This document shows positions 1 to 64,000 of a stretch of 64,000 nucleotides of DNA, one piece after another. This stretch comes from Phocaeicola salanitronis DSM 18170 (GTDB taxonomy: Bacteria; Bacteroidota; Bacteroidia; Bacteroidales; Bacteroidaceae). Location: contig NC_015164.1 of the NCBI RefSeq assembly GCF_000190575.1, positions 3,744,001 to 3,808,000 of the forward strand. The letters are read 5' to 3'. The translations under genes were made by a program, and so were the position numbers. Every line of letters starts with the position of its first letter. Position 1 is the stretch's first letter. Under the pieces are notes generated by a model. That model searched no databases, was not told the DNA's origin, and saw only the letters and a list, made by a program, of their open reading frames with translations.

Positions 1-580
1 CAACTGAATCTTCTGCGACCAATACATTTTTCATCCAAAAAATATGAGGATATGCCGTTTGTTCTCTAAGTCGGAAATCAAGATACAAATATGAAGTTAT
101 AACTTTATTCATTCTCTTAATCCTGTTCGAGTTCTCCAAATCGATGAATTGGTTATATGACAAATGCTTAAATCTTATAAAGTAATACTTTTTATCGCTT
201 ATAGGAGCCAACTTTCTGGAGACTGGCGTTACTTCGCATATATCATATTTATCATAACACTTAAATTGCTTCAGGAACTCGAAAAGACAGGAAGATAATA
301 TAACCCCTTTGGAATGTGAATAATAATCGGTTTCCAGCCTTTTCACATTCGAGCATATCCAATAAAAGTGGGTAGGCAATTTATAATTGTCCGTTAAGGG
401 GACAGGCTTTCCGGCTCTCATAGGTGAATAGTTAAACCAATCGTTGCTATAAACAGGATTGTTATAAGGATTTTTAGATTTTATTTCCTCTGTAAAAGTA
501 GAGTCAATATATGGCGGTGCTATTGGAGTACCATGCCAAGGGGTTAATAGCATTTTGAATTTTACCATATCTTCTGTCAT
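1..580 (-). CDS. Cassette protein, partial (possible immunity protein)
   Basis: The frame is open from the ATG at 580 to the window edge (193 codons, no stop), so the C-terminus is missing. No signal peptide or membrane segment is visible, so the product is probably cytoplasmic. The N-terminal part is rich in Pro and aromatic residues (WHGTPIAPPY near residue 14), and the rest alternates short hydrophobic strands with charged turns. I do not recognise the family with confidence; the general look is reminiscent of Imm11/Imm43-type immunity proteins. It is the last array gene in the window and follows boundary site 603-647. Confidence 0.6.
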   Translation of the reverse strand, partial: MTEDMVKFKMLLTPWHGTPIAPPYIDSTFTEEIKSKNPYNNPVYSNDWFNYSPMRAGKPVPLTDNYKLPTHFYWICSNVKRLETDYYSHSKGVILSSCLFEFLKQFKCYDKYDICEVTPVSRKLAPISDKKYYFIRFKHLSYNQFIDLENSNRIKRMNKVITSYLYLDFRLREQTAYPHIFWMKNVLVAEDSV

Positions 581-602
581 TGTATTCTCTTTTAATTATT
601 GA

Positions 603-647
603 TAATGGTTAGAAAGGAGCATCGTTAGATGCTATCTTTCGTTGTTA
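603..647 (-). repeat. attC-like cassette boundary site
   Basis: Plus-strand ends are TAATGG and GTTGTTA. Stem arms GAAAG/CTTTC and GCATC/GATGC flank a GTTA loop, with an asymmetric GA versus TAT bulge. It belongs to the same subtype as 32721-32765 and 35903-35947. Confidence 0.8.
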
Positions 648-693
648 CTAACTTTATTATTTATAAGACTAATCGAATTTTTCTGCCGATTTA

Positions 694-1077
694 TCAAGCT
701 ATAAACAGTTTACGAAAAATTAAAATTCCTATGATTGCGATATAAATCGGAATGCAGAATATCATCCAATTAGAAATTAGCTTGTTTCTTGTGCAACCTT
801 GATACTTCTTTTTTAATTCCAGAATTTTCTTTTTCCTGTATCGAATACAGCAATATATGATTAACAGGCATAAAGGAACGAGTAAGAAGCATAAGCTATA
901 AAGTCCCTCTAAGAACCACGCATATTTATGTTGCATGTCATACCATTCCTTAATAGCGAAAAAGGCTATAATGAGTGATATGCCCAAGCTATAACATAAG
1001 TGGATGACAGCACTAAGGTATGGTGGGTCGCCATGCTTTTCATACATTCGATATAGTCTATAAAATATATAATCCAT
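694..1077 (-). CDS. Small three-helix membrane protein
   Basis: This 127-residue protein has three predicted membrane segments (about residues 21-42, 57-78 and 102-122) and a strongly basic loop (RKKK, about 80-98) that should face the cytoplasm. I recognise no family. It occupies a complete cassette between sites 603-647 and 1087-1131, and its ATG at 1077 lies 9 nt beyond the upstream site. By context it may protect against an envelope-targeting toxin; this is inference. Confidence 0.65.
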   Translation of the reverse strand: MDYIFYRLYRMYEKHGDPPYLSAVIHLCYSLGISLIIAFFAIKEWYDMQHKYAWFLEGLYSLCFLLVPLCLLIIYCCIRYRKKKILELKKKYQGCTRNKLISNWMIFCIPIYIAIIGILIFRKLFIA

Positions 1078-1086
1078 ATTTGTTAG

Positions 1087-1131
1087 TAATGGTTAAGCAG
1101 GGAACGGCTTGTCCGTTATCCTGCTTCGTTA
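1087..1131 (-). repeat. attC-like cassette boundary site
   Basis: Stem arms are GCAGG/CCTGC and ACGG/CCGT, with TAAT and GTTA ends. The subtype is shared with 26402, 29738 and 30911. Confidence 0.8.
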
Positions 1132-1165
1132 ACATCATATTTAATTTCCATTCCAGTGTACCATA
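1132..1165 (-). pseudogene. Remnant of a PoNi gene 3' end
   Basis: The stretch nearly matches the last codons of the PoNi gene at 36563-37300 (the MVHWNEIKYDVNEA end) and lies next to the same kind of boundary site. In gene order it follows the 1166-1687 gene, so that gene appears to have been inserted at the 3' end of a PoNi gene. The tail was left behind while the upstream PoNi copy kept its own end. Confidence 0.6.
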
Positions 1166-1687
1166 TTAATACACCATAATCACAAGGTCCTTTTGTGCTT
1201 CAACGGCTTCATCGAAAATGAAGTTCAAATCGTCCATTTCCTGCTCATAGTCGTAATCGCCGATACCATTGCCTTCTTCCAGCGAATTGTATTCCATCCT
1301 CTTGCTCTCCAATTCAGAAACAGGTATGCTAATGATATAGGGAAAATCATCACTCAATGGAATAGGGATGAATGTGCTTTGGCTATCCAGTTGCCAAAGG
1401 TTTTCCGCACAATAGATTTGCGTTCCGAAATGATTGCAAATCTTTTCATATACATACCCGTACATGGAAGCGATTTCGGGATAACGGACTTCTCCGTTCA
1501 CAATATCAGCCAATACAGCATAAGCATCCATATCCGTGTTCAGACTATCGCTGAAATAATCGTTCAAACTGTCAAGTCCCGGCTTCAGTGCAGCCTTTAA
1601 TTGGTTAAGCAGCAGATTATCACGAGCTCCATAAACAGACTTTACCTTATCGGCTTCTGTCAAATATGCACAAACAGAGTAACTCAT
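1166..1687 (-). CDS. DUF7691-like cytoplasmic protein
   Basis: This is a 173-residue acidic protein without a signal peptide. The start MSYSVCAYLTEADKVKSVYG followed by an acidic, helical body resembles the DUF7691-type family, though I hold that assignment loosely. It starts 8 nt after the PoNi gene stop at 1696 with no boundary site between them, so the two are cotranscribed and travel as one cassette. Copies of a PoNi-derived 12-mer (CAGTGTACCATA on the plus strand) lie on both sides, at 1154 and 1715, which fits a secondary insertion. Confidence 0.55.
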   Translation of the reverse strand: MSYSVCAYLTEADKVKSVYGARDNLLLNQLKAALKPGLDSLNDYFSDSLNTDMDAYAVLADIVNGEVRYPEIASMYGYVYEKICNHFGTQIYCAENLWQLDSQSTFIPIPLSDDFPYIISIPVSELESKRMEYNSLEEGNGIGDYDYEQEMDDLNFIFDEAVEAQKDLVIMVY

Positions 1688-1695
1688 ACTTATCT

Positions 1696-2397
1696 TTATT
1701 TTATGTTGTCGTTCCAGTGTACCATATCGTATGGATAATATGGCAACCCTTTCAGGCTGCTATCATCCAGCCCCAAAACCTTGACCAATGCACCGCTTTC
1801 AAAACACCAATAACCGTCATGGTTGATACCATATTTATGGTCGTTGTGCCAAGATAAATCAGAATGACCCCGATACCATTCTTTTTTGAGGTATTTTTCC
1901 AATCGTTTTACAGCTTCTGCCTTATCTTGTTCTGCCAACTCTGTAACAGTGATAGCAGCTTGATAGGGTGACGGATATAATACTTTGTTTGTAGTCCTTT
2001 TCCAATCTGGGAATCTGTATCTAATCAAGGTGTCATAAATATAGTCTTTTGCTTCTCTATCTTTTATCAGTTGCACCAAACTCTGTATTAGGTCATCTTC
2101 ATAATCCAACATGATACCTATTGACAAAAGCCACAACATTTCAATATAAAATCCGTTATCCGTCCAAAATCTCGGCATCGTTTTGATGACTTCCACATAA
2201 TTATTTTTCAGATTATCAATATCCTGTCCCATAGAATACTGTACCAATAAATAACGAAGCCTATAATTGAACAAAGAATCGTAACCTATATGTTTTCCTG
2301 AAAGATGCATTTGTTCATAATAACTAATATCTTCATCATACATTTTCAGTTGCTTCAAATACTGTTCTTCGGTAAAAAGTTTATCTCTTGTTTCCAT
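1696..2397 (-). CDS. PoNi family immunity protein (DUF1910/DUF1911)
   Basis: This 233-residue protein ends in the DUF1911 signature (about residues 173-233): EWYRGHSDLSWHNDHKYG, GYWCFESGALVKVLGLDDSS, then YYPYDMVHW. The helical N-terminal half fits DUF1910. PoNi proteins neutralise PoNe-type DNase toxins in the cytoplasm. A paralogue lies at 36563-37300 and shares the first eight residues, METRDKLF, and the C-terminal block. The gene is framed by inverted copies of the 12-mer TATGGTACACTG (2398-2409 and 1715-1726). Transcription probably comes from a promoter further upstream in the array. Confidence 0.88.
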   Translation of the reverse strand: METRDKLFTEEQYLKQLKMYDEDISYYEQMHLSGKHIGYDSLFNYRLRYLLVQYSMGQDIDNLKNNYVEVIKTMPRFWTDNGFYIEMLWLLSIGIMLDYEDDLIQSLVQLIKDREAKDYIYDTLIRYRFPDWKRTTNKVLYPSPYQAAITVTELAEQDKAEAVKRLEKYLKKEWYRGHSDLSWHNDHKYGINHDGYWCFESGALVKVLGLDDSSLKGLPYYPYDMVHWNDNIK

Positions 2398-2409
2398 TAT
2401 GGTACACTG
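2398..2409. repeat. 12-bp inverted repeat bordering the PoNi gene
   Basis: TATGGTACACTG directly abuts the PoNi start codon. Its inverse, CAGTGTACCATA, lies at 1715-1726 in the 3' end of the gene and again at 1154-1165. The paralogue at 36563 is framed the same way (37301-37312 and 36597-36608). Confidence 0.6.
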
Positions 2410-2421
2410 TTTTTGATGTTA

Positions 2422-2500
2422 ATTTGTTTATAAATACACCTGTAGGTATAGGATATTTCGATAACCGACACCTGGCAGGTGTGTTTCCTAATCTCTAATA
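2422..2500 (-). repeat. Long-form boundary repeat, copy 1
   Basis: The stretch contains the perfect 15-bp palindrome ACACCTGGCAGGTGT (2468-2482) and an outer ACACCTG...CAGGTGT pairing. It is almost identical to 24937-25015 and 39935-40013, and it replaces the usual 45-bp site. Confidence 0.65.
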
Positions 2501-2572
2501 GCAACACCCGTCAGATGTCAGACATTCCGCTAACCCACGCCATGCGGGGCGTATATCCTGACCTCCATGCCC

Positions 2573-2602
2573 CAAAGGTACGAAAAGAATCCAAGAAACA
2601 AA
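2573..2602 (-). promoter_or_regulatory. Reiterated array promoter, copy 1
   Basis: On the minus strand TTTG (2602-2599) is followed after 18 nt by TACCTTTG (2580-2573), the Bacteroidetes -33/-7 pattern. A 13-bp palindrome CCAAACGGTTTGG (2603-2615) lies immediately upstream and could be an operator. The leader then runs through a conserved GC-rich stretch. Confidence 0.75.
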
Positions 2603-2666
2603 CCAAACGGTTTGGAAAAGTCGCAAAAGATTTTTCAGGAGGGAGAGAAAGGATGCCGGAGGGCAT

Positions 2667-2690
2667 AAAAAAAGCCTGAACGGGTCAGGC
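2667..2690 (-). terminator. Rho-independent terminator of TetR copy 1
   Basis: On the minus strand GCCTGA-CCCGT-TCAGGC is followed by seven T. The TetR stop codon (TGA) lies inside the first arm. Confidence 0.9.
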
Positions 2691-3296
2691 TTTAATCAGC
2701 GAATAGATGAAACGGAGCTTGCGGGAGAGTTCCCCCGTGTCCAGACCGGAGAGGAAAGCCTGCTCGAAAGACAAGCCGTAGAATACCTCGCGGAACATGG
2801 CGACGGTTTCCTCCGTGTCCACCTCCGCGCGGATTTCGCCCGACGACTTCGCCCGCTCGATAATGTCGCGCCACAGCTTCCGGTCTTTCTCGAACAGGGC
2901 GGCGAACTTCGCCCCGGCATCGGGGTAATACTGCCGCACTTGCATCAACAGGTGGAAGTAGTAGAAGTTGTAGCTGCATCCCTGCGGGTTGTTCCCGTCG
3001 TCGAGCAAGCCTACGATGCGGCGCATGGTCTTTTCCACGCTTTCCACATGGTGGTCGATGAACTCCAGCAGCGTGCCGCCCCGGAAGCTGAACTTGTTGG
3101 CAGGGTCTTGCGTGGCGAAGATGTATTTGTCCACCACCGCCACGAACAGGTCTTGCTTGAAGGAGTAGTAATAAATCAGCCCCCACTTGGACAGCCCGCA
3201 GGCTTTGGCGATAGTCACCAGACTTGCCTTCTCGTAGTTCATCTTGGCGAACACCCGCAAGGCGTTCTCCAGCACTTCTTCCCGGTTTGTTATCAT
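2685..3296 (-). CDS. TetR/AcrR family transcriptional regulator, copy 1
   Basis: This 203-residue protein has an N-terminal TetR helix-turn-helix (about residues 12-50: VLENALRVFAKMNYEKASLV, then TIAKACGLSKWGLIYYYSFK) and an alpha-helical ligand-binding C-terminal domain. Copies at 16766 and 25197 differ at only one to three residues. The recognition-helix position that is Pro in copy 3 (SKPGL) is Trp here, which is unusual for the family. It is followed by its own terminator and by a promoter reading into the next cassettes, so it may control immunity expression. The inducer is unknown. Confidence 0.85.
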   Translation of the reverse strand: MITNREEVLENALRVFAKMNYEKASLVTIAKACGLSKWGLIYYYSFKQDLFVAVVDKYIFATQDPANKFSFRGGTLLEFIDHHVESVEKTMRRIVGLLDDGNNPQGCSYNFYYFHLLMQVRQYYPDAGAKFAALFEKDRKLWRDIIERAKSSGEIRAEVDTEETVAMFREVFYGLSFEQAFLSGLDTGELSRKLRFIYSLIKA

Positions 3297-3340
3297 AAGC
3301 GTAAGGGGTTTATGTTTTTAATTCACGAAGGTAGGGAAAA

Positions 3341-3357
3341 CTTGCGTTCGCGGCAAG
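3341..3357. promoter_or_regulatory. Operator-like inverted repeat upstream of TetR copy 1
   Basis: CTTGC and GCAAG arms enclose a 7-nt centre, about 45 nt upstream of the TetR start. It is also present at 17422-17438 but eroded in the third copy (near 25850). Confidence 0.5.
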
Positions 3358-3368
3358 CAAAAAAATGA

Positions 3369-3773
3369 TTATATGAAATTCAGCCAATACTTGTACTTAA
3401 TCATATAATAAAGCAATATGCCCCAAAGAGGATAAATCACCCAAGACATGATACAGGAGAACCTTTGACTGCCAAACAGCAATGGCTTTTCCCGCATTAT
3501 TTCAATTCCCTTTTTCTTTTTGATGTAATACTTGCTCATAAAACGGTACATGATGTAATAGATTAAAATGAAAAAAATAAACGGCAAATCATAATCGAAG
3601 TTCTCTTTGACCAATGGATAAATAAACACTATTGCAGGTAAAAATAATAGTCCGCAAAATAGCATCACAGTTCTTTCATGCGGGTTTTCCAACCGAAATT
3701 TGTCCCGGTTGAATATGAAGAATTGATAATACATTGCATCGAAGAAGAATTTTATCAGTCTGATTGCTTTCAT
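3369..3773 (-). CDS. Membrane protein, intact copy
   Basis: This 134-residue protein has about three membrane segments (near residues 36-54, 62-80 and 107-126) and a basic cytoplasmic loop (KKKKG). The first 91 residues are duplicated in the chimeric gene at 10207-10584. No family is recognised. The stop lies next to the TetR module boundary at 3357. Upstream there is a deleted neighbour (3883-3933), so this cassette is a reduced version of the two-gene unit preserved at 10311-11167. Confidence 0.65.
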   Translation of the reverse strand: MKAIRLIKFFFDAMYYQFFIFNRDKFRLENPHERTVMLFCGLLFLPAIVFIYPLVKENFDYDLPFIFFILIYYIMYRFMSKYYIKKKKGIEIMREKPLLFGSQRFSCIMSWVIYPLWGILLYYMIKYKYWLNFI

Positions 3774-3791
3774 GCTTGCTTTACATTATGG

Positions 3792-3813
3792 AAAAAAAAC
3801 GATATATTATCGT
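3792..3813 (-). terminator. Possible weak terminator or attenuator
   Basis: On the minus strand ACGATA-ATA-TATCGT is followed by a run of T. It precedes the 3773 start by about 20 nt. The same element is at 10604-10624. The stem is AT-rich, so function is uncertain. Confidence 0.35.
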
Positions 3814-3882
3814 CTAACGCCCATATCGTCCTTACTATCTTTTGCCAATGAATCATTTGTCCCAATTTATAATATCCGGCAA

Positions 3883-3933
3883 CTAATTGCTATTAGGGTG
3901 ATTAAGCCGTTTGCTTCCGGCATATAGTTTTAT
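3883..3933 (-). pseudogene. 3' remnant of the 10694-11167 membrane gene
   Basis: The last 15-16 codons of the gene at 10694-11167 (KLYAGSKRLNHPNS then stop) are still readable here, followed by the same spacer and by the 3369 gene. The rest of the gene is gone, which shows an internal deletion of an ancestral two-gene cassette. Confidence 0.75.
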
Positions 3934-3943
3934 ATTCTGACAG

Positions 3944-4504
3944 CTAATTGAAAGAAACTCTTAAAGGAATATCATGCCATCTTTTATGGTCATGGAAATG
4001 CAGATAAATGGAATCCCCCTCAAAAAAGTTATCTATAATATATCCAAAGTTGCTGTTGAATTCTTTTAAGGGGACATGAATGGTGTCTTTATGTTCATCC
4101 ATCATTTTCTTGTAATAGGCAGACATCCATTCTTTTATCGTGTCGTTCTTATCAATAATGTATAATGTATAACCATTAAACACTTTATAATAAGATGAAG
4201 TCAAAGAATTGTCTTCATCATCGGTCATTAAATAGCAGCCTGCTGTACCTGAACTAAGTCCTTCATTATGGAATAAATAAGAGTTCTCCGCATAATAAAT
4301 GTCTCTATCATCATTTTTCTTTACCTTAAAAGATAAGGGATAGGATAAACTGAAAATAGAACTTTTATCTTTCTTCATTCTCAATACAACAGGGTTTGTA
4401 CTCTCAATTTGTTTCACCAACAACACATTCCTGTTAGAAGCACATCCAACAAAACCACAAATTGCCAAAATCAAAATAATGCGCATCATATTTTTATCTA
4501 TCAT
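3944..4504 (-). CDS. Lipoprotein, possible periplasmic immunity protein
   Basis: This 186-residue protein starts with a basic N-terminus, a hydrophobic stretch and a lipobox-like GFVGC (Cys 21), so it is probably a lipid-anchored envelope protein. The mature part carries NPVVLRMKKD...PLSFKVKK, alignable by eye with the lipoprotein at 11319-11906 (YPIVLKKGRD...PLAFEISK), so the two are paralogues. No named family is recognised. An envelope location suits protection from a periplasm-acting toxin; this is inference from location and neighbours. Confidence 0.65.
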   Translation of the reverse strand: MIDKNMMRIILILAICGFVGCASNRNVLLVKQIESTNPVVLRMKKDKSSIFSLSYPLSFKVKKNDDRDIYYAENSYLFHNEGLSSGTAGCYLMTDDEDNSLTSSYYKVFNGYTLYIIDKNDTIKEWMSAYYKKMMDEHKDTIHVPLKEFNSNFGYIIDNFFEGDSIYLHFHDHKRWHDIPLRVSFN

Positions 4505-4552
4505 GGGGAGTAGAATTTTTAGCTATATCTCATTAATTAGTTGTTGATTCCC

Positions 4553-4582
4553 CAAAGGTACGAAAAGAATCGGATAAACAAA
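4553..4582 (-). promoter_or_regulatory. Reiterated array promoter, copy 2
   Basis: TTTG (4582-4579), 18 nt, TACCTTTG (4560-4553) on the minus strand. It lies downstream of the ATPase gene and reads into the lipoprotein gene ending at 3944; the start ATG is about 45 nt beyond the -7 box. Confidence 0.75.
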
Positions 4583-4676
4583 CCGAATGGTTTGAAAAAG
4601 TAGCGAAAGAGTTGGCGGGAGGGGAAGAAAGGCTGTCGGCATCCTGCCATTTCCTCCGCCAATCATTAGGGTCATC

Positions 4677-5933
4677 TTAAAGTTCCAGTGAATTTTCCTT
4701 AAGCAAGAATTCGTAAATGCTGATGGTCGTAATCCCGGCTTCATCCCTTGTTATGGGGCTTTCCTCTCCGATAACGATAATCTTCTTGAAAGAATCGTCC
4801 ACTCTCAACAGGGAAGCCCGTTCCTGCCTTATTTTCTCATCGGATTCCATCCGGTAGGCCGACTGTATGTAATACCGTCTGCTCCCCAGATTGCAAACAA
4901 AATCGACCTCAAGGCTGGAACGGTGCTGTTTCCCGTCCTCGCCTCTGCGGACGACAGGAACGACGCCTACATCCACATTGAAGCCACGTATCCGCAGTTC
5001 GTTATAAACCATGTTCTCCATCAGATGGCTTTTCTCCGACTGGCGGAAGTTAATCCGAGCGTTGCGCAGCCCCAAGTCCATGAAGTAATACTTATAGGGG
5101 GAATTGATGTAGCGTTTCCCCTTGATGTCGTAGCGGGTGGACTTCTCTATCAGGAACGAATCGCAGAGGTAGTCAATGTAATTCTTGACGGTATCGCTGG
5201 ACAGGGGCGATTTCTTCTCGCTTTGGAACGTGTTTGCCAGCTTGTTCGGATTGGTCAGCGCGCCGATGCCCGATGCTATAATGTTGATGAGTTCCTCCAG
5301 GTCGTCGTCCTTGCGTATCTCGTAACGCTCTTTGATGTCCTTCAGGTAGGTCTCGTCGAACAGGGCTTTCAGGAAACGCACCTTCTGTTCTTCCGTTGGG
5401 TAGGACAGAATCTGCGGAAGCCCGCCATACAGCATGTATTCGTTAAGCCCGGCCTGCACCGTTCCGGGATAAGCGGACATGTATTCGCTGAAACTCAACG
5501 GGTACATTTTCACCTCGAAGCCACGCCCCCGAAATTCCGTAATGATGTCTTTGGACAGGAATTTCGCATTGCTACCCGTTACATAAATATCCGCATTGCG
5601 TATTCTAAGGAAGCCGTTCAGCACATCTTCAAACTGGTCGAGCATCTGTACCTCGTCCAATAGGATGTAATACATATCCCCGTCCGTGATGCGGCTTTCC
5701 ACATAGGCATAAAGGTTGTCCGGATTTCTCATGGCACGGTTCCTGTAATCTTCCAAATCCACCTTTATGATATGGTCTGGGGCGATGCCGTTGCTTTCCA
5801 GATACGAGGTAAATATCTCAAAGAGCAAGTACGACTTGCCACACCTGCGCATCCCGGTTATAATCTTAATCATACCGTTGTTCCGCAAGGAAACGAGTTC
5901 ATCCAAGTATTTTCTTCGTTCTATATGCTTCAT
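4677..5933 (-). CDS. AAA_14/DUF4143 ATPase, copy 1
   Basis: This 418-residue ATP-binding protein has a Walker A (GMRRCGKS, about 27-34), a Walker B (YYILLDE, about 88-94), a sensor-like YVTGSNAKFL (about 117-126) and a C-terminal DUF4143 domain with a nuclease-like fold (EVDFVCN region). The family is widespread in Bacteroidales and its function is not established. It is a gene of its own unit: promoter and palindrome upstream, array promoter downstream. The second copy at 8933 differs by a handful of residues. Intact length argues that both are functional. Confidence 0.88.
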   Translation of the reverse strand: MKHIERRKYLDELVSLRNNGMIKIITGMRRCGKSYLLFEIFTSYLESNGIAPDHIIKVDLEDYRNRAMRNPDNLYAYVESRITDGDMYYILLDEVQMLDQFEDVLNGFLRIRNADIYVTGSNAKFLSKDIITEFRGRGFEVKMYPLSFSEYMSAYPGTVQAGLNEYMLYGGLPQILSYPTEEQKVRFLKALFDETYLKDIKERYEIRKDDDLEELINIIASGIGALTNPNKLANTFQSEKKSPLSSDTVKNYIDYLCDSFLIEKSTRYDIKGKRYINSPYKYYFMDLGLRNARINFRQSEKSHLMENMVYNELRIRGFNVDVGVVPVVRRGEDGKQHRSSLEVDFVCNLGSRRYYIQSAYRMESDEKIRQERASLLRVDDSFKKIIVIGEESPITRDEAGITTISIYEFLLKENSLEL

Positions 5934-5948
5934 GCTAATCGAAATTTA

Positions 5949-5963
5949 TGTCACCAAGTGACA
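5949..5963. promoter_or_regulatory. Palindromic operator-like site before ATPase copy 1
   Basis: The perfect palindrome TGTCAC-CAA-GTGACA lies between the predicted -7 box and the start codon, where a repressor would block transcription. It is conserved at 10205-10219. Confidence 0.55.
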
Positions 5964-5976
5964 GAGTTTCCGATTA

Positions 5977-5984
5977 CAAAGATA
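5977..5984 (-). promoter_or_regulatory. -7 box of ATPase copy 1
   Basis: The minus strand reads TATCTTTG, matching TAnnTTTG, with a TTG about 22 nt upstream. It lies 44 nt before the ATPase ATG. Confidence 0.55.
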
Positions 5985-6109
5985 AGGTTTCTTTCTTCAA
6001 GTCTGGCAAGCCTACTCGAAAAAAGTGTCATTGATGACGGCTTTTCCGGGTAGAGCATCCGCCATTATCTCAATTCGACTCCAATATCCCAAAAGTTTAT
6101 TGAACAGTA

Positions 6110-6478
6110 TCATTGTAACCAAAGTGCGAAAATAATCAAAAAGACATACGGAAATAGCAAAAACAGGATAGCCCAAATGCTGGAATATTTCTCATACGAT
6201 TTATCTTGCCGGATTTTCAAATACCGTCGTTTATAATGATAATAAGCGTACAGAATTATCCATACAACAGGATAGGCGAGCAGAGCAAGCAGAATAAACG
6301 GAGCCGGATTAGTGCTTGTAGTCGCCCAATAAATCGAGGCTATATCTACTCCATAAAGCAGAAATACAAGACTTAATACACTCGGAACATTCCATGAATA
6401 CATACTTGTGTCCATCCATCGAGTTAAGCGTTCTGTCTTATACCATAAATATCCCAATACTCTGTGAACTATATTCAT
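6110..6478 (-). CDS. Small membrane protein
   Basis: This 122-residue protein has three predicted membrane segments (about 32-52, 62-82 and 102-121) and a basic loop HYKRRYLKIRQDKSYEKY between the last two. No family is recognised. In gene order it follows the small gene ending at 6534 and precedes the ATPase module. No boundary hairpin separates it from its neighbours, so 7221 down to 6110 looks like one multi-gene cassette. Confidence 0.6.
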   Translation of the reverse strand: MNIVHRVLGYLWYKTERLTRWMDTSMYSWNVPSVLSLVFLLYGVDIASIYWATTSTNPAPFILLALLAYPVVWIILYAYYHYKRRYLKIRQDKSYEKYSSIWAILFLLFPYVFLIIFALWLQ

Positions 6479-6533
6479 ATATCGCCATTATTTATACGCT
6501 TCTTTTCCTTTCTTTGCTCATATATTCAATGGA

Positions 6534-6728
6534 TTATGTTCTCCAGAATGCAAAATAAAACAGGATGATACCCAGTGCAATTCCACAAAAGACAAGACCT
6601 GTCAGGTAAAAGACCCAATCCGGATAATGGAAATCAATCTCCTTGTAAGGAATGGCAGTTTTCTTCACATACTTGTTCCATGCCCAAATAAGAACCCTTC
6701 CCAATCTTTTTGCTGTAATATAGCTCAT
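6534..6728 (-). CDS. Very small single-span membrane protein
   Basis: I chose the ATG at 6728 (MSYITAKRLGRV, 64 residues). A start at 6761 would overlap the end of the upstream gene by 26 nt, whereas the chosen start lies 7 nt after its stop. One clear membrane segment occupies about residues 40-60. It is probably translationally coupled to the 6736-7221 gene and may be a partner subunit of it. Confidence 0.55.
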   Translation of the reverse strand: MSYITAKRLGRVLIWAWNKYVKKTAIPYKEIDFHYPDWVFYLTGLVFCGIALGIILFYFAFWRT

Positions 6729-6735
6729 AATTATT

Positions 6736-7221
6736 TTACTTTTCAATTTGAATTCCCTCATGCGCTGCTAAGCAACAGATAAATTTATCGAACTCGGCGA
6801 AATACTTCCTGTATTTATCCTTCTTGAATACAAATAATTCATTTATATAGCATAGATAGAAAATCAAGGATATAAGCAATAATAAAAGAATGAACTTGTA
6901 CTCAAAAATGGCAATTGGAACGCCTATGCCTAACATCTTTAAGACTTTGCTGCCTACAATCAATGCCATACAAAGCAACCAAAAACTGGTGCAGCTTATG
7001 GCAAACATTGCCCGTGAAGAAATGATTACATTTGCTCCCCCATGAATTTCACTAACTTCTTGCTTTTCTATTCTTGATACAATACATTTCATGTACTTGT
7101 TGTTCCATTTTGGGAGGCTTAGCCAATAGAAAGGATTCAAAATCCTTTTCAAAATAAGGAACAACAAGTTATATTCGCAATAGTATAGAATATTGTAATA
7201 TTTCTCTAATAACTTCATCAT
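6736..7221 (-). CDS. LLEKYYNI-family membrane protein, paralogue 1 of 4
   Basis: This 161-residue protein has an amphipathic N-terminus with LLEKYYN, the signature NPFYWLSLPKWNN (about 29-41), two membrane segments (about 71-91 and 107-126) and a C-terminal DKYRKYFAEFDK (about 135-146). Paralogues lie at 13049, 17441 and 25872 in this window. This copy is the most divergent and shorter at the C-terminus. The family is unknown to me; four copies with variable membrane regions suggest membrane-located protection against related toxins. Confidence 0.7.
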   Translation of the reverse strand: MMKLLEKYYNILYYCEYNLLFLILKRILNPFYWLSLPKWNNKYMKCIVSRIEKQEVSEIHGGANVIISSRAMFAISCTSFWLLCMALIVGSKVLKMLGIGVPIAIFEYKFILLLLLISLIFYLCYINELFVFKKDKYRKYFAEFDKFICCLAAHEGIQIEK

Positions 7222-7225
7222 GCCT

Positions 7226-7849
7226 TTAATGGTTTGGTGAGGAACAGTGTTCAGCTGTTGGCTCGACTTGGTTATACACTCTATTCTTCATTTGAAATAG
7301 TTTGTTGTATGGTATTACAAATTCGTTTGTTTCATAAATAGGGGCAAACATTCGTATCATAAATACCTTGCAATAGATACTATCGCATATTATATCATCA
7401 TTGGGGTGCTGTGTAATGAACAGTGCTTTATATAAAAACTTATCGTTTGTTTCTTTGACAAAATCTACATCATAAGAGGTTAGTATGGCAAAATTATCAT
7501 CACCAATGCAATCATTCCAACTGAAATTACTGATATTGCTTCCTACCAAAACAAGCAGGCAATCATCGAGCTTCTTATCTGTTACAAATTCAATTACTCC
7601 ATCCCATATAGGATGACTGCATGTTATATCGGTGTAGTCATTTGCAGATACGCCTCTTATTTGTACTTGCTCAACGAAAGGCATTCTTTTTAATCCCCAT
7701 TGAACAGGCAACAATGTAAATAGCCATACATACATTCCAACAATGATGATAATCGGAAATGCAAACATCAAGGAGTGTCTTAAATCCTTTCGGACAAGGC
7801 ATCCCAAGAAGGCTATAATTAGCATAAGAAGCAATACAATGACTACCAT
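7226..7849 (-). CDS. Membrane-anchored protein reading through a boundary site
   Basis: This 207-residue protein has two N-terminal membrane segments (about 2-17 and 26-48) and a soluble domain with repeated acidic motifs. A paralogue (186 residues) lies at 38645-39205 and stops before its own boundary site. Here the site's usual TAA is out of frame, so the last 16 residues (NQVEPTAEHCSSPNH) are encoded by the site itself. The stop is 4 nt from the next start at 7221. No named family is recognised. Confidence 0.65.
   Translation of the reverse strand: MVVIVLLLMLIIAFLGCLVRKDLRHSLMFAFPIIIIVGMYVWLFTLLPVQWGLKRMPFVEQVQIRGVSANDYTDITCSHPIWDGVIEFVTDKKLDDCLLVLVGSNISNFSWNDCIGDDNFAILTSYDVDFVKETNDKFLYKALFITQHPNDDIICDSIYCKVFMIRMFAPIYETNEFVIPYNKLFQMKNRVYNQVEPTAEHCSSPNH
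7227..7274 (-). repeat. attC-like boundary site inside a coding end
   Basis: GGTGAG/CTCGACT and ACAG/CTGT arms with TAAT and GTTA ends. It lies within the 3' end of the gene above. The subtype is shared with 22854, 31708, 34733 and 38591. Confidence 0.7.
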
Positions 7850-7956
7850 CCTATTTCAATTCTAATTGTTTATAATGTATTGACAACAACACCTATAAGT
7901 ATTGGACATTCCACTAACCCGCGCCATGCGGGGCGTATATCCCAACCTCCATGCCC

Positions 7957-7986
7957 CAAAGGTACGAAAAGAATCGGAGAAACAAA
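7957..7986 (-). promoter_or_regulatory. Reiterated array promoter, copy 3
   Basis: TTTG (7986-7983), 18 nt, TACCTTTG (7964-7957) on the minus strand. It is embedded in a short-form promoter block (about 7890-8010) between the genes ending at 8080 and starting at 7849. The upstream CCAAACGGTTTG half-palindrome is present. Confidence 0.75.
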
Positions 7987-8079
7987 CCAAACGGTTTGAA
8001 AAAGTGCGCTAATCCATAAATCACAATAGACAATCCCATATAGACAAATGCCACCTTTTTTACAAAGCTACACGGTAAA

Positions 8080-8730
8080 TCATTCTTGTTTCAGGAAATC
8101 AAGGTCGAAAAAGTAGTCCTTTTTATTTTGGGGATTGACATAAATGATTCCACTTTTATGCAAGGCAAGAAAAACGCCCAAACTGCACTTGTCCATCAGG
8201 ATGGGTTCGCTGAAAAACTGCGTCCGTTTCCCCTTGTAATCCAAAGTTGCTTTTACGATGCAATAGCAGCGTTCATAAGAAAGCGGTTCATGCATCCGGT
8301 CTGGATTCATAAGTGCTTCGCTGGCATTCATTTCCTGACTGCGCCATGATTGGTAGGGCAAATCCGGTTCATCCAGTGAAGCAGGCGCATGTAAACGTGT
8401 TTTTAATGAATAAGCGGGAATGTCCATCCGGGTATAATGGACGGTTCGTTTGTTTTCGGAAATTTTGCAACTGTTCAAATCCACTTCCAGCGCAACGCCT
8501 TTGGAACGAAGCCATTCCTTGTGTTTCTTTTTGTTGTCCTCTTCCCGCCTTTGGCTTCTCCGCATATTCCAGTACATAATGGCAAACGGAATCACCGCAA
8601 GGCTTCCGGTCACCAACATATAGCCGTATTTCCCCATGTCCAAGAATATATAGGTTTGAATTATCAACAGAAACTCTATGGCTATTCCGATGTAGGAAAG
8701 GCATCCAAAAATATTGCTTTTAATGTTCAT
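8080..8730 (-). CDS. Membrane-anchored cassette protein
   Basis: This 216-residue protein has two N-terminal membrane segments (about 9-30 and 36-53), a highly charged linker (RRSQRREEDNKKKHKEW) and a soluble C-terminal domain of about 140 residues that should be cytoplasmic. No family is recognised. It is transcribed from promoter copy 4 or upstream, and a new promoter follows its stop. Confidence 0.6.
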   Translation of the reverse strand: MNIKSNIFGCLSYIGIAIEFLLIIQTYIFLDMGKYGYMLVTGSLAVIPFAIMYWNMRRSQRREEDNKKKHKEWLRSKGVALEVDLNSCKISENKRTVHYTRMDIPAYSLKTRLHAPASLDEPDLPYQSWRSQEMNASEALMNPDRMHEPLSYERCYCIVKATLDYKGKRTQFFSEPILMDKCSLGVFLALHKSGIIYVNPQNKKDYFFDLDFLKQE

Positions 8731-8807
8731 GGTCGTCTCTTGCTGTTAATGGTAAATTACCCTCCGGTATTCAGCAAACCGTCAGGCACATATCTAATCT
8801 CACTGCC

Positions 8808-8837
8808 CAAAGGTACGAAAAGAATCGGATAAACAAA
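8808..8837 (-). promoter_or_regulatory. Reiterated array promoter, copy 4
   Basis: TTTG (8837-8834), 18 nt, TACCTTTG (8815-8808) on the minus strand. It follows ATPase copy 2 and drives the 8080-8730 gene. Confidence 0.75.
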
Positions 8838-8932
8838 CCGGATGGTTTGGAAAAGTTCGCAAAAGAATTTTCGGGAGGGGCAGAATGACCGTCGGCATCC
8901 TGCCATTTCCTCCGCCAATCATTAGGGTCATC

Positions 8933-10189
8933 TTAAAGTTCCAGTGAATTTTCCTTAAGCAAGAATTCGTAAATGCTGATGGTCGTAATCCCTGCTTCAT
9001 CCCTTGTTATGGGGCTTTCCTCTCCGATAACGATAATCTTCTTGAAAGAATCGTCCACTCTCAACAGGGAAGCCCGTTCCTGCCTTATTTTCTCATCGGA
9101 TTCCATCCGATAGGCCGACTGTATGTAATACCGTCTGCTCCCCAGATTGCAAACAAAATCGACCTCAAGGCTGGAACGGTGCTGTTTCCCGTCCTCGCTT
9201 CTGCGGACGACAGGAACGACGCCTACATCCACATTGAAGCCACGTATCCGCAATTCGTTATAAACCATGTTCTCCATCAGATGGCTTTTCTCCGACTGGC
9301 GGAAGTTAATCCGAGCGTTGCGCAGCCCCAAGTCCAAGAAGTAATACTTATAGGGGGAATTGATGTAGCGTTTTCCCTTGATGTCGTAGCGGGTGGACTT
9401 CTCTATCAGGAACGAATCGCAGAGGTAATCAATGTAATTCTTGACGGTATCATTGGATATGGGCGATTTCTTCTCGCTTTGGAACGTATTTGCCAGTTTG
9501 TTCGGATTGGTCAGCGCACCGATGCCCGAAGCCATGATGTTGATGAGTTCCTCCAAATCATCATCCTTTCGTATCTCGTAACGATCTTTGATGTCCTTCA
9601 GGTAGGTTTCGTCGAACAGGGCTTTCAGGAAGCGCACCTTTTGTTCTTCCGTTTGATAGGACAGAATCTGCGGAAGCCCGCCATACAGCATGTATTCGTT
9701 AAATCCGGCCTGTACCGTTCCGGGATAGGCGGACATATACTCGCTGAAACTCAACGGGTACATTTTTACCTCGAAGCCACGCCCCCGAAATTCCGTAATG
9801 ATGTCTTTGGACAGGAATTTCGCATTGCTACCCGTTACATAAATATCCGCATTGCGTATTCTAAGGAAGCCGTTCAGCACATCTTCGAACTGGTCGAGCA
9901 TCTGTACCTCGTCCAATAGGATGTAATACATATCTCCGTCCGTGATGCGGCTCTCCACGTAGGCATAAAGGTTGTCCGGATTTCTCATGGCACGGTTCCT
10001 GTAATCTTCCAAATCCACCTTTATGATATGGTCTGGGGCGATGCCGTTGCTTTCCAGATACGAGGTAAATATCTCAAAGAGCAAGTACGACTTGCCACAC
10101 CTGCGCATCCCGGTTATAATCTTAATCATACCGTTGTTCCGCAAGGAAACGAGTTCATCCAAGTATTTTCTTCGTTCTATATGCTTCAT
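8933..10189 (-). CDS. AAA_14/DUF4143 ATPase, copy 2
   Basis: This 418-residue near-duplicate of the 4677-5933 product has the same Walker A (GMRRCGKS) and Walker B (YYILLDE). Visible substitutions are few and mostly conservative (for example PTEE to QTEE, IIASGI to IMASGI, YYFMDL to YYFLDL, RRGED to RRSED). Its own promoter and palindrome are retained, now lying inside the chimeric end of the 10207-10584 frame. The recent duplication and intact frame suggest that both copies are expressed. Confidence 0.88.
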   Translation of the reverse strand: MKHIERRKYLDELVSLRNNGMIKIITGMRRCGKSYLLFEIFTSYLESNGIAPDHIIKVDLEDYRNRAMRNPDNLYAYVESRITDGDMYYILLDEVQMLDQFEDVLNGFLRIRNADIYVTGSNAKFLSKDIITEFRGRGFEVKMYPLSFSEYMSAYPGTVQAGFNEYMLYGGLPQILSYQTEEQKVRFLKALFDETYLKDIKDRYEIRKDDDLEELINIMASGIGALTNPNKLANTFQSEKKSPISNDTVKNYIDYLCDSFLIEKSTRYDIKGKRYINSPYKYYFLDLGLRNARINFRQSEKSHLMENMVYNELRIRGFNVDVGVVPVVRRSEDGKQHRSSLEVDFVCNLGSRRYYIQSAYRMESDEKIRQERASLLRVDDSFKKIIVIGEESPITRDEAGITTISIYEFLLKENSLEL

Positions 10190-10204
10190 GCTAATCGAAA
10201 TTTA

Positions 10205-10219
10205 TGTCACCAAGTGACA
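10205..10219. promoter_or_regulatory. Palindromic operator-like site before ATPase copy 2
   Basis: Perfect TGTCAC-CAA-GTGACA, identical to 5949-5963. Confidence 0.55.
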
Positions 10220-10584
10220 GAGTTTCCGATTACAAAGATAAGGTTTCTTTCTTCAAGTCTGGCAAGCCTACTCGAAAAAAGTGCCATTGATGACGGCTTT
10301 TTCCGCATTATTTCAATCCCCTTTTTCTTTTTGATGTAATACCTGCTCATAAAACGGTACATGATGTAATAGATTAAAATGAAAAAAATAAACGGCAAAT
10401 CATAATCGAAGTTCTCTTTGACCAATGGATAAATAAACACTATTGCAGGTAAAAATAATAGTCCGCAAAATAGCATCACAGTTCTTTCATGCGGGTTTTC
10501 CAATCGAAATTTATCCCGGTTGAATATGAAGAATTGATAATACATTGCATCGAAGAAGAATTTTATCAGTCTGATTGCTTTCAT
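10207..10584 (-). pseudogene. Truncated, chimeric copy of the 3369-3773 membrane gene
   Basis: Residues 1-91 match the 134-residue membrane protein almost exactly. From about residue 92 the frame runs into the ATPase upstream region (tail SSMALFSSRLARLEERN and onward), losing the last membrane segment. The switch falls at about 10300-10306. The product, if made, keeps the first two membrane segments. It is more likely a disrupted gene than a designed fusion. Confidence 0.8.
10233..10240 (-). promoter_or_regulatory. -7 box of ATPase copy 2
   Basis: TATCTTTG on the minus strand, 44 nt before the ATPase ATG, identical to copy 1. Confidence 0.55.
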
Positions 10585-10603
10585 GCTTGCTTTACATTAT
10601 GGC

Positions 10604-10624
10604 AAAAAAACGATATATTATCGT
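10604..10624 (-). terminator. Possible weak terminator or attenuator
   Basis: Same element as 3792-3813, with a shorter T run (seven). Confidence 0.3.
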
Positions 10625-10693
10625 CTAACGCCCATATCGTCCTTGCTATCTTTTGCCAATGAATCATTCGTTCCAATTTATAATATCCGGCAA

Positions 10694-11167
10694 CTAATCG
10701 CTATTGGGGTGATTAAGTCGTTTGCTACCGGCATACAGTTTCATAGCATAAGAAATAATCATTACCACCGCAAGATAAGTCATGATGATTGCACCAACAA
10801 TCCAACAAAAGTAGAAGTTGTTTTCATCAGACGGTATCATATTCTCCGGCAGTACCCCTGTGCGTTCATATTCCGCCTCGTAGGTGCCAAGCGTCGGCAG
10901 TGTGCTAAACCATAATAAGCTCCAAAGGTTAAAAACAGCTTGCAGCAGAAGAGCGGACAACCGACACAACATATTGCGTATCGCTATATCATACGATATA
11001 TAAATGGGGCAAATGCCAATCAGTGCCATCATGCTTGTCAAAGGTCTGCGGTCGTCATGGACAATCCATTCCCCCTCTTGCATTTCTATTGCATAATATT
11101 CAAAGTATAGAATGACAGCGAAAAGCAAGAAGTATATCGTGAACTTTATAGCATTGGCTTTTCTCAT
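10694..11167 (-). CDS. Four-helix membrane protein
   Basis: This 157-residue protein has four predicted membrane segments (about 8-26, 45-62, 70-90 and 122-146) and a short acidic loop (YEAEYERTGVLPEN). Its 3' end survives as a remnant at 3883-3933, which shows it was ancestrally paired with the membrane gene that follows it here (10584). No family is recognised. Confidence 0.65.
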   Translation of the reverse strand: MRKANAIKFTIYFLLFAVILYFEYYAIEMQEGEWIVHDDRRPLTSMMALIGICPIYISYDIAIRNMLCRLSALLLQAVFNLWSLLWFSTLPTLGTYEAEYERTGVLPENMIPSDENNFYFCWIVGAIIMTYLAVVMIISYAMKLYAGSKRLNHPNSD

Positions 11168-11318
11168 TGAATTGGTATTTCAAGTTGGCAATCCTAATCT
11201 CACCGCCTAAAGATACGGGAAAATAACGGAAAGGCAGACCGTTCTGCGAGATTTTTAATGAATTATCCTATAAAATAACTGGAAACTATTGTTAGAATCT
11301 ACAACAAACGCATCAATT

Positions 11319-11906
11319 TTATTTTACTTGTATTGGATATGTATAAGTTACGAGTTCCTGACCACAATATACCCTAAATAAGATGCTGTCTCCACATAGA
11401 AGATTTTCTATTATACCGGGAGACTTTGCTTTAAGAATATCAACAGACTCAATGTGCAGAGAATCTTTATTCTCTCTCCTCATTTTCTTCAAATATGGCT
11501 CAAAAAAGTCGGATAATTCATCACCTTCGGCATATTGGGGACGATGAGAGGTATAGGCAACAAAAACTTTCTTGCGGAATTTTATATCCTGCAAATAGAT
11601 GTTTGCTTTTAATGTATTATTTTCAACGTGAAAGGTCGTTATCCCAGCTCCCCAAGAGTTCCTCCTAAAATATTTATTATTGTACCAATAACCTTCATTG
11701 GCTAATTGGACCTTCTTTAATGACTCTTTTGATATTTCAAAAGCAAGAGGGATTTTGACCGCTGAAACCTTATCAGAGTCCCTTCCTTTTTTCAAAACTA
11801 TCGGATATTCAGATGATATTTGGTTTATATTAACCTTATTGCCGGATGCACATCCATACAGACATACAATCAAGATCATGCTGAGTACAACTATTTGCTT
11901 TCCCAT
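11319..11906 (-). CDS. Lipoprotein, paralogue of the 3944-4504 product
   Basis: This 195-residue protein has a signal sequence and lipobox LYGC (Cys 19). The mature part shares the YPIVLKK...PLAFEISK pattern with the 3944-4504 lipoprotein but is otherwise diverged, as expected for proteins that track different toxin variants. It lies between AT-rich spacers (11168-11318 and 11907-11949) without a canonical boundary site. Envelope location is supported by the lipobox; the immunity role is inference. Confidence 0.65.
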   Translation of the reverse strand: MGKQIVVLSMILIVCLYGCASGNKVNINQISSEYPIVLKKGRDSDKVSAVKIPLAFEISKESLKKVQLANEGYWYNNKYFRRNSWGAGITTFHVENNTLKANIYLQDIKFRKKVFVAYTSHRPQYAEGDELSDFFEPYLKKMRRENKDSLHIESVDILKAKSPGIIENLLCGDSILFRVYCGQELVTYTYPIQVK

Positions 11907-11949
11907 ATAGTGATTAAAGTCTTAGAATTTAGATAATAACTTATAGCTA

Positions 11950-12528
11950 TTAGTGTGTATCATATATTTTTCTCTTCTCTCTATAAAAAGAACCCAAATC
12001 ATAAAAGGATTCTTCGATGCGGTTCATATACATATCGTCCATTCTGTCGTCATAATCCCCATTAATCCAAATTCTATAATATTTTTTCCCATTTATACCA
12101 TCAAGATAGTATCTTGATTGGATTAAAATGTCTTTTGCATGGTTTCTAAAATCTTTAACATTATCCCAATTATCAAATATTGGGTTATATTCATCACCTT
12201 CTCTAAAATCCTTAGTCATATATTTCGTTTCCTTGTAGAATATACGTTCCAATGCCTTGTACTTCTTCAAGGTGTCAAGCGACCATGTTTCAAAGTTGTA
12301 CTTTTCTACTACCTTGCGCAACTCGCCGGTATCGCAAGGAGCATTGCTTACCACAAAAGCTTCATATTTCACCCGTTTGGTCTGTCTTGAAAAAATCGGA
12401 TAAAACTCCGTCGGTTTGTCGGGATTGTACCCACAAGCCAGCCATTTCCACATCAGCAACCCTGCTGCGAGGATGGTCAGGATAAGTATTGTTCGCTTTT
12501 TCATGGGCAACTTGGGTTTAGCATACAT
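11950..12528 (-). CDS. Signal-anchored cassette protein
   Basis: This 192-residue protein has one N-terminal hydrophobic segment (about 13-32) preceded by basic residues, then a soluble, aromatic and acidic domain that should be periplasmic. No family is recognised. It begins 6 nt after the stop of the 12535-12954 gene, so the pair is translationally coupled and probably acts together. Confidence 0.6.
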   Translation of the reverse strand: MYAKPKLPMKKRTILILTILAAGLLMWKWLACGYNPDKPTEFYPIFSRQTKRVKYEAFVVSNAPCDTGELRKVVEKYNFETWSLDTLKKYKALERIFYKETKYMTKDFREGDEYNPIFDNWDNVKDFRNHAKDILIQSRYYLDGINGKKYYRIWINGDYDDRMDDMYMNRIEESFYDLGSFYREKRKIYDTH

Positions 12529-12534
12529 ATCAAC

Positions 12535-12954
12535 TTATTTATCAGTCTTTGATTGTAAGACATGCCGTAAGCCCCAACAGTATTCCGTCTTGCTGTGGCT
12601 CTGGTAGCAATTATCTTCATCTAAATAAATATCCAACTTCCAAAAGTCCAAATCCTCTTTGCGGATGACATCGCCGTAGTTATCTATGAAAACAGCCACC
12701 TCGTCCTCCTCTTTCCAACTCCAAAGGTAGGGCAACCTGTAGCGGACAGTATGATTTTCGATATACAGTTTCTCCAAATCCCCATCTGCCGTACAAACTA
12801 TTTTTCCCAAATACTTGCTCTCTTGTGGAGTATGGAAGATAATGGTCGGATGAAGCTCACGATATAGCCACCCCGACAGCACAAGGGCAGCTATAACGGC
12901 TATTGTCTTTACCAATCCTTTATGTCGTTTCAATCGGACAGTCATATTCTCCAT
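12535..12954 (-). CDS. Signal-anchored cassette protein, partner of the downstream gene
   Basis: I chose the ATG at 12954 (MENMTVRLKRHKGL, 139 residues) over a TTG at 12966 that would lie inside the degenerate boundary site. A basic N-terminus and one membrane segment (about 17-33) precede a soluble domain rich in Trp, Tyr and acidic residues. No family is recognised. The two signal-anchored proteins form a two-gene cassette. Confidence 0.6.
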   Translation of the reverse strand: MENMTVRLKRHKGLVKTIAVIAALVLSGWLYRELHPTIIFHTPQESKYLGKIVCTADGDLEKLYIENHTVRYRLPYLWSWKEEDEVAVFIDNYGDVIRKEDLDFWKLDIYLDEDNCYQSHSKTEYCWGLRHVLQSKTDK

Positions 12955-12964
12955 TTTTGTTGCC

Positions 12965-13004
12965 AATGATTCAGCAGGAAACAGTTCGCCCTTATCCTGC
13001 GTTA
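12965..13004 (-). repeat. Degenerate attC-like boundary site
   Basis: GCAGG/CCTGC outer arms are kept, while the inner arms and one end are eroded. Confidence 0.5.
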
Positions 13005-13048
13005 TGGGTTATGATTCAGTCTGATACAAGCGTTATCTCGCCATCGCT

Positions 13049-13576
13049 TCATGCGCTACTTAGCAGCAGGTAGAAAGTCGCGAACTGTATAATCAGAGAA
13101 ACGACATAGATGCTGTAATAGAGCAGATACTTTTTCTCCTTTTCGAACTCGGCGAAATACTTTCTGTACTTGTCATTCTTGAATAAGAATATACGATTGG
13201 CATAATACAAGAACAGCACGATGATTGCGAAACACAAAATACAGAGGAAGATGTTCCCAACAATCATATTCAAAACGCTCAATAATTCCACCCTAAAAAT
13301 CTTGATGCAGGCAAGGCAGACAAGACAGAGCATCCAAAAGCTGATGATACATGGGGTGTTAGTCGCCCAAATTATGATAGAACTATTGATGCCTTTATAC
13401 ATTTCGGCTGCTTCTTGTTTCTGTGCCATCGAAATGCCCCGTTTTATATAGCGGTTGTTCCATTTCGAGAGACTTAGCCAATAGAAAGGATTTAGCAACC
13501 TCTCGAAAATGAAAAACAGCAGCTTATAAGTGCAGTAATAATTTATATTGTAATATTTCTCCAATAACTTTAGCAT
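13049..13576 (-). CDS. LLEKYYNI-family membrane protein, paralogue 2 of 4
   Basis: This 175-residue protein carries LLEKYYNINYYC at residue 4, NPFYWLSLSKWNNRYIKRG in the first 50 residues, membrane segments near 76-93, 100-125 and 153-173, and the conserved loop NDKYRKYFAEFEKEKKYLLYY. It has one more C-terminal membrane segment than the 6736 paralogue. Degenerate boundary sites flank it on both sides. Confidence 0.7.
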   Translation of the reverse strand: MLKLLEKYYNINYYCTYKLLFFIFERLLNPFYWLSLSKWNNRYIKRGISMAQKQEAAEMYKGINSSIIIWATNTPCIISFWMLCLVCLACIKIFRVELLSVLNMIVGNIFLCILCFAIIVLFLYYANRIFLFKNDKYRKYFAEFEKEKKYLLYYSIYVVSLIIQFATFYLLLSSA

Positions 13577-13581
13577 GATTT

Positions 13582-13625
13582 TGATGGCTAAGTGGGTTGG
13601 TGAAGAATAGCATTCAACTATTGTT
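13582..13625 (-). repeat. Degenerate attC-like boundary site
   Basis: GGTTGGTGAAG start and TTGTTAG end, with short AATAG/CTATT arms. It resembles the 22854 subtype after decay. Confidence 0.45.
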
Positions 13626-13631
13626 AGTTAG

Positions 13632-14393
13632 TTACTTAATGACTTCAATGTCTTGAATAGGTATATAACCAAAAGGAGCATTGAAAATAGAATTTACTCT
13701 GCACCAACCATTTGTTAATGCACTTATGACAACAGACATTCCAAATCGGACTGCTACGCCATCTTCACCTTTGGTAGTTTTTTCTCCATTAGGTAAAGAA
13801 TAAACGTGGGTGCTGCATAGTATGGCATTATCTCCAACTTGTGGCATAAAGTTTGTCCTTTTAGCATTTTGGGGACTCTGTAACATTATATCATATTGTG
13901 TTTCTATGCATTTAGTAGATGGGAATAAGTATGCTTCAAAACAATCCTTACATTCATTCTCTTTAGGAAAATGCTCGATATGAAAACCAGAAGCGTCAGC
14001 ATACAATTTTCCGTGAGTTTCATCGCCTTTATTATATACTCCATATATTAATCGCCCATCGGAATTATAATATGCAATACTATGCAAGTCACCTCCGTCA
14101 GCCCATCGCTTAAATATTTTTCTTATTTTATTATCTCTATCGAAATACATAGTGAACAATATATTGGCATTCTTTATTTGACCATCATCTAAAATTTTAT
14201 ACGAATGAACTTGATTAAAATCCATATATTCATCACTTATCACTTCTCCCAGACTATCCAAAGGAACAAGGTATGCAATCCACAAAGGCATTTCGTTTAT
14301 TGCATCAAGCTCTGTTTGAATAGTTACCTTATAGCTTTGTGCGAAAGTATAAGGTGAAAGCAAGAATAAAATGTATAGCATTATTATTTTCAT
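13632..14393 (-). CDS. Secreted protein with C-terminal SH3-like domain
   Basis: The real start is the ATG at 14393 (MKIIMLYILFLLSPYTFAQ, a signal peptide); upstream in-frame codons only cover the promoter block. The 253-residue product has a MORN-like middle part (YYNSDGRLIYGVYNKGDETHG) and a C-terminal bacterial SH3-like domain (about 190-253, ending GWCRVNSIFNAPFGYIPIQD). It probably acts in the periplasm. The SH3 architecture recurs at the N-terminus of the 30968-31693 product. The new promoter directly upstream gives this gene its own transcription start. Confidence 0.7.
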   Translation of the reverse strand: MKIIMLYILFLLSPYTFAQSYKVTIQTELDAINEMPLWIAYLVPLDSLGEVISDEYMDFNQVHSYKILDDGQIKNANILFTMYFDRDNKIRKIFKRWADGGDLHSIAYYNSDGRLIYGVYNKGDETHGKLYADASGFHIEHFPKENECKDCFEAYLFPSTKCIETQYDIMLQSPQNAKRTNFMPQVGDNAILCSTHVYSLPNGEKTTKGEDGVAVRFGMSVVISALTNGWCRVNSIFNAPFGYIPIQDIEVIK

Positions 14394-14487
14394 ATTGCAA
14401 TTTATGTATTTATAAATGCACCTATCAAGTATCGGACATTCCGCTAACCCCCGCCATGCGGGGCGTATATCCTGACCTTCATGCCCC

Positions 14488-14517
14488 CAAAGGTACGAAA
14501 AGAATCGGATAAACAAA
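14488..14517 (-). promoter_or_regulatory. Reiterated array promoter, copy 5
   Basis: TTTG (14517-14514), 18 nt, TACCTTTG (14495-14488) on the minus strand, about 95 nt before the 14393 start. The block extends upstream to about 14665 and shares that extension with 20221-20345. Confidence 0.75.
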
Positions 14518-14780
14518 CCGAATGGTTTGGAAAAGTCGCAAAAGAGTTGGCGGAAGGGGAAGAAAGGCTGTCGGCATCCTACCATTTCCTCCGCCAACCA
14601 CCATAGCCACCAGCCTTGAAACTGGCGAAGAAGGAAATGCCGCTTTCTCTTTTTCGCCGGGCACATACTTCGCTGCCGATGGAAACAAGTTTAAGCCAGT
14701 TTGGATGTATATACAAAAGGACGGACTAAACTTACGGGAGAGGATAGCAAGCGGGATGTAATCCGGTGTTCCATATTTAA

Positions 14781-14828
14781 TAATGGTTTGGCGGGAAACG
14801 GCGTTAAGCTATTGCCTTGACCTTGTTA
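14781..14828 (-). repeat. attC-like cassette boundary site
   Basis: TAATGG and GTTA ends, with GGCGGGAA and short inner arms partly decayed. It overlaps the end of the 14809-15579 gene. Confidence 0.65.
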
Positions 14829-15579
14829 CAAGCGTTTCAATAATCAAAGAACATTCTTTTTTATTGAATATCCGAATAAAAATATCGTCCAAACATTCGC
14901 TTCTCATTTCTATGCCTATTTGTTGCCACAAGGAGATTTTCCCTAAAACGTACCATAATATTGAAAAATCCTGATAACCGACAGGTTTTGTAAAAGGTTC
15001 ACGACTTCGTTGATATATACTTTGCATCCGATTGGCGTTTGTTAAATCCTGCTCAATTACCTCATATAAAATGGAATATTTCTTATCTTTTAACGCATAA
15101 AACTCCCTATCCGCCGCAAACCTTATATTAGAGCTTATGATAGCAGGGGAAGTGGTTTTACTAAAAATATCAAGTATAAGACGGAAGTATGTTACAGCAA
15201 ACAGAGTAAGATTACATTCTGATTGATTGTCTACATTCCAATCGGATGCTTTTTGCAGCCAGCGGACAATGGACACATTATTATTGGCTAATGTCTGTTT
15301 AGTGCCAAACAGAAAGAAAAACGCTGTTAGGATATTCATCATATCCAGTCCATTCAATTTTTGCCTACGATTGTAGCTTTTGCATAAAGCAGACACATAA
15401 TTATATGTATCTTTTTGTAACGCCACTAATGACTTACCTAAGCAGAAATCTATTTCCAATAGTTTCCGCTTTGTTTCTAACGCTGTATTTTCTTTATCTT
15501 TAACTATTCCTTCTTTGAATGAAGCCAGTACAGAGAAAGAAGAATAAAAGAAGCGAATATGTTCTTTATTATCTATCAT
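14809..15579 (-). CDS. Helical cytoplasmic cassette protein
   Basis: This 256-residue, mostly alpha-helical protein has no signal peptide. Conserved-looking segments are KPVGYQDFSILWYVLGKISLW and the acidic C-terminus. No family is recognised. The frame passes the first stop of the boundary site out of register and ends at a TAG inside the hairpin, so the last five residues are site-encoded. It lies just downstream of the truncated HU-like gene and palindromic tandem repeat. Confidence 0.55.
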   Translation of the reverse strand: MIDNKEHIRFFYSSFSVLASFKEGIVKDKENTALETKRKLLEIDFCLGKSLVALQKDTYNYVSALCKSYNRRQKLNGLDMMNILTAFFFLFGTKQTLANNNVSIVRWLQKASDWNVDNQSECNLTLFAVTYFRLILDIFSKTTSPAIISSNIRFAADREFYALKDKKYSILYEVIEQDLTNANRMQSIYQRSREPFTKPVGYQDFSILWYVLGKISLWQQIGIEMRSECLDDIFIRIFNKKECSLIIETLVTRSRQ

Positions 15580-15635
15580 GTAAATTGCTTATAATGTATC
15601 ATCTGCCAAGCATCGGATATTCCACCAATCCCCCG

Positions 15636-15756
15636 CCAACTCACTTTTCCGAGTTGCCCAACTCGTTTCCGTGAGTTGCCCGACTCACCGAGCTGAGTTG
15701 CCCAACTCAGAACTTTGAGTTGCCCAACTCACGATTTCAAGTTGCCCGACTCACGG
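15636..15756. repeat. 22-bp tandem repeat of a 14-bp palindrome
   Basis: About five and a half units, each with GAGTTGGGCAACTC (or GAGTCGGGCAACTC) plus 8 nt of variable sequence, at a strict 22-bp period. A contracted version with about one and a half units is at 21255-21290. Confidence 0.85.
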
Positions 15757-15903
15757 AAACGGGTCAGTCGTCTCGTCGGCTATCAGCATAGCCACTTCGC
15801 TCTCGTCCACCATCTTGGTGGTGTACTGAACGGGATACCATTTCTTCGGTTCGTCCGGTTCTGACGGGTTGATGCGTTGTACCGCTTTCAAAAAAATGCT
15901 CAT
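15751..15903 (-). pseudogene. Truncated HU-like DNA-binding protein gene, copy 1
   Basis: The frame from ATG 15903 gives 50 residues (MSIFLKAVQRINPSEPDEPK, then KWYPVQYTTKMVDESEVAML and onward), matching the start of Bacteroidales HU-like DNA-binding proteins that are normally about 120-160 residues. It runs into a stop where the palindromic tandem repeat begins. The rest of the gene is missing. A copy is at 21298-21432. Confidence 0.75.
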
Positions 15904-15927
15904 TGTCGTTTGTTTTTAAGGGGTTTA

Positions 15928-15974
15928 TAATGGTTTAGTAAGGAATATCACTCAGGGGTTATCTTTCCTTGTTA
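15928..15974 (-). repeat. attC-like cassette boundary site
   Basis: TAATGG and GTTA ends, with AGTAAGGAA/TTTCCTT outer pairing. The stop of the next gene (15959) lies inside it. The subtype is shared with 22142 and 19622. Confidence 0.7.
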
Positions 15975-16567
15975 GATGTATTTTTATTTTTCCATTCCTG
16001 CATCATTAACAACAAGTCATTGGAATAGCTTACAGATATAATTTTGGGTGTTTTTTCTAATACCTCATTTTCTTCTGTACGTTCACATAAATGTAAAAAA
16101 TAATCCTTTAATGAATCTGCAATCTTAATATGCGATTGTTCATTCTCAGAAAAATCATGTGAAATGAAATACACAGATTGTTCATTGATATTTAATGCGA
16201 TGTAATCACCCGGAGTTGCTTCTGCAAATGGCAAAAAATCGTGTCCAAAAATGTCCTCATTATTTTCTAATATATCGAATAGATATAAAGGTGCTTTTGG
16301 GTATAAAGAAAGAAACTGACCAAAATCCAAAAATGTAGAATCACCTAAAATCGGAATTTGAACTGTTACATTATACCCTATATCCTTATTAAAACTATAT
16401 CCATGATATTTTCTTAGAATATCTCTTAAAAGTTCGGGAATATCTTTTCCAAGATAATTTTCGATTAACCTGATTTCATTTTCGAGGTCAGGTAAACTTA
16501 GTGACATTTCATGATTTATATTACATAATCCACCAAGAGCCTTAAAATGCTTATTTATCGCTTTCAT
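15959..16567 (-). CDS. SMI1/KNR4 (SUKH) family immunity protein
   Basis: This 202-residue cytoplasmic protein has the SUKH pattern: LENEIRLIENYLGKDIPELL near residue 28, a YHGYSF turn, FLDFGQFLSLY, then FLPFAEATPGDYIALNINEQ followed by VYFISHD and ADSLKDYFLHL. SUKH proteins bind and neutralise diverse nuclease and deaminase toxins. It is transcribed from an upstream promoter; its stop is provided by the boundary site. Confidence 0.85.
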   Translation of the reverse strand: MKAINKHFKALGGLCNINHEMSLSLPDLENEIRLIENYLGKDIPELLRDILRKYHGYSFNKDIGYNVTVQIPILGDSTFLDFGQFLSLYPKAPLYLFDILENNEDIFGHDFLPFAEATPGDYIALNINEQSVYFISHDFSENEQSHIKIADSLKDYFLHLCERTEENEVLEKTPKIISVSYSNDLLLMMQEWKNKNTSNKER

Positions 16568-16653
16568 ATATTACTAATTTATTGATAACAAAAGGCATCG
16601 GACATTCCACCAACCCACACCATGCGGGGCGTATATCCTGACCTCCATGCCCC

Positions 16654-16683
16654 CAAAGGTACGAAAAGAATCCAAGAAACAAA
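16654..16683 (-). promoter_or_regulatory. Reiterated array promoter, copy 6
   Basis: TTTG (16683-16680), 18 nt, TACCTTTG (16661-16654) on the minus strand. It drives the SUKH gene starting at 16567. Confidence 0.75.
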
Positions 16684-16747
16684 CCGAATGGTTTGGAAAA
16701 GTCGCAAAAGATTTTTCGGGAGGGAGAGAAAGGATGCCGGAGGGCAT

Positions 16748-16771
16748 AAAAAAAGCCTGAACGGGTCAGGC
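16748..16771 (-). terminator. Rho-independent terminator of TetR copy 2
   Basis: GCCTGA-CCCGT-TCAGGC plus seven T on the minus strand. Confidence 0.9.
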
Positions 16772-17377
16772 TTTAATCAGCGAATAGATGAAGCGGAGCT
16801 TACGGGAGAGTTCCCCCGTGTCCAGCCCGGAGAGGAAAGCCTGCTCGAAAGACAAGCCGTAGAACACCTCGCGGAACATGGCGACGGTTTCCTCCGTGTC
16901 CACCTCCGCGCGGATTTCGCCCGCCGACTTCGCCCGCTCGATGATGTCGCGCCACAACTTCCGGTCTTTCTCGAACAGGGCGGCGAACTTCGCCCCGGCA
17001 TCGGGGTAATACTGCCGCACTTGCATCAGCAGGTGGAAGTAGTAGAAGTTGTAGCTGCATCCCTGCGGGTTGTTCCCGTCGTCCAATAAGCCCACGATGC
17101 GGCGCATGGTCTTTTCCACGCTCTCCACGTGGTGGTCGATGAACTCCAGCAGCGTGCCGCCCCGGAAGCTGAACTTGTTGGCAGGGTCTTGCGTGGCGAA
17201 GATGTACTTGTCCACCACCGCCACGAACAGGTCTTGCTTGAAGGAGTAGTAGTAAATCAGCCCCCACTTGGACAGCCCGCAGGCTTTGGCGATAGTCACC
17301 AGACTCGCCTTCTCGTAGTTCATCTTGGCGAACACCCGCAAGGCGTTCTCCAGCACTTCTTCCCGGTTTGTTATCAT
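16766..17377 (-). CDS. TetR/AcrR family transcriptional regulator, copy 2
   Basis: This 203-residue protein is identical to copy 1 except for one visible change (RAKSAG instead of RAKSSG). The helix-turn-helix with GLSKWGLIYYY is retained, as is the upstream CTTGC/GCAAG palindrome. The intergenic distance to the preceding LLEKYYNI-family gene (stop at 17441) is 63 nt. Confidence 0.85.
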   Translation of the reverse strand: MITNREEVLENALRVFAKMNYEKASLVTIAKACGLSKWGLIYYYSFKQDLFVAVVDKYIFATQDPANKFSFRGGTLLEFIDHHVESVEKTMRRIVGLLDDGNNPQGCSYNFYYFHLLMQVRQYYPDAGAKFAALFEKDRKLWRDIIERAKSAGEIRAEVDTEETVAMFREVFYGLSFEQAFLSGLDTGELSRKLRFIYSLIKA

Positions 17378-17421
17378 AAGCGTAAGGGGTTTATGTTTTT
17401 AGCCCACGAAGGTAGGGAAAA

Positions 17422-17438
17422 CTTGCGTTCGCGGCAAG
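17422..17438. promoter_or_regulatory. Operator-like inverted repeat upstream of TetR copy 2
   Basis: CTTGCGTTCGCGGCAAG, identical to 3341-3357. Confidence 0.5.
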
Positions 17439-17440
17439 CA

Positions 17441-17965
17441 TTATACCACTATTTCTATAAACAACAGATAGAAAGTCGCAAACTGGACTATCAGAGAAAC
17501 GACATAGATTCCGTAGTAGAGCAGATACTTTTTCTCTTTGTCAAACTTGGCGAAATACTTCTCGTATTTGTCGTTCTTGAATAAGAATATTTCATTGATA
17601 TAATATCCGCATATTCCGAAGACTATGAGCAATGGATAAAAAATGATGTCGTTTTCCAAAATAATACGCACTAATTGTACCCTTAGTATTTTGGTGCAGG
17701 CAAGGCAGACAAGACTGAATATCCAACAGATGATGATGAATGGGGTGATAAGTGCCCTACTGCTGTAAGGAAGATAGATGCCTTTATCCATTCCGGCTTC
17801 TTCTGTTTTCTTACCAATCGAAACTAACCATTTTATGTAGCGGTTGTCCCATTTCAAGAGGCTTAGCCAATACAAAGGGTTTAGCATCCTCCAACAAAGG
17901 ATGAACAGCAGCTTATAAGTGCAGTAATAATTTATATTGTAATATTTCTCCAATAACTTCCTCAT
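17441..17965 (-). CDS. LLEKYYNI-family membrane protein, paralogue 3 of 4
   Basis: I chose the ATG at 17965 (MRKLLEKYYN, 174 residues) because it aligns with the starts of the other paralogues; an upstream ATG adds seven unrelated residues. The signature NPLYWLSLLKWDNRYIKW, three membrane regions and the loop KYEKYFAKFDKEKKYLLYYG are present. It is nearly the same as the 25872 paralogue, including the TetR module that follows both. Confidence 0.72.
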   Translation of the reverse strand: MRKLLEKYYNINYYCTYKLLFILCWRMLNPLYWLSLLKWDNRYIKWLVSIGKKTEEAGMDKGIYLPYSSRALITPFIIICWIFSLVCLACTKILRVQLVRIILENDIIFYPLLIVFGICGYYINEIFLFKNDKYEKYFAKFDKEKKYLLYYGIYVVSLIVQFATFYLLFIEIVV

Positions 17966-18004
17966 GCTTAATAAATAATGCTGCATCCTTTTTCCACCTT
18001 GTTT

Positions 18005-18559
18005 TTACGATTCCAAGCCAAATATCCAGTAACACGCCAACAGGTATAGCATGAGAAACACGATAAATCCTATCCTGAATTTGAGTTCTTTCCGGGTAGG
18101 ATGAAACCATTTCTTGATGCGTTCGCCTGCTGTCTGCGGTCGTGGCATCAGTATGTCCGCCACTTCTTCAAAGGTCTTGCAGGCGAAAATCGCTTGCCGA
18201 AACTCGTCGGCACTTTCCCAACATTCTTCCTTGAACCACCGTGTCTTGGGGTATCGTTCCGCGATCAGTTCTTGCAGCTTTTGCAGCGGGAACGGTTCGG
18301 GGTTGTCCTCATACTCCCGTTCATAATTTATCATGCCTGTATGTCCGAAGGTAAATCCTCGGATGCCTTTCCAACGGGTCATGTATGACCGACGGATAAC
18401 GAATTTTGTCCCGGTGGCATCCACTATGATGTCGCCTTTCCAACCTTTCTCCTTTTCCAGCTGCCGAATGGTCGTTATATTGCTTTCTTTCCAAAAGGTA
18501 TATACCATGTTGCCTTTTGGGGAAAACTGGAATATCGGGTATTTTAATCGGGCTTTCAT
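18005..18559 (-). CDS. C-tail-anchored cassette protein
   Basis: This 184-residue protein has a soluble N-terminal domain with ERYPKTRWFKEECWESADEF and FEEVADILMPRP, and one membrane segment at the C-terminus (about 160-180). It should face the cytoplasm with a tail anchor. No family is recognised. It is followed in the array by an LLEKYYNI-family gene without a clear boundary site, so the two may be a functional pair. Confidence 0.6.
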   Translation of the reverse strand: MKARLKYPIFQFSPKGNMVYTFWKESNITTIRQLEKEKGWKGDIIVDATGTKFVIRRSYMTRWKGIRGFTFGHTGMINYEREYEDNPEPFPLQKLQELIAERYPKTRWFKEECWESADEFRQAIFACKTFEEVADILMPRPQTAGERIKKWFHPTRKELKFRIGFIVFLMLYLLACYWIFGLES

Positions 18560-18610
18560 CGTAAAGCAATTAGTAATGAGTATTAGCTAATTACCATGAA
18601 AACAATTCAG

Positions 18611-19612
18611 CTAATGCTCATCCATATTTCTTTCCTTTTCTCTTATCCCTTCTATCTCCTTATAAGTATCGTCCACGAACTGTCGGGACACCCTGCTTGC
18701 CTCCTTCGCATGTTTCTGGACGATGGCGCCTATCTCATGATAAACCCAGAGGGCGGCTATCCCTACCGCGACTACCATCAGTATCTTCTTCATCGGTTTG
18801 TAGCGCAGCAGATAGCCCAGAAGGGCGAACAGGATATACACGATGTATATGCTGAGGGTATTGACGGTTCTGCCGGAATATTCTTCCTGATGGCGTTGCA
18901 GTGCGGAGGATGTTTCCCATGCGGTGATGGCGTGGCGGTATAGTTCCGTATGTGCGATGAACATCAGGCTGTCCTCGCCGACGGCGGGATGGGCGGCATA
19001 TTGATAGGCTACTCCCATCGTTTCCAACTGGTAGCTGTCGTAGGCTGCCGATGCCAAGGTGTCCGGCAGCATGGAGAGCAACAGTCCGCACGTGTCCACA
19101 TCGGCCTCAAAAGATGCCTTGAGGGAGTCTATCCGGGCGATAAGTTTCGCTTTGGGCATCACCATGGGCATATCGTACAGTATTTTTTCCGGGTCGATGC
19201 GGAACGTGTCTGCCAGCTCTTGGGGATAGGTCTGCTTTATCTCGACTGCTTTCACGGCGTATGCGGCCTTGGTTTCGGGGCGTACAAACCAGTCGTAGTA
19301 ATAGGTCATGGCCGATAAGGGCAAGACAAGAACCAGTCCGATGGCCGTATTGCGGAAAAAGCCCGTCCATTTCTCGTCGCTCATTGCCCAGAAGCTCAGG
19401 AAAGCCGCGACGCTCAGACTGTATGGGATGAGGGCTGTACATGCCACCAGCTCCAGTTGCAGGCAAAGGGATAATGCCTCCGGAGTGGTCAAGTCATAAA
19501 ATGTGCCCTTATCTGCTTCCTTGATGACAAGTCCTGTAAAGCCGCATACCAAAACGATGGCAAGAACGATAACAAAATATAGACTGAGTTTCTTCAAATG
19601 TTTTATATTCAT
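18611..19612 (-). CDS. LptF/LptG-like membrane protein
   Basis: I chose the ATG at 19612 (MNIKHLKKLSLYF, 333 residues). Three N-terminal membrane segments (about 9-28, 52-76 and 88-108), a soluble region of about 130 residues and two C-terminal segments (about 242-265 and 272-292) followed by a coiled-coil tail give the layout of LptF/LptG lipopolysaccharide-export permeases, though length and sequence match only loosely. GC is higher than its neighbours. If the resemblance holds, it might act as a decoy or protected variant of a toxin target; this is inference. Confidence 0.5.
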   Translation of the reverse strand: MNIKHLKKLSLYFVIVLAIVLVCGFTGLVIKEADKGTFYDLTTPEALSLCLQLELVACTALIPYSLSVAAFLSFWAMSDEKWTGFFRNTAIGLVLVLPLSAMTYYYDWFVRPETKAAYAVKAVEIKQTYPQELADTFRIDPEKILYDMPMVMPKAKLIARIDSLKASFEADVDTCGLLLSMLPDTLASAAYDSYQLETMGVAYQYAAHPAVGEDSLMFIAHTELYRHAITAWETSSALQRHQEEYSGRTVNTLSIYIVYILFALLGYLLRYKPMKKILMVVAVGIAALWVYHEIGAIVQKHAKEASRVSRQFVDDTYKEIEGIREKERNMDEH

Positions 19613-19621
19613 TTTACTGAT

Positions 19622-19667
19622 TAATGATTTGGTGGAAAACACCCGTTCAGGGGTTATCTTCCTTTGT
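19622..19667 (-). repeat. attC-like cassette boundary site, partly degenerate
   Basis: TAATGATTT start, ACCC-GTTCA-GGGGT inner hairpin and TTTGTTT end. The next gene's TAA stop lies within it. Confidence 0.55.
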
Positions 19668-20076
19668 TTCCAATGAATTTGCTTTTATATATGGCGTACT
19701 CTACAGTGTAAGTAGCCAGCTTCACACCTAAGAACATGCCTACAAGCAATATATATGCTACAAAACAAAAATGATTATACATGAGGTCTGTTAAGAAGAC
19801 AGGTATCAATAGGGCTATGATTGTAGCGTTCTGAAACCATTTCTGTACTTTCAATAACAGGTCAATGTATAAGTGATTTTCTATGTAGCTGAAACCCCAT
19901 CTATAATTATGACGTTTCAGATAAGACAACGAGAACCATAGTCCTACAAGTGAAGCGATAATAGCTACTTGCCACCATGCCCCCATGTATGGGAACATAC
20001 TTTTTAAGAATGTCAGCAAAACAATGCCTACTATGCTGCATTCATATACAATTCTTACTTTTGTTGTATTATTCAT
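19654..20076 (-). CDS. Small four-helix membrane protein
   Basis: This 140-residue protein has four predicted membrane segments (about 12-30, 36-52, 82-98 and 103-122) and basic ends. No family is recognised. It ends inside the boundary site at 19622-19667 and lies upstream of no other gene in its transcription segment before the next promoter block at 20176, so it is the first gene after that promoter. Confidence 0.6.
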   Translation of the reverse strand: MNNTTKVRIVYECSIVGIVLLTFLKSMFPYMGAWWQVAIIASLVGLWFSLSYLKRHNYRWGFSYIENHLYIDLLLKVQKWFQNATIIALLIPVFLTDLMYNHFCFVAYILLVGMFLGVKLATYTVEYAIYKSKFIGNKGR

Positions 20077-20175
20077 ATATGTACGTTATTTGTTTATTGA
20101 CAACAACACCTGTCAGGCATCGGACATTCCGCTAACCCACGCCATGCGGGGCATATATCCTGACCTCCATGCCCC

Positions 20176-20205
20176 CAAAGGTACGAAAAGAATCGGATAA
20201 ACAAA
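20176..20205 (-). promoter_or_regulatory. Reiterated array promoter, copy 7
   Basis: TTTG (20205-20202), 18 nt, TACCTTTG (20183-20176) on the minus strand, with the upstream palindrome CCAAACGGTTTGG. Confidence 0.75.
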
Positions 20206-20366
20206 CCAAACGGTTTGGAAAAGTCGCGAAAGAGTTGGCGGAAGGGGAAGAAAGGCTGTCGGCATCCCGCCATTTCCTCCGCCAACCACCATAGCCACCA
20301 GCCTTGAAACTGGCGAAAAAGGAAATGCCGCTTTCTCTTTGTCGCTGGCGCACATATTCTGAAATA

Positions 20367-21215
20367 TCAATATATACCGCTGATACCTCTTGTCCTTAAT
20401 TCTTTTGAAACCTGACGATAAGAGCTATCACCGCTACAATTAAAAATAGTCAGTCTTTTTAAGGATTTTAGCCTTAGCAGAAAATTCCAACTTCTAATAT
20501 TTTTGCAAGTATTTATCCACAGTTCTTCAAGTTTAGGCAAATCTGTCAATTCATCTACATTAAACAAGTAGGGTAATGAGTTAAGATGTAAATTCTCTAT
20601 TCCATTGATTTGAGAAATGCCGTTGATAGATTCTGTCTTACCGCTCAATATATCCAGCTTTCGAATAGATTTCATTAAGGATAGTTGCCCGCAGATATTC
20701 TCATTGACATTACAAAACATTATATTGTCCATTTCCTGATAGCTTAACAATGAACGCATAACAGAATCCGTGTACTTGCATATAATGCTTTTCAAACAGG
20801 GTAAGTTTTTATTGGTAAATTCTATTGTCCCTTTGTAGTTACATAAATGTACCAGATTAGGCAAATAAACATTTTCTTTTATCTTCAAATTTGCATTATC
20901 CGTTTCAAATACTTCTAAATGGTTTAACCTTGTCCAGTCGAATTGTCTTACTAAATGCGGCGGAAGTTGTAGATATTCAAGTCCTTTCAGTTCATAAACT
21001 ATGGATGGAAATATTCTTTCGATTTTTAATTTATCAAAAACAACAAGAGAAATCACATTCCTCTTTTTTAAGTTTATATCATTCCAATAAAATACGTGTT
21101 TGTGACTTTGGAAAGTGGTTTCATAGTATTCATGTTTGGGAATCATTATGTACCCATCTTCAAATCTATAGTGTTTACCAATAGAATAATCATCTACTCT
21201 TATATTGTTATCCAT
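20367..21215 (-). CDS. Leucine-rich-repeat-like protein
   Basis: This 282-residue cytoplasmic protein contains irregular LRR units of 20-24 residues, for example LKGLEYLQLPPHLV, LNHLEVFETDNANL, LPNLVHLCNYKG, IRKLDILSGKTESI, LPKLEELWINTC and LKRLTIFNCSG. A solenoid binding surface would suit toxin binding. No signal peptide is present. In gene order it follows the second truncated HU-like gene and ends just before an extended promoter block. Confidence 0.65.
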   Translation of the reverse strand: MDNNIRVDDYSIGKHYRFEDGYIMIPKHEYYETTFQSHKHVFYWNDINLKKRNVISLVVFDKLKIERIFPSIVYELKGLEYLQLPPHLVRQFDWTRLNHLEVFETDNANLKIKENVYLPNLVHLCNYKGTIEFTNKNLPCLKSIICKYTDSVMRSLLSYQEMDNIMFCNVNENICGQLSLMKSIRKLDILSGKTESINGISQINGIENLHLNSLPYLFNVDELTDLPKLEELWINTCKNIRSWNFLLRLKSLKRLTIFNCSGDSSYRQVSKELRTRGISGIY

Positions 21216-21297
21216 AGCGTATAAATTTATTTAGTTTTCTTTCAAGTATCAGCCCCGCCAACTCACGATTTCAAGTTGCCCGACTCACGGAAACAGG

Positions 21298-21432
21298 TCA
21301 GTCGTCGGCTATCAGCATAGCCACTTCGCTCTCGTCCACCATTTTGGTGGTGTACTGAACGGGATACCATTTCTTCGGTTCGTCCGGTTCTGACGGGTTG
21401 ATGCGTTGTACCGCTTTCAAAAAAATGCTCAT
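21298..21432 (-). pseudogene. Truncated HU-like DNA-binding protein gene, copy 2
   Basis: The first 44 residues are as in 15751-15903, but a 5-nt deletion (GTCGTCTCGTCGG versus GTCGTCGG on the plus strand) brings a stop forward (IADD then TGA). The adjoining palindromic repeat has contracted to about one and a half units. The flanking sequence to 21450 is otherwise nearly identical. Confidence 0.7.
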
Positions 21433-21456
21433 TGGCGTTTGTTTTTTAGGGGTTTA

Positions 21457-21503
21457 TAATGGTTTGACAAGGAGCTGCGTTCAGCAGCTATCTTGGCTCG
21501 TTA
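21457..21503 (-). repeat. attC-like cassette boundary site
   Basis: ACAAG/CTTGG and GCTGC/GCAGC arms with a GTTCA loop, TAAT and GTTAG ends. It is nearly identical to 27566-27612. Confidence 0.8.
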
Positions 21504-21507
21504 GTCA

Positions 21508-22119
21508 CTATATTTTTATATTCCACCCATATTTTTTTGCTATCCAGCTGCAAGCTAAATCAGATTTTGCCTGAACAGAAATACGGATAGAAGGCTTTTG
21601 CTCTACACCATTCGTGACAAAACGCAATGGTTTTGTGTGCTTTTTAATAAAGTCTGTTAATTGCACAAATAATGGATATCCAGACGGCTCATGTAGTTGT
21701 ATATCCTCATATGTAAAGTACTTATTATCTTCACTGGTTACGGCAATGCTTTTAGGATATGATATTTGCAAACAAAGATCTATAGTTTTTATTTTTCTAT
21801 TAAATTCGCGGTTATAGATGTCATAATCAAAGGACACAAGTCTGAAACTTGAAACTGGCTTTATTTTATTCCCTGTTAAGAATGACATTGTGTATGCTGG
21901 AGCAACAATAGAATCATGGTCTGATATTTCAGTTGCCATAAGCGATTCATAAAACCGACAATATGCGTCATATACTTGTTCTATGGTATGCTTTGTTCGT
22001 TCGTAATTAGGTATTTCAAAGCAGATATTATGTTCTTTACAAAGTTCTAACCATTCTTTCATACTTTCAGGAGAAAGAAGAAATCTTAATTTCCAAAATC
22101 CACATCTTATAGTTCCCAT
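21508..22119 (-). CDS. Cytoplasmic cassette protein, unrecognised
   Basis: This 203-residue protein has no signal peptide and is an alpha/beta mix. The N-terminus MGTIRCGFWKLRFLLSPESM is followed by LCKEHNICFEIPNYERTKHT; a C-terminal basic segment (SIRISVQAKSDLACSWIAKK) is notable. I do not recognise it. It sits in a single-gene cassette between sites 21457 and 22142. Confidence 0.55.
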   Translation of the reverse strand: MGTIRCGFWKLRFLLSPESMKEWLELCKEHNICFEIPNYERTKHTIEQVYDAYCRFYESLMATEISDHDSIVAPAYTMSFLTGNKIKPVSSFRLVSFDYDIYNREFNRKIKTIDLCLQISYPKSIAVTSEDNKYFTYEDIQLHEPSGYPLFVQLTDFIKKHTKPLRFVTNGVEQKPSIRISVQAKSDLACSWIAKKYGWNIKI

Positions 22120-22141
22120 ATTTTTTTTATTTTATTGTGAC

Positions 22142-22189
22142 TAATGGTTTAGAAAAGGAATACCACTCAGGGGTTATCTTTTCTTGTTA
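22142..22189 (-). repeat. attC-like cassette boundary site
   Basis: AGAAAAGG/TCTTTTCT outer arms, ACTCAGGGGT core, TAAT and GTTAT ends. The stop of the next gene lies within it. Confidence 0.75.
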
Positions 22190-22833
22190 TGAACTTCTTC
22201 CAAATATTCTTCTATGCTAAAAATGTGAGTATCATTATCACACCGCTCTAAATTCTCGTTGCTGTCGTTATCGACTTTTCGGAAAGCAAATAGATAGGCA
22301 TAATTTTTATTGCAGTTTTCTCTGTCTGTTTCCGAGAAGGGGTGCTTTCGTTTTAACCCGTAAATGTCAAAGCGATAATTACCTTTGGGCATTTGTATTT
22401 CATCAGAATGGTAAAACGAATGTGGATTATCATTTATATCAAATACTTCTCCCATAAACACACATTGACTTTTAGCTATCAAATCACGGTGTTCTTCAAA
22501 AAACTCAAAGGAAGAAAAGCAAAGTTTATCATCTGTTCCGATTGTAAGAAACCAATCTTTATAAAGATAAACTTGTTCCCAATCCTCTGGAATATTCACA
22601 TCTTTTTTTGTTGTGATATAGATTGAATATTGATACGTTGGTATTTGATAGATAGGCAATGCTATCCCTTTGGCAATCATTTCCAAAAACATATCCTTAT
22701 GCTTATCGAGATACGATAGCATTTTCTTTGCCCGGCATTTCTTCTCTTTCATCCATTCATTGAATGTTCCGGGCGAATATATGAATAGCCCATAACCGAA
22801 AGCATAAATGCAATTTAGTTCTTTTATACTCAT
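22174..22833 (-). CDS. Cytoplasmic cassette protein, unrecognised
   Basis: This 219-residue, aromatic-rich acidic protein has no signal peptide or membrane segment. The N-terminal YAFGYGLFIYSPGTFNEWM and the strand-rich body (YSIYITTKK, WFLTIGTDDKLCF, GNYRFDIYGLKRKHPF) suggest a beta-sheet fold. It ends NKKR with its TAA supplied by the boundary site hairpin. I do not recognise the family. Confidence 0.55.
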   Translation of the reverse strand: MSIKELNCIYAFGYGLFIYSPGTFNEWMKEKKCRAKKMLSYLDKHKDMFLEMIAKGIALPIYQIPTYQYSIYITTKKDVNIPEDWEQVYLYKDWFLTIGTDDKLCFSSFEFFEEHRDLIAKSQCVFMGEVFDINDNPHSFYHSDEIQMPKGNYRFDIYGLKRKHPFSETDRENCNKNYAYLFAFRKVDNDSNENLERCDNDTHIFSIEEYLEEVHNKKR

Positions 22834-22853
22834 ATTTGCGCTTTAATTGTTCA

Positions 22854-22901
22854 TAATGGGTTGGTGCGGAACAGCGTTTAGCTGTTAGCTCAACCTTGTT
22901 A
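22854..22901 (-). repeat. attC-like cassette boundary site
   Basis: GGTTG/CAACC and ACAGC/GCTGT arms with a GTTTA centre. The TAA stop of the next gene is the site's terminal CTAAC. Confidence 0.8.
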
Positions 22902-24329
22902 GCGATCTTTACTTTCTGAATCAGACAATCTTGTTAGCCTACAATACTGGCGGAAATCAGAAAGGTAGAACGAATATTGCGGATATTCGCGTAATACTGG
23001 CACGACCTTTTCTAAAAAGGCATTAACGTCATACAACAGAAAGTCCATATAGCAACAACAGGTTCCCATTGCACCTCCCAACAGAAGCCCCAGCCCTTCC
23101 GGATTCAGAATTTCCTTCGTAATCCTATCCTCCAATGCATACCGGAAGCCTAAAACTAATTTTCTTTGTTCAGCACTTGTATTGTCATATGGAAATGCAA
23201 GAAATACAGCTTGCGCTCCAAACCGATTGATTTTATCAAAGATAGTCGTGTCGTTTTCGTAATATTGGGAAATCAAGTGAGAAAAACAGGTAGTACCGAT
23301 AGCCACATCATACCGTAACTCTTCATTTTCTTCCGGCTCCAATTGATAGGTGACAAAAACATCCTTTGGATTTTCAAACACTTCTTTGCCATGTTCTTTT
23401 AATGTTTGCGTGATATGCCTACGGAGTGCCGTAAGAGGAAACATATCGCCTTTCAATTCATCAGCACGTTCAACATCTGAAATATACCTAAAAGCAAGAC
23501 CTTCGCCTAACATTATTTCCATCATAATACAAAAAGTGCCATATCCTTGTTCTTCAGGCAAAGAGCATAAACCCTTTTCATAAAACGAAACAGCAAAATC
23601 ATTTTGCTTGTCATCATAATTGGCATATACATAGACTTCTTCCATATTCACTTTAATCCCATGCATTCGGAATTCGAAAGAAGTATCCATTCCTGGATTA
23701 TAAGGGAAGAAATGCCATTTGTTTTCCAGCGATTCCGGCATTCGGGATATTAAATAAGGATAGAGATAAAATAGGTGCTCATTCCCTTCTATTGAAAAAG
23801 TAAATTCATAATTGCCACCTATATTGAAATGCACGTCTTTTGCTATCAAGTCAGTACCTTGCTCAATAAATCTAACAACCACATCACCATCATATTCGTT
23901 ACGTTTTTCGACCATTCTCGAAAGTTCTGCTTCATTCTGCAAAAACCATGACCAAAAAGCGTCAACCCTACTCTTAAATGGTACTTCTATATTGCATTGA
24001 CGAATAAAATCAATCGTGTCTTCATCTCCTGGTGTCAATTCATCGGCTTTTGTAAAATAAGACAATGCTTCCCTATTCCTGCCAAGATAATAGAGAGCAT
24101 AGCCCATTCGATAATTCCAGTTGGTATCCGACTCACCAACTTCTCGAATTGATTCAAGCAAGACTAATGCCTTTTCATACTCACCATTATAATTGTAAGC
24201 TCGTGCCAATAATCCGATTTCTTCAAAATCCCTGTTTGCTGGAGAGATTCCTTCTAAGAAATCAATTACATTCTGGTGTTTATCGGCTTCTGTCCAACTA
24301 TCAATTTGTCGTTTTAGTTCTATATTCAT
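22899..24329 (-). CDS. Tetratricopeptide-repeat protein with large C-terminal domain
   Basis: The start at 24329 (MNIELKRQIDSW, 476 residues) is preferred; an in-frame extension to 24422 only translates the upstream boundary site. Two to three TPR units occupy about residues 8-125 (LLARAYNYNGEYEKALVLLE, MGYALYYLGRNREALSYFTK). The remaining 340 residues form an alpha/beta domain I cannot name, with ELRYDVAIGTTCF and GLLLGGAMGTCCCYMDFLLY. It is cytoplasmic by composition. The TPR part may bind a partner or the toxin. Confidence 0.65.
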   Translation of the reverse strand: MNIELKRQIDSWTEADKHQNVIDFLEGISPANRDFEEIGLLARAYNYNGEYEKALVLLESIREVGESDTNWNYRMGYALYYLGRNREALSYFTKADELTPGDEDTIDFIRQCNIEVPFKSRVDAFWSWFLQNEAELSRMVEKRNEYDGDVVVRFIEQGTDLIAKDVHFNIGGNYEFTFSIEGNEHLFYLYPYLISRMPESLENKWHFFPYNPGMDTSFEFRMHGIKVNMEEVYVYANYDDKQNDFAVSFYEKGLCSLPEEQGYGTFCIMMEIMLGEGLAFRYISDVERADELKGDMFPLTALRRHITQTLKEHGKEVFENPKDVFVTYQLEPEENEELRYDVAIGTTCFSHLISQYYENDTTIFDKINRFGAQAVFLAFPYDNTSAEQRKLVLGFRYALEDRITKEILNPEGLGLLLGGAMGTCCCYMDFLLYDVNAFLEKVVPVLREYPQYSFYLSDFRQYCRLTRLSDSESKDR

Positions 24330-24352
24330 AATTATATCCTTTATTTGATTGT

Positions 24353-24400
24353 TAATGGGATGCAGCTTGCCGCCGTTATAGGCGGCACAGGTGCATGTTA
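24353..24400 (-). repeat. attC-like cassette boundary site
   Basis: TGCA/TGCA and TGCCGCC/GGCGGCA arms with an extended GTTATA loop, TAATGG and GTTA ends. The subtype is shared with 33929, 37323 and 39229. Confidence 0.8.
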
Positions 24401-24409
24401 GTCGCATAT

Positions 24410-24904
24410 TTAGCTTTCCCAAGTAATATCTAATATTTTTCCTTTATTGTCTGTATGTACTACGACTATTTCATCGGAATTTTCACTATCAATCATGTAA
24501 TCCCAAACAGCATAGTGATTATCGCCGGGATAAAAACTAATTCTCTCCACCCTCTGTAGCAACAAGGATAGAAACTGTTCTTCCCTTGTTTTTGTGGAAT
24601 CAGCATTTGGCAATAAATCATCAACATTATCACCCCATTCGTCAAGATGCCAACGGACATATTCATTCGTTGTGCCACCATCTTCATAATCCTTTAATAT
24701 GGATTTATCTATTTCTGTCTTGTATTTAAGAAGGTTGGAAAGATAGCCTTCCAGTTCTGCCGACCAATCCTTGGGGTTGCCTTCATAATTGCAGAAGTCC
24801 AAATCCAATTCGGCATCCTTGTTACAAATCATTACATGACCTTCAAAATAGTCCTCTTCCTTATTATCTACTTCACCGAAATAAGTAATATTCTTCTTGC
24901 TCAT
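24410..24904 (-). CDS. DUF2004-type protein
   Basis: This 164-residue acidic cytoplasmic protein has the start YFGEVDNKEEDYFEGHV, a middle WSAELEGYLSNLLKYKTEID and a C-terminal beta-rich FYPGDNHYAVWDYMIDSENS, which fit the DUF2004 family seen in immunity neighbourhoods. It is the first gene downstream of promoter copy 8 and the long-form repeat, with the start about 30 nt beyond the repeat. Confidence 0.65.
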   Translation of the reverse strand: MSKKNITYFGEVDNKEEDYFEGHVMICNKDAELDLDFCNYEGNPKDWSAELEGYLSNLLKYKTEIDKSILKDYEDGGTTNEYVRWHLDEWGDNVDDLLPNADSTKTREEQFLSLLLQRVERISFYPGDNHYAVWDYMIDSENSDEIVVVHTDNKGKILDITWES

Positions 24905-24936
24905 ATTCTTTTGTTTTTAATTAATTGCGACTAATT

Positions 24937-25015
24937 TGTTTATAAATACACCTGTAGGTATAGGATATTTCGATAACCGACACCTGGCAGGTGTGTTTCC
25001 TAATCTCTAATAGCA
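24937..25015 (-). repeat. Long-form boundary repeat, copy 2
   Basis: Near-identical to 2422-2500, including the ACACCTGGCAGGTGT palindrome. Confidence 0.65.
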
Positions 25016-25084
25016 ACACCCGTCAGATGTCAGACATTCCGCTAACCCACGCCATGCGGGGCGTATATCCTGACCTCCATGCCC

Positions 25085-25114
25085 CAAAGATACGAAAAGA
25101 ATCCAAGAAACAAA
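25085..25114 (-). promoter_or_regulatory. Reiterated array promoter, copy 8
   Basis: TTTG (25114-25111), 18 nt, TATCTTTG (25092-25085) on the minus strand. The -7 box differs by one base from the other copies but still matches TAnnTTTG. Confidence 0.75.
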
Positions 25115-25178
25115 CCAAACGGTTTGGAAAAGTCGCAAAAGATTTTTCAGGAGGGAGAGAAAGGATGCCGGAGGGCAT

Positions 25179-25202
25179 AAAAAAAGCCTGAACGGGTCAG
25201 GC
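25179..25202 (-). terminator. Rho-independent terminator of TetR copy 3
   Basis: GCCTGA-CCCGT-TCAGGC plus seven T on the minus strand. Confidence 0.9.
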
Positions 25203-25808
25203 TTTAATCAGCGAATAGATGAAGCGGAGCTTGCGGGAGAGTTCCCCCGTGTCCAGCCCGGAGAGGAAAGCCTGCTCGAAAGACAAGCCGTAGAATACCT
25301 CGCGGAACATGGCGACGGTTTCCTCCGTGTCCACCTCCGCGCGGATTTCGCCCGACGACTTCGCTTGCTCAATGATGTCGCGCCACAACTTCCGGTCTTT
25401 CTCGAACAGGGCGGCGAACTTCGCCCCGGCATCGGGGTAATACTGCCGCACTTGCATCAGCAGGTGGAAGTAGTAGAAGTTGTAGCTGCATCCCTGCGGG
25501 TTGTTCCCGTCGTCCAATAAGCCCACGATGCGGCGCATGGTCTTTTCCACGCTCTCCACGTGGTGGTCGATGAACTCCAGCAGCGTGCCGCCCCGGAAGC
25601 TGAACTTGTTGGCGGGGTCTTGCGTGGCGAAGATGTACTTGTCCACCACCGCCACGAACAGGTCTTGCTTGAAGGAGTAGTAATAAATCAGCCCCGGCTT
25701 GGACAGCCCGCAGGCTTTGGCGATAGTCACCAGACTTGCCTTCTCGTAGTTCATCTTGGCGAACACCCGCAAGGCGTTCTCCAGCACTTCTTCCCGGTTT
25801 GTTATCAT
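25197..25808 (-). CDS. TetR/AcrR family transcriptional regulator, copy 3
   Basis: This 203-residue protein differs from copy 1 at the recognition helix (GLSKPGLIYYY instead of GLSKWGLIYYY) and at one other site (EQAKSSG instead of ERAKSSG). Pro at that position is common in TetR proteins, so this copy may keep the ancestral DNA-reading helix. Its upstream palindrome has decayed (plus-strand ATTGTGTTTATGGCAAG), so copies may differ in autoregulation. Confidence 0.85.
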   Translation of the reverse strand: MITNREEVLENALRVFAKMNYEKASLVTIAKACGLSKPGLIYYYSFKQDLFVAVVDKYIFATQDPANKFSFRGGTLLEFIDHHVESVEKTMRRIVGLLDDGNNPQGCSYNFYYFHLLMQVRQYYPDAGAKFAALFEKDRKLWRDIIEQAKSSGEIRAEVDTEETVAMFREVFYGLSFEQAFLSGLDTGELSRKLRFIYSLIKA

Positions 25809-25871
25809 AAGCGTAAGGGGTTTATGTTTTTAATTCACGAAGGTAGGGAAATATTGTGTTTATGGCAAGCA

Positions 25872-26396
25872 TTATACCACTATTTCCATAAGCAACAGAT
25901 AGAAAGTCGCGAACAGGACAATCAGGGAAACGACATAGATGCCGTAATAGAGCAGATACTTTTTCTCTTTGTCAAACTTGGCGAAATACTTCTCGTATTT
26001 GTCGTTCTTGAATAAGAATATTTCATTGATATAATATCCGCATACCCCGATGACTATGAGTAATGGGAAGAAAATGATGTCGTTTTCCAAAATAATACGC
26101 ACTAATTGTACCCTTAGTATCTTGGAGCAGACAAGACAGGCAAGACTGAATATCCAAAGGCTGATGATATATGGGGTGCTAAGTGCCCTACTGCTGTAAG
26201 GAAGATAGATGCCTTTATCCATTCCGGCTTCTTCTGTTTTCTTACCAATCGAAACTAACCATTTTATGTAGCGGTTGTCCCATTTCAAGAGGCTTAGCCA
26301 ATACAAAGGGTTTAGCATCCTCCAACAAAGGATGAACAGCAGCTTGTAAGTGCAGTAATAATTGATATTGTAATATTTCTCCAATAATTTTATCAT
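25872..26396 (-). CDS. LLEKYYNI-family membrane protein, paralogue 4 of 4
   Basis: This 174-residue protein is closely similar to the 17441-17965 paralogue (same NPLYWLSLLKWDNRYIKW and KYEKYFAKFDKEKKYLLYYG). Differences concentrate in the second membrane region (LSTPYIISLWIFSLACLVCS versus LITPFIIICWIFSLVCLACT), which may be the toxin-facing part. It is followed by TetR copy 3. Confidence 0.72.
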   Translation of the reverse strand: MIKLLEKYYNINYYCTYKLLFILCWRMLNPLYWLSLLKWDNRYIKWLVSIGKKTEEAGMDKGIYLPYSSRALSTPYIISLWIFSLACLVCSKILRVQLVRIILENDIIFFPLLIVIGVCGYYINEIFLFKNDKYEKYFAKFDKEKKYLLYYGIYVVSLIVLFATFYLLLMEIVV

Positions 26397-26401
26397 GCCG
26401 T

Positions 26402-26446
26402 TAATGGTTCAGCAGGGAACGGCTTGTCCGTTGTCCCAGTTTGTTA
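26402..26446 (-). repeat. attC-like cassette boundary site
   Basis: GCAGGGAACGG/CCGTTGTCCCAG stem, TAATGG and GTTAG ends. It supplies the TAA stop of the next gene. Confidence 0.8.
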
Positions 26447-27550
26447 GAAACTTATTTTCTTCCTTTTTAGTATATCTGCCAACCAATTAGGAACAAACTC
26501 TTTCGCCCTTGGGCATATATTAAAATCATCCGCAAAATCATAGTCATCAAATGCTTTTTGTAGGACCTCCACCCTTACATCATAGTTGAACTCTTTCACA
26601 AAATCACCGTTTTTATTCACCGTCATTTTCAGTTCATAAAATCCCCCTTCTTCTTTTTTACTTTCGTACATTTCCTTTTTAATATCCCATATAAAGTTGT
26701 CAATATACATTAACACGGTAACACTCAGATTACAATCGTGTATTACACCATCTTTACAATACGAAACTTTATCATAGCTAACTTTAGAAACTCTATAAGC
26801 ATCAAAAATAAAAACATCCCATTCTGCGTAGGATAATATTTTAGTGAAAATATTTTCCAACTGATTGAATAATGACATGACTTTATCATTATTCACATAT
26901 TCATGTGTTTGCGTTCTTGGCTGTTCCAGAGTTTTGTATATAGGTCGCTCGATTTTATAGTCATTTGTCAGCATCTTGTCTTTATCAAATGCCGTTGATG
27001 AACATTCTGTAAGATACCAGTTCCAAAACTCTTTGTTACGCTCATTATCAATAGAATCTAAATCTACAATACCGCCATTATATACTAAACTTGCGAGGAA
27101 AGCGGTATCCCATTCGTCCGGGTCTTCTATTTCTTCTTCAGAATCATAATCACTGATAACCATATCTGCATCTGAGCCGGCATCATAAGCAGCATGAACA
27201 GCTACCTTAGCAGCAAACACGGCTGTAATATCATCTTCCATATAATTATCAGCAAACACGTCCAAATGTTCGGCATCTTCCAACAATTCCTTTTTACTCG
27301 TTTGTTCCAGCAAGTATTTCTCTGTTTTCTTTATCAGCCCGATTATTTCCGTATCATTCCTGAAAAAGTCATTCCATATCGGATATACTTTCAACGCACA
27401 TAAGATACTTATTCTCCCAATAACACACGGTTTATTGATGGCTTGTAGTATCGCACGCCTTGTAGAAAGAGACAAATGCCCTTTGTCTGAATGATTGACT
27501 TCATCCAAACCTTTGCTTATCAAAGAGGTTATCGTTTCTGTATATTTCAT
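26444..27550 (-). CDS. Imm5-like plus YezG-like two-domain immunity protein
   Basis: This 368-residue cytoplasmic protein has an all-helical N-terminal part (about 1-200; GHLSLSTRRAILQAI, then helices with DITAVFAAKVAVHAAYDAG) that fits Imm5. The C-terminal domain (about 225-368), with KKEEGGFYELKMTVNKNGDF followed by VKEFNYD and PNWLADILK, fits the YezG/DUF600 immunity fold. The same architecture is found at 29810-30892. Two immunity domains in one chain could neutralise two toxins. Confidence 0.75.
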   Translation of the reverse strand: MKYTETITSLISKGLDEVNHSDKGHLSLSTRRAILQAINKPCVIGRISILCALKVYPIWNDFFRNDTEIIGLIKKTEKYLLEQTSKKELLEDAEHLDVFADNYMEDDITAVFAAKVAVHAAYDAGSDADMVISDYDSEEEIEDPDEWDTAFLASLVYNGGIVDLDSIDNERNKEFWNWYLTECSSTAFDKDKMLTNDYKIERPIYKTLEQPRTQTHEYVNNDKVMSLFNQLENIFTKILSYAEWDVFIFDAYRVSKVSYDKVSYCKDGVIHDCNLSVTVLMYIDNFIWDIKKEMYESKKEEGGFYELKMTVNKNGDFVKEFNYDVRVEVLQKAFDDYDFADDFNICPRAKEFVPNWLADILKRKKISF

Positions 27551-27565
27551 CGCAATAATTGTTTC

Positions 27566-27612
27566 TAATGGTTTGACAAGGAGCTGCGTTTAACAGCTGA
27601 CTTGGCTTGTTA
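27566..27612 (-). repeat. attC-like cassette boundary site
   Basis: Near-identical to 21457-21503: ACAAG/CTTGG and AGCTGC/ACAGCT arms, TAAT and GTTAG ends. Confidence 0.8.
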
Positions 27613-27621
27613 GTAACTTCA

Positions 27622-28518
27622 TTAATCCCACATAAATCCCCCTAAAAAAGTAAGACCGTTATAATTATCCAATTCTTCAATATAGTTTTTGGGTTTATTC
27701 CCGTTACGGAATAATTCTTTTTTGAAAATGAATATTTTTTGGTCTTTTTTCTTATCACGAAAGCCATTAGGGATATAGCAGAACGCACAATTTGCCATTC
27801 TAATTTTTTGCTTTTCCAAAGTAAAATCTACTGCATCATATAAAAATTCATCCTTAATAACGTTCCGTACTAATTCTTTGGCTTCAATTATGTTATCTGC
27901 AAATTCTATGTGCAAAAATTCTGGATAGTAAAAATTTATCCCTAAATCCTTACAAAACTGGCATCTTAACATTGGACTTGGACGTTTTTTTATTTCTCCA
28001 TTATTGAATTTACGCAATTCTTCAAGATATTCATCTTGATTGAAGTATTGCATAAATTCATCTTTACTTTTATGCGTTATTCCAACCCAAGTTAAATTGC
28101 GCAACCCAGCTAAGGAAGTTGATACACCTTCTATTTCGTCTGCTTGAAAATCAAATGTTCCTAAGAAAAACATACTTTTAGCCTTTTTTGCCTGAGTACG
28201 TGTTATATCTTCTCCAGTATTATAACAGATAGCGGCATTTGCTTTTTGTATGTTTTGCTCTTTACAAAGTTGCATTACTTTTTCTGTTTTAGCTGGTATC
28301 ATTTTAACCAATTCATCTATACCACATGCTGAAAATTTCGTTACCAAAAAATCTTCATCATAACTTGATATATTAAGTTCTTTGCAGAATTGACAACTTA
28401 ACTCTAAATTATCTTCGTCATGTTCTGCCCACCATTGACGGAATTTTGATTGATCTATATAAGTTTCAAATTCAGCATTTGAATGAAACTGTCCAATCCA
28501 AATATAAACTTTACTCAT
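27622..28518 (-). CDS. Tandem Imm22 immunity protein
   Basis: This 298-residue protein is built of two Imm22-type repeats. The first (about 1-130) has WIGQFHSNAEFETYI, LSCQFCKELNISSYDEDFL and an ICYNTGE loop. The second (about 135-298) has TWVGITHKSKDEFMQYFNQD, CQFCKDLGINFYYPEFL and CAFCYIPNG. The repeated CxFCK motif suggests a conserved structural Cys pair. It is cytoplasmic. Imm22 proteins usually have one domain, so this is an internal duplication with diverged halves. Confidence 0.82.
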   Translation of the reverse strand: MSKVYIWIGQFHSNAEFETYIDQSKFRQWWAEHDEDNLELSCQFCKELNISSYDEDFLVTKFSACGIDELVKMIPAKTEKVMQLCKEQNIQKANAAICYNTGEDITRTQAKKAKSMFFLGTFDFQADEIEGVSTSLAGLRNLTWVGITHKSKDEFMQYFNQDEYLEELRKFNNGEIKKRPSPMLRCQFCKDLGINFYYPEFLHIEFADNIIEAKELVRNVIKDEFLYDAVDFTLEKQKIRMANCAFCYIPNGFRDKKKDQKIFIFKKELFRNGNKPKNYIEELDNYNGLTFLGGFMWD

Positions 28519-28552
28519 ATCTTTTATAATTTATTGGTCGTTCAATTGCTAC

Positions 28553-28598
28553 TAATGGTTTAGCGGGAAACGCTGTTAAGCGTTATCCCGGTTTGTTA
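28553..28598 (-). repeat. attC-like cassette boundary site
   Basis: GCGGG/CCCG and ACGCT/AGCGT arms with a GTTA loop, TAATGG and GTTAG ends. It is one of the clearest copies. Confidence 0.85.
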
Positions 28599-28606
28599 GT
28601 AAAATA

Positions 28607-28677
28607 TTATACCCATTCTAATATTGGGTTAGGTCTATGAACAAGATACCATCTATTACCCGGAATTGAAAATATCA
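28607..28677 (-). pseudogene. 3' remnant of a lost cassette gene
   Basis: A short frame (MIFSIPGNRWYLVHRPNPIL then EWV and stop) lies directly upstream of the boundary site, where a gene end is expected, and has no matching 5' part. Its place next to the GC-rich gene at 28711 suggests replacement of an older cassette gene. Confidence 0.4.
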
Positions 28678-28710
28678 TTCCTGAATGCAATTTCGTTCAA
28701 GTTCCTCTTT

Positions 28711-29688
28711 TTACAATCCACAACGCCTCCACCTGTCTGTCCGCATCTGTACTGCATCGATTTTCCATGCTTCCCCCACACGTTTCATCCAGAAACGATA
28801 GTCGAGATTGATTCTTTCATCCTGCGCATAGATGTAAAGTTTGTTGCGGGAAACCTGTTCGGCATCAACCAGGCGGAAGGCGGCATACGTTCCCTCTGGA
28901 GAAAGCGACAAAGCGAGCGGTCGATACCCCATCCGTGGCTTCTCGGATACATACTGCTGCCAGATCTGCTGCAACTTCGGTCGCACATCCGGCGCATCAA
29001 AACCTGCCTGGTCGGTATATTTTTCCCATTGAGTCATGGCGGCAAAGAAAGCATACAGCACCTGTTCCGTCTGATGAACCGCATCAGCGTCCACCTCCGG
29101 CTTCTTCTTTGCCTGGTTCCGTTGCAACGAGGCGAACAGCTCCATCTGCTCCTGGGTAAAGAGGTCGCCAGGACACAAGGAAAGGCGTTTATTGAAAGCA
29201 ATGCCAAGCACCCCTTCATAGGTGATCTGAGTTTGTCGAACATGCAAATGATTCAGCTTCGGAAGCTGAGCAGCCCGATGCAACCCCTCATCGTCCAGCG
29301 ACGTGGCGCTCAAGTCCAACAGAGCCACCTTACTTGCCTGCATTATGGACAACCCCTTTCCCGTAATTGCAGGATTTCCTGCCAAGAGCAGATACTCCAA
29401 AGCGGGCATGGTGGCAAATACCGCAAAGCATGCGTCGGTAAGCTCCGCATATTCGATCCCTACATTGACCATTTTCTTGGCACCAGCCAACGGTTGAACC
29501 TGTTCGTCTGTCAAAGGGTAATGCTTGACATGAAATCCCACCAAAGCAGGATAAGCGCCAATCTGTTGCATCACCTCCACAGACAGTTCGGGCATGAGCA
29601 TCACCTTATCGCCATCAAAAATCAGTTTGCCGTCCTCCCAGCCTATGGTACGTGCTCGTTTGGGAAAAGAAGTAAGTTCTTTTATCAT
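28711..29688 (-). CDS. LRR plus NTF2-like immunity protein
   Basis: The 325-residue product has LRR-type units in about residues 40-170 (LVGFHVKHYPLTDEQVQPLA, LEYLLLAGNPAITGKGL, VALLDLSATSLDDEGL, LNHLHVRQTQITYEGV) and an NTF2-like domain in about 205-325 (VLYAFFAAMTQWEKYTDQ, FRLVDAEQ, YRFWMKRVGEAWKIDAVQMR). NTF2-fold proteins are common immunity proteins. Its GC content is clearly higher than surrounding cassettes, a sign of separate origin. It is cytoplasmic. Confidence 0.7.
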   Translation of the reverse strand: MIKELTSFPKRARTIGWEDGKLIFDGDKVMLMPELSVEVMQQIGAYPALVGFHVKHYPLTDEQVQPLAGAKKMVNVGIEYAELTDACFAVFATMPALEYLLLAGNPAITGKGLSIMQASKVALLDLSATSLDDEGLHRAAQLPKLNHLHVRQTQITYEGVLGIAFNKRLSLCPGDLFTQEQMELFASLQRNQAKKKPEVDADAVHQTEQVLYAFFAAMTQWEKYTDQAGFDAPDVRPKLQQIWQQYVSEKPRMGYRPLALSLSPEGTYAAFRLVDAEQVSRNKLYIYAQDERINLDYRFWMKRVGEAWKIDAVQMRTDRWRRCGL

Positions 29689-29737
29689 CGTTCTATCATT
29701 TTAAGGTAATCTTTGTTCATAGACTTTCTGTTTTTGC

Positions 29738-29781
29738 TAATGATTCAGCAGGGAACGGCTTGCCGTTATCCTGCGCTGTTA
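29738..29781 (-). repeat. attC-like cassette boundary site
   Basis: GCAGG/CCTGC and ACGGC/GCCGT arms with a two-base loop; TAATGA and GTTAG ends. Confidence 0.75.
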
Positions 29782-29809
29782 GCGAAATTATTTTATATAC
29801 TCACAGAAA

Positions 29810-30892
29810 CTAAGTCAAGTACAGCTTTCTACTTCCAACTATTTTCCTTAACCACTTAGGGGTATATTCTATACTTCGTGGAAATTTGGTGTAAAAGCTC
29901 AAAATCCAATCTAATTCCTGAAAATAACTTGGAATTTCATCCCAATTATCATAATTAAAATCCAAATTGTAAGAACTATTTGAGTTAATGACCATTTTTA
30001 GAGAGAACCAAGCTCCTTCCTTTGGATAATACATATACATTTCTTTTCGTTTCAATCTAAATTCCTTACATATATTAATGGTCGCCATCGTCCCTATTTT
30101 TATCTTATCTCCAGTAGAAGAATGTATATTTAACATACTGCTGGTGCATGATACAAATAAAACATCTATAAAACCCCATTTCATCCCAGAGGGTATTTGA
30201 AGTAAAATAGCATCTCTAATATCATCAAAAGATATTCTTTTATTTGTTTTTACTAAATCTAATTGACGACGGACAGGTATGTCAATTAAAGGAGTTGCAC
30301 TTTTGCATACTGGCAATGACTGGTATTTGACATTTGGATTTTGAGAAACTTCCAATACCATTTTTACATACCACAACCAATATTCCTTACGTTTCTCTAC
30401 ATCCCCTGTTTCCACGAAAGGATTGCTGCCAGAGCAAGCTATCGAGCATATAAAATCCGCATTCCAGCTTTCGGGGTCGAAAGCGTCATCATCCTCGCCG
30501 TTATAATCCTCTATTGCCAATATGGAGACTGCATCGTAACGGATGGCATATCCCAAAGTAATAATAGCCCAGTTTACCATATCTTCGGGGTTTTCGATAG
30601 TTTGTTCCGCATAATTGCGCAACCGCTCTACTGAAGCTGATATATTCTCGACATCACCCTTATTTTTATACAGGTAACGGTCTATATCAAACAAAACACC
30701 ATACAACAGGTTTTCCGCACCAAAATTCTCCGGGAAGCAAGAACAGGCTTTCTTGCAACACTCGCACAACACTTTTTGTACCGTCCGTGTGCTTCCTATT
30801 TGCTTCATCAAATCAACTCGATAGGGCAAAGGCAAATGCCCCATACTGTTTTGATTGATTATTTCTTTCAGTTTTTCTATTTGCTGTATCAT
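29810..30892 (-). CDS. Imm5-like plus YezG-like two-domain immunity protein, paralogue
   Basis: The 360-residue product has an Imm5-type N-terminal part (MGHLPLPYRVDLMKQIG, Cys-rich CECCKKACSCF, then helices to about 195) and a YezG-like C-terminal part (about 215-360; WGFIDVLFVSC, AWFSLKMVINSNSSYNLDFN, YTPKWLRKIVG). It shares architecture and the GHLxL start with 26444-27550 but is well diverged in sequence, as expected for different toxin specificities. Confidence 0.75.
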   Translation of the reverse strand: MIQQIEKLKEIINQNSMGHLPLPYRVDLMKQIGSTRTVQKVLCECCKKACSCFPENFGAENLLYGVLFDIDRYLYKNKGDVENISASVERLRNYAEQTIENPEDMVNWAIITLGYAIRYDAVSILAIEDYNGEDDDAFDPESWNADFICSIACSGSNPFVETGDVEKRKEYWLWYVKMVLEVSQNPNVKYQSLPVCKSATPLIDIPVRRQLDLVKTNKRISFDDIRDAILLQIPSGMKWGFIDVLFVSCTSSMLNIHSSTGDKIKIGTMATINICKEFRLKRKEMYMYYPKEGAWFSLKMVINSNSSYNLDFNYDNWDEIPSYFQELDWILSFYTKFPRSIEYTPKWLRKIVGSRKLYLT

Positions 30893-30910
30893 ATCGGTTT
30901 CTGTTTTCGC

Positions 30911-30954
30911 TAATGGTTAGCAGGGAACGGCTTGTCCGTTATCCTGCGTTGTTA
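30911..30954 (-). repeat. attC-like cassette boundary site
   Basis: GCAGG/CCTGC and ACGG/CCGT arms; TAATGG and GTTAGC ends. It is the closest match to 1087-1131. Confidence 0.8.
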
Positions 30955-30967
30955 GCTGTTTTTTTAG

Positions 30968-31693
30968 TCAAAAGTCATGTAACACAAACAGACTTTTAAC
31001 AAAATAATTTTCTACTGTCCATACGGCATAATATCCACCTGCACCGTCACTGTTTTGTGTGCTGATGAACAGTGTATTTCCTTTACCCAATGCCACGCCA
31101 ACATTATTCGGGCTTGGTTCATACAGATGCGCTATATATACTGTTGGAAATTTCAATATTCCGGCAGGATGCTTGACAGTAATAGACGCGTATTCTTCAT
31201 GCGGCATATTATTTTCTATGCCTATCAAGTCAGAACAACCGTCAATGCTCCGAACAAAACCTGTTTCCAAATCGCAAACAATGGTGTGTCTTTGGGGATT
31301 AAAATCTTGGAAGCCTATTTCTACGGTTAATGTGTCGTTGGCATATACAAGATAATTATCCGTACTTTGCGGCTGTTTCTTCAATTGTGGTAAATCTGCC
31401 AAATAACGGATGCGGCTTTTATGAATTTCTCCTATATGGGTATTTCCATTCGGGCAAGTCTTGGTTATACCCGTTTCTGTTCCATATTCTACGCTATGCC
31501 ATTCTTTATGGCTCTTTTGTGCATCCCAATCAACAAACACATGATTATCCAATAATTTGCCTATTACTGTTCCACTTGTGTCACGTACATTTGTATATCC
31601 GTCCACATCCTGAATGACACCAAAGAAACGCTGTTGTGCTTGTGTAGGCAGACAAAGCAGAAATGCCAATATATAGAAAATAATCTTTTTCAT
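30968..31693 (-). CDS. Secreted SH3-domain protein
   Basis: This 241-residue protein has a cleavable signal peptide (ILAFLLCLPTQAQ) and an N-terminal bacterial SH3 domain (about 24-90; IQDVDGYTNVRDTSGTVIGK, then WHSVEY). The C-terminal part is a beta-rich domain with YLVYANDTLTVEIGFQDFNP and GVALGKGNTLFISTQNSDG. The expected location is the periplasm. It shares the SH3 module, in the opposite position, with the 13632-14393 product. Confidence 0.7.
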   Translation of the reverse strand: MKKIIFYILAFLLCLPTQAQQRFFGVIQDVDGYTNVRDTSGTVIGKLLDNHVFVDWDAQKSHKEWHSVEYGTETGITKTCPNGNTHIGEIHKSRIRYLADLPQLKKQPQSTDNYLVYANDTLTVEIGFQDFNPQRHTIVCDLETGFVRSIDGCSDLIGIENNMPHEEYASITVKHPAGILKFPTVYIAHLYEPSPNNVGVALGKGNTLFISTQNSDGAGGYYAVWTVENYFVKSLFVLHDF

Positions 31694-31707
31694 GCTTCTA
31701 TTACAGC

Positions 31708-31755
31708 TAATGGTTTGGTGAGGAACAGCGTTTAGCTGTTATCTCGACCTTGTTA
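31708..31755 (-). repeat. attC-like cassette boundary site
   Basis: GGTGAG/CTCGACC and ACAGC/GCTGT arms; TAATGG and GTTATG ends. Confidence 0.8.
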
Positions 31756-31775
31756 TGAACTTTACTTATCACACA

Positions 31776-32699
31776 TTATTCCAGATAATAATCAATTATA
31801 GATAGCCTCTTGTTTAACTGACAGTTAATAACATAATCAGGTAAAACATTTGGAGCCAAGAAAATGATTGTAATATATCCTTTGTCAACAATGATTTTAT
31901 CAATAGACAAATCCCCACAAAGTAAGTTGGTTTGTTCCACAAGATCATGTTTGGAAACATTATCTGTTTGAGAAAACACATCTTTTGTTAGTTTCTTACT
32001 TAGTCGAATTTTCATTTTATCCAATTCTTCAGGTTTAAGAATAGATAGCCATTTATCTATTTCTGTCTGTGGACTATCTGGAGAGTATGCAAGTTCTACA
32101 TTCAATTTTTTCCCTGACAAATCAACCTCAAAAACCTTATTGGAGGTTGATTTTTGCTCAGAAGATTCTTTTTTGCAATCAACAGATTGTAAGATATTAT
32201 CTAACACTTCTGGGCTTGGCGCAACAAATGTTATTTTCTTATCTCCTTGTCGAATAAAAAAGGATGACAGACTTGTATTTATCCTTAATGTATATAAACA
32301 ATATGTACCTCTAATCCAAATAGGGAAATAATCACGTATCTTCAAATAGTTAAATTTCCGTATTGAGTATGTATTTTTAGATTTTGTTGAAATCCATAAG
32401 GCTAATTCTATAAGTAGAAAATTAGAAGATTCTTCAAGAAAAAGATCCCCGTCATTATAGTAAACAGGAGGATCAAATAAATGTTTATCAGTATTCTTAA
32501 TTAAATAAACATACTTATCATCGGCTCCAAATGAAAACATTATGCCATTCTCCCGGACAGACAAATCCATGAAACCTTCAAGCTGCAAATTATGAAGTAT
32601 CATAATATTTTGCTCGCCATGCAACTTGTTAATATCCATTTGTGTGGAAATTGTTTGTAATAATGTGTGACAATGTTTTATAAAATCATTTGCTTCCAT
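31776..32699 (-). CDS. Cytoplasmic cassette protein, unrecognised
   Basis: This 307-residue protein has no signal peptide. The N-terminal half is helical then beta-rich (IMFSFGADDKYVYLIKNTD), a middle linker is rich in Ser, Lys and Glu (KKESSEQKSTSNK), and the C-terminal half looks like a second domain (LSGKKLNVELAYSPDSPQTE, LSIDKIIVDKGYITIIFLAP). I do not recognise either domain. It is a single-gene cassette between sites 31708 and 32721. Confidence 0.55.
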   Translation of the reverse strand: MEANDFIKHCHTLLQTISTQMDINKLHGEQNIMILHNLQLEGFMDLSVRENGIMFSFGADDKYVYLIKNTDKHLFDPPVYYNDGDLFLEESSNFLLIELALWISTKSKNTYSIRKFNYLKIRDYFPIWIRGTYCLYTLRINTSLSSFFIRQGDKKITFVAPSPEVLDNILQSVDCKKESSEQKSTSNKVFEVDLSGKKLNVELAYSPDSPQTEIDKWLSILKPEELDKMKIRLSKKLTKDVFSQTDNVSKHDLVEQTNLLCGDLSIDKIIVDKGYITIIFLAPNVLPDYVINCQLNKRLSIIDYYLE

Positions 32700-32720
32700 A
32701 TCTTGTTTTTTAATTGTTCA

Positions 32721-32765
32721 TAATGGTTAGAAAGGAGCATCGTCAGATGCTATCTTTCGTTGTTA
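32721..32765 (-). repeat. attC-like cassette boundary site
   Basis: GAAAG/CTTTC and GCATC/GATGC arms with a GTCA loop. It differs from 603-647 by one base, although the two sites lie 32 kb apart. Confidence 0.85.
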
Positions 32766-33214
32766 GATACTAAATTTATGGTTTCAAGGACATTGCCCGA
32801 TATAATATTTTGAACACCACTGAATATATCACTGCCATAATAATAAACAAGATTATCATAATCAGCCCACACTTGTTCTCGTTCATCTAACCATACAGTC
32901 AAATAACCGGGATGAATGTCTGCTAAATAGATAACCTTATTGACCTTTAACTTCACAGCCACTTTCTGCATAGCTTCCGGGCTGTATTTCTTTATTTTCT
33001 TGACATCAAAATAAAGAATATTAGATTGGTTCAGTTCTAATTTCATGTTATAGAATAGAGCAATCTTGCTTATAATACCGTCATTCAAAGGATAATCAAA
33101 CTTTGAATAGGATTGTTTTAACTTATCAGCGTAACAATCCGACATCATTTGAAAGTTAAATTCATCCCAATGGTTATGAACAAGTATTTCCTTTATTGCA
33201 GTAGGTATATTCAT
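32750..33214 (-). CDS. SUKH-3-like immunity protein
   Basis: This 154-residue cytoplasmic protein has a helical N-terminus with WDEFNFQMMSDCYADKLKQS and a C-terminal half with VIYLADIHPGYLTVWLDERE then VWADYDNLVYYYGSDIFSGV, which fits the SUKH-3 branch of the SMI1/KNR4 superfamily. The final codons (SNNER, TAG) lie inside the boundary site. The usual SUKH-3 length is similar, so the protein looks complete. Confidence 0.75.
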   Translation of the reverse strand: MNIPTAIKEILVHNHWDEFNFQMMSDCYADKLKQSYSKFDYPLNDGIISKIALFYNMKLELNQSNILYFDVKKIKKYSPEAMQKVAVKLKVNKVIYLADIHPGYLTVWLDEREQVWADYDNLVYYYGSDIFSGVQNIISGNVLETINLVSNNER

Positions 33215-33227
33215 ATATAATTGTATC

Positions 33228-33275
33228 TAATGGGGTGGCGGGAAACGGCGTTTAGCTGTTTTCCTGATTTTGTTA
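33228..33275 (-). repeat. attC-like cassette boundary site
   Basis: GGCGGGAAAC start and TTTTCCTG end, with a GTTTA centre; TAATGG and GTTAGC ends. The inner stem is partly mismatched. Confidence 0.7.
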
Positions 33276-33284
33276 GCTGTATTC

Positions 33285-33908
33285 TTATTGTTCCAATTTT
33301 CGTTTTACAATATCTATCAATTCCTCTTTAGTCATGAATTTATTTAGAAACTTTTCCAATGTGCCTTCGTTAGTTACTTCTGTGAAAAAAGTTTCATGGT
33401 CAGTGCCCCACACTATAGGATTTTCGGAATTAAGGTCTGATATACAGATGTAATGATAATTGGGATAACTCTCTGTACAAAGCAATCCCACAAAGTTTGG
33501 AGTGGCACAGTTTGAATGTTGGATGATTTCGTCCAAATCAGCATCATCCGAAAACCAATCATTCCAATCTTCAAAATCTTTCGTGCCTTTTTGCAACGGA
33601 GTGAAAGGCTTCGCCACCCAAAAGAATTGCCCACGAGGTTCTTTGTCCAATGTATAGTAGGTATCAACCATTTTCTTATAAAATGTTTCTCTGTCAGAAC
33701 GGAACAACTCCATATTTTCATCTACCCAATCACCTAACCCCATAATTGGCTCTGTATCTTCGGCAGACAACCAAGGTGTATCTTCCGGCTTTTGGTATAA
33801 AGTGGTGTTGAAAGTTATGGAACACAAGTCTTCTTGTAAAGACACCCCTTTTACATTGGTAACATTACCACCTAACTGCTTTATTCGGTTTACGATTTCC
33901 TGTTTCAT
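33285..33908 (-). CDS. SMI1/KNR4 (SUKH) family immunity protein
   Basis: This 207-residue acidic cytoplasmic protein carries a C-terminal SUKH block: FVGLLCTESYPNYHYICISD, then NPIVWGTDHETFFTEVTNEG and a terminal helix. The N-terminal part has IVNRIKQLGGNVTNVKGVSL. A paralogue at 39285-39911 is about nine-tenths identical by eye, so the cassette was duplicated within the array. It keeps a complete length and a flanking boundary site. Confidence 0.82.
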   Translation of the reverse strand: MKQEIVNRIKQLGGNVTNVKGVSLQEDLCSITFNTTLYQKPEDTPWLSAEDTEPIMGLGDWVDENMELFRSDRETFYKKMVDTYYTLDKEPRGQFFWVAKPFTPLQKGTKDFEDWNDWFSDDADLDEIIQHSNCATPNFVGLLCTESYPNYHYICISDLNSENPIVWGTDHETFFTEVTNEGTLEKFLNKFMTKEELIDIVKRKLEQ

Positions 33909-33928
33909 GACTTTTATTCATTTATAGC

Positions 33929-33974
33929 TAATGGTTTGCAGCTTGCCGCCGTTAGGTGGCACAGGTGCTTGTTA
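33929..33974 (-). repeat. attC-like cassette boundary site
   Basis: TTGCCGCC/GGTGGCA inner arms with a GTTA loop; TAATGG and GTTAGC ends. It is the subtype of 24353. Confidence 0.8.
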
Positions 33975-33985
33975 GCAACATACGT

Positions 33986-34708
33986 TCAAAAAATAAAGCT
34001 AAATGATTGGAGATCTTCTATCATCTTGCTTTGGATTTCATTTTCATTCCAAGGCATACCCTCAATCAAAGCTAATCTTTTAATAGCTTTAATTCCACGT
34101 TCTTTTAACTCAAATGAAATAGAGCCGGTTATTTTTATTTGCGCAAAAGCGGTAGCATAGGTAACCATATCACTTTGAATCATATCCATTTCCTTATCTG
34201 CTGCCATCTTTTTAACTTCGTCGGCATCGAGAGTAGTGATAGGAACATACTCCATATCCCAGTCTTGTTCTATCAACTTCTGTGGAAAGTTGGAAAAGTC
34301 AAGATTTGGATTTTTCCTAATGGCTTCAAATATGCAAATCAACGTATCATGTCCTTCATCACTTCCGAATGGAGTTTCTTCATCACCTTCTGAATAATAT
34401 ATTTCATCACTGAAATGTTCGGAAAACCTTGGATGTGATGTTTTGGGATTAAGCCCAAATTCATCGCTGTCAATATATAATCGCTTCATAAAATCAAAGT
34501 TCCCGTCTTCTATATAGCCTTTTTTCATTTTTGAGCGGATTAACTTTTCGGCTTCCTTTTGACAGTCTTCTTGTGTATCAAATTCCTTTACTTCAAATTT
34601 TCCTATGCTACCGTATTTGCCGTAATTTACAGCAAAACTACAATCACTATAATCTATCCACCAAAATTTGTGGGATTTCTCATCTTTATATACAAAGGCT
34701 CTTTTCAT
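33986..34708 (-). CDS. WGR plus YfeS-like domain protein
   Basis: This 240-residue protein has an N-terminal WGR domain (about 1-65; KFWWIDYSDCSFAVNYGKYG, then EDCQKEAEKLIRSKMKKGY) and a YfeS-like domain (about 75-240; FGLNPKTSHPRFSEHFSDEI, then SPFGSDEGHDTL-type FGSDEGHDTLICIFEAIR). The pairing resembles E. coli YfeS. WGR domains bind nucleic acid or protein partners. It is cytoplasmic; function in immunity is inferred from its array context. Confidence 0.72.
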   Translation of the reverse strand: MKRAFVYKDEKSHKFWWIDYSDCSFAVNYGKYGSIGKFEVKEFDTQEDCQKEAEKLIRSKMKKGYIEDGNFDFMKRLYIDSDEFGLNPKTSHPRFSEHFSDEIYYSEGDEETPFGSDEGHDTLICIFEAIRKNPNLDFSNFPQKLIEQDWDMEYVPITTLDADEVKKMAADKEMDMIQSDMVTYATAFAQIKITGSISFELKERGIKAIKRLALIEGMPWNENEIQSKMIEDLQSFSFIF

Positions 34709-34732
34709 GCTGTTTCTATTTTTGATTGTTGC

Positions 34733-34780
34733 TAATGGTTTGGTGAGGAACAGCGCTCAGCTGTTGGCTCGACCTTGTTA
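34733..34780 (-). repeat. attC-like cassette boundary site
   Basis: GGTGAG/CTCGACC and ACAGC/GCTGT arms; TAATGG and GTTATG ends. It is the subtype of 31708. Confidence 0.8.
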
Positions 34781-34800
34781 TGAACACATTTCATTGTATA

Positions 34801-35877
34801 TTAAGTTACTATTTTTAGACAATTCGGAATTTCTAAAGAAGGTTCAATAATATATATTGCTGCCTGATATAATTGACTCCACTTCTTTGTTACTTCTGAA
34901 TCAAAAACATTTTCATGATTATTTGTTTTAGAATGATAAGCAGAATAGTCTGAATTAAAAACACTTATGTATCCTTCCTTTGAAACAGATACTAATCTAT
35001 TTTTTATCAGACTTATATATATGTATGTCTCTTCGCTTGAATAGATTTTTTTGCATGTATTTTGGATAATATCTATTTCTAATATATCTCCACCACTATA
35101 TGGATAAAGTATCAAATGCTTATCAACAGGAAGAATATTTGCAAAAAATGAATTACCTAAAGGACTTCCAAATTCATCTTTTGGATAATCTTGATTCAGA
35201 CACAATTCATTTTCATACCGGAGAGTAATATAGTCATGTATTTGGATGTTTAGCGGAGGATAACCTCCGGCTATTATCAATTTATCATATAGAACCGTTG
35301 CTGTACTTGCTTCAAAAAGTACCACTAAATCTATTATTTTGTTATCAGCCAGACTAAAGATGAGCATTTCTCCAGAATCTTCACTATCAACCCATAAAAC
35401 ACAAATACGTTGGTTTATTGGATCGTGGATTATTTGTTTGATATTTACGGCATCCATAAGAGGATAATCACATATTTTTTTATTTGATGTAATATCCCAC
35501 ACATCTATTTTAGAATGATACTTTTCGATGCAAGAAAAATAATTTGTGTCACCAAGTATCAGCTTATCTTTATTAACCGCTATTGCCGTATAATGCGTAT
35601 CTTCCTCAAAAAAAACAGATTGAAAAGTTTTAGTGATAATATTAAACTGAATAATATAATTATTTCCACCAACAAAATAGATAGTTGAACCACATACACA
35701 GGCATCAGATATAAACGGAAATGATTCAATTTCAAACAGCTCATATTGTTTGTTATTTAACCCAAACAATGTAAAAGTGTTGCTTTCCTCAAAAAGAAGC
35801 AATATATATTCATCATTAACAGTATATGATTTATATATAGTTCCGTCAATTTGTTTTTTATATAGTAAATGTATCAT
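34801..35877 (-). CDS. Beta-propeller-like protein
   Basis: I chose the ATG at 35877 (MIHLLYKKQIDG, 358 residues); an in-frame extension to 35922 would translate the upstream boundary site. The sequence is a series of four-stranded repeats typical of a WD40- or Kelch-like propeller (for example YTVNDEYILLLFEESNTFTL, ACVCGSTIYFVGGNNYIIQF, IAVNKDKLILGDTN, ISLIKNRLVSVSKEGYISVF). There is no signal peptide. It probably provides a binding surface in the cytoplasm. Confidence 0.62.
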   Translation of the reverse strand: MIHLLYKKQIDGTIYKSYTVNDEYILLLFEESNTFTLFGLNNKQYELFEIESFPFISDACVCGSTIYFVGGNNYIIQFNIITKTFQSVFFEEDTHYTAIAVNKDKLILGDTNYFSCIEKYHSKIDVWDITSNKKICDYPLMDAVNIKQIIHDPINQRICVLWVDSEDSGEMLIFSLADNKIIDLVVLFEASTATVLYDKLIIAGGYPPLNIQIHDYITLRYENELCLNQDYPKDEFGSPLGNSFFANILPVDKHLILYPYSGGDILEIDIIQNTCKKIYSSEETYIYISLIKNRLVSVSKEGYISVFNSDYSAYHSKTNNHENVFDSEVTKKWSQLYQAAIYIIEPSLEIPNCLKIVT

Positions 35878-35902
35878 TTTATCTATTCTATAGCACTGTT
35901 CA

Positions 35903-35947
35903 TAATGGTTAGAAAGTAGCATCGTCAGATGCTATCTTTCGTTGTTA
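35903..35947 (-). repeat. attC-like cassette boundary site
   Basis: GAAAG/CTTTC and GCATC/GATGC arms with a GTCA loop; TAATGG and GTTAG ends. Confidence 0.85.
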
Positions 35948-36518
35948 GATATTTATTGTCCTTTCCCACTTGGGAGCATGGAACAAAAGTTGCCTTTATA
36001 ATTTGATTATTACAGTTAAATGGCACATAATCCACCTTGCTATCAATACTTAACGTATCACTTAGCTGCTTCAAATGGGAATGCTCATTTCGCAACAAGA
36101 CTTCCAATTTTGAAAAGTCCACAGAACTGTATATCGGATAGAAACCGGAAAAGCAAGTAGGCGTTATGTAAGCAATTTGGCTTTCATAATCAAAGAATAA
36201 AAAACGATTCCCATCCGCTACATTATCATACACGGCAAAGCAAGCAAACTTTCCCACTCCATTGATTGTATAGCTTTGCATGAAGTCAATACTGCTATCA
36301 TCTACCGCTTCTAACTCAAAAACAACACGCTTTTTACCTTGTTGATTAAAACACAGCCTATATAGAATTTCAAATTCTGTTTCTTCTGTTTCTATATAAA
36401 GGGTATCTTGTTCAGTCAAAGAACTATACTTGGCTGGATTTTGTTCCACATAGCCGTTTTTCGCTATAACACAGCAAAGTGGGAAAAGGAGCAAACTATA
36501 TAATACAAATATTCTCAT
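35925..36518 (-). CDS. Secreted cassette protein
   Basis: This 197-residue protein has a signal peptide (MRIFVLYSLLLFPLCCVIAK) and a beta-rich mature part (FEILYRLCFNQQGKKRVVFE, RFLFFDYESQIAYITPTCF). The frame crosses the site's terminal TAA out of register and stops at a TGA in the hairpin, so the last residues (LTTKDSI) are site-encoded. It is predicted to be periplasmic. No family is recognised. Confidence 0.6.
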   Translation of the reverse strand: MRIFVLYSLLLFPLCCVIAKNGYVEQNPAKYSSLTEQDTLYIETEETEFEILYRLCFNQQGKKRVVFELEAVDDSSIDFMQSYTINGVGKFACFAVYDNVADGNRFLFFDYESQIAYITPTCFSGFYPIYSSVDFSKLEVLLRNEHSHLKQLSDTLSIDSKVDYVPFNCNNQIIKATFVPCSQVGKDNKYLTTKDSI

Positions 36519-36529
36519 GTCTTTATATC

Positions 36530-36575
36530 TAATGGTTTAGCGGGGAACGCTGTAAGGCGTTATCACGCTTCGTTA
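36530..36575 (-). repeat. attC-like cassette boundary site
   Basis: GCGGG/CACGC-like and AACGC/GCGTT arms; TAATGG and GTTAA ends. It overlaps the PoNi gene end. Confidence 0.75.
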
Positions 36576-37300
36576 ACATCATATTTAATTTCATTCCAGT
36601 GTACCATATCGTATGGATAGTATGGTAACCCTTTCAGGCTGCTATCATCCAGCCCCAAAACCTTGACCAATGCACCGCTCTCAAAACACCAATATCCGTC
36701 ATGTATTAGACCATATTTGTGGTCGTCGTGCCAAGCGCAATCGGAATGTCCACGATACCATTCCCTTTTGAGATACTTTTCCAATCGCTTTGTCGCCTGT
36801 GTCTTGTTTGTTTTAGCCAAATCCGACACTTCCAAGATTGCCCGATAAGGCACAGCGTCAAACACGCAATCCGCCATTTCCTTCCGTTCCGGGAAACGGT
36901 AATTCAGCAATACATCATAAACACGGTCTTTAACTTCTTTCATGTCTATAAGTACACGGAGTTTGTGAATGACATTATTATCATACTCCAACATGATACC
37001 TATTGAAAGCAGCCATAACATCTGAACATAATAGCCATACGGAGTCCAACATTTTTCTAAAACATTGATTGTCGAAATATAATTGGATTTTATAAATTCT
37101 AAATTCTCCCCCATAGAATACATAGTTACGATAGTATAAACTCTACAATCAAATAAACGTCCATACAAATCAGGACTAATCTCATCTCCATCTTTTTCTG
37201 ATTGTTCTATCATACTATTAAGTTTTTCTATTCGACAATAATACTTAGCCAATTGCTTTATATACTGTTCTTCCGTAAAAAGTTTATCTCTTGTTTCCAT
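36563..37300 (-). CDS. PoNi family immunity protein, paralogue
   Basis: This 245-residue protein shares METRDKLFTEEQYIKQL at the N-terminus and a DUF1911 C-terminus (REWYRGHSDCAWHDDHKYG, GYWCFESGALVKVLGLDDSS, YYPYDMVHWNE) with the 1696-2397 protein; the middle (about 20-150) is diverged. The TGA stop lies inside the boundary site. Inverted 12-mers (37301-37312 and 36597-36608) frame the gene as in the paralogue. Confidence 0.88.
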   Translation of the reverse strand: METRDKLFTEEQYIKQLAKYYCRIEKLNSMIEQSEKDGDEISPDLYGRLFDCRVYTIVTMYSMGENLEFIKSNYISTINVLEKCWTPYGYYVQMLWLLSIGIMLEYDNNVIHKLRVLIDMKEVKDRVYDVLLNYRFPERKEMADCVFDAVPYRAILEVSDLAKTNKTQATKRLEKYLKREWYRGHSDCAWHDDHKYGLIHDGYWCFESGALVKVLGLDDSSLKGLPYYPYDMVHWNEIKYDVNEA

Positions 37301-37322
37301 TATGGTACACTGTTTTTGATGT

Positions 37323-37370
37323 TAATGGGTTGCAGCTAATCGCCGTTTAGGGCGATTAAGATGCATGTTA
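37323..37370 (-). repeat. attC-like cassette boundary site
   Basis: TGCA/TGCA and AATCGCC/GGCGATT arms with a GTTTAG loop; TAATGG and GTTATC ends. The arms differ from 24353 in both strands, keeping pairing. Confidence 0.8.
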
Positions 37371-37392
37371 TCCGCATACTTCAATTATACTT

Positions 37393-38559
37393 TTATCGTT
37401 GCAGACGATTGAGAGCATCTTCATACACAGAAACACTTTTAGGCACATTTACTATCTGTGAACGTTCTTTGAAATAATAATAAAGAAGCTCTTTCAATTC
37501 CTTGTTTTCAACTGTCTCAGGAAGTAATCCCAATAACATTTCATCATAGTTTTCGAAAGAAACACCTCCTTTTCTTCGGTTGTAAGCTTGCCAATGTACT
37601 TTTGGTTTTTTACTTTTAGCATCTTTGGCGAGCGCAAACAACCATCTCTCATCTATATCGACAAAAGTATCAACTGTAAATTGAGTATCATAAGCACCAT
37701 ATTTATAATTACCCCAGAAAACAAGAGCACGATAGCCTACAGGTTTCTCTCGTTTAAAGCTCCAATCCTCTGGATAATCATTATAATCAAGCCATCCAAA
37801 CACATTAAGCAAATAAATTGCTGTAGATTCTTCTGACAGATACTTTACAAATCCATCATATACCTTTTCTTTAGGTTCTGTGAGGATTGCTTTCATAAAC
37901 ACAGGAATGAGCCAAGCCCCTCCATAAGTCGCATACAGTTCATCTGCAAGTGCCATTAGGCGTACATCTTGGCTTTTTATTAGTGAAGCCGTCATTACTA
38001 ACGGAAAAACCTTTTCCTTTTCATAACGATTATCCTCACTTATACGAAGGGTATCAGAATTAAAATTCCAAGTTGTAGTTTCATCGTTAGAATTCTTTTT
38101 TGCTCGTTTTAGCGAAGTAAAGCGGGACAAATTTTCGGGCTTTGCCATAAAACGATATACCTCCAACATATTTTGAGATGCTTTTCCTAACATTATTGAC
38201 AGGCAAAACCTCAGTTGTTCCATCTGATTGACATCAATAGGCTCATCTTTTTGTCGATTAAGTAGATTTGTCAAAAAGCACAGGATAACAGGTGCTATTT
38301 CTTCTGAAACACAATCAGAACAAGTGTTAGCAAAGATGTTCTCACCCATACATTTACCTTTGACAAGCTTCTTCCATAAAGGACGAGCTTCTTGACATTC
38401 TATACAAGCAAGTGCTTTCAGAGCCGCATTTTTGCATTTACCTTTTTCAGTGTTCACCAAAAACATTAATGTTTCTGCATTTTCAGGATTACGTCCAAGT
38501 TCTAATATTGCGGCTTCCCGTTTTAATCCCTTTTCGGGTAAGGAGTCTAAATTAATCAT
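37393..38559 (-). CDS. HEAT-repeat-like cassette protein
   Basis: I chose the ATG at 38559 (MINLDSLPEKGL, 388 residues); a longer in-frame start at 38703 would translate the upstream boundary site and the end of the neighbouring gene. The N-terminal part has HEAT-like helices (REAAILELGRNPENAETLMF, NAALKALACIECQEARPLWK) and continues as an alpha-helical solenoid. The C-terminal part contains PKVHWQAYNRRKGGVSFENY. It is cytoplasmic; no named family is certain. Confidence 0.65.
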   Translation of the reverse strand: MINLDSLPEKGLKREAAILELGRNPENAETLMFLVNTEKGKCKNAALKALACIECQEARPLWKKLVKGKCMGENIFANTCSDCVSEEIAPVILCFLTNLLNRQKDEPIDVNQMEQLRFCLSIMLGKASQNMLEVYRFMAKPENLSRFTSLKRAKKNSNDETTTWNFNSDTLRISEDNRYEKEKVFPLVMTASLIKSQDVRLMALADELYATYGGAWLIPVFMKAILTEPKEKVYDGFVKYLSEESTAIYLLNVFGWLDYNDYPEDWSFKREKPVGYRALVFWGNYKYGAYDTQFTVDTFVDIDERWLFALAKDAKSKKPKVHWQAYNRRKGGVSFENYDEMLLGLLPETVENKELKELLYYYFKERSQIVNVPKSVSVYEDALNRLQR

Positions 38560-38590
38560 ATCTTCTCTTTTTATATATTTATTATGCGAA

Positions 38591-38638
38591 TAATGGTTTG
38601 GTGAGCAACAGCGTTTAGCTGTTGTCTCGACCTCGTTA
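38591..38638 (-). repeat. attC-like cassette boundary site
   Basis: GGTGAG/CTCGACC and ACAGC/GCTGT arms; TAATGG and GTTATA ends. Confidence 0.8.
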
Positions 38639-38644
38639 TAAACT

Positions 38645-39205
38645 CTATTTGCCATTTGAAATAGTTGGTATTGCAAACTCGTTCGTTTTATAAATAGGAG
38701 CAAACATTCGTATCATAAAAATCTTGCAATATATACTATCACATAGTATGTTATCATTGGGTTGATTCGAAATAAACAATGCTTTATAAAAAAACTTATC
38801 GTTCATTTCTTTGACAAAAACCACATCATAAGAGATTAATATGGCAAGACTATCATTAGTTATAAAATCATTGTAGCTTAAATTCCTTTTATAGCTGCCT
38901 CGTAAAATATTTTGACAACCATCAAGTTCTTTATCTGTTATAAATTCTATCACACCATCGTATTTGAGGTGCCTGTAATTTATGTTACTGTAATCACTTG
39001 CCGATATTTCTCTTATACATGCTTGTTCAACGAAAGGTAGTTTTTTTAATCCCCATTGAACTGGATATAATGTAAATAGCCATACATACATTCTAATAAT
39101 GATGATAATCGGAAATGCAAATATCAAGGAATGTCTAAAATCCTTTCGAACGATGCATCCAAAGAAGGCTATAATTAGCATAAGAAGCAATACAATGACT
39201 ACCAT
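38645..39205 (-). CDS. Membrane-anchored protein, paralogue of 7226-7849
   Basis: The 186-residue product shares the N-terminal membrane segments (VVIVLLLMLIIAF and the following span), VQWGLKKLPFVEQACIRE and the C-terminal YKALFISNQPNDNILCDSIY with the 7226 protein. It stops (TAG) before its boundary site, whereas the paralogue runs through its own. This contrast shows that the site-encoded tail of the paralogue is not needed. Both genes have the same upstream sequence. Confidence 0.65.
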   Translation of the reverse strand: MVVIVLLLMLIIAFFGCIVRKDFRHSLIFAFPIIIIIRMYVWLFTLYPVQWGLKKLPFVEQACIREISASDYSNINYRHLKYDGVIEFITDKELDGCQNILRGSYKRNLSYNDFITNDSLAILISYDVVFVKEMNDKFFYKALFISNQPNDNILCDSIYCKIFMIRMFAPIYKTNEFAIPTISNGK

Positions 39206-39228
39206 CCTATTTCAATTCTAATTGTTTA

Positions 39229-39274
39229 TAATGGGATGCAGCTTGCCGCCGTTAGGCGGTATAGGTGCTTGTTA
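39229..39274 (-). repeat. attC-like cassette boundary site
   Basis: GCCGCC/GGCGGT arms with a GTTA loop; TAATGG and GTTAGC ends. Confidence 0.8.
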
Positions 39275-39284
39275 GCTACGTTCT

Positions 39285-39911
39285 TTATTGTTCCATTTTC
39301 CGTTTTACAATATCAACAAATTCATCTTTAGTCATGAACTTATTTAGGAAATCTTCCAATGTTCCTTCGTTAGTAACCTCTGTAAAAAACACTTCATGGT
39401 CTGTACTCCACACTATTGGATTGTCTGGATTAAGGTCTGATAAACAGATGTAATGATAATTGGGATAACTTTCTGTACAAAGCAATCCAACAAAGTCAGG
39501 AGTAGTACAGTTTGAATGTTGAATGATTTCGTCCAAATCTGTATCATCATCTGAAAACCAATCATTCCAATCTTCAAAATCTTTCGTGCCTTTTTGAAAT
39601 GGAGTAAATGGTTTTGCTACCCAAAAAAATTGTCCACGAGGTTCTTCATTTAATGTATAGTAGGTATCTACCATTTTCTTATAAAATGCCTCTTTATCAG
39701 AATTGAACAATTCCATATTTTCATCTACCCAATTACCTAAACCCATTATAGGCTCTGTATCTTCGGCAGATAGCCAAGGTGTATCTTCCGGCTTTTGATA
39801 CAAAGCAGTATTAAAAGTTATGGCACACAAGTCGTCTTGTAAAGACATTCCTTTTACATTGGCGATATTACCGCCTAATTGCTTTATTCGGTTTATGATT
39901 TCCTGTTTCAT
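39285..39911 (-). CDS. SMI1/KNR4 (SUKH) family immunity protein, paralogue
   Basis: This 208-residue duplicate of 33285-33908 has the same SUKH block (FVGLLCTESYPNYHYICLSD) with scattered conservative changes and one inserted residue in the acidic SDDDTDLDE loop. The variation is spread evenly rather than confined to one face. It is followed by site 39229 and preceded by a long-form repeat. Confidence 0.82.
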   Translation of the reverse strand: MKQEIINRIKQLGGNIANVKGMSLQDDLCAITFNTALYQKPEDTPWLSAEDTEPIMGLGNWVDENMELFNSDKEAFYKKMVDTYYTLNEEPRGQFFWVAKPFTPFQKGTKDFEDWNDWFSDDDTDLDEIIQHSNCTTPDFVGLLCTESYPNYHYICLSDLNPDNPIVWSTDHEVFFTEVTNEGTLEDFLNKFMTKDEFVDIVKRKMEQ

Positions 39912-39934
39912 GACTCTTATTCATTTGTAGCTAA

Positions 39935-40013
39935 TTTGTTTATAAATACACCTGTAGGTATAGGATATTTCGATAACCGACACCTGGCAGGTGTGTTTCC
40001 TGATCTCTATTAG
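39935..40013 (-). repeat. Long-form boundary repeat, copy 3
   Basis: Same ACACCTGGCAGGTGT palindrome and flanks as 2422 and 24937, but here without an adjoining promoter or TetR gene. This shows the repeat is a boundary element in its own right. Confidence 0.65.
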
Positions 40014-40018
40014 TAACT

Positions 40019-40321
40019 TTAATCACCCGTAATTCTTATCTTAGATATATTGGTGGTATTTATACAATTTACTATGTGCTCAATCTCCTTACCATAAGGA
40101 GATTTTTTTCCAATTTCTTTTAACTCATTAATGAAAGATACTAATTCTGTTCCCGAAAGTTCTACATCAGTTAAATAATAGTCTTGTACACGGAATATAG
40201 TTCGAAATCGCCCTTTATCTAAATGTGCAAGATTAAACAGCCAATAATGTAAGTTTTCACTAATTTCAGACACATCCGTGCTTGTTCCGTCTTTATTATA
40301 AATTGAAATATCTAAGCCCAT
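40019..40321 (-). CDS. First array gene: small cytoplasmic protein
   Basis: This 100-residue protein (MGLDISIYNKDGTSTDVSEI at the start) has no signal peptide or membrane segment. The pattern of a short beta hairpin, a helix and FRVQDYYLTDVELSGTEL suggests a compact alpha/beta fold. I do not recognise it. It is the first gene downstream of the rightmost array promoter, with a leader of about 110 nt. Confidence 0.55.
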   Translation of the reverse strand: MGLDISIYNKDGTSTDVSEISENLHYWLFNLAHLDKGRFRTIFRVQDYYLTDVELSGTELVSFINELKEIGKKSPYGKEIEHIVNCINTTNISKIRITGD

Positions 40322-40428
40322 ATAAGAATTATTAAATTGTTACTAATGTATTGATAACAACACCTGTCAGGCATCGGACATTCCGCTAACCCACACCATG
40401 CAGGGCGTATATCTGACCTCCATGCCCC

Positions 40429-40458
40429 CAAAGGTACGAAAAGAATCGAAGAAACAAA
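40429..40458 (-). promoter_or_regulatory. Reiterated array promoter, copy 9 (array head)
   Basis: TTTG (40458-40455), 18 nt, TACCTTTG (40436-40429) on the minus strand. No array gene lies further upstream, so it plays the role of the head promoter. Confidence 0.78.
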
Positions 40459-40568
40459 CCGAATGGTTTGGAAAAGTCGCAAAATTTAATGAAGAAATTA
40501 AAAAGAAGTTGTTCGCATTTATTTGCCAAGTTTACATTCACGTAATTACAGAATAAGCTAAAATATAA

Positions 40569-40587
40569 CACCGTTCATCAAACGGTG
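40569..40587. other. Small hairpin in the array-backbone spacer
   Basis: CACCGTT-CATCA-AACGGTG is followed on the plus strand by six A. Possible weak minus-strand terminator; function unknown. Confidence 0.35.
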
Positions 40588-40747
40588 AAAAAACAAAGTA
40601 GAAACACACACCACATTACGTGCCGATACTTGTTAGGATTGAACTGATAGCTTCATAAAAGGAATTAAATAGGCTATCCGACTTGGGACATTCAAATAAT
40701 TGCAGTTACCCCTTCCATCAAAGGTAAATCCCAATCCTGTTTGCCAG

Positions 40748-40821
40748 CCGCATTTATTTCTTTTTTCAGGAGAATTTTCTTTATGGCTGACGCCATGAAA
40801 ATTCACCTGAAAAAAATGCGG
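40748..40821. repeat. Large imperfect inverted repeat (74 bp)
   Basis: Nested arms CCGCATTT/AAATGCGG, TTTTTTCAGG/CCTGAAAAAA, GAATTTTC/GAAAATTC and ATGGC/GCCAT around a TGAC loop give a nearly continuous hairpin. Candidate recombination or transfer-origin structure at the array head. Confidence 0.7.
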
Positions 40822-41122
40822 CGGCAAACGGATTGGAATTAAGTGAAAGATTACAGGGATTAACTGCGACCGACGTGACGCATAGCCGTAAATTAATAAA
40901 GGCGGCTATCCTTTTATTTCATAATGTGGCCCATAGGTACTGCGAAAATCCACATTTCACACAGCTAAACATTGTTTGCTTAATCCAATCCCCAAATAAG
41001 ACAGGGATTTCAACTCCCTCCGATCTGCATAGTTCCGTAGCCTCGTTATGCGTCACACTACATCTTTATCCGCTTCTTTTCTTCCCATTCTCTTAGAATT
41101 TCCTATTCCTTCGTCCCCTTCG

Positions 41123-41170
41123 GTCTGACATTTGATGACATCTGATGACATATAATGACACCTGATTGCA
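41123..41170. promoter_or_regulatory. Decameric direct-repeat operator array, copy 1
   Basis: Five units at an exact 10-bp period around TGATGACA (variants TGACA, TAATGACA, TGATTGCA) end 28 nt upstream of a TACATTTG box (41199-41206). A similar array precedes the TACATTTG box at 50595. Confidence 0.65.
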
Positions 41171-41198
41171 AATCAGCCATTTATCAAAATTATCGCTT

Positions 41199-41206
41199 TA
41201 CATTTG
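41199..41206 (+). promoter_or_regulatory. -7 box of the backbone operon
   Basis: TACATTTG matches TAnnTTTG, 41 nt before the ATG at 41248. No good -33 box is visible, which fits activator-dependent control by the decameric repeats. Confidence 0.5.
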
Positions 41207-41247
41207 GACTGTGAAACAAATCAAGTAGTCACCCAAAACAAAAGATT

Positions 41248-43065
41248 ATGGCACAAGAAAACAGTCCAAACAAGGAAAAAAAGCAAGGCCGGACAAAGAA
41301 ACCGGAAAAGCCTTATGTAGAACAAATCAACGAGCTTCTGTTGGTACACAACAAGAACGACCCCAAGGAAGGCTTGGGAGTGGTCAGCGAAGTGGATGAG
41401 AAAGGCAATTACCAGACGGTTGCACCGGAAGAGAAGAATGAAAACTCATTCCTGAAATTTGACAAGAATTCGAGCATCCTCGAAAACTTTATCAAGAACT
41501 TCTGGAGCCAACTGAAGGAACCTACCCATTTCAGGCTGCTCCGCATGACCTTCAATGATTACAAACAGAACAAACAGGCGCTTAAAGACCTGGCCGAAGG
41601 TAAGAAAACAGATGCGGTAAAGGAATTCCTGAAACGCTACGAAATCGTACCGAAGGCAAACAATCAGAAAAACAGTCAAACAAAAGAGGAAGAAATAACA
41701 ATGGCAAAGGAACAGGAACAGACAACACAGGCGCAGCCTGAACAGGTATCACAGGTGGAAGCAGCCGCACAGGGACGTGAACAGCAGGAACCGCAACGCC
41801 AGCAGACACCCACGTACCGTTACAACGAGAATATGATCAACTGGGAAGAACTGGACAAATTCGGTATATCCAAGGAAATGCTGGAACAGTCCGGACAGCT
41901 TGATGGCATGTTGAAAGGATACAAGACTAATAAGACCATGCCACTGACACTCAACATACCCGGAGTGCTGACAGCCAAACTGGACGCACGTCTTTCATTT
42001 ATATCCAACGGAGGCCAGGTCATGCTGGGTATTCATGGTATCAGAAAGGAGCCGGAGTTGGACCGTCCTTATTTCGGGCATATCTTCACGGATGAGGACA
42101 AAAAGAACCTGCGAGAGTGCGGAAACATGGGACGCGTGGCTGACCTTAACCTCCGCGGCGACATTACAGAACCGTGTCTGATTTCCATTGACAAGAATAC
42201 CAATGAACTGGTAGCCGTCCGACAGGAACATGTCTATATCCCGAATGAAATCAAAGGTGTAACTCTGACTCCGGATGAAATCCAAAAACTGAAAAACGGT
42301 GAACAAGTATTCGTGGACGGTATGAAATCCAATCAAGGCAAGGAATTCAACGCAACTCTGCAATACAGCGCGGAAAGGAGAGGAATCGAATTTATTTTTC
42401 CCAAAAATCAGGAATTCAACCAACAGACTCTGGGTGGTGTCCCACTTTCGCCCATGCAGATTAAAGCCTTGAACGAAGGTCATACTATCCTTGTGGAGGA
42501 TATGAAACGAAAGAATGGTGAACTGTTCTCATCTTTCGTTACTTTGGACAAGGTAACAAGCGGTCTTCAATATACGCGCCACAATCCGGAAACGGGAGAA
42601 ATCTACATTCCGAAGGAAATATGTTCCGTACAGCTAACTCCGGAGGATAAGGAGGCGTTGCGTAAAGGCCAGCCAATCTATCTTAAGGATATGATCAACC
42701 GCAAAGGTGAGGAATTCTCGTCATTCGTAAGGCTGGACCTGGCAAGCGGAAGACCGCAATATTCAAGAACCCCGGACGGTTTCAACGAGCGACAGGCACC
42801 TACCATTCCGGCAGAAGTTTACGGACATCTGTTTTCGGCGCAGGAAAGGGCAAACCTACAAGACGGCAAGACCATTCTCGTAACGGGTATGAAAGGTCCC
42901 AACGGAAAGCAGTTCGACTCATATCTGAAAGTCAATGCCAATACCGGTCAATTGCAATATTTCCAGGAAAATCCGGATGTCCGCCGCAACACCTCACAGC
43001 GCGCTTCCCAGACAGACAATACCCAGCAGCAAGAGCAGAAGAAAGGAACAAAACAGGCTGTCTGA
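41248..43065 (+). CDS. DUF4099/DUF3945 domain protein
   Basis: This 605-residue protein is typical of Bacteroidales conjugative elements. A charged N-terminal region (1-130) and a Gln-rich linker precede a DUF4099 domain (about 190-275; MINWEELDKFGISKEMLEQS, then MPLTLNIPGVLTAKLDARLS). Four DUF3945-type repeats of about 60 residues follow, each with LTP-x-E, a G-x-x-I/V core and a phenylalanine-rich end (for example GVTLTPDEIQKLKNGEQVFV and SVQLTPEDKEALRKGQPIYL). Its role in the element is not established. It starts the topB-PRTRC operon. Confidence 0.85.
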   Translation: MAQENSPNKEKKQGRTKKPEKPYVEQINELLLVHNKNDPKEGLGVVSEVDEKGNYQTVAPEEKNENSFLKFDKNSSILENFIKNFWSQLKEPTHFRLLRMTFNDYKQNKQALKDLAEGKKTDAVKEFLKRYEIVPKANNQKNSQTKEEEITMAKEQEQTTQAQPEQVSQVEAAAQGREQQEPQRQQTPTYRYNENMINWEELDKFGISKEMLEQSGQLDGMLKGYKTNKTMPLTLNIPGVLTAKLDARLSFISNGGQVMLGIHGIRKEPELDRPYFGHIFTDEDKKNLRECGNMGRVADLNLRGDITEPCLISIDKNTNELVAVRQEHVYIPNEIKGVTLTPDEIQKLKNGEQVFVDGMKSNQGKEFNATLQYSAERRGIEFIFPKNQEFNQQTLGGVPLSPMQIKALNEGHTILVEDMKRKNGELFSSFVTLDKVTSGLQYTRHNPETGEIYIPKEICSVQLTPEDKEALRKGQPIYLKDMINRKGEEFSSFVRLDLASGRPQYSRTPDGFNERQAPTIPAEVYGHLFSAQERANLQDGKTILVTGMKGPNGKQFDSYLKVNANTGQLQYFQENPDVRRNTSQRASQTDNTQQQEQKKGTKQAV

Positions 43066-43115
43066 CCTGAACAGAGTTCAAATCAATCATATATCAACTA
43101 CTAAAAGAAAAGAAC

Positions 43116-43376
43116 ATGAACAAGAACAATCTTCATATCTACAAAGCTGAACAAATCAATTGGAAGAATTTGGAATCGGTAGGTATCAGCAAAACCCAAA
43201 TAGAAAAGGACGGAAACCTGGACCTACTCCTCCAAGGGAAGGAAACCCGTGTCATGCCCATTAAGATCAAGACGCCCGTATTCTCACTGACCATGGATGC
43301 TACTCTCAGTCTGACAAAAGGCGAGAACGGAAATCCGATCATTTGCATAAACGGTATCAGTCCTTCAGGTGAATAA
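43116..43376 (+). CDS. Stand-alone DUF4099 protein
   Basis: The 86-residue product corresponds to the DUF4099 domain of the upstream 605-residue protein (INWKNLESVGISKTQIEKDG, then MPIKIKTPVFSLTMDATLSL) without the DUF3945 repeats. It could be a partial duplication or a functional short form. It is preceded by AAAAGAAAAGAAC and lies 50 nt after the upstream stop and 75 nt before topB. Confidence 0.7.
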   Translation: MNKNNLHIYKAEQINWKNLESVGISKTQIEKDGNLDLLLQGKETRVMPIKIKTPVFSLTMDATLSLTKGENGNPIICINGISPSGE

Positions 43377-43451
43377 GAAGTCATAATGTATCATTTTCTC
43401 TTTCCATACGGTAAGCCTGTATGGGAAGAGATTAAAAAAACAGAATTTATC

Positions 43452-45221
43452 ATGATTGCCATATTAACAGACAAACCAAGTGTAGGAAAAGAAATCGGAC
43501 GAATCATCGGTGCGACCAAAGTTAAAAACGGATATGTGGAAGGAAACGGCTACATGGTAACATGGACTTTCGGAAACATGCTGTCACTGGCCATGCCGAA
43601 GGACTACGGAATCCAAAGGCTGGAACGGGATGACTTCCCGTTCATACCTTCGGAATTCGGACTGATGGTACGGCATATACGCACCAATAACGGATGGATA
43701 CCGGACATTGATGCCGTACTTCAACTTAAAGTGATTGAAAAGGTATTCCAAAACTGCGACACCATCATTGCGGCTACAGATGCCAGCCGTGACGGGGAAA
43801 TGACATTCCGCTATGTATATCAGTACCTGAACTGCACACAACCATGTTTCCGCCTTTGGATTTCCTCCCTGACAGACGAGTCTGTCCGCAAAGGCATGGA
43901 AGAACTGAAACCTGACAGTTTCTATGACAGTCTGTTCCTGGCTGCCGACAGCCGCAACAAGGCGGACTGGATTCTCGGAGTCAACGCCTGCTACGCCATG
44001 TGCAAAGCAACGGGACTTGGCAACAATTCTCTCGGACGGGTACAGACACCGGTACTGGCAGCCATCTGCCGACGTTACCGTGAAAGAGAGAACCATATTT
44101 CCTCTGACAGCTGGCCCATCTATATCAGTCTGCAAAAGGAGGGTATCCTCTTCAAGATGCGCCGTACGCAGGATATTTTGAACAAGGAATCTGCGGTAAT
44201 GTTCTTTCAAGACTGCAAGCTGGCGCAGAAGGCGCAGATAACCAATGTCAGTCATAGTATCAGGGAAGTACTATCGCCGGAACTGCTTGACCTGACGCAA
44301 CTGCAAAAGGAAGCCAGCATCCGTTACGGTCTTACCGCTCCTGAAGTGTACGACATTGCCCAGTCCCTTTATGAGAAGAAACTGATTTCCTATCCCAGGA
44401 CTTCCAGCCGTTATCTGACAGAAGATGTATTCGACTCTCTTCCACCGATTATGACGCGTCTACTTTCATGGGAGCTGTTCCCTGTCTCTGAGAAAACTTC
44501 AAGTATTGACATTTATACGTTACCCCGCCATGTAATAAACGCAAAAAAAGTCAATGTGCATCATGCCATTATCATTACAGGTATCCACCCCGGGAATTTG
44601 TCCGAGAAGGAAATGCTGGTTTATAGACTTATAGCCGGAAGAATGCTCGAAGCATTCATGCCTCCATGTCGTATAGAAACGACAAGCGTAGAAGCCATAT
44701 GCGCGGCACAGAAATTCAAGGCCGAACATACACGGGTCATCGAAGCCGGCTGGCATGACGTGTTCATGCGTTCCGATACAGTTTCACAATCGGGTTTCTC
44801 CGTCAATGAGCTTCCCTGGCTGGATAAAGGTGATACCCTGAAAGTATGCGGATGCAATCTGGTCCACAAAAAACAACTGCCGGTAAGTCCGTTCATGGAT
44901 GCGGAACTGGTGGAATATATGGAACAAAACGGGTTAGGCACGGTATCTTCACGTACCAATATCATACGTACACTGATCAATCGCAAGTATATCCGCTATT
45001 CCGGAAAATATATTATACCGACGCCGAAGGGCATGTTCACCTATGAAACCATCCGTGGAAAGAAAATAGCAGACACTTCACTCACCACTGACTGGGAAAA
45101 GCAATTTGCTGAACTTGAAAACGGAATGACAACCGGACAGGAATTTCTGGATAGGATCAAAGTTCTCGCCAAGGAAATGACCGATGACATTTTCAACACT
45201 TATTCCCAAAGGAAAGAGTAA
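43452..45221 (+). CDS. topB: Type IA DNA topoisomerase III
   Basis: I chose the ATG at 43452 (MIAILTDKPSVGKEIGRIIG, 589 residues), as type IA enzymes start at the TOPRIM strand; an upstream in-frame ATG adds 22 atypical residues. TOPRIM motifs: the N-terminal Lys region and DASRDGEMT (Asp-x-Ser-x-Asp-Gly-Glu, about 115-125). The catalytic Tyr is residue 314 in the motif ISYPRTSSRYLTED. The C-terminal zinc region is short. Element-borne TopB enzymes relax or decatenate DNA during transfer or replication. Confidence 0.92.
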   Translation: MIAILTDKPSVGKEIGRIIGATKVKNGYVEGNGYMVTWTFGNMLSLAMPKDYGIQRLERDDFPFIPSEFGLMVRHIRTNNGWIPDIDAVLQLKVIEKVFQNCDTIIAATDASRDGEMTFRYVYQYLNCTQPCFRLWISSLTDESVRKGMEELKPDSFYDSLFLAADSRNKADWILGVNACYAMCKATGLGNNSLGRVQTPVLAAICRRYRERENHISSDSWPIYISLQKEGILFKMRRTQDILNKESAVMFFQDCKLAQKAQITNVSHSIREVLSPELLDLTQLQKEASIRYGLTAPEVYDIAQSLYEKKLISYPRTSSRYLTEDVFDSLPPIMTRLLSWELFPVSEKTSSIDIYTLPRHVINAKKVNVHHAIIITGIHPGNLSEKEMLVYRLIAGRMLEAFMPPCRIETTSVEAICAAQKFKAEHTRVIEAGWHDVFMRSDTVSQSGFSVNELPWLDKGDTLKVCGCNLVHKKQLPVSPFMDAELVEYMEQNGLGTVSSRTNIIRTLINRKYIRYSGKYIIPTPKGMFTYETIRGKKIADTSLTTDWEKQFAELENGMTTGQEFLDRIKVLAKEMTDDIFNTYSQRKE

Positions 45222-45321
45222 CATTCATACTGAAACAACCAACAGAATGCAAGCCGGAAGGTCTGCATTTTTTGTATTTGTACAGGAAAGATCTGTTTTT
45301 CCGCTTTTAGGCGGCAAAGGT

Positions 45322-45442
45322 CTTGGATTGCCTGCCTTTTGCTGCAAGGCTGCCCTTTCGGGCTTGGCTGGCCAGGAAAAAATCATCCTCGCTTCGCTCC
45401 GGTATTTTTTCCTGCCAGGCCTTGCGCAAAAAGGCAATCCAA
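45322..45442. repeat. Nested palindromic structure (121 bp)
   Basis: Outer arms TTGGATTGCC/GGCAATCCAA, then CCTTTTGC/GCAAAAAGG and GCAAGGC/GCCTTGC. Inside lie a GCCC-TTTC-GGGC hairpin and CTGGCCAGGAAAAAAT/ATTTTTTCCTGCCAG arms. A separate CCGC-TTTTAG-GCGG hairpin precedes it. It is non-coding between topB and the next gene; candidate single-strand origin or structured RNA. Confidence 0.7.
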
Positions 45443-45511
45443 GAGGTCGGAGGCCTATAAAATCGGGAAAACATATCCCGATGGGATTATTCATTCATAA
45501 AATTAAAGATT

Positions 45512-45724
45512 ATGAAATTACTGAACATTGAAAAAATTGGCAGATATGCAATGGCGATATTCCTGATTACGGGAACATGTCTGCTGACAAGCAAAGGGAT
45601 TGGCCTCATGGGAATGATTATGCTGTTGTTGCTCACGGGAGAGTTCATCGGTTTCCTGTTCAAGACACTGGCTTCCATTATCAGGATGCTCCTCTTGTCC
45701 ATTGTGATATTACTCGTCGCATAA
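45512..45724 (+). CDS. Small hydrophobic element protein
   Basis: This 70-residue protein has two membrane segments (about 12-42 and 44-69) separated by a Gly-Glu-Phe turn. It is encoded just after the palindromic structure and 19 nt before the next gene. No family is recognised; such small membrane proteins are frequent between topB and PRTRC genes. Confidence 0.6.
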   Translation: MKLLNIEKIGRYAMAIFLITGTCLLTSKGIGLMGMIMLLLLTGEFIGFLFKTLASIIRMLLLSIVILLVA

Positions 45725-45743
45725 CCATCAAACAGAATAATAT

Positions 45744-45953
45744 ATGGAAACAGTTTTTTTCACTCCACAAGCACCAGTCATGCCGGTGGCATGGCCACAG
45801 AGCGAACGCATCAGACCGGTCAAAAGACGGTTGCCCAATACGGTTGATGAACCCAAAAACATCGGATATTATCTGGAACCGCTGCGTGGTATAGCTGGCA
45901 GACCGGACAGAGAGAATGTTCTGAAAGAATTCTTCAAGGAAACTTATGTATAA
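45744..45953 (+). CDS. Small conserved-looking element protein
   Basis: This 69-residue soluble protein has a Pro-rich N-terminus (TPQAPVMPVAWPQSER) and a basic then acidic C-terminal helix (RENVLKEFFKETYV). It lies between the membrane protein gene and PRTRC E with short spacers (19 and 18 nt). I do not recognise a domain. Confidence 0.55.
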   Translation: METVFFTPQAPVMPVAWPQSERIRPVKRRLPNTVDEPKNIGYYLEPLRGIAGRPDRENVLKEFFKETYV

Positions 45954-45971
45954 CCATAAAACTTTTCAATT

Positions 45972-47033
45972 ATGTTTTTTCAATCAATTTATCAGATGAT
46001 TACAGCAGGTACGGATCTGAATATCAATATCCGTAAAGTGGACAACAGCCTGAGCGTGGCAGTCATGCCCCGGCGGAACAATCTGAAAGAGGACATACGG
46101 CAGAACATGGTACCGCTGGTAGTAAACGGAACGCCTGTAGAACTGGATACGGGATTTCTACAAGCCATCATACAACCGTTACAAAAAGTACAGGGATTGC
46201 TTGCCAATGTGGAAAATTTCGAGAAACAGGCAGAAAAGGCAACGGTACAAACCAAGCCATCCAAGGCTTCAACGGTTCCGTCCGAATCAAAGGAAGTCAG
46301 GGAGAGACGGGAGAAGATGGAAAAACTCCTCAAGAAGGCCGATGATGCCGTTACCGCCAAAAGATTCTCCGAAGCGATGACCTGGCTGAAACAAGCACGG
46401 ATTTTGGCTTCCACTGAAAAGCAGAAGGAGATTGATACGAAAATGCAGGAGGTGCAGAAATTGGCCTGCGAAGGCAGCCTGTTCGGTATGACAGAAGAAC
46501 CGGTACCAGCCATGCCTCAGCCACAAGGCAACATGAACGTACAACCACAACCTGTTACCCGCCCGGGCATATTCCCGGAACAACAAACCCATACTATGAA
46601 TCCTGAACCTGTCATGCAGCCTGCTCCACAACATATTCCACAGGAAATGCCTCAACCGGTATATGGAACGAACGGAGCATATATCCAACCTGCTCCAAAC
46701 CGCCCCGTGATGCAAGGAACAGGTATGCCGCAAGGAGCTACAATGCAGCCATATTCGCAGCAGTCGGCTTACCAGCCTGAGGCGGCTCCTTATCCACAAC
46801 AACAGGTACGGCAGCCGACAAACGACCATATACCGAACGGAACAGCACAGGTACAGAACGGAAACGGACGGGAATACCAGACTGCACCGGCAGCCCATGA
46901 TACATTCTGCTTCGATCCGGAAGACGAAAATGACAGGGAGCTTCTAAGAGAGGACCCGTATGCGGAATATCCGGATTTTCCGGCTGAGTACCGGATGAAG
47001 GACGAGGCACAGGTAGAAATGATATACTGCTGA
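45972..47033 (+). CDS. PRTRC system protein E
   Basis: This 353-residue protein has an N-terminal PRTRC-E type domain (about 1-90; FQSIYQMITAGTDLNINIRK, then VDNSLSVAVMPRR), a Lys/Glu coiled-coil-like segment (about 100-165) and a long Pro/Gln/Met-rich tail (170-310) of low complexity ending in an acidic helix (FCFDPEDENDRELLREDPYA). PRTRC (ParB-related, ThiF-related cassette) systems travel with plasmids and integrative elements; their biochemical role is unknown. Confidence 0.82.
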   Translation: MFFQSIYQMITAGTDLNINIRKVDNSLSVAVMPRRNNLKEDIRQNMVPLVVNGTPVELDTGFLQAIIQPLQKVQGLLANVENFEKQAEKATVQTKPSKASTVPSESKEVRERREKMEKLLKKADDAVTAKRFSEAMTWLKQARILASTEKQKEIDTKMQEVQKLACEGSLFGMTEEPVPAMPQPQGNMNVQPQPVTRPGIFPEQQTHTMNPEPVMQPAPQHIPQEMPQPVYGTNGAYIQPAPNRPVMQGTGMPQGATMQPYSQQSAYQPEAAPYPQQQVRQPTNDHIPNGTAQVQNGNGREYQTAPAAHDTFCFDPEDENDRELLREDPYAEYPDFPAEYRMKDEAQVEMIYC

Positions 47034-47077
47034 TATGCACAATAAACGATTTGTAAAACCAATAAACTATAAACAAT

Positions 47078-47299
47078 ATGGCACTGGAAATTAAAGGAAT
47101 GAAAAGAGTATTCAAGATGAAGAAGAACAGTCAGGAAATCGTACTGGACGATCCGAACGTAAACATGTCTCCGGCTGAAGTAATGGATTTCTATTCAATG
47201 AACTATCCGGAACTGACCACCGCAACCGTACACGGACCGGAAATCGAAGACGACCGGGCAGTATATGAATTCAAGACAACCATCGGAGTGAAAGGGTAA
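47078..47299 (+). CDS. PRTRC system protein C
   Basis: This 73-residue protein fits the short PRTRC-C family: MALEIKGMKRVFKMKKNSQE, then DDPNVNMSPAEVMDFYSMNY and a final strand EFKTTIGVKG. It follows PRTRC E by 44 nt. The family is a small beta-rich protein of unknown role, always encoded beside the ThiF-like component. Confidence 0.85.
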   Translation: MALEIKGMKRVFKMKKNSQEIVLDDPNVNMSPAEVMDFYSMNYPELTTATVHGPEIEDDRAVYEFKTTIGVKG

Positions 47300-47303
47300 G
47301 GAC

Positions 47304-47477
47304 ATGAAAAAAGGACAACGTAAAAATAAAAAAACATGTACACAACTTACGGAACGGGCTTTGGAAAATTTAGCCAGACTTATCATATCGGAACTCGAAA
47401 ATACGGACATAAGCCGGGGCATCAGAAGCAGGAAGAAAAGAAAACTCCCTCCAGCAGAAAGCCTCATGGTTTTCTGA
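47304..47477 (+). CDS. Possible small overlapping ORF
   Basis: A 57-residue frame (MKKGQRKNKKTCTQLTERAL at the start, basic end RSRKKRKLPPAE) with a purine-rich AAAGGGTAAGGAC upstream overlaps the first 47 codons of the PRTRC F frame. Its composition looks helical and protein-like, but the overlap makes it uncertain. Confidence 0.3.
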   Translation: MKKGQRKNKKTCTQLTERALENLARLIISELENTDISRGIRSRKKRKLPPAESLMVF

Positions 47478-48457
47478 ACACGAGAATACCTTCCATCGCT
47501 CCCGACCTGTATGTGGAGAATGACAGGGATGTAACGGTAAATGTCACCACTAAAGAGAATCTTGATTTCCTGTACCGTTCAGCCATGAAGTATGCGCAGC
47601 TCCTGGATGTGGAGCTGCCATACCATCCTACAGGAAGGACTTCCATAAGAGAAAAAATATGCCTGCTATATAATGCGCTGGATTCCATAGTATCTCATCA
47701 TGTAAATCTGGAACTTGTCGGTGACAGGCTCCAGTTCTGTATCTATCATTTCCATGAATGGCCTGATTACACCCTGTTCCTGATACCGATAGATTTTACG
47801 GAAAGACTGAAAGGTGAAATCAAAAGGATCACACTGGAGTTCATCAGACGGTTCATCAAATATCACAGGATGATGGATATAACCGATACCCCATATTTTG
47901 AGATGTCGGAATCTTATATTGACTGTGTGGACTTTGAACAACTTGATAACGAAGAGAAAAAGGATTTGTATAGAAAGGAAAAGCTCTTCAGATCATACGA
48001 GAAAGGAAGAATCCACAGGAAACTGTGCCGAATGTACACCAAAGCATTTTGCAGGAATTTGGAAGAGCATATCCGAAACTGTAATCCTTCCAACGCCAAG
48101 GAAAGAAAACTACTGGAGCTGATTAATGAAGGAATGTCACTGATTTCAAATGACAGTCCGCATATCATGAATTATGACTATGATTTTGCAAGCGAAAGGG
48201 AAAAGGACTTTGAACCACCGCCGCTCAATTACCAGATACTGCTCGTATATTCCATCACGGATATGGTTACAAAAGATGTTGAAAGCTGCTTCAGTGCCGA
48301 CTGTCAGGAGACATATAACCAGACTCCAGTGTCATTTATCTTCATCACACCGGAAACAGAGGAGCTTTTCAAGCCGAACAACTATCCGGAACGGTTTGAG
48401 AAATGGTTTGAGAAATGGTTTGAGAAATTTGTAGAACATGTTACCTATAATTTATAA
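47336..48457 (+). CDS. PRTRC system protein F
   Basis: The 373-residue product follows PRTRC C and precedes B, the usual order. Recognisable parts are IPSIAPDLYVENDRDVTVNV, LQFCIYHFHEWPDYTLFLIP and a C-terminal helical tail. The last residues contain three near-tandem copies of the motif EKWF (codons around 48400-48430), a small coding repeat. The start is uncertain because the first 40 codons overlap another small frame. Confidence 0.75.
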   Translation: MYTTYGTGFGKFSQTYHIGTRKYGHKPGHQKQEEKKTPSSRKPHGFLNTRIPSIAPDLYVENDRDVTVNVTTKENLDFLYRSAMKYAQLLDVELPYHPTGRTSIREKICLLYNALDSIVSHHVNLELVGDRLQFCIYHFHEWPDYTLFLIPIDFTERLKGEIKRITLEFIRRFIKYHRMMDITDTPYFEMSESYIDCVDFEQLDNEEKKDLYRKEKLFRSYEKGRIHRKLCRMYTKAFCRNLEEHIRNCNPSNAKERKLLELINEGMSLISNDSPHIMNYDYDFASEREKDFEPPPLNYQILLVYSITDMVTKDVESCFSADCQETYNQTPVSFIFITPETEELFKPNNYPERFEKWFEKWFEKFVEHVTYNL

Positions 48458-48462
48458 ACATA

Positions 48463-49164
48463 ATGAATGAACTGACAAAAAACATACAGAAAATGATGGT
48501 GCCGAAGGCTGCTATCATAGCCTACAAGTATGAAGACAGAAGAAATTCTGACACCAGATACTTCATAGAATTGCGTCCCATCGGGAAAAGCGGACAGATG
48601 GGGGCAGGTATCCCCGTCACATACGAATTCATGAATACCCTGCTGGAATCCTACACGGAAGAAATGAGCGGAATACCGGCAGGCAGAGTCCCCGAAAACA
48701 TGCTGGCCTGCAATCCGAGGAAAGGACAGGAAGAATATATCTGGTACAATCCGCCAGGAAAAAGACAAATGTTTTTTCACAAGGACCTCAATATACAGGA
48801 TGGCATGTTCAATCTGCCGGGAATTGTCTACCATGTAAAAAACGGAAGCATGGACGTGTTCGCCTTCAAGGGGAAACGTCCGGTGGAAACGACTCCGCTG
48901 TTCCGTGCCCCGTTCTTCAACGTGACCGGATCAAGTGTCTGCCTTGGCAGCAGTTCTCTGGAAATGCCACAGAACCCGACTTTCCTTTCCCTGCTGGAAT
49001 ACTGGGAAAAACGGTTCTGGCTGACTGAATTCTCCCATCTGGGAGGAAATGTCAATCCTACCGTTTCAAATCTTGTCATCGTCACCGAAAACATAAGAAA
49101 CAATCCGTTCGACATGAACGAACTCAAGCCCATGAATAAAAAACTTAAAGACATACTTCCATGA
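48463..49164 (+). CDS. PRTRC system protein B
   Basis: This 233-residue protein has the PRTRC-B features: VPKAAIIAYKYEDRRNSDTR near the N-terminus, the motif YIWYNPPGKRQMFF, AFKGKRPVETTPLFRAPFFN and a C-terminal FWLTEFSHLGGN. It overlaps the next gene by 4 nt (ATGA), which indicates translational coupling with the ThiF-like protein. Confidence 0.85.
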   Translation: MNELTKNIQKMMVPKAAIIAYKYEDRRNSDTRYFIELRPIGKSGQMGAGIPVTYEFMNTLLESYTEEMSGIPAGRVPENMLACNPRKGQEEYIWYNPPGKRQMFFHKDLNIQDGMFNLPGIVYHVKNGSMDVFAFKGKRPVETTPLFRAPFFNVTGSSVCLGSSSLEMPQNPTFLSLLEYWEKRFWLTEFSHLGGNVNPTVSNLVIVTENIRNNPFDMNELKPMNKKLKDILP

Positions 49165-49943
49165 AAAAGATACATTTTACCGACCGCTACCTGCTCAATC
49201 CGCGTCATCCGGTAACAGTATTCGTCATCGGAGCCGGAGGTACCGGCTCACAAGTGATAACCAATCTGGCACGCATGAGCATGGCACTTCAGGCATTGGG
49301 CCATCCCGGACTACATGTCACCGTATTCGATCCCGACACAGTAAGCCAGACCAATATAGGACGCCAGCTTTTCAGTGAGACGGAACTTGGACTGAACAAG
49401 GCAGTATCACTTGTCACACGTATCAACCGTTTCTTCGGATACGCATGGACTGCCGAACCGCAATGCTTCCCCACTAGGAACTTTTCTGACAATAGCACAG
49501 CCAATATCATCATAACTTGTACGGACAATATACGTTCACGTCTTACGCTTTGGAAGTTCCTGAAGAAAGTCCGCAAAGAAAACTTCAGTGACCATTCGGT
49601 TCCCATATACTGGATGGATTTCGGGAACAGCCAGACAAAAGGACAGGTCATTATCGGGACGGTACGTGAGAAAGTTCTTCAACCTTCTTCACAGGAATAT
49701 ATTCCCATGCCTAAAATGAATGTCATCACTGAGGAAGTGGACTATGCGAAAATCAAGGAAAAAGAATCAGGACCAAGCTGTTCTCTGGCGGAAGCCCTGG
49801 AAAAACAGGATTTGTTCATTAACTCCACACTGGCACATATCGGATGTGACATATTATGGAGAATGTTCAAGGAAGGAAAGACACTGTATCGCGGTGCCTA
49901 TGTCAATCTGGATACATTGAAAATGACCGCAATCCCGGTGTAA
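49161..49943 (+). CDS. PRTRC system ThiF-like protein (A)
   Basis: This 260-residue protein has an E1-like nucleotide-binding fold: VFVIGAGGTGSQVITNLARM (about 19-38), VTVFDPDTVSQTNIGRQLFS (about 53-72), the adenylate-site Asn-x-x-Arg-Gln, and a later NIIITCTDNIRSR. No catalytic Cys context typical of ubiquitin E1 enzymes is obvious. It ends the PRTRC operon, and a convergent regulator follows 55 nt later. Confidence 0.87.
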   Translation: MKKIHFTDRYLLNPRHPVTVFVIGAGGTGSQVITNLARMSMALQALGHPGLHVTVFDPDTVSQTNIGRQLFSETELGLNKAVSLVTRINRFFGYAWTAEPQCFPTRNFSDNSTANIIITCTDNIRSRLTLWKFLKKVRKENFSDHSVPIYWMDFGNSQTKGQVIIGTVREKVLQPSSQEYIPMPKMNVITEEVDYAKIKEKESGPSCSLAEALEKQDLFINSTLAHIGCDILWRMFKEGKTLYRGAYVNLDTLKMTAIPV

Positions 49944-49998
49944 TGACAGAAGTGACCGTATCATCTTTCCATCAGAATACGGTCACTTATTCTATTTG

Positions 49999-50304
49999 CT
50001 ACTTATTATTTACTACGTTCTTACCACGCTGGAGCAGGAAACTCTGTATCTCTGAGGCGAGATAGAATGATTTCCCGTTCTTTTCCACCGAGTAATATTT
50101 AATCTTGCCCTCTTGCCTGTAACGTGCCAAAGTTCTTTGTGACACACCAAGGAGTTCTGCCAGATCCACATTATCAAGCAGTCTGTCTCCATTCATACAT
50201 TCTTTCAGACGATTCATCTGATCCAGTTTCTTTTCAATGCGGGCAAATCCCTCTACCATGGTTCCTATCAGTCTTTCGAGTATCTCATTATCTATATATG
50301 ACAT
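49999..50304 (-). CDS. Helix-turn-helix (Xis/MerR-type) protein
   Basis: I chose the ATG at 50304 (MSYIDNEILERLIGTMVEGF, 101 residues). A coiled-coil-like N-terminal half precedes a winged helix-turn-helix with DLAELLGVSQRTLARYRQEG and KIKYYSVEKNGKSFYLASEI, as in excisionase-like DNA-binding domains. It runs opposite to the PRTRC operon. An inverted repeat ATACTCT/AGAGTAT (50334-50363) lies just upstream of the start. It probably regulates excision or transfer genes. Confidence 0.78.
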   Translation of the reverse strand: MSYIDNEILERLIGTMVEGFARIEKKLDQMNRLKECMNGDRLLDNVDLAELLGVSQRTLARYRQEGKIKYYSVEKNGKSFYLASEIQSFLLQRGKNVVNNK

Positions 50305-50333
50305 AATTCCAATGTTATTAAGTGAATAAATCG

Positions 50334-50363
50334 ATACTCTCTTCGTGCGCACTCTAAGAGTAT
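50334..50363. promoter_or_regulatory. Inverted repeat upstream of the minus-strand regulator
   Basis: ATACTCT and AGAGTAT arms enclose 16 nt containing GTGCGCAC. Candidate autoregulatory operator. Confidence 0.45.
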
Positions 50364-50528
50364 GTACTTATAGTAGTGAAAATAGTATGCCTGAATCTAA
50401 GACAAAGATCAACAAGCTTATTAGGCGCTGATAATCAGGCGTATAATTTTTTCTACTTAATATTTAGTGTAAACCAAAAGTGTAAACTATGTAATACAGA
50501 ATTGGGAACGGGTTAACACAGCCACCAA

Positions 50529-50569
50529 CAATGACATCTGATGCTACCTGACGACACCTAATGACAACA
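50529..50569. promoter_or_regulatory. Decameric direct-repeat operator array, copy 2
   Basis: Four units at a 10-bp period (AATGACATC, TGATGCTACC, TGACGACACC, TAATGACAAC) lie 25 nt upstream of the TACATTTG box at 50595, matching the arrangement at 41123. Confidence 0.65.
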
Positions 50570-50594
50570 TTTTGTATCATATACATATTCAAAA

Positions 50595-50602
50595 TACATT
50601 TG
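50595..50602 (+). promoter_or_regulatory. -7 box of the helix-turn-helix gene pair
   Basis: TACATTTG, 22 nt before the ATG at 50624 region (gene start 50624 by ATGGAAATC or upstream ATG); identical to the box at 41199. Confidence 0.5.
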
Positions 50603-50618
50603 TACAAACTCAACTTTT

Positions 50619-50906
50619 TTGGATATGGAAATCATTGGAATTGAAACAGCTACATATGAAAAGACTTTAAAGGAAATTGAAAACTTCCTTGATACCATTG
50701 ATAAATTGATAACAGCTTCTTCACAGAAAACAATAGGGGAATGGTTGGATAATCAAGAAGTTTGCCTGATTCTCAAAATTTCTCCCAGAACATTACAGAA
50801 TCTTAGAGATACAGACCAAATCTCTTATTCTCAAATTGGAAAAAAGATTTATTATAAAAAAGAAGATATTCAGAAGTTCATTGAAAAACACAACAGAAAA
50901 TTATGA
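50619..50906 (+). CDS. Helix-turn-helix (excisionase-type) protein 1
   Basis: The 95-residue product has an N-terminal helix (MEIIGIETATYEKTLKEIEN) and a C-terminal winged helix-turn-helix (about 45-92): WLDNQEVCLILKISPRTLQN, then RDTDQISYSQIGKKIYYKKE. The actual start may be the internal Met two residues in. It overlaps the next gene by 4 nt (ATGA). Paired regulators of this type control excision and transfer operons in Bacteroides elements. Confidence 0.78.
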   Translation: MDMEIIGIETATYEKTLKEIENFLDTIDKLITASSQKTIGEWLDNQEVCLILKISPRTLQNLRDTDQISYSQIGKKIYYKKEDIQKFIEKHNRKL

Positions 50907-51196
50907 GCAAAGTAATTACCCAAGATAATGAGCAAGTTATTCAGATATACAATAGGTTAAAAGATACGCTAACAAGACTCGAAGATATTCTGAAGAACAA
51001 CAACCCAACATTTAATGGGCATAGATATATGAATGATGCAGAGTTGGCAAATTACCTTAAAGTATCAAGACGCACTTTACAAGAATATAGAAATAATGGA
51101 ATCTTATCCTATTATCAGATTGGAGGTAAAATTTTATATCGGGAATCTGATATAGAAGAACTTCTTGAGAAAAATAGACAGGAAGCATTCCGTTAA
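50903..51196 (+). CDS. Helix-turn-helix (excisionase-type) protein 2
   Basis: This 97-residue paralogue of the preceding protein contains YMNDAELANYLKVSRRTLQE and YRNNGILSYYQIGGKILYRE (about 45-88), with a Gln/Asn-rich N-terminal helix. It is translationally coupled to the upstream gene. Together with the 49999 protein it makes three similar DNA-binding proteins at the end of the element. Confidence 0.8.
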   Translation: MSKVITQDNEQVIQIYNRLKDTLTRLEDILKNNNPTFNGHRYMNDAELANYLKVSRRTLQEYRNNGILSYYQIGGKILYRESDIEELLEKNRQEAFR

Positions 51197-51216
51197 ATAT
51201 TTCTTGGAATTTTCGT

Positions 51217-51434
51217 TGATTTTCAAAGCAAAAATCAGTATCTTTGCAATACTGACAAAGAGTTGTATATCAGTGCAGAACAAAGAAGTTCAATCGAGGT
51301 GAAATAGGTGGACTAAATGATAAACAGCAAGATAAGTAACTGATTATTAGCGATAAAAAATATAAGGTTCCGCCCCCAAGCGGATCACCAATATAAACTA
51401 AAAGCTACTGATTATCAGTAGCTTTTCTTTTTAT
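51217..51434 (+). ncRNA. Candidate small RNA with promoter and terminator
   Basis: A TTG at 51217 followed by 20 nt and TATCTTTG (51238-51245 region) forms a promoter. No ORF follows. An internal CCGC-CCCCAA-GCGG hairpin lies near 51370, and a strong terminator lies at 51401-51434. The transcript would be about 170 nt. The -7 region also reads GTATCTTTGC, matching the GTAnnTTTGC core used by CTnDOT-type integrases, so an element end is the main alternative. Confidence 0.4.
51401..51434. terminator. Rho-independent terminator
   Basis: AAAGCTACTGAT-T-ATCAGTAGCTTT followed by CTTTTTA. The symmetric stem with A and T flanks could work on both strands. Confidence 0.85.
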
Positions 51435-51558
51435 ATGCAACTTTGTTCCCCCATTTCACTCCCCCTAACTTTTATGCTCATTTAACGGGCTTGCCTTAAT
51501 AATTGTAAACTCTCGCCTGTTTTCTTTCCGTCCCTATAATCCCCTGAAAGCCTTATTG

Positions 51559-51726
51559 ATGAAGAAAAAGAAGCCGATAGCGCATTACCTTGAAGTAGAG
51601 CGCACGGTTTCAACTGGGAATAAAATTATATGCTGGGTTGAGCCTGAATTTCAGAAGATGGTCAGGAATCAATTCGAGGGCTGGAAAATCAGGAGTAGCC
51701 ATAGCAGCTTTCGTCTCTATGGTTGA
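51559..51726 (+). CDS. Small basic ORF (55 residues)
   Basis: An ATG frame (MKKKKPIAHYLEVERTVSTG at the start, Trp and Cys in the middle, SSHSSFRLYG at the end) has the composition of a real small protein, but there is no clear ribosome-binding site or homologue I recognise. It lies in the otherwise gene-poor 51,435-52,060 flank. Confidence 0.35.
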   Translation: MKKKKPIAHYLEVERTVSTGNKIICWVEPEFQKMVRNQFEGWKIRSSHSSFRLYG

Positions 51727-51833
51727 AACGGATGAAACAGTGAGGAGCTAAGTCAGAGCGAGGAATTCTGATGACGGCTCTTCTTTTTGTTTTCCCCTGT
51801 TTCTTTCAGAAACTGTTTTGAATTTATCGTGCG

Positions 51834-52004
51834 ATGATTTGGGATGAGTTTTTGAGGCATTTTCGCTTCTGTGATGAGGAAGATAGCGGGCTATCTGACG
51901 AAGAACAGGAGCGGAAAGGACCAAAAAATCGCCCAAAGCACACACGAAAACGGATACATCAAGCCAAGAAAAACTTTTTGGAGAAATTCAAAACAGCTTC
52001 TTAA
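51834..52004 (+). CDS. Small charged ORF (56 residues)
   Basis: An ATG frame (MIWDEFLRHFRFCDEEDSGL at the start) has an acidic middle and a strongly basic C-terminal helix (KHTRKRIHQAKKNFLEKFK). The charge segregation is protein-like. No family is recognised. Confidence 0.4.
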   Translation: MIWDEFLRHFRFCDEEDSGLSDEEQERKGPKNRPKHTRKRIHQAKKNFLEKFKTAS

Positions 52005-52059
52005 GATTCCTCTAATCATAGAAGCTTTTCATTCAAGCCATTTCCGGTTCTTGTATTAT

Positions 52060-52240
52060 TTACAGATTCAGTACATTCTCTATCTTACATAATGTTTCAA
52101 GCGATAAGTTCTCCCTGCCACGAAGTACTTTGGAAACATATTCCTGGCTGTACCCCATACGCTCCGCAAGCATTTTCTAGGGCAGTACAAGTTCCTTCAT
52201 CCTGTCCAGCACTTTGCTCCGTGAACTCTGTTCTCTCAAA
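52060..52240 (-). pseudogene. Broken XRE-type helix-turn-helix gene
   Basis: The minus-strand frame reads VLDRMKELVLP, then a TAG (52177-52179), then KMLAERMGYSQEYVSKVLRG and RENLSLETLCKIENVLNL. This is the helix-turn-helix core of an XRE antitoxin-like regulator, disrupted by an in-frame stop. No toxin partner is nearby. Confidence 0.65.
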
Positions 52241-52316
52241 TAAATAAAACTCTGTGCCTTTGTGTTTCTGTGTTCCAATCCATTTTTCGCAAACCAATTC
52301 TGTTCTACTAGATAGA

Positions 52317-53537
52317 TCATTCATTTATAAGCAAAGAAGAGTCTCCATAGCTCAGGAAGCGGAAATCATGAGACAGGGCATAATCGTAAATGCGTTTCCA
52401 GTCCCCTTTTACGAATGCCGAAACCAAGAGCAGCAGGGTGCTTTGGGGTTGGTGGAAGTTGGTTATCATGCGTTTCACCACCTTATATTCATATCCCGGC
52501 GCGATGATAATCTGCGTACTGGTATGCAGGGCGTCCAGCCGGTGGCGCTCCATGTAGTGCAGGATGTGTTTCAAGGCTTCCGTCGTGCTGAGGGTAGGGT
52601 GGGTTTCGTATGGTTGCCATTGCCTTACGTGCAGGTCCGCTTCTTGGGCGTCGGGATGTTGGCTCAGGGTAACACCTATATAATACAGGCTCTCTAAGGT
52701 GCGTACCGAAGTGGTCCCTACTGCCAATGCCTTTCCCTCGTGGGCAATCAGCTTTTCGATGCTTCCTTTCGATACCGAGATGTATTCGGTATGCATTTCG
52801 TGCCCTTCTATCTCCTCGCTCTTGACAGGCTTGAAAGTGCCGGCACCCACATGGAGGGTCACTTCTTCCAAGTCGGCTCCTTTGGCACGCAGGGCATCCA
52901 AGACCCGCTGGGTAAAATGAAGTCCGGCGGTAGGGGCGGCAACCGAGCCTTTTATTTTCGAATAAACCGTCTGATAGGTTTCCTTGTCGCTTTCCTGCGT
53001 TTCCCTATTCAGATAAGGAGGAATGGGCAGTTCGCCGAACATTTCCAGAATGTCGGCAAAAGTCACGCCGGGATTATCCCATGTAAAGTCTACCCAATGG
53101 CTGGTGCCTCGTGCTTCGCCTCGTGTAGCGGCCAGCGTAATATCCTGTCCCTTTACCGTCATCCGGCGGGTCAGCGTCCCCTCTTTCCATTTCTTCAGGT
53201 TGCCAATCATGCAGAGCCATGCCGCATGTTCGGTCTGCTGGAAGTTCAGGGCATAGTCGTTGGGCTGGATGGGCTCCAGGCAGAAGATTTCAATCAAGGC
53301 TCCGGTTTCCTTGCGGAAATGAAGCCGTGCCTGTATCACTTTGGTATTGTTGAATATCATGAGTGTGCCCGGCTCGACATAGTCGGGCAGGGAGGTGAAG
53401 CGTGTTTCGCTGATATCGCCGTTCCGGTAAACCAGCAGCTTCGATTGGTCGCGCACCGGAAGCGGAAACTTGGCGATACGTTCATCGGGCAGGTTGTAAT
53501 TATAATCGCTTATATGGATATGTTTGGTATCTTCCAT
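52317..53537 (-). CDS. queA: S-adenosylmethionine:tRNA ribosyltransferase-isomerase (QueA type)
   Basis: I chose the ATG at 53537 (MEDTKHIHISDYNYNLPDER, 406 residues), 21 nt after the predicted transcription start. QueA transfers the ribosyl part of SAM to the queuosine precursor in tRNA, in the cytoplasm. Family motifs are DERIAKFP near the start, IFNNTKVIQARL, GSVAAPTAGLHFTQRVL, LHVGAGTFKPV, TSVRTLES and NFHQPQSTLLLLVSAF. It is longer than the usual 340-350 residues, because of an insertion in the first half, so it may be the second, divergent QueA-like paralogue common in Bacteroidales. Confidence 0.85.
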   Translation of the reverse strand: MEDTKHIHISDYNYNLPDERIAKFPLPVRDQSKLLVYRNGDISETRFTSLPDYVEPGTLMIFNNTKVIQARLHFRKETGALIEIFCLEPIQPNDYALNFQQTEHAAWLCMIGNLKKWKEGTLTRRMTVKGQDITLAATRGEARGTSHWVDFTWDNPGVTFADILEMFGELPIPPYLNRETQESDKETYQTVYSKIKGSVAAPTAGLHFTQRVLDALRAKGADLEEVTLHVGAGTFKPVKSEEIEGHEMHTEYISVSKGSIEKLIAHEGKALAVGTTSVRTLESLYYIGVTLSQHPDAQEADLHVRQWQPYETHPTLSTTEALKHILHYMERHRLDALHTSTQIIIAPGYEYKVVKRMITNFHQPQSTLLLLVSAFVKGDWKRIYDYALSHDFRFLSYGDSSLLINE

Positions 53538-53564
53538 GTTGGATGCATGTTTAAAATGAACGGG

Positions 53565-53596
53565 CAAAGATACGGTTTTCCGGTCAGACAGCCAAA
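53565..53596 (-). promoter_or_regulatory. Promoter of the QueA-type gene
   Basis: TTTG (53596-53593), 20 nt, TATCTTTG (53572-53565) on the minus strand. It is a near-ideal Bacteroidetes promoter, 28 nt from the start codon. Confidence 0.75.
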
Positions 53597-53654
53597 CATT
53601 CGTTTGTCATATTAGGGAGTTTTGCCCTCTTTGTCCGGCTTATAAAATCTCCCT

Positions 53655-53750
53655 CCGGAAATGAATATATACTGCATCTGCCAAGTAAGATATCTTCATC
53701 GGCAGTTTCAGTGCACTGAAACTGCCGATGAAGTATATATTCGTTTCCGG
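53655..53750. repeat. Nested palindrome with a perfect 40-bp core
   Basis: The core CTTCATCGGCAGTTTCAGTG and its exact inverse (53694-53733) have no loop. Outer arms CCGGAAA/TTTCCGG and GAATATATACT/AGTATATATTC flank it, with an asymmetric insertion on the left. It is non-coding between the QueA gene and the fimbrial promoter. A 71-residue minus-strand frame across it is probably accidental. Confidence 0.8.
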
Positions 53751-53892
53751 TGGCATATAGTTGCGTAAAACGGCGGAAATATATTCATAGTCTTTTATAT
53801 ATAAATAAGGTGTATCTACCATTTGGCTGGACTTTCTTTGCAGGTTTCTGAACACATTATTTCATTTTTTTTGAAAAAAACTGATAAATACA

Positions 53893-53924
53893 TTTGTTAT
53901 TGTAAAATTTTATACCTATGTTTG
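53893..53924 (+). promoter_or_regulatory. Promoter of the fimbrial operon
   Basis: TTTG (53893-53896), 20 nt, TATGTTTG (53917-53924). The leader of about 130 nt before the first gene leaves room for post-transcriptional control. Confidence 0.75.
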
Positions 53925-54059
53925 CTGTGGATTACAGATGAAAAACACCGTGCAATCCGCTTCAGACATGCGTATGTATGAACTGGCTATTACAGTACAA
54001 AAATAAGGAATTTGAGGGAATCTTTTTTTCAGATTGAAATAAAATAAACGAAATACGCT

Positions 54060-54617
54060 ATGAAACGTTTACTAACTATCCTTTTAGTGTTTATGGCACT
54101 TTCGGCTTCGGCACAGAAAGTGGCGGTGAAGACGAATGTGCTTTATGATGTGACCACGACCCTTAATTTAGGGGTTGAATTTCGTGTAGCTCCGAAATGG
54201 ACGATTGATGTTTCGGGAAACTATAATCCATTTGAGTTCAGTGATGATAAGAAGATGAAGCACTGGCTGGTACAGCCGGAAGCACGCTATTGGCTTTGCG
54301 AAGCTTTCAACGGGCATTTCTTTGCGCTCCATGCGTTGGGCGGCCAGTTTAATGTGGGGAATATGGATTTAGGCTTGTTCCCTTCGTTTGAGGATGCACG
54401 CTATGAGGGAAACATGTACGGTGCGGGTATCGGCTATGGCTATCAGTTCGTGTTGGGCAAGCGGTGGAACTTAGGGTTGGAAATCGGTGCCGGATGGATT
54501 CATGCCGATTGGGACAAGTACGAATGTCCGCAGTGCGGCGAGTGGCAAGGGAAAGGCAAGAAAGACTACTTCGGACTGACGAAGGCTGCCATATCATTAA
54601 TCTATATTATTAAGTAA
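54060..54617 (+). CDS. DUF3575 outer-membrane protein
   Basis: This 185-residue protein has a signal peptide (MKRLLTILLVFMALSASAQ) and a beta-barrel-like mature chain with alternating hydrophobic strands (VAVKTNVLYDVTTTLNLGVE, WRNLGLEIGAG-type strands). It fits DUF3575, which is regularly the first gene of Bacteroidales fimbrial operons. It is separated by 12 nt from the next gene. A CPQCGEW Cys pair near the C-terminus is unusual for a barrel. Confidence 0.82.
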   Translation: MKRLLTILLVFMALSASAQKVAVKTNVLYDVTTTLNLGVEFRVAPKWTIDVSGNYNPFEFSDDKKMKHWLVQPEARYWLCEAFNGHFFALHALGGQFNVGNMDLGLFPSFEDARYEGNMYGAGIGYGYQFVLGKRWNLGLEIGAGWIHADWDKYECPQCGEWQGKGKKDYFGLTKAAISLIYIIK

Positions 54618-54629
54618 GGAGGATTTGTC

Positions 54630-56090
54630 ATGAAGAAACAGGTTTTATCGTTGGCTTTCTTGTTGGCATCCGCATGTGCCTATAGCCAGACTTCCTATTT
54701 AAGCGAATTGCTTATCAATAACCGTCAGGTGGAAAAGACGGCAGACCGCCAGGTGAAGGTCAGTTTTGATGCCGACTTGTCGGGACTGGACATGAAGCGC
54801 CAGCAGTCTTTGCGGGTCGTTCCGGTGATTGTATCGGCAGATGGAAGCCAGGAAGTGGAATTGCCGGCTTTTGTGATTAATGGTACGGTGCGCGATAAGG
54901 TAAATGCCCGCGAGGCGGCATTGGGGAATACAAGTGCCGAAGACGGTGCGTTGTTGACGGTACGGCGCAAGAACGGCACTTCGCAATCGGTTAACTACGA
55001 GGCTTCTGTTCCGTTCAAGCGTTGGATGATAGGCGGCAATCTCCAGTTGCGAGGTTATGCCACCGGGTGCGCCCAGTGCAACGAGGGGAACGAAACAAAC
55101 TATACAGGCGATATTCTTCCGCCCCTGAATCCGCAATACGGCTCGCCTTTCGTACAGCCGAAGGAGGAAGAGGTGAAGCGCCGTTCCGAGACCCGCACGG
55201 CACGCTTGCAGTTCCGTCAGGGCAGTTCGGTGATTCAGAAGGACTATCAGCAGAATGCCAAAGAACTGGATGCCGTCCACCGTTCGATGCAACTGGTGAA
55301 AGACAATTCCGACCTTACGATTACAGGCATTTACGTAACGGGGTATGCATCGCCCGAAGGCGGTTTCGACTTCAACATGAAGCTTTCCGAACGCCGTGCG
55401 AAAGCGTTTGCCGAATACATGAAAGACGACCTTTCTTCTATCGACCCGAAGCTGTATCATGTGGACTGGAAAGGCGAGGACTGGGAAGGGCTGCGTGCCG
55501 AAATCGACCGCCAGCCGCAATTGCAGGAGCGTTCCATTATCCTGGACGTGCTGAACGGATGCGGTGACGATAAGGACGCTTGCGAGCAGAAGATACGCCA
55601 GACGGTATCGCCTGCGGCTTACAACCAGTTGCTTACAGAGGTCTATCCGCCTATCCGGCGCAACGAATACCGCATCGAATACAACGTGCGCCATTTTGAG
55701 GTAGAAGAAGGAAAGCAGATGATTAAGTCGCGCCCCGACCTGATGAGCGTGAACGAGATACAGCAGGTGGCAGACGCTTACGGCAAAGGCACTCCCCAAT
55801 ACATCGATTGCCTGCTCGCCGGAGCCAAGGCTTATCCGCAGGACATCACGGCGCAAAACAATGCGGCATTGGCTCTGATAGAGGCAGGACGCACCGAAGA
55901 AGCCGTTGCCTTGCTTCAGAAAGCACCGCAAGACGCAGCGTTGCAGAACATGTTGGGAGTAGCCTACCTGAAACAAGGCAATACCGAAGATGCCCGCAGC
56001 ATGTTCCGCCGGGCGGCATCGGCAGGAAACGCACAGGCGCAAGCCAACTTGAAGATGCTGGAAGACTACATCGAATATTATGCGGAATAA
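54630..56090 (+). CDS. DUF3868 protein with OmpA-like and TPR regions
   Basis: This 486-residue secreted protein has the signal peptide MKKQVLSLAFLLASACAYS. The N-terminal DUF3868 region spans about 25-170. An OmpA-like peptidoglycan-binding segment follows (about 215-310; ITGIYVTGYASPEGGFDFNM, LSERRAKAFAEYM). The C-terminal TPR/Sel1-type repeats (about 395-480; NAALALIEAGRTEEAVALLQ, LGVAYLKQGNTEDARSMFRR) probably bind partners. It likely anchors the fimbrial assembly at the cell wall. Confidence 0.82.
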   Translation: MKKQVLSLAFLLASACAYSQTSYLSELLINNRQVEKTADRQVKVSFDADLSGLDMKRQQSLRVVPVIVSADGSQEVELPAFVINGTVRDKVNAREAALGNTSAEDGALLTVRRKNGTSQSVNYEASVPFKRWMIGGNLQLRGYATGCAQCNEGNETNYTGDILPPLNPQYGSPFVQPKEEEVKRRSETRTARLQFRQGSSVIQKDYQQNAKELDAVHRSMQLVKDNSDLTITGIYVTGYASPEGGFDFNMKLSERRAKAFAEYMKDDLSSIDPKLYHVDWKGEDWEGLRAEIDRQPQLQERSIILDVLNGCGDDKDACEQKIRQTVSPAAYNQLLTEVYPPIRRNEYRIEYNVRHFEVEEGKQMIKSRPDLMSVNEIQQVADAYGKGTPQYIDCLLAGAKAYPQDITAQNNAALALIEAGRTEEAVALLQKAPQDAALQNMLGVAYLKQGNTEDARSMFRRAASAGNAQAQANLKMLEDYIEYYAE

Positions 56091-56125
56091 ATACGATTAC
56101 AACAACTTTTTAAATTTATAACCTT

Positions 56126-57628
56126 ATGAAAAAGTTTTATTATTTGGTTGCGGGTGTGCTGAGTATGGGTATGCTCGCATCATGCAGCAACGAAGATGAA
56201 ATTGCTGCAGGGAATGAGAATGGACAGCAAGCCAATGCTTATCTGCAATTAACTCTTACGGGTGCGGATAATATGGGTTCGAGAACACAAGTTCCGGAAC
56301 AGCCGGGAAGTGAAGGTGAAAGCCAAATTGTAAATGCACGAGTTTTGGCATATAATGCAGCTGGCACACAAGTAATCAATCAACTTGTTTCTAATTTGGA
56401 AAGTGCAGATAATGGTACATTGCAAACTCAACCGATTGAAATTGATCCGGGTACATATACTGTATATGTTATTGCTAATCCCGGTACTTATAATCCGGGG
56501 ACAGATGCTATGGCTACATCTATTACCAATGCACAAATAATCGGTCTAACAGAAGCAGCAATGACAGAAGGAACGGGATATGCTACAGATACACACTTCA
56601 TTATGTTTAATGCGTGTAACGGTACAGATGATACGGCAGGTGCGACAATAACCGTAACTGAAACAAATGATTATGATAATCCGGCAACTTCTGCGGCTCC
56701 TATTAAATTGGATCGTTTAGCTGCAAAGATTACTTATGCAGTAAGTCCTGATCTTGATATAGATGGTGCTACAGCTCAATTAGAGGGGTTGACTGCAGTT
56801 AATTTTGAAGGATTTAAATTATTGAATGCTAATACAGCTACTTATTTGCAACAACATTGGACTGAAAATGCTCCTGTAAGCCCAACAACAAGTACAAATA
56901 TTGACAATATGTTGATTACTCCTTCTCCTGCTACATTCTATCATCAATGGAATGAATATAACACGATAACAAAAGATGGTAGTGAAGAATATACAGAGGT
57001 AACGGATGAAGTGCAAGGCGAAACCTTTACTCAAGATGCACTTTTCTGTATGGAAAACAATACAGGTGCAGGTACAGATGGTACAAGTACGAATTATTTA
57101 CAGGGAAATACGACAGGAGTACTCTATAAAGCAAATGCTACAGTAACAAGTAGCGATGAATTAGCTGGTGAAAATTGTTTCTATGGCTATAATGGCGAAT
57201 ACTTTGCTACACTTGCAGCTATACAAACAAAATATCCGGGCGTATTTAATGCTGCTACAGGAGAAGATAAGCTGGCTGCAGCACAAGCTGAATTGCAAGC
57301 ATGTGTAGCAGGAACAGATGGTGCATCTGTATCTGATTTCCGTGTTAAGTATTTGATTCGTGTATATCAGAATGGTGTAATGTATTATACTCATTACATT
57401 ACAGATCAGAACTATATAAATAATGAAAGTGAGCATTATCATGCTGTAATGCGTAATACGATTTATGGTCTGACTGTACAGAGCGTGAAGAATATCGGTG
57501 ACGATGTTCCGGGCGGATGGAATCCGGACGTAGATCCTGAAGATCCTATCGAAGTACCGACTTATTTGGCTGTAGAATGCGAAGTTAATCCGTGGGTACT
57601 GAGCAACTACAACGTTGATTTGCAATAA
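56126..57628 (+). CDS. Mfa1-type major fimbrial subunit
   Basis: This 500-residue lipoprotein precursor has the lipobox LASC (about residue 19-22) and the C-terminal Mfa1 signature (HYHAVMRNTIYGLTVQSVKN, then WNPDVDP and VNPWVLSNYNVDLQ). Mfa1-type pilins are exported as lipoproteins, processed by Rgp-like proteases and polymerised by strand exchange. The gene is AT-rich compared with the first two operon genes, fitting antigenic diversification. A UUCG hairpin follows its stop. Confidence 0.82.
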   Translation: MKKFYYLVAGVLSMGMLASCSNEDEIAAGNENGQQANAYLQLTLTGADNMGSRTQVPEQPGSEGESQIVNARVLAYNAAGTQVINQLVSNLESADNGTLQTQPIEIDPGTYTVYVIANPGTYNPGTDAMATSITNAQIIGLTEAAMTEGTGYATDTHFIMFNACNGTDDTAGATITVTETNDYDNPATSAAPIKLDRLAAKITYAVSPDLDIDGATAQLEGLTAVNFEGFKLLNANTATYLQQHWTENAPVSPTTSTNIDNMLITPSPATFYHQWNEYNTITKDGSEEYTEVTDEVQGETFTQDALFCMENNTGAGTDGTSTNYLQGNTTGVLYKANATVTSSDELAGENCFYGYNGEYFATLAAIQTKYPGVFNAATGEDKLAAAQAELQACVAGTDGASVSDFRVKYLIRVYQNGVMYYTHYITDQNYINNESEHYHAVMRNTIYGLTVQSVKNIGDDVPGGWNPDVDPEDPIEVPTYLAVECEVNPWVLSNYNVDLQ

Positions 57629-57682
57629 AATACTTTTTGATCTTACTAACAAACGAGTACAAACAAACCTCCTATATAAAGC

Positions 57683-57700
57683 CCCTCCTTCGGGAGGGGT
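57683..57700 (+). terminator. UUCG-capped hairpin after the major pilin gene
   Basis: CCCCTCC-TTCG-GGAGGGG, flanked by AAG and TTT. The stem is exceptionally stable and lies within the operon, so partial termination or mRNA protection could raise pilin levels over downstream subunits. Confidence 0.6.
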
Positions 57701-57855
57701 TTGGGGAGGTTCCTCTTCTGCAAAAGAAGGAAACACCTGCATCCCCTGGATGCCACCGGAATAGAAAACAAAGAAGGAAAGGACGGAAACCCTCTGTGGT
57801 AAACCCTTTCCCACACCATATATCGGAAGAAAGAACAAACAAAAACATAAGGACC

Positions 57856-58890
57856 ATGAAAAAGAGTCGAAAACTTGGTATGTATTGGGCGCTTCTTTGC
57901 ACGTTTGCGACATTGGCTATGACCTCGTGCATCAAAGAAGACCGAGACGATTGTGTGACGGAGCAAGCCGGAGTGACGCTTCGCTTCCGCTATACGTACA
58001 ATGTGACAGAAGGCGATGCGTTCGGCAGGGAAGCCGACCGCGTGCTGGTATGGATATTCGATGAAGGAGGAAGGCTGCTCTCCCAGTTGAACGAAGAAGG
58101 CGAGTATATCGACAACGGTTTCGAAATGGAGATACCCGACTTGGGTGTAGGGAAATACACCTTCGTGGCATGGGCGCAGGAAACCGACAGCAACGATGCC
58201 CTTGCCAACTTCACTTTCCCCGAACTGCAGGCAGGAACGTCTACACTGACCGACCTTCATGCACGCCTGAACCGGGAAGACGACGTTTGCCGTACTGAAC
58301 TGAACGGTTTGCTTTGCGGGACAGTAGAGGGCGAAGTGACCGGTGGTGAAGACGTGTTTACGGTAGACATGATGAAATGCACCAACAAGCTGCGTATCAT
58401 CCTGATGCCTTACCGTGCCGGACAGCAGTTGCAAGCCGAAGATTACCGTTTCGTAATTGACGGGCACAACGGCTGGCTGGACTATAAAGGAGATACTTAC
58501 GAGGAAGACCCGTTGACATACGAGCCTTACTTGCAGGAACTTTCTACGGCAAGTGATGCGGAGGCTGCGGAAGGCGAAGTAAACCATGCCGTAGTGGCGG
58601 AATTGAACACCTCGCGAATGATGTACGAACAGAAACCCCGCCTGCGCATCTTGAATAACGATACGGGCGAAACCTTGCTCGACTTGAACTTGACATGGTT
58701 CCTCTCGTTGCAGGCTATCGGCGAACACCGGAGCGAATGGAGCGACCAGGAATACCTCGACCGCCAAGATGAGTTTGCGATGACATTCTTCGTAGACGGC
58801 GACACCTTCCTGATGAGCCGCATCATCGTAAACGACTGGGTATTGTCTTTGGAAAACGTTGACTTAGAAGGAGGAAAGGACGTATTATGA
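57856..58890 (+). CDS. FimB/Mfa2-family fimbrial anchor lipoprotein
   Basis: I chose the ATG at 57856 (MKKSRKLGMYWALLCTFATL, 344 residues), 11 nt after a GGACC; the longer upstream frame only covers the hairpin spacer. The lipobox is MTSC. The body fits the FimB/Mfa2 family that anchors fimbriae in the outer membrane and limits their length (VTLRFRYTYNVTEGDAFGRE, VLVWIFDEGGRLLSQLNEEG, GVGKYTFVAWAQETD). The stop overlaps the next start (ATGA). Confidence 0.82.
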   Translation: MKKSRKLGMYWALLCTFATLAMTSCIKEDRDDCVTEQAGVTLRFRYTYNVTEGDAFGREADRVLVWIFDEGGRLLSQLNEEGEYIDNGFEMEIPDLGVGKYTFVAWAQETDSNDALANFTFPELQAGTSTLTDLHARLNREDDVCRTELNGLLCGTVEGEVTGGEDVFTVDMMKCTNKLRIILMPYRAGQQLQAEDYRFVIDGHNGWLDYKGDTYEEDPLTYEPYLQELSTASDAEAAEGEVNHAVVAELNTSRMMYEQKPRLRILNNDTGETLLDLNLTWFLSLQAIGEHRSEWSDQEYLDRQDEFAMTFFVDGDTFLMSRIIVNDWVLSLENVDLEGGKDVL

Positions 58891-60026
58891 AACGGAACAG
58901 ATTCATCAACTTAAAGGCTGCAGGCTGGATGCTGCTCTTGGTAGCGCTCCTTTCAGCTTGCCGGGAAGATGATGCAGGCACGCCTCAGACGAAGGTGCGT
59001 ACCATCAGCCTGAACTTCCCAGCTATCCAGCCTTATACCGCCTCGCGTGCAGACGATGTAAATGCGGTAACGAATGAAAGTACTTTCCATACCGCCGACA
59101 TCTGGGTATTCGATAGTAATACGGATGATAATGCCACTGCAGCCGCCTACAAGCATATCGAGGATGCCGAACGCTATACCACAGCTGGAGGAGAATTGCG
59201 CATCGAACTGACCATCCCCGAAGAGATAACTACGGTAGATATCTATGTGATAACGAATAGTTCGGCAACAGGTTTGGATGCCAATTCCACCCGAAGCGAA
59301 TTGCAAGCCGCTACATTCAATAGCAAGCCTGACAATGAAACTTCGAGTGATTTGGAAAACAAAGGTTTGCTGATGAGCCGTATCATTACAGGCATTCCAG
59401 TGGAAGACCTTTCCGGCGGTTACGATGCAAACACGCAACTTCCCTTAGAAAGAGGTGTAGCCAAAATCGCCTGCTTCTTTGCCAAGGAAAGCGAAAGTAC
59501 GCAAGCCGAAATCACCAACATCACCGTATCGGGTGCGACCAATATGGGAAGCGTATTCCCGGCGGCTGTAACGTATAATGCAAGGACTTCTCGGCCTGAT
59601 GCAGCCAATGTGCCGACAGAAGCAGAAACAATGTCTGGCTTTTCTATATTGCCAACACCGCTCTCTGTTTCTGCCGTATTGGATGAAGGGGAAAGTTTGG
59701 CGCGTGGAGATGATGAAGATGCACAAGAGTATGTGGATAGATTAGAGAATACGATTCATGCAGACCATACGAATGATTACTATCTGTTTGAAGCAAAATC
59801 TGATGCAATAACTGTTACAATTAGTTATACTGTCAATGGAGAATATAGAGAGTCTATACCTGTTACTTTAAATCAAATAGATGTTATTCGTAATCATTAT
59901 GTTGTAATAACAGGTTATATACCCGATCAATTGCAATCAATGGAAACTGATTTAAATATATTGGTTATTCCTTGGGGAATAAAAGGTAATGAAGAAGGTA
60001 TTATTGAAGTTCCACCATTTATTTGA
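58887..60026 (+). CDS. Fimbrial accessory lipoprotein
   Basis: This 379-residue protein has the lipobox LSAC and a fimbrial beta-sandwich layout like Mfa3-type accessory subunits (TADIWVFDSNTD, VDIYVITNSSATGLD, LERGVAKIACFFAK). Coupling to the upstream gene by a 4-nt overlap is clear. Base composition changes from GC-rich to AT-rich near 59,640, within the gene, matching the low GC of the next gene. This suggests the 3' part and the tip gene were exchanged together. Confidence 0.75.
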   Translation: MKRNRFINLKAAGWMLLLVALLSACREDDAGTPQTKVRTISLNFPAIQPYTASRADDVNAVTNESTFHTADIWVFDSNTDDNATAAAYKHIEDAERYTTAGGELRIELTIPEEITTVDIYVITNSSATGLDANSTRSELQAATFNSKPDNETSSDLENKGLLMSRIITGIPVEDLSGGYDANTQLPLERGVAKIACFFAKESESTQAEITNITVSGATNMGSVFPAAVTYNARTSRPDAANVPTEAETMSGFSILPTPLSVSAVLDEGESLARGDDEDAQEYVDRLENTIHADHTNDYYLFEAKSDAITVTISYTVNGEYRESIPVTLNQIDVIRNHYVVITGYIPDQLQSMETDLNILVIPWGIKGNEEGIIEVPPFI

Positions 60027-60037
60027 TCAATTCAGTT

Positions 60038-63000
60038 ATGAAAAAGATAAGATATATAATATTATTGGCATTATGTGCTATCAGTATGTCAGCCTGTCAA
60101 GACGATTTGGTTGAAAACGCATCGGTTGGTGGAGCAGACGTAAACAAGCCCGTTAAGGTGGATTTGAAAATTGGTATTCCCAAGTCAATGGAAGTGGAAG
60201 TGACAAGGGCGGATAATAGCTATTCAGGAATGTACGGTGTTCGCCTTTATGTATTTTCTGGAAATAATCTGTTAGGTGATCCGCAGCAAATACTAGAAGA
60301 TAACAATTTGATAAAAGGTAGTATAAGTGATCAAGGGCAATATTATACAGCTACTGATATAACATTATATGAAGGTACTCAAACAGTTTATGCAATAGGA
60401 AATATTACCAGGACCGGATATTGGTCAACTAATACATTATCCGAGTTAGATCAAGCTGCATATGAAGGGAAGAATAAGCTAGATGAGTATTTGTATTCGC
60501 TATTAAGCGCAACTGTTACCGGTAAAACTTTTCCTTCTATTGCTACTGACTACATGCCATTATCTGGAGTTAGTGAGATAACTGTAGAAAATGGTCAAAC
60601 TGACGATATTATAAGGTTAAAACGTTTGGTTGCTCAAATCAAGTTTAAAATAGATACAGAATATTCAGGAAATGACGCGATAGTGACGTTTACTCCGAGC
60701 AGTTATTCTTTTTACAACCTTGCAACAAAAGGTTATGTTTTAGGAGGTGAAAATAAAGCTATCTTAGCTGAAGATGTGTACAATACTAATCCTCAATTTA
60801 ATTTTGAGATAACAGAAGATGAAACAGAAGGAACTACTCAAGCTGGTTTTTCTGTGTTTATTCCGGAAAATATACAGCGAGTGAAAGAGGTTGTTGGAAG
60901 TATCTGCGAAAGTTATGACGACCGTGAAAGTTTTAATGGACAAGGACAAAACAAAAATTGGATATTCGCACCAGATAAGGCTACTTATGTTGTATTGAAA
61001 GGCATTTGTAAAGAAACGGATCAGTCTACGGGAAGGTTACGCCGTTATGGGAATGTTGAATATACAATTCATTTAGGAGATTTTAGCGAAAATGGAAGTA
61101 TGACCGATTTTTCTGTAGAACGTAACTATATCTATACTTATACCGTATCTATACAAGGTATGGAAAAAATTAAAGTAGAAGCGGAAAAAACTCCAAATGA
61201 AGATTATCAAAATGGTGCGGAAGGCAGTGTGATAGAATTAGGAGAAGCATCGAAAGTCTTTAGTTTAGACGCTCATTATGAACAAGTCTTTGTTGAATAT
61301 AACTTGTCAAATATTCTGCGTGAAGTACAAACAACTAATCCAAATGCGGATTTAACCAATGAAGATGATGTTAATGCAGTAAAGGAAGATATCGCGGATC
61401 ATTTCCAATTATCTATTCACACTCCAATGAATACAGTGGATACAAGTGATGAATTACGTCTTCCGTATAGTCCTTTGCGAAGTAGCGGAGATGAAAGTAT
61501 AGATATGGCAGGGATTGATTATGATTGGATTGAATTTTATCCTCAAGAAGGAAACGATGTAATATCACTTTATCCAGGTGAAGAAAGTGAGAATCTTTAT
61601 TCCCCCTATCAAATCTGTAGAATGATGGGAGAGGCAATTTACCAAATGTTTGAGCATTCGGATAATTTGTCTTTTACCCCTTCAGTTACTGGTCTGATAA
61701 TTGAGCAAGAAGGGGAAGACTTTGTAGCGCGTTTTACCATATTTGTAAATGAATATTTCTATAAAACCAAATTGGATGGAACAACAGTAGCATGGGGAGA
61801 TTTTACAGGTAAGGAACCAAGAACTATGTTGATAGCAAGTAATATGGCAATCAGCGATGATTTAAACAGTACATATTCTACGGCACAAACTTATATAACT
61901 CAGCGTGCTATAGAGACATTTTATAGACCAGAATCTGATTATAACACCAATGCTTTAGGATTGGAAACATATAATGAAAATGGAGTAATACAAGGTTTTG
62001 GTAACGCAGATAATAGTACGAATGATTGGTCTAATGGACGTACAAATATGTTGGTTAATGTCGGCATCTTAAGAAACTCAAACTCTACTAACTGGCAAAC
62101 GGTTGAATGGTATGATTATGAAAGAAACAGTGGTTACATAGATTTTACACAAGTTGGGTATTTGGATGATAATTCATTGGCGAATCATCAGTGGGAGTAT
62201 GAGTTGAATAGTAATAGTGCGTTTTATGCTTGTTTATCGCGTAACCGCGATTTAAATGGGAATGGTAATATAGATAGAGATGAAGTACGTTGGTATCTGC
62301 CAGCTTTATCACAATATTTACGTATGGGGATCGGTACCAAAGCATTATCTAATGAAACCCAATTATACACAGGTATCAAATCTCAAATGCAAGCAGATGG
62401 ATATCCTGGTAGTTATTTAAAAGACGGTGCTTTATATTTTGTAAATACAAGCGACCCTAGAGACGGAGGAGATTTCACTTTATATTGGGCTGTAGAAGTC
62501 GGTTCTTATGGTTCCCCAGGCATGGGAGGTGGAGGTGCTATGATACGTTGCGTGCGTAATCTTCCTAATGAAAGTGTTGTACAAAATGCACATGATGACG
62601 AAACTTTAGTAAATGACAAGGCTTTGGCTGTTCCTGTTTACGGAACATTAAAAGCGATTAATTATGGTGATGATAAAAATGCAGTGTTTGATTTTGGAGA
62701 CCGGTTGGTAGAATCAATTTTCCGAAATAGTGCTCAAGCACAATGGGGTCCTTATCTTCCTCATACAGAAGAAGATGATGATGAAATGATGTTGCCAGGG
62801 GCATTCGTTGTTGCAGCAACTGATACTAATGTGTCAAATGCGCAAATTGCATTTGGAATATATACAAATGGCAATTATGATTATGGTGACGATCCTTGTT
62901 CTACATATTCAGAAGCAAATGATAGAAGTGATAGAGGATATTGGCGTACGCCTAATCTTAATGAACTGATGGTTATGTCTACAGTAAATGATCAGATTCA

Positions 63001-63196
63001 AATGGCAACCAATTCATTTTCAAGGACTCGATTTTCAAATTCAAGAGTTCGACCTGGCTTCTATTTTAACACTTCAGGAATGATAACCGTTAATGGGTCA
63101 GGAGATGACCATACAGGTAACATCAATGGTGGTGGTTACGTTCGTTGTGTACGTGATGCTACAGTTGATGATTTGAATGAGGCTAGAGATTGGTAA
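60038..63196 (+). CDS. DUF4906-type fimbrial tip protein
   Basis: I chose the ATG at 60038 (MKKIRYIILLALCAISMSAC, 1052 residues with a lipobox SAC). It is the last and largest subunit of the operon. The N-terminal fimbrillin-like region (about 40-380) has YGVRLYVFSGNNLLGDPQQI, and the middle contains LGEASKVFSLDAHYEQVFVE. The C-terminal 170 residues have the FISUMP/lectin-like pattern GYWRTPNLNELMVMST and GGGYVRCVRD, common in adhesin tips. It probably recognises a surface ligand. Confidence 0.78.
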   Translation: MKKIRYIILLALCAISMSACQDDLVENASVGGADVNKPVKVDLKIGIPKSMEVEVTRADNSYSGMYGVRLYVFSGNNLLGDPQQILEDNNLIKGSISDQGQYYTATDITLYEGTQTVYAIGNITRTGYWSTNTLSELDQAAYEGKNKLDEYLYSLLSATVTGKTFPSIATDYMPLSGVSEITVENGQTDDIIRLKRLVAQIKFKIDTEYSGNDAIVTFTPSSYSFYNLATKGYVLGGENKAILAEDVYNTNPQFNFEITEDETEGTTQAGFSVFIPENIQRVKEVVGSICESYDDRESFNGQGQNKNWIFAPDKATYVVLKGICKETDQSTGRLRRYGNVEYTIHLGDFSENGSMTDFSVERNYIYTYTVSIQGMEKIKVEAEKTPNEDYQNGAEGSVIELGEASKVFSLDAHYEQVFVEYNLSNILREVQTTNPNADLTNEDDVNAVKEDIADHFQLSIHTPMNTVDTSDELRLPYSPLRSSGDESIDMAGIDYDWIEFYPQEGNDVISLYPGEESENLYSPYQICRMMGEAIYQMFEHSDNLSFTPSVTGLIIEQEGEDFVARFTIFVNEYFYKTKLDGTTVAWGDFTGKEPRTMLIASNMAISDDLNSTYSTAQTYITQRAIETFYRPESDYNTNALGLETYNENGVIQGFGNADNSTNDWSNGRTNMLVNVGILRNSNSTNWQTVEWYDYERNSGYIDFTQVGYLDDNSLANHQWEYELNSNSAFYACLSRNRDLNGNGNIDRDEVRWYLPALSQYLRMGIGTKALSNETQLYTGIKSQMQADGYPGSYLKDGALYFVNTSDPRDGGDFTLYWAVEVGSYGSPGMGGGGAMIRCVRNLPNESVVQNAHDDETLVNDKALAVPVYGTLKAINYGDDKNAVFDFGDRLVESIFRNSAQAQWGPYLPHTEEDDDEMMLPGAFVVAATDTNVSNAQIAFGIYTNGNYDYGDDPCSTYSEANDRSDRGYWRTPNLNELMVMSTVNDQIQMATNSFSRTRFSNSRVRPGFYFNTSGMITVNGSGDDHTGNINGGGYVRCVRDATVDDLNEARDW

Positions 63197-63231
63197 TATT
63201 TTTATATCTCTATCAATAAAGGGGGGAAGCG

Positions 63232-63247
63232 TCCCCCGCACATTTTA
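63232..63247 (+). other. GC-rich hairpin after the tip gene
   Basis: GGGGGA-AGCG-TCCCCC with no long T run. Possible weak stop before the stronger terminator at 63284. Confidence 0.45.
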
Positions 63248-63283
63248 CTTAAATTAGTAATCTATGTTTAGGGAATCGGCTCG

Positions 63284-63320
63284 CAGGGATGCGCGCCGAT
63301 TTTATTTTTACCTCCTCATC
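63284..63320 (+). terminator. Terminator of the fimbrial operon
   Basis: AATCGGC...GCCGATT followed by TTATTTTTA. The stem has a long GC-rich loop. Confidence 0.65.
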
Positions 63321-63390
63321 CGCATAGTTGGTCATACCTGTGCAAGTTAAGGCGAAAGACACATTCTGTTATTGAATTCCGCAAACATTC

Positions 63391-63475
63391 CATGTAGGGG
63401 CGTATCGCATACGCCCGAATGCGTCAACTAATCCACATGGATGTTTTCAGGGCGTATGCGATACGCCCCTACATG
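63391..63475. repeat. 26-bp perfect inverted repeat
   Basis: Arms 63391-63416 and 63450-63475 are exact inverses (CATGTAGGGGCGTATCGCAT, then ACGCCC), around a 33-nt AT-rich centre. It looks like a small repeated palindromic element or a terminal pair of a tiny mobile element. It ends 33 nt before the DUF4143 gene stop. Confidence 0.75.
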
Positions 63476-63507
63476 GCAATTGGGTGGAAGGCGGATATTC
63501 AATTCCA

Positions 63508-64000
63508 CTATTTCACGAACGGCCAATAATTTTCCGGTGTAATGACCTCGTAAGTTGAGTTTGGGTAAGAGTTGGCAAAAGCTTTGGGTAAACTGCTCTT
63601 GGCTTTCCCATTCCATTTAAATTCAAATGTATGTAGTATTCCGTCTTGTTCCTCTATTAAGTCAATCTCTTGCTGTTCGTGTGTACGCCAAAAGAACAAT
63701 TGGGCATAATTGCAGTAATAAGCGTTCCGCTTTATCCGTTCGCTTACCATTAAGTTTTCCCACAAGGCACCGGCATCGTTTCTTAATGCCAATGGCGCAA
63801 AGTTTGACAGGACAGCGTTTCTTATCCCGTTGTCATAGAAATAAACCTTTTTCCCTTTCTTTATTTCATTCCGCAGATTGCGGCTAAACGAATCCAGCCT
63901 GAACACGACAAAACATTTCTCCAACAGATTGATATAGGTTTCTACCGTGCCTCTGTCTACACCCAACAGGCTGCTAAGCTCGTTGTATGAAACCTCGCTG
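63508..64000 (-). CDS. DUF4143 ATPase, C-terminal part (cut by window edge)
   Basis: The frame is open to the window end and ends at 63508. The visible 164 residues fit the DUF4143 C-terminal domain: a winged-helix part with SSLLGVDRGTVETYINLLEK, then RNLRNEIKKGKKVYFYDNGI, LWENLMVSERIKR and a nuclease-like LFFWRTHEQQEIDLIEE. The N-terminal AAA part must lie beyond 64000. It belongs to the same superfamily as the two array ATPases but to a different subgroup. Confidence 0.82.
   Translation of the reverse strand, partial: SEVSYNELSSLLGVDRGTVETYINLLEKCFVVFRLDSFSRNLRNEIKKGKKVYFYDNGIRNAVLSNFAPLALRNDAGALWENLMVSERIKRNAYYCNYAQLFFWRTHEQQEIDLIEEQDGILHTFEFKWNGKAKSSLPKAFANSYPNSTYEVITPENYWPFVK

Follow-up and report, generated by a model that had tools for sequence, protein, structure and literature searches.

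An rAID immunity-gene array in Phocaeicola salanitronis that probably works like an integron

Introduction

How does a long run of immunity genes gain and lose its members? The rAID clusters of Bacteroidales, short for recombinase-associated acquired interbacterial defence, hold a tyrosine recombinase and short genes of low GC that share one orientation, with immunity proteins among the products and conserved motifs between the genes; in the excerpts of PMC12247911 used here the motifs are described only as conserved sequence, how an array gains a second copy is called not yet clear, and rAID biogenesis is called an active research area. The word "integron" has no occurrence in the text of PMC12247911. 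A literature search for papers connecting rAID with integrons or attC found none, the paper that named rAID lying outside that search's reach. That paper, reportedly in Nature in 2019, may already liken the clusters to integrons.

We analysed a window of 64,000 nt, the whole stretch from 3,744,001 to 3,808,000 of NC_015164.1 (Phocaeicola salanitronis DSM 18170; a W prefix denotes window coordinates), for which a preliminary description had proposed an immunity array built on attC-like hairpins. From its sequence, the locus is very probably a rAID immunity-gene array working like an integron. Background came from excerpts of PMC12247911, PMC10470768, PMC2727003, PMC3053210, PMC9024848 and PMC9668308.

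Hairpin sites in the window

The attC-like hairpins are present where they had been described, far beyond chance. A covariance model (R1) built from 24 window sites finds 26 at E<=1, all on the + strand with the genes on the - strand; 24 are clear (the training set itself) and two are weak, degenerate matches, so of the approximately 30 sites claimed the location stands and the number falls to 26. Across the whole set of 298 sites, lengths are 43-49 nt, and the described TAAT/GTTA ends recur (287 start with TAAT, 277 end with GTTA). An Rfam scan of the window returned 0 matches. Stem family letters (A-G) were given by eye.

603..647, +, attC-like site, family A (R1 E=4.9e-13; TAAT...GTTA)
1087..1131, +, attC-like site, family B (R1)
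7227..7274, +, attC-like site, family C (R1)
13589..13634, +, degenerate attC-like site, starts TAAG (R1 weak, E=0.069)
14781..14828, +, attC-like site, family C (R1)
15928..15974, +, attC-like site, family G (R1)
19622..19669, +, degenerate attC-like site, ends GTTT (R1 weak, E=0.0013)
21457..21503, +, attC-like site, family D (R1)
22142..22189, +, attC-like site, family G (R1)
22854..22901, +, attC-like site, family C (R1)
24353..24400, +, attC-like site, family F (R1)
26402..26446, +, attC-like site, family B (R1)
27566..27612, +, attC-like site, family D (R1)
28553..28598, +, attC-like site, family E (R1)
29738..29781, +, attC-like site, family B (R1)
30911..30954, +, attC-like site, family B (R1)
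31708..31755, +, attC-like site, family C, best R1 score (E=3.5e-16)
32721..32765, +, attC-like site, family A, bounding on the left a cassette that recurs at L032:8579-9091 (R1, repeats)
33228..33275, +, attC-like site, family C; the match to the repeated cassette ends at its TAATGG (R1, repeats)
33929..33974, +, attC-like site, family F (R1)
34733..34780, +, attC-like site, family C (R1)
35903..35947, +, attC-like site, family A (R1)
36530..36575, +, attC-like site, family E (R1)
37323..37370, +, attC-like site, family F (R1)
38591..38638, +, attC-like site, family C (R1)
39229..39274, +, attC-like site, family F (R1)

A hand-written genome pattern with wrong spacing gave a single forward match, outside the arrays, and a Python stem search (294 candidates on the site strand versus 63 on the other) was too loose and was replaced by the covariance model.

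Extent and identity of the locus

The array is not confined to the first proposed bounds of 603..40480. It measures about 60 kb and continues leftward past 603, with 23 further sites in the adjoining 20 kb, where its own tyrosine recombinase gene also lies (L032:15561-16721, left of the window). Because the array extends left and carries this gene, it belongs to a known kind of locus, the rAID cluster. We judged this assignment on the recombinase with its co-directional low-GC gene layout, which the excerpts of PMC12247911 define as a tyrosine recombinase upstream of at least two co-directional genes below 41% GC, and on immunity genes. The recombinase gene (50% GC) lies upstream of co-directional genes, the eight tested next to it having 31-33% GC, and 25 of the 27 window genes tested are below 41%. 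Orphan immunity genes appear as Pfam matches within the array: a scan of 40 proteins (38 from the array, many without a family) hit PoNi twice, Imm5 twice, Imm22 and Imm-NTF2, with SUKH and Imm43 near the recombinase. The proposal of a rAID-type immunity array is thereby borne out.

1696..2397, -, PoNi immunity protein, cassette gene (Pfam PF08929/PF08928)
2685..3296, -, TetR-family regulator, one of three window copies (Pfam PF00440)
16766-17377 and 25197-25808, -, the two other TetR-family copies (by sequence)
26444..27550, -, Imm5, cassette gene (Pfam PF14423)
27622..28518, -, immunity protein 22 (DUF4284), cassette gene (Pfam PF14112)
28711..29688, -, NTF2-fold immunity protein, cassette gene (Pfam PF15655)
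29810..30892, -, Imm5, cassette gene (Pfam PF14423)
32750..33214, -, 154-aa cassette gene, the same printed sequence being encoded again at L032:8608-9072 (ORF, repeats)
33986..34708, -, WGR domain, cassette gene (domain match)
36563..37300, -, PoNi immunity protein, cassette gene (Pfam)

The sequence following the recombinase stop codon is conserved in an alignment of 32 loci, suggesting an attI site that adjoins the recombinase gene. This putative attI has an ATTA end in 25 of the 32 (23 by pattern; L102 and L103 by eye) and an ATTC end in four (L091, L095, L097, L105), while L106, L109 and L120 align poorly. Similar sequences recur within the window, including one with a promoter motif that we take to be of Bacteroides type.

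2420..2488, -, attI-like, like the one beside the recombinase (starts L032:15472); right end approximate (exact 27-nt match, attI alignment)
24932..25000, -, attI-like; right end approximate (exact 27-nt match, repeats)
39932..40000, -, attI-like, near the array right end; right end approximate (exact 27-nt match)
40344..40480, -, second attI-like type with Bacteroides-type promoter and palindrome, array head (sequence, repeats)

The layout thus reads as recombinase gene, attI-like site, then co-oriented cassettes, each a gene plus an attC-like site; a cassette runs from just past one ATTA to the next ATTA (gene orientation).

Fold and covariation of the sites

The stems do change on both sides together, as had been proposed. 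In alignment A1 (window sites aligned by sequence only, with a structure drawn by hand from those same sites) there are 49 two-sided-change cells versus 13.6 in shuffled alignments, and the covariation score is 0.503 versus 0.158, with 0/500 shuffles reaching either. Alignment A4 (the best 150 of 225 sites from other genomes, 80 distinct rows) gives 183 versus 54.6 two-sided changes and a score of 0.413 versus 0.187, again with 0/500 shuffles; as an R1-search alignment it is fitted to the model structure, so its pair counts lean toward that structure. Compensatory change exceeds what shared ancestry would give. Within families it is sparse, at five distinct double changes between sites differing at four or fewer places (11 pairwise), and single changes kept a pair in 176 cases and did not in 308; this thinness is partly because one structure misfits the outer stem of some families. 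The sister lineage has mostly different stems.

Folded as DNA, the TAATGG-to-GTTA part forms a single hairpin in 158 of 162 distinct sites. Of these 158, 154 have more unpaired bases on the 3' arm, the same arm as in integron attC, 94 have a 5/2-nt spacer and 141 a terminal loop of 4-5 nt; spacer, extrahelical bases on the R''-L'' arm and terminal loop, with R-box pairing of 9-11 nt, are what the excerpts of PMC2727003 give for attC. The described GA/TAT bulge is indeed asymmetric and folds as G/AT 76 times among the 158 distinct sites, but in its literal form with perfect stems it occurs in only six window sites. In integrons only the bottom strand recombines; here, folding both strands, a suggested check, predicted the non-coding strand to be more stable in 127/162 (mean -8.5 versus -7.3 kcal/mol), a moderate bias.

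Cassette ends and exchange junctions

A further pattern lies just outside the sites. In the integrated site, the 5 nt flanking TAAT...GTTA show 28-47% Watson-Crick pairing (250 unique), no better than shuffled, whereas the same 5 nt at the two ends of one cassette, joined as a circle, are 88-92% paired per position (158 unique cassettes), with z of 11.7-16.0 when G-T is allowed, values that relatedness inflates. Reduced to 90 distinct end pairs, the data still show full five-position matches in 49, where 1000 shuffles gave 1.2 on average and never more than 5. Uninterrupted pairing runs of at least five occur in 126/164 circles versus 1/164 same-site comparisons, and in the sister lineage (L239) circle pairing of 6-9 bp is found in 8/8 versus 0/8. 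Pairing confined to the circle is what one would predict for an excised circle whose site works as a single strand folded on itself, and we consider this cassette-end complementarity stronger evidence than the within-family compensatory changes. The 38/164 cassettes with fewer than five consecutive paired end bases count against an integron-like reading. Homologous cassettes have identical ends in 138/157 cases, so most of the complementarity may go back to the origin of the cassettes and not to ongoing compensation.

In integrons, too, part of the attC R-box pairing comes from the cassette start. Here R-box pairing amounts to 4 nt (one G-T pair) plus at least five in 126/164, which reaches the 9-11 nt of attC. 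The length first given, 44-48 nt, omits at least 5 nt per side that pair in the excised cassette, and the sites, first called shorter than attC, may hardly be so: TAAT to GTTA spans 43-49 nt, or about 53-59 nt counting five paired bases per side, next to 57-142 nt for attC in the excerpts of PMC2727003. Covariation, one-hairpin folding and cassette-end pairing together support the original view of a structure conserved as in attC.

Shared cassettes are identical up to TAAT, and the match breaks off beyond it. We compared 157 shared-cassette pairs, giving 114 and 119 distinct comparisons where neighbours differ: on one side identity is 0.16 at -1 and 1.0 at 0, and on the other 0.97 at -1, 1.0 through TAATG and 0.52 at +6, the low outside identity (not the step position) being partly selection, since pairs with a matching outer flank were excluded (28 left, 27 right, of 157). 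Neighbours either match or do not, with no left score between 20 and 40. Seventy cassette pairs are at least 99% identical, and in 43 of these the neighbours differ to the left and to the right; one-sided changes among cassettes shared at this level split 5 and 5, giving no polarity toward attI, a point against an integron-like reading.

The recombinase and its association with the sites

It had been suggested that a different recombinase may act here, which the results support. In an alignment with five IntI references, about 41 residues in three gaps are absent from the seven full-length rAID rows (the eighth, L126, is a fragment), so that the rAID enzyme lacks the IntI-specific additional domain around patch III, described in the excerpts of PMC9668308 as an integron integrase feature necessary for integron recombination. 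This lack counts against an integron-like reading, for it raises how the extrahelical bases would be read. The enzyme scores 195 bits against TIGR02249 (cut-off 265) and 214 bits against NCBIfam XerA_Arch (cut-off 220); the alignment to PDB IntI4 2A3V falls into two segments and passes over residues 221-244. In the tree, which left out L122, L124, L125, L126 and rows with identical C-terminal ends, 30 IntI rows form one clade (100/100) and 28 rAID rows another (100/99), both joining nine XerA-like rows in a broader clade (99/97) that excludes XerC/XerD; the rAID recombinase is thus outside the IntI clade. R, K, HxxR, H and Y, which we take to be the tyrosine recombinase catalytic motifs, are all present in the aligned full-length rAID rows. 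A structure predicted from a 9-row alignment had a mean pLDDT of 59, too low to be of use.

The sites follow this one tyrosine recombinase. In the whole 4.3-Mb genome, 71/71 R1 matches (150 of 1849 first-look candidates scored) lie in two arrays, each with this recombinase, and 222/225 matches at relatives' loci lie downstream of it (31 loci), so the hairpins are not equally frequent outside arrays. Within the genus set, seven genomes (own included) have both, three have sites but no recombinase reaching the threshold used (G414, G421 with a single weak site, and G431), one has the recombinase only (G424) and 29 have neither (Fisher p=4.7e-5). Among 36 recombinase loci, five had no site (L093, L095, L106, L120, L126), the sequence of L093 and L095 ending within about 250 nt of the recombinase; these loci and the discordant genomes count against an integron-like reading. 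An order-wide search found 4/393 genomes (own included), under strict filters with 15 candidates scored per genome listed, which is not a prevalence estimate. Around true IntI genes R1 matched in 1/10 regions (<=20 kb), the same place being the sole match in 30 IntI loci (~4 kb or less); this thin cross-recognition by the model counts against an integron-like reading. Scanning for classical attC sites close to true IntI genes turned up few candidates.

Proposed mechanism and alternatives

We propose that, in the excised circular cassette, the non-coding strand would fold as N5-TAAT-spacer-stem-loop-stem-spacer-GTTA-N5'; the recombinase would bind the two paired R-box arms, cleave in TAAT and join the cassette to attI or another attC. 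Exchange limited to the TAAT end would let cassettes hold one orientation and share a promoter. Because the cargo is immunity genes against rivals' toxins, such a platform would let gut Bacteroidales collect and reshuffle protection.

A possible objection is that the arrays are relics, integron-like in origin, in which recombination has ceased. The degenerate sites W13589 and W19622 fit this idea, as do partial recombinases in relatives (a 219-aa frame in L122, a 203-aa frame in L126, a match stopping at residue 342 in L120), but the 70 cassette pairs at >=99% identity, 43 with different neighbours on both sides, and a best recombinase frame of 353-416 residues in 32/36 loci (L091-L126; exceptions L122, L124, L125, L126) make it improbable. 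Alternatively, the integrated array might offer the recombinase Xer-like sites in double-stranded form, with the hairpin as a by-product of inverted binding arms. The near-threshold XerA_Arch score marks a Xer-type enzyme and the R boxes are inverted arms; such an enzyme, however, has no need for cassette-end complementarity, which the integrated form lacks, and the stem sequences vary while shape and arm asymmetry are kept and exchange occurs at one end only, so we consider this very improbable. Least credible of all is a role in RNA, with the hairpins terminating or processing the transcript of a long operon and the cassettes shuffled by ordinary homologous recombination between repeats. Hairpins that lie between genes in long runs of one orientation, with several stem families recurring in one array, would suit it. 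Cassette-end complementarity speaks strongly against it, the flanks pairing only across the ends of one cassette (a DNA circle) and not within the transcribed site; the exchange junctions, moreover, are confined to a box of 4-6 nt at one end rather than spread over the 45-nt repeat, and the sites follow one recombinase.

Beyond this integron-like reading of the locus, we think the balance tilts toward single-strand cassette recombination having a second lineage, one whose enzymes fall outside the IntI clade, lack the IntI-specific domain and run anti-toxin immunity arrays of integron-like kind across gut Bacteroidales. If so, recombination at folded sites either predates the IntI insert or came about independently of it, a minimal XerA-like enzyme suffices for it, and gut Bacteroidales own a platform for capturing genes that defend them against the weapons of their neighbours. 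With a recombinase that goes without that domain yet is tied to sites of like anatomy, the origin of integrons and their minimal needs can be put to the test. The site model also finds cassettes independently of gene content.

Comparison with known systems

Recombinase, co-oriented short low-GC genes, immunity proteins and intergenic motifs are all common to rAID and the locus here. To the excerpts of PMC12247911 we add the site architecture, the cassette boundaries and attI, and with them a possible explanation of gene gain and loss in rAID arrays, a question that those excerpts leave open.

With XerC, XerD and XerA the recombinase shares its fold family and catalytic residues, and nine XerA-like Bacteroidia enzymes fall in the same clade (99/97). 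Unlike those of rAID, the regions of XerA-like enzymes (L228-L236: eight of the nine clade members and one further) held no convincing attC-like sites, the one match (L235) having E=0.45.

The excerpts of PMC3053210 give the attC R boxes as RYYYAAC and GTTRRRY; the sites here end with GTTA (277/298), but the opposite end is TAAT (287/298). Integrons and rAID are alike in layout, in a folded site with R boxes, unpaired central spacer and variable terminal loop, in extra bases on the R''-L'' arm, in R-box pairing completed by the cassette's own start, and in exchange at the gene-distal end. They differ in that the rAID cleavage box is AAT and the integron one AAC, in that the rAID array holds several attI-like and promoter modules, and in that the rAID recombinase and cassettes point the same way, whereas intI is usually divergent from its cassettes. 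rAID very probably works like an integron yet is not a member: its recombinase is missing the IntI-specific domain and branches outside the IntI clade, and its cleavage box is AAT. Where integrons spread antibiotic resistance, the cassettes here carry immunity to toxins and are probably moved by a different kind of enzyme.

Extent of the array

The window corresponds to C1:3744001-3808000. All array genes from W694 to W40321 (window coordinates) are on the minus strand, and many of their intergenic gaps hold, on the plus strand, a hairpin that starts with TAATG and ends with GTTA. A covariance model (R1), trained on 24 window hairpins, finds 26 sites in the window at E<=1 and another 23 in L032, the 20 kb next to it; all 49 lie on the plus strand. 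L033, to the left of L032, gives none. The preliminary description gave the array 40 kb; with these further sites in L032, it is roughly 60 kb. Across the 4.31-Mb genome, R1 at E<=0.1 gave 71 matches, all on the plus strand and in two clusters; it scored 150 of the 1849 first-look candidates and may therefore have overlooked weak, isolated sites.

C1:3724047-3783274, plus strand, R1 cluster 1
C1:495742-513292, plus strand, R1 cluster 2

Structure of the sites

The proposal that the stems change on both sides together is borne out in two alignments. In the first, made from sequence only (A1), 75% of stem cells are paired against 54% after shuffling, and both sides have changed in 49 cells against 13.6; one outer helix, as drawn, shows poor pairing. 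The second, A4, takes the best 150 of the 225 matches in other genomes (80 distinct sites); here the paired cells are 93% against 80% shuffled and both-side changes number 183 against 54.6, a signal lost when the partner column is shifted by 1 to 3. Between sites with at most four differing positions there are five distinct compensatory double changes, together with many single changes. Seven stem families (A-G) were assigned by eye. Two sites, L098:4662-4707 and L094:14686-14729, look by eye like chimeras of two stem families; their outer stems are mismatched, perhaps through recombination within sites.

Of 162 distinct sites folded as DNA, 158 give a simple hairpin between TAATGG and GTTA; in 154 of these 158 the 3' arm has more unpaired bases than the 5' arm. 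Folding both strands, a check that had been suggested, favors the non-coding strand, which is the more stable in 127/162 (10 are equal).

The cassette and its ends

Cassettes shared between different arrays (157 pairs from 248 cassettes; >=90% identity across >=90% of length) allow the boundaries to be mapped. We used the pairs with differing neighbors, 129 (114 distinct) on one side and 130 (119 distinct) on the other. At the end carrying the cassette's own site, identity rises from 0.16 at the base preceding TAAT to 1.0 at TAAT. On the opposite side it is 0.97 one base before the neighbor's TAAT and 1.0 across TAATG, then falls to 0.92 at the first base beyond and 0.52 at the second. None of the 157 pairs has a left-flank score between 20 and 40; neighbors either match or do not, and thus the breaks are not scattered across the flank. 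These steps argue that a cassette comprises one gene and one site and that exchange takes place in TAAT, at the site end distal to its own gene. Putative cleavage can be placed to TAAT and no finer, because TAAT is nearly invariant. Within our own genome, L032:8579-9091 and W32721-33233 are 99.8% identical, and the identity ends at these cassette junctions.

Were the single strand of an excised circle to fold, pairing would be expected across the two cassette ends, though these lie apart in the array. We compared pairing of the bases just outside TAAT...GTTA in the joined ends of one cassette with that in the integrated site. Over the first five bases, each position is a Watson-Crick pair in 88-92% of circle forms (158 unique cassettes) and in 28-47%, the shuffled level, of integrated sites (250 unique); z for the circle, with G-T allowed, is 11.7-16.0. 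Uninterrupted pairing of at least five bases occurs in 126/164 circles versus 1/164 integrated sites. The 90 distinct five-base end pairs match fully in 49 cases, at four positions in 18, at three in 9 and at two or fewer in 14; 1000 shuffles of the end pairs averaged 1.2 full matches and never exceeded 5. The mean folding energy is -9.3 kcal/mol before circle closure and -12.8 kcal/mol after it, with a decrease in 153 of 172 forms.

A sister lineage repeats the pattern. In region L239, whose recombinase is 47% identical (L088) and whose stems are mostly different, end pairing spans 6-9 bases in 8/8 cassettes, versus 0 for the integrated sites; judged by sequence, this array represents a second lineage within the system. 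It occupies L239:2075-7365, its sites mostly belonging to other stem families (TAATGTTTGGCAGCG...). The end pairing fits the folded strand of an excised cassette, and we see no evident use for it in a transcript or a duplex site. Recombination itself and the choice of strand we infer, in each case from sequence.

A recombinase accompanies the sites

No recombinase gene was seen among the array genes of the window, nor does any PF00589 match of the genome scan fall inside it. The recombinase gene within the array lies in L032, and a second copy accompanies cluster 2.

L032:15561-16721, minus strand, tyrosine recombinase of 386 residues, the genome's second-best PF00589 match
C1:514525-515682, second recombinase copy, belonging to cluster C1:495742-513292, 97% identical to the L032 recombinase

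G000:C1:495742-515682 is thus a second, shorter array of the own genome; in its recombinase the motif HMLRH is replaced by HTARH.

A recombinase-alignment scan of named genomes gave 39 loci, namely 36 relatives (L091-L126; L124, L125 and L126 are partial or weak matches) and three distant recombinases. The relatives' records are named Bacteroides, Phocaeicola, Parabacteroides, Coprobacter, Mediterranea, Xylanibacter, Butyricimonas or Bacteroidales. Co-occurrence of sites and recombinase, a further check put forward at the outset, was found: at E<=0.01, R1 gives 225 sites in 31 of the 36 relatives (none in the other five), every one of them on the opposite strand to the recombinase, and no site at the three distant loci. 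Downstream of the recombinase lie 222 of the 225; the three upstream are all in L091 (the sequence searched on the two sides came to 250 kb and 281 kb). Among 40 genomes of the same genus, our own included, seven have both, three sites only, one recombinase only and 29 neither (Fisher p=4.7e-5; sites at E<=0.001, recombinase at E<=1e-60). Two close recombinase relatives in PLSDB, of 87.5% and 73% identity, come from records entered as plasmids, one for Parabacteroides distasonis (NZ_OY725747.1) and one for Bacteroides ovatus (NZ_CP081918.1).

attI-like sequence and promoters

A 32-locus alignment 3' of the recombinase stop shows a conserved stretch, after which the loci diverge into the first cassette. 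The stretch ends in ATTA at 25 loci and in ATTC at four (L091, L095, L097, L105), whose following bases also agree; L106, L109 and L120 fit the alignment poorly. An identical 27-nt start of this attI-like element recurs at W2420, W24932 and W39932.

W40344, second attI-like type with promoter, head of array
W2599, 4579, 7983, 8834, 14514, 16680, 20202, 25111 and 40455, palindrome CAAACC-N4-GGTTTG

The nine palindromes (0.07 expected) overlap a promoter of the Bacteroides type, TTTG...TACCTTTG. The array also holds several near-identical TetR genes. The palindrome may be a TetR operator, in which case the array may be under repressor control.

Cargo and genomic setting

To the right of the array, W41248-45221 carries DUF3945/DUF4099 and topoisomerase genes. 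Such genes are often found on Bacteroidales integrative elements, and given this adjacency the array is probably carried on one. W4551-6048 and W8806-10305, in a site-sparse part of the array, are copies of a 1.5-kb block (96.5% identity) with an AAA_14/DUF4143 ATPase gene. Pfam assigns the following cargo.

Window: PoNi, two genes
Window: Imm5, two genes
Window: Imm22
Window: Imm-NTF2
Near the recombinase: SUKH and Imm43

Such cargo is in keeping with rAID, in which some immunity genes guard against type VI secretion effectors (PMC12247911).

Comparison with integrons

Among solved structures, IntI4 (2A3V) is the best match to the recombinase, with E=1.4e-35. We considered membership among the integron integrases and rejected it: the 2A3V alignment passes over the IntI insert, about 41 residues of five aligned IntI references are missing from seven full-length rAID rows, and the integron-integrase model scores 195 bits, below its cut-off of 265. 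The XerA_Arch model, at 214 bits, falls narrowly under its cut-off of 220. In a 113-row tree, IntI and rAID form separate clades within a wider clade (99/97) that adds nine XerA-like Bacteroidia enzymes; R1 found no convincing sites in the regions of eight of these nine and one other. Judged on such features, the rAID array is not an integron by membership.

The sites differ in their cleavage-side box, AAT in rAID and AAC in integrons. R1 left nine of ten true-IntI regions without a match and in the tenth matched a single classical attC next to the IntI gene (L163:674-757, the same as L243:9576-9659; E=1.7e-5), which has the GG-TTTGG spacer and CTTGTTA end of the rAID sites. Extended pairing is also described for classical integron cassettes, at 9-11 nt (PMC2727003). 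In its mode of operation, the rAID array is very probably an integron.
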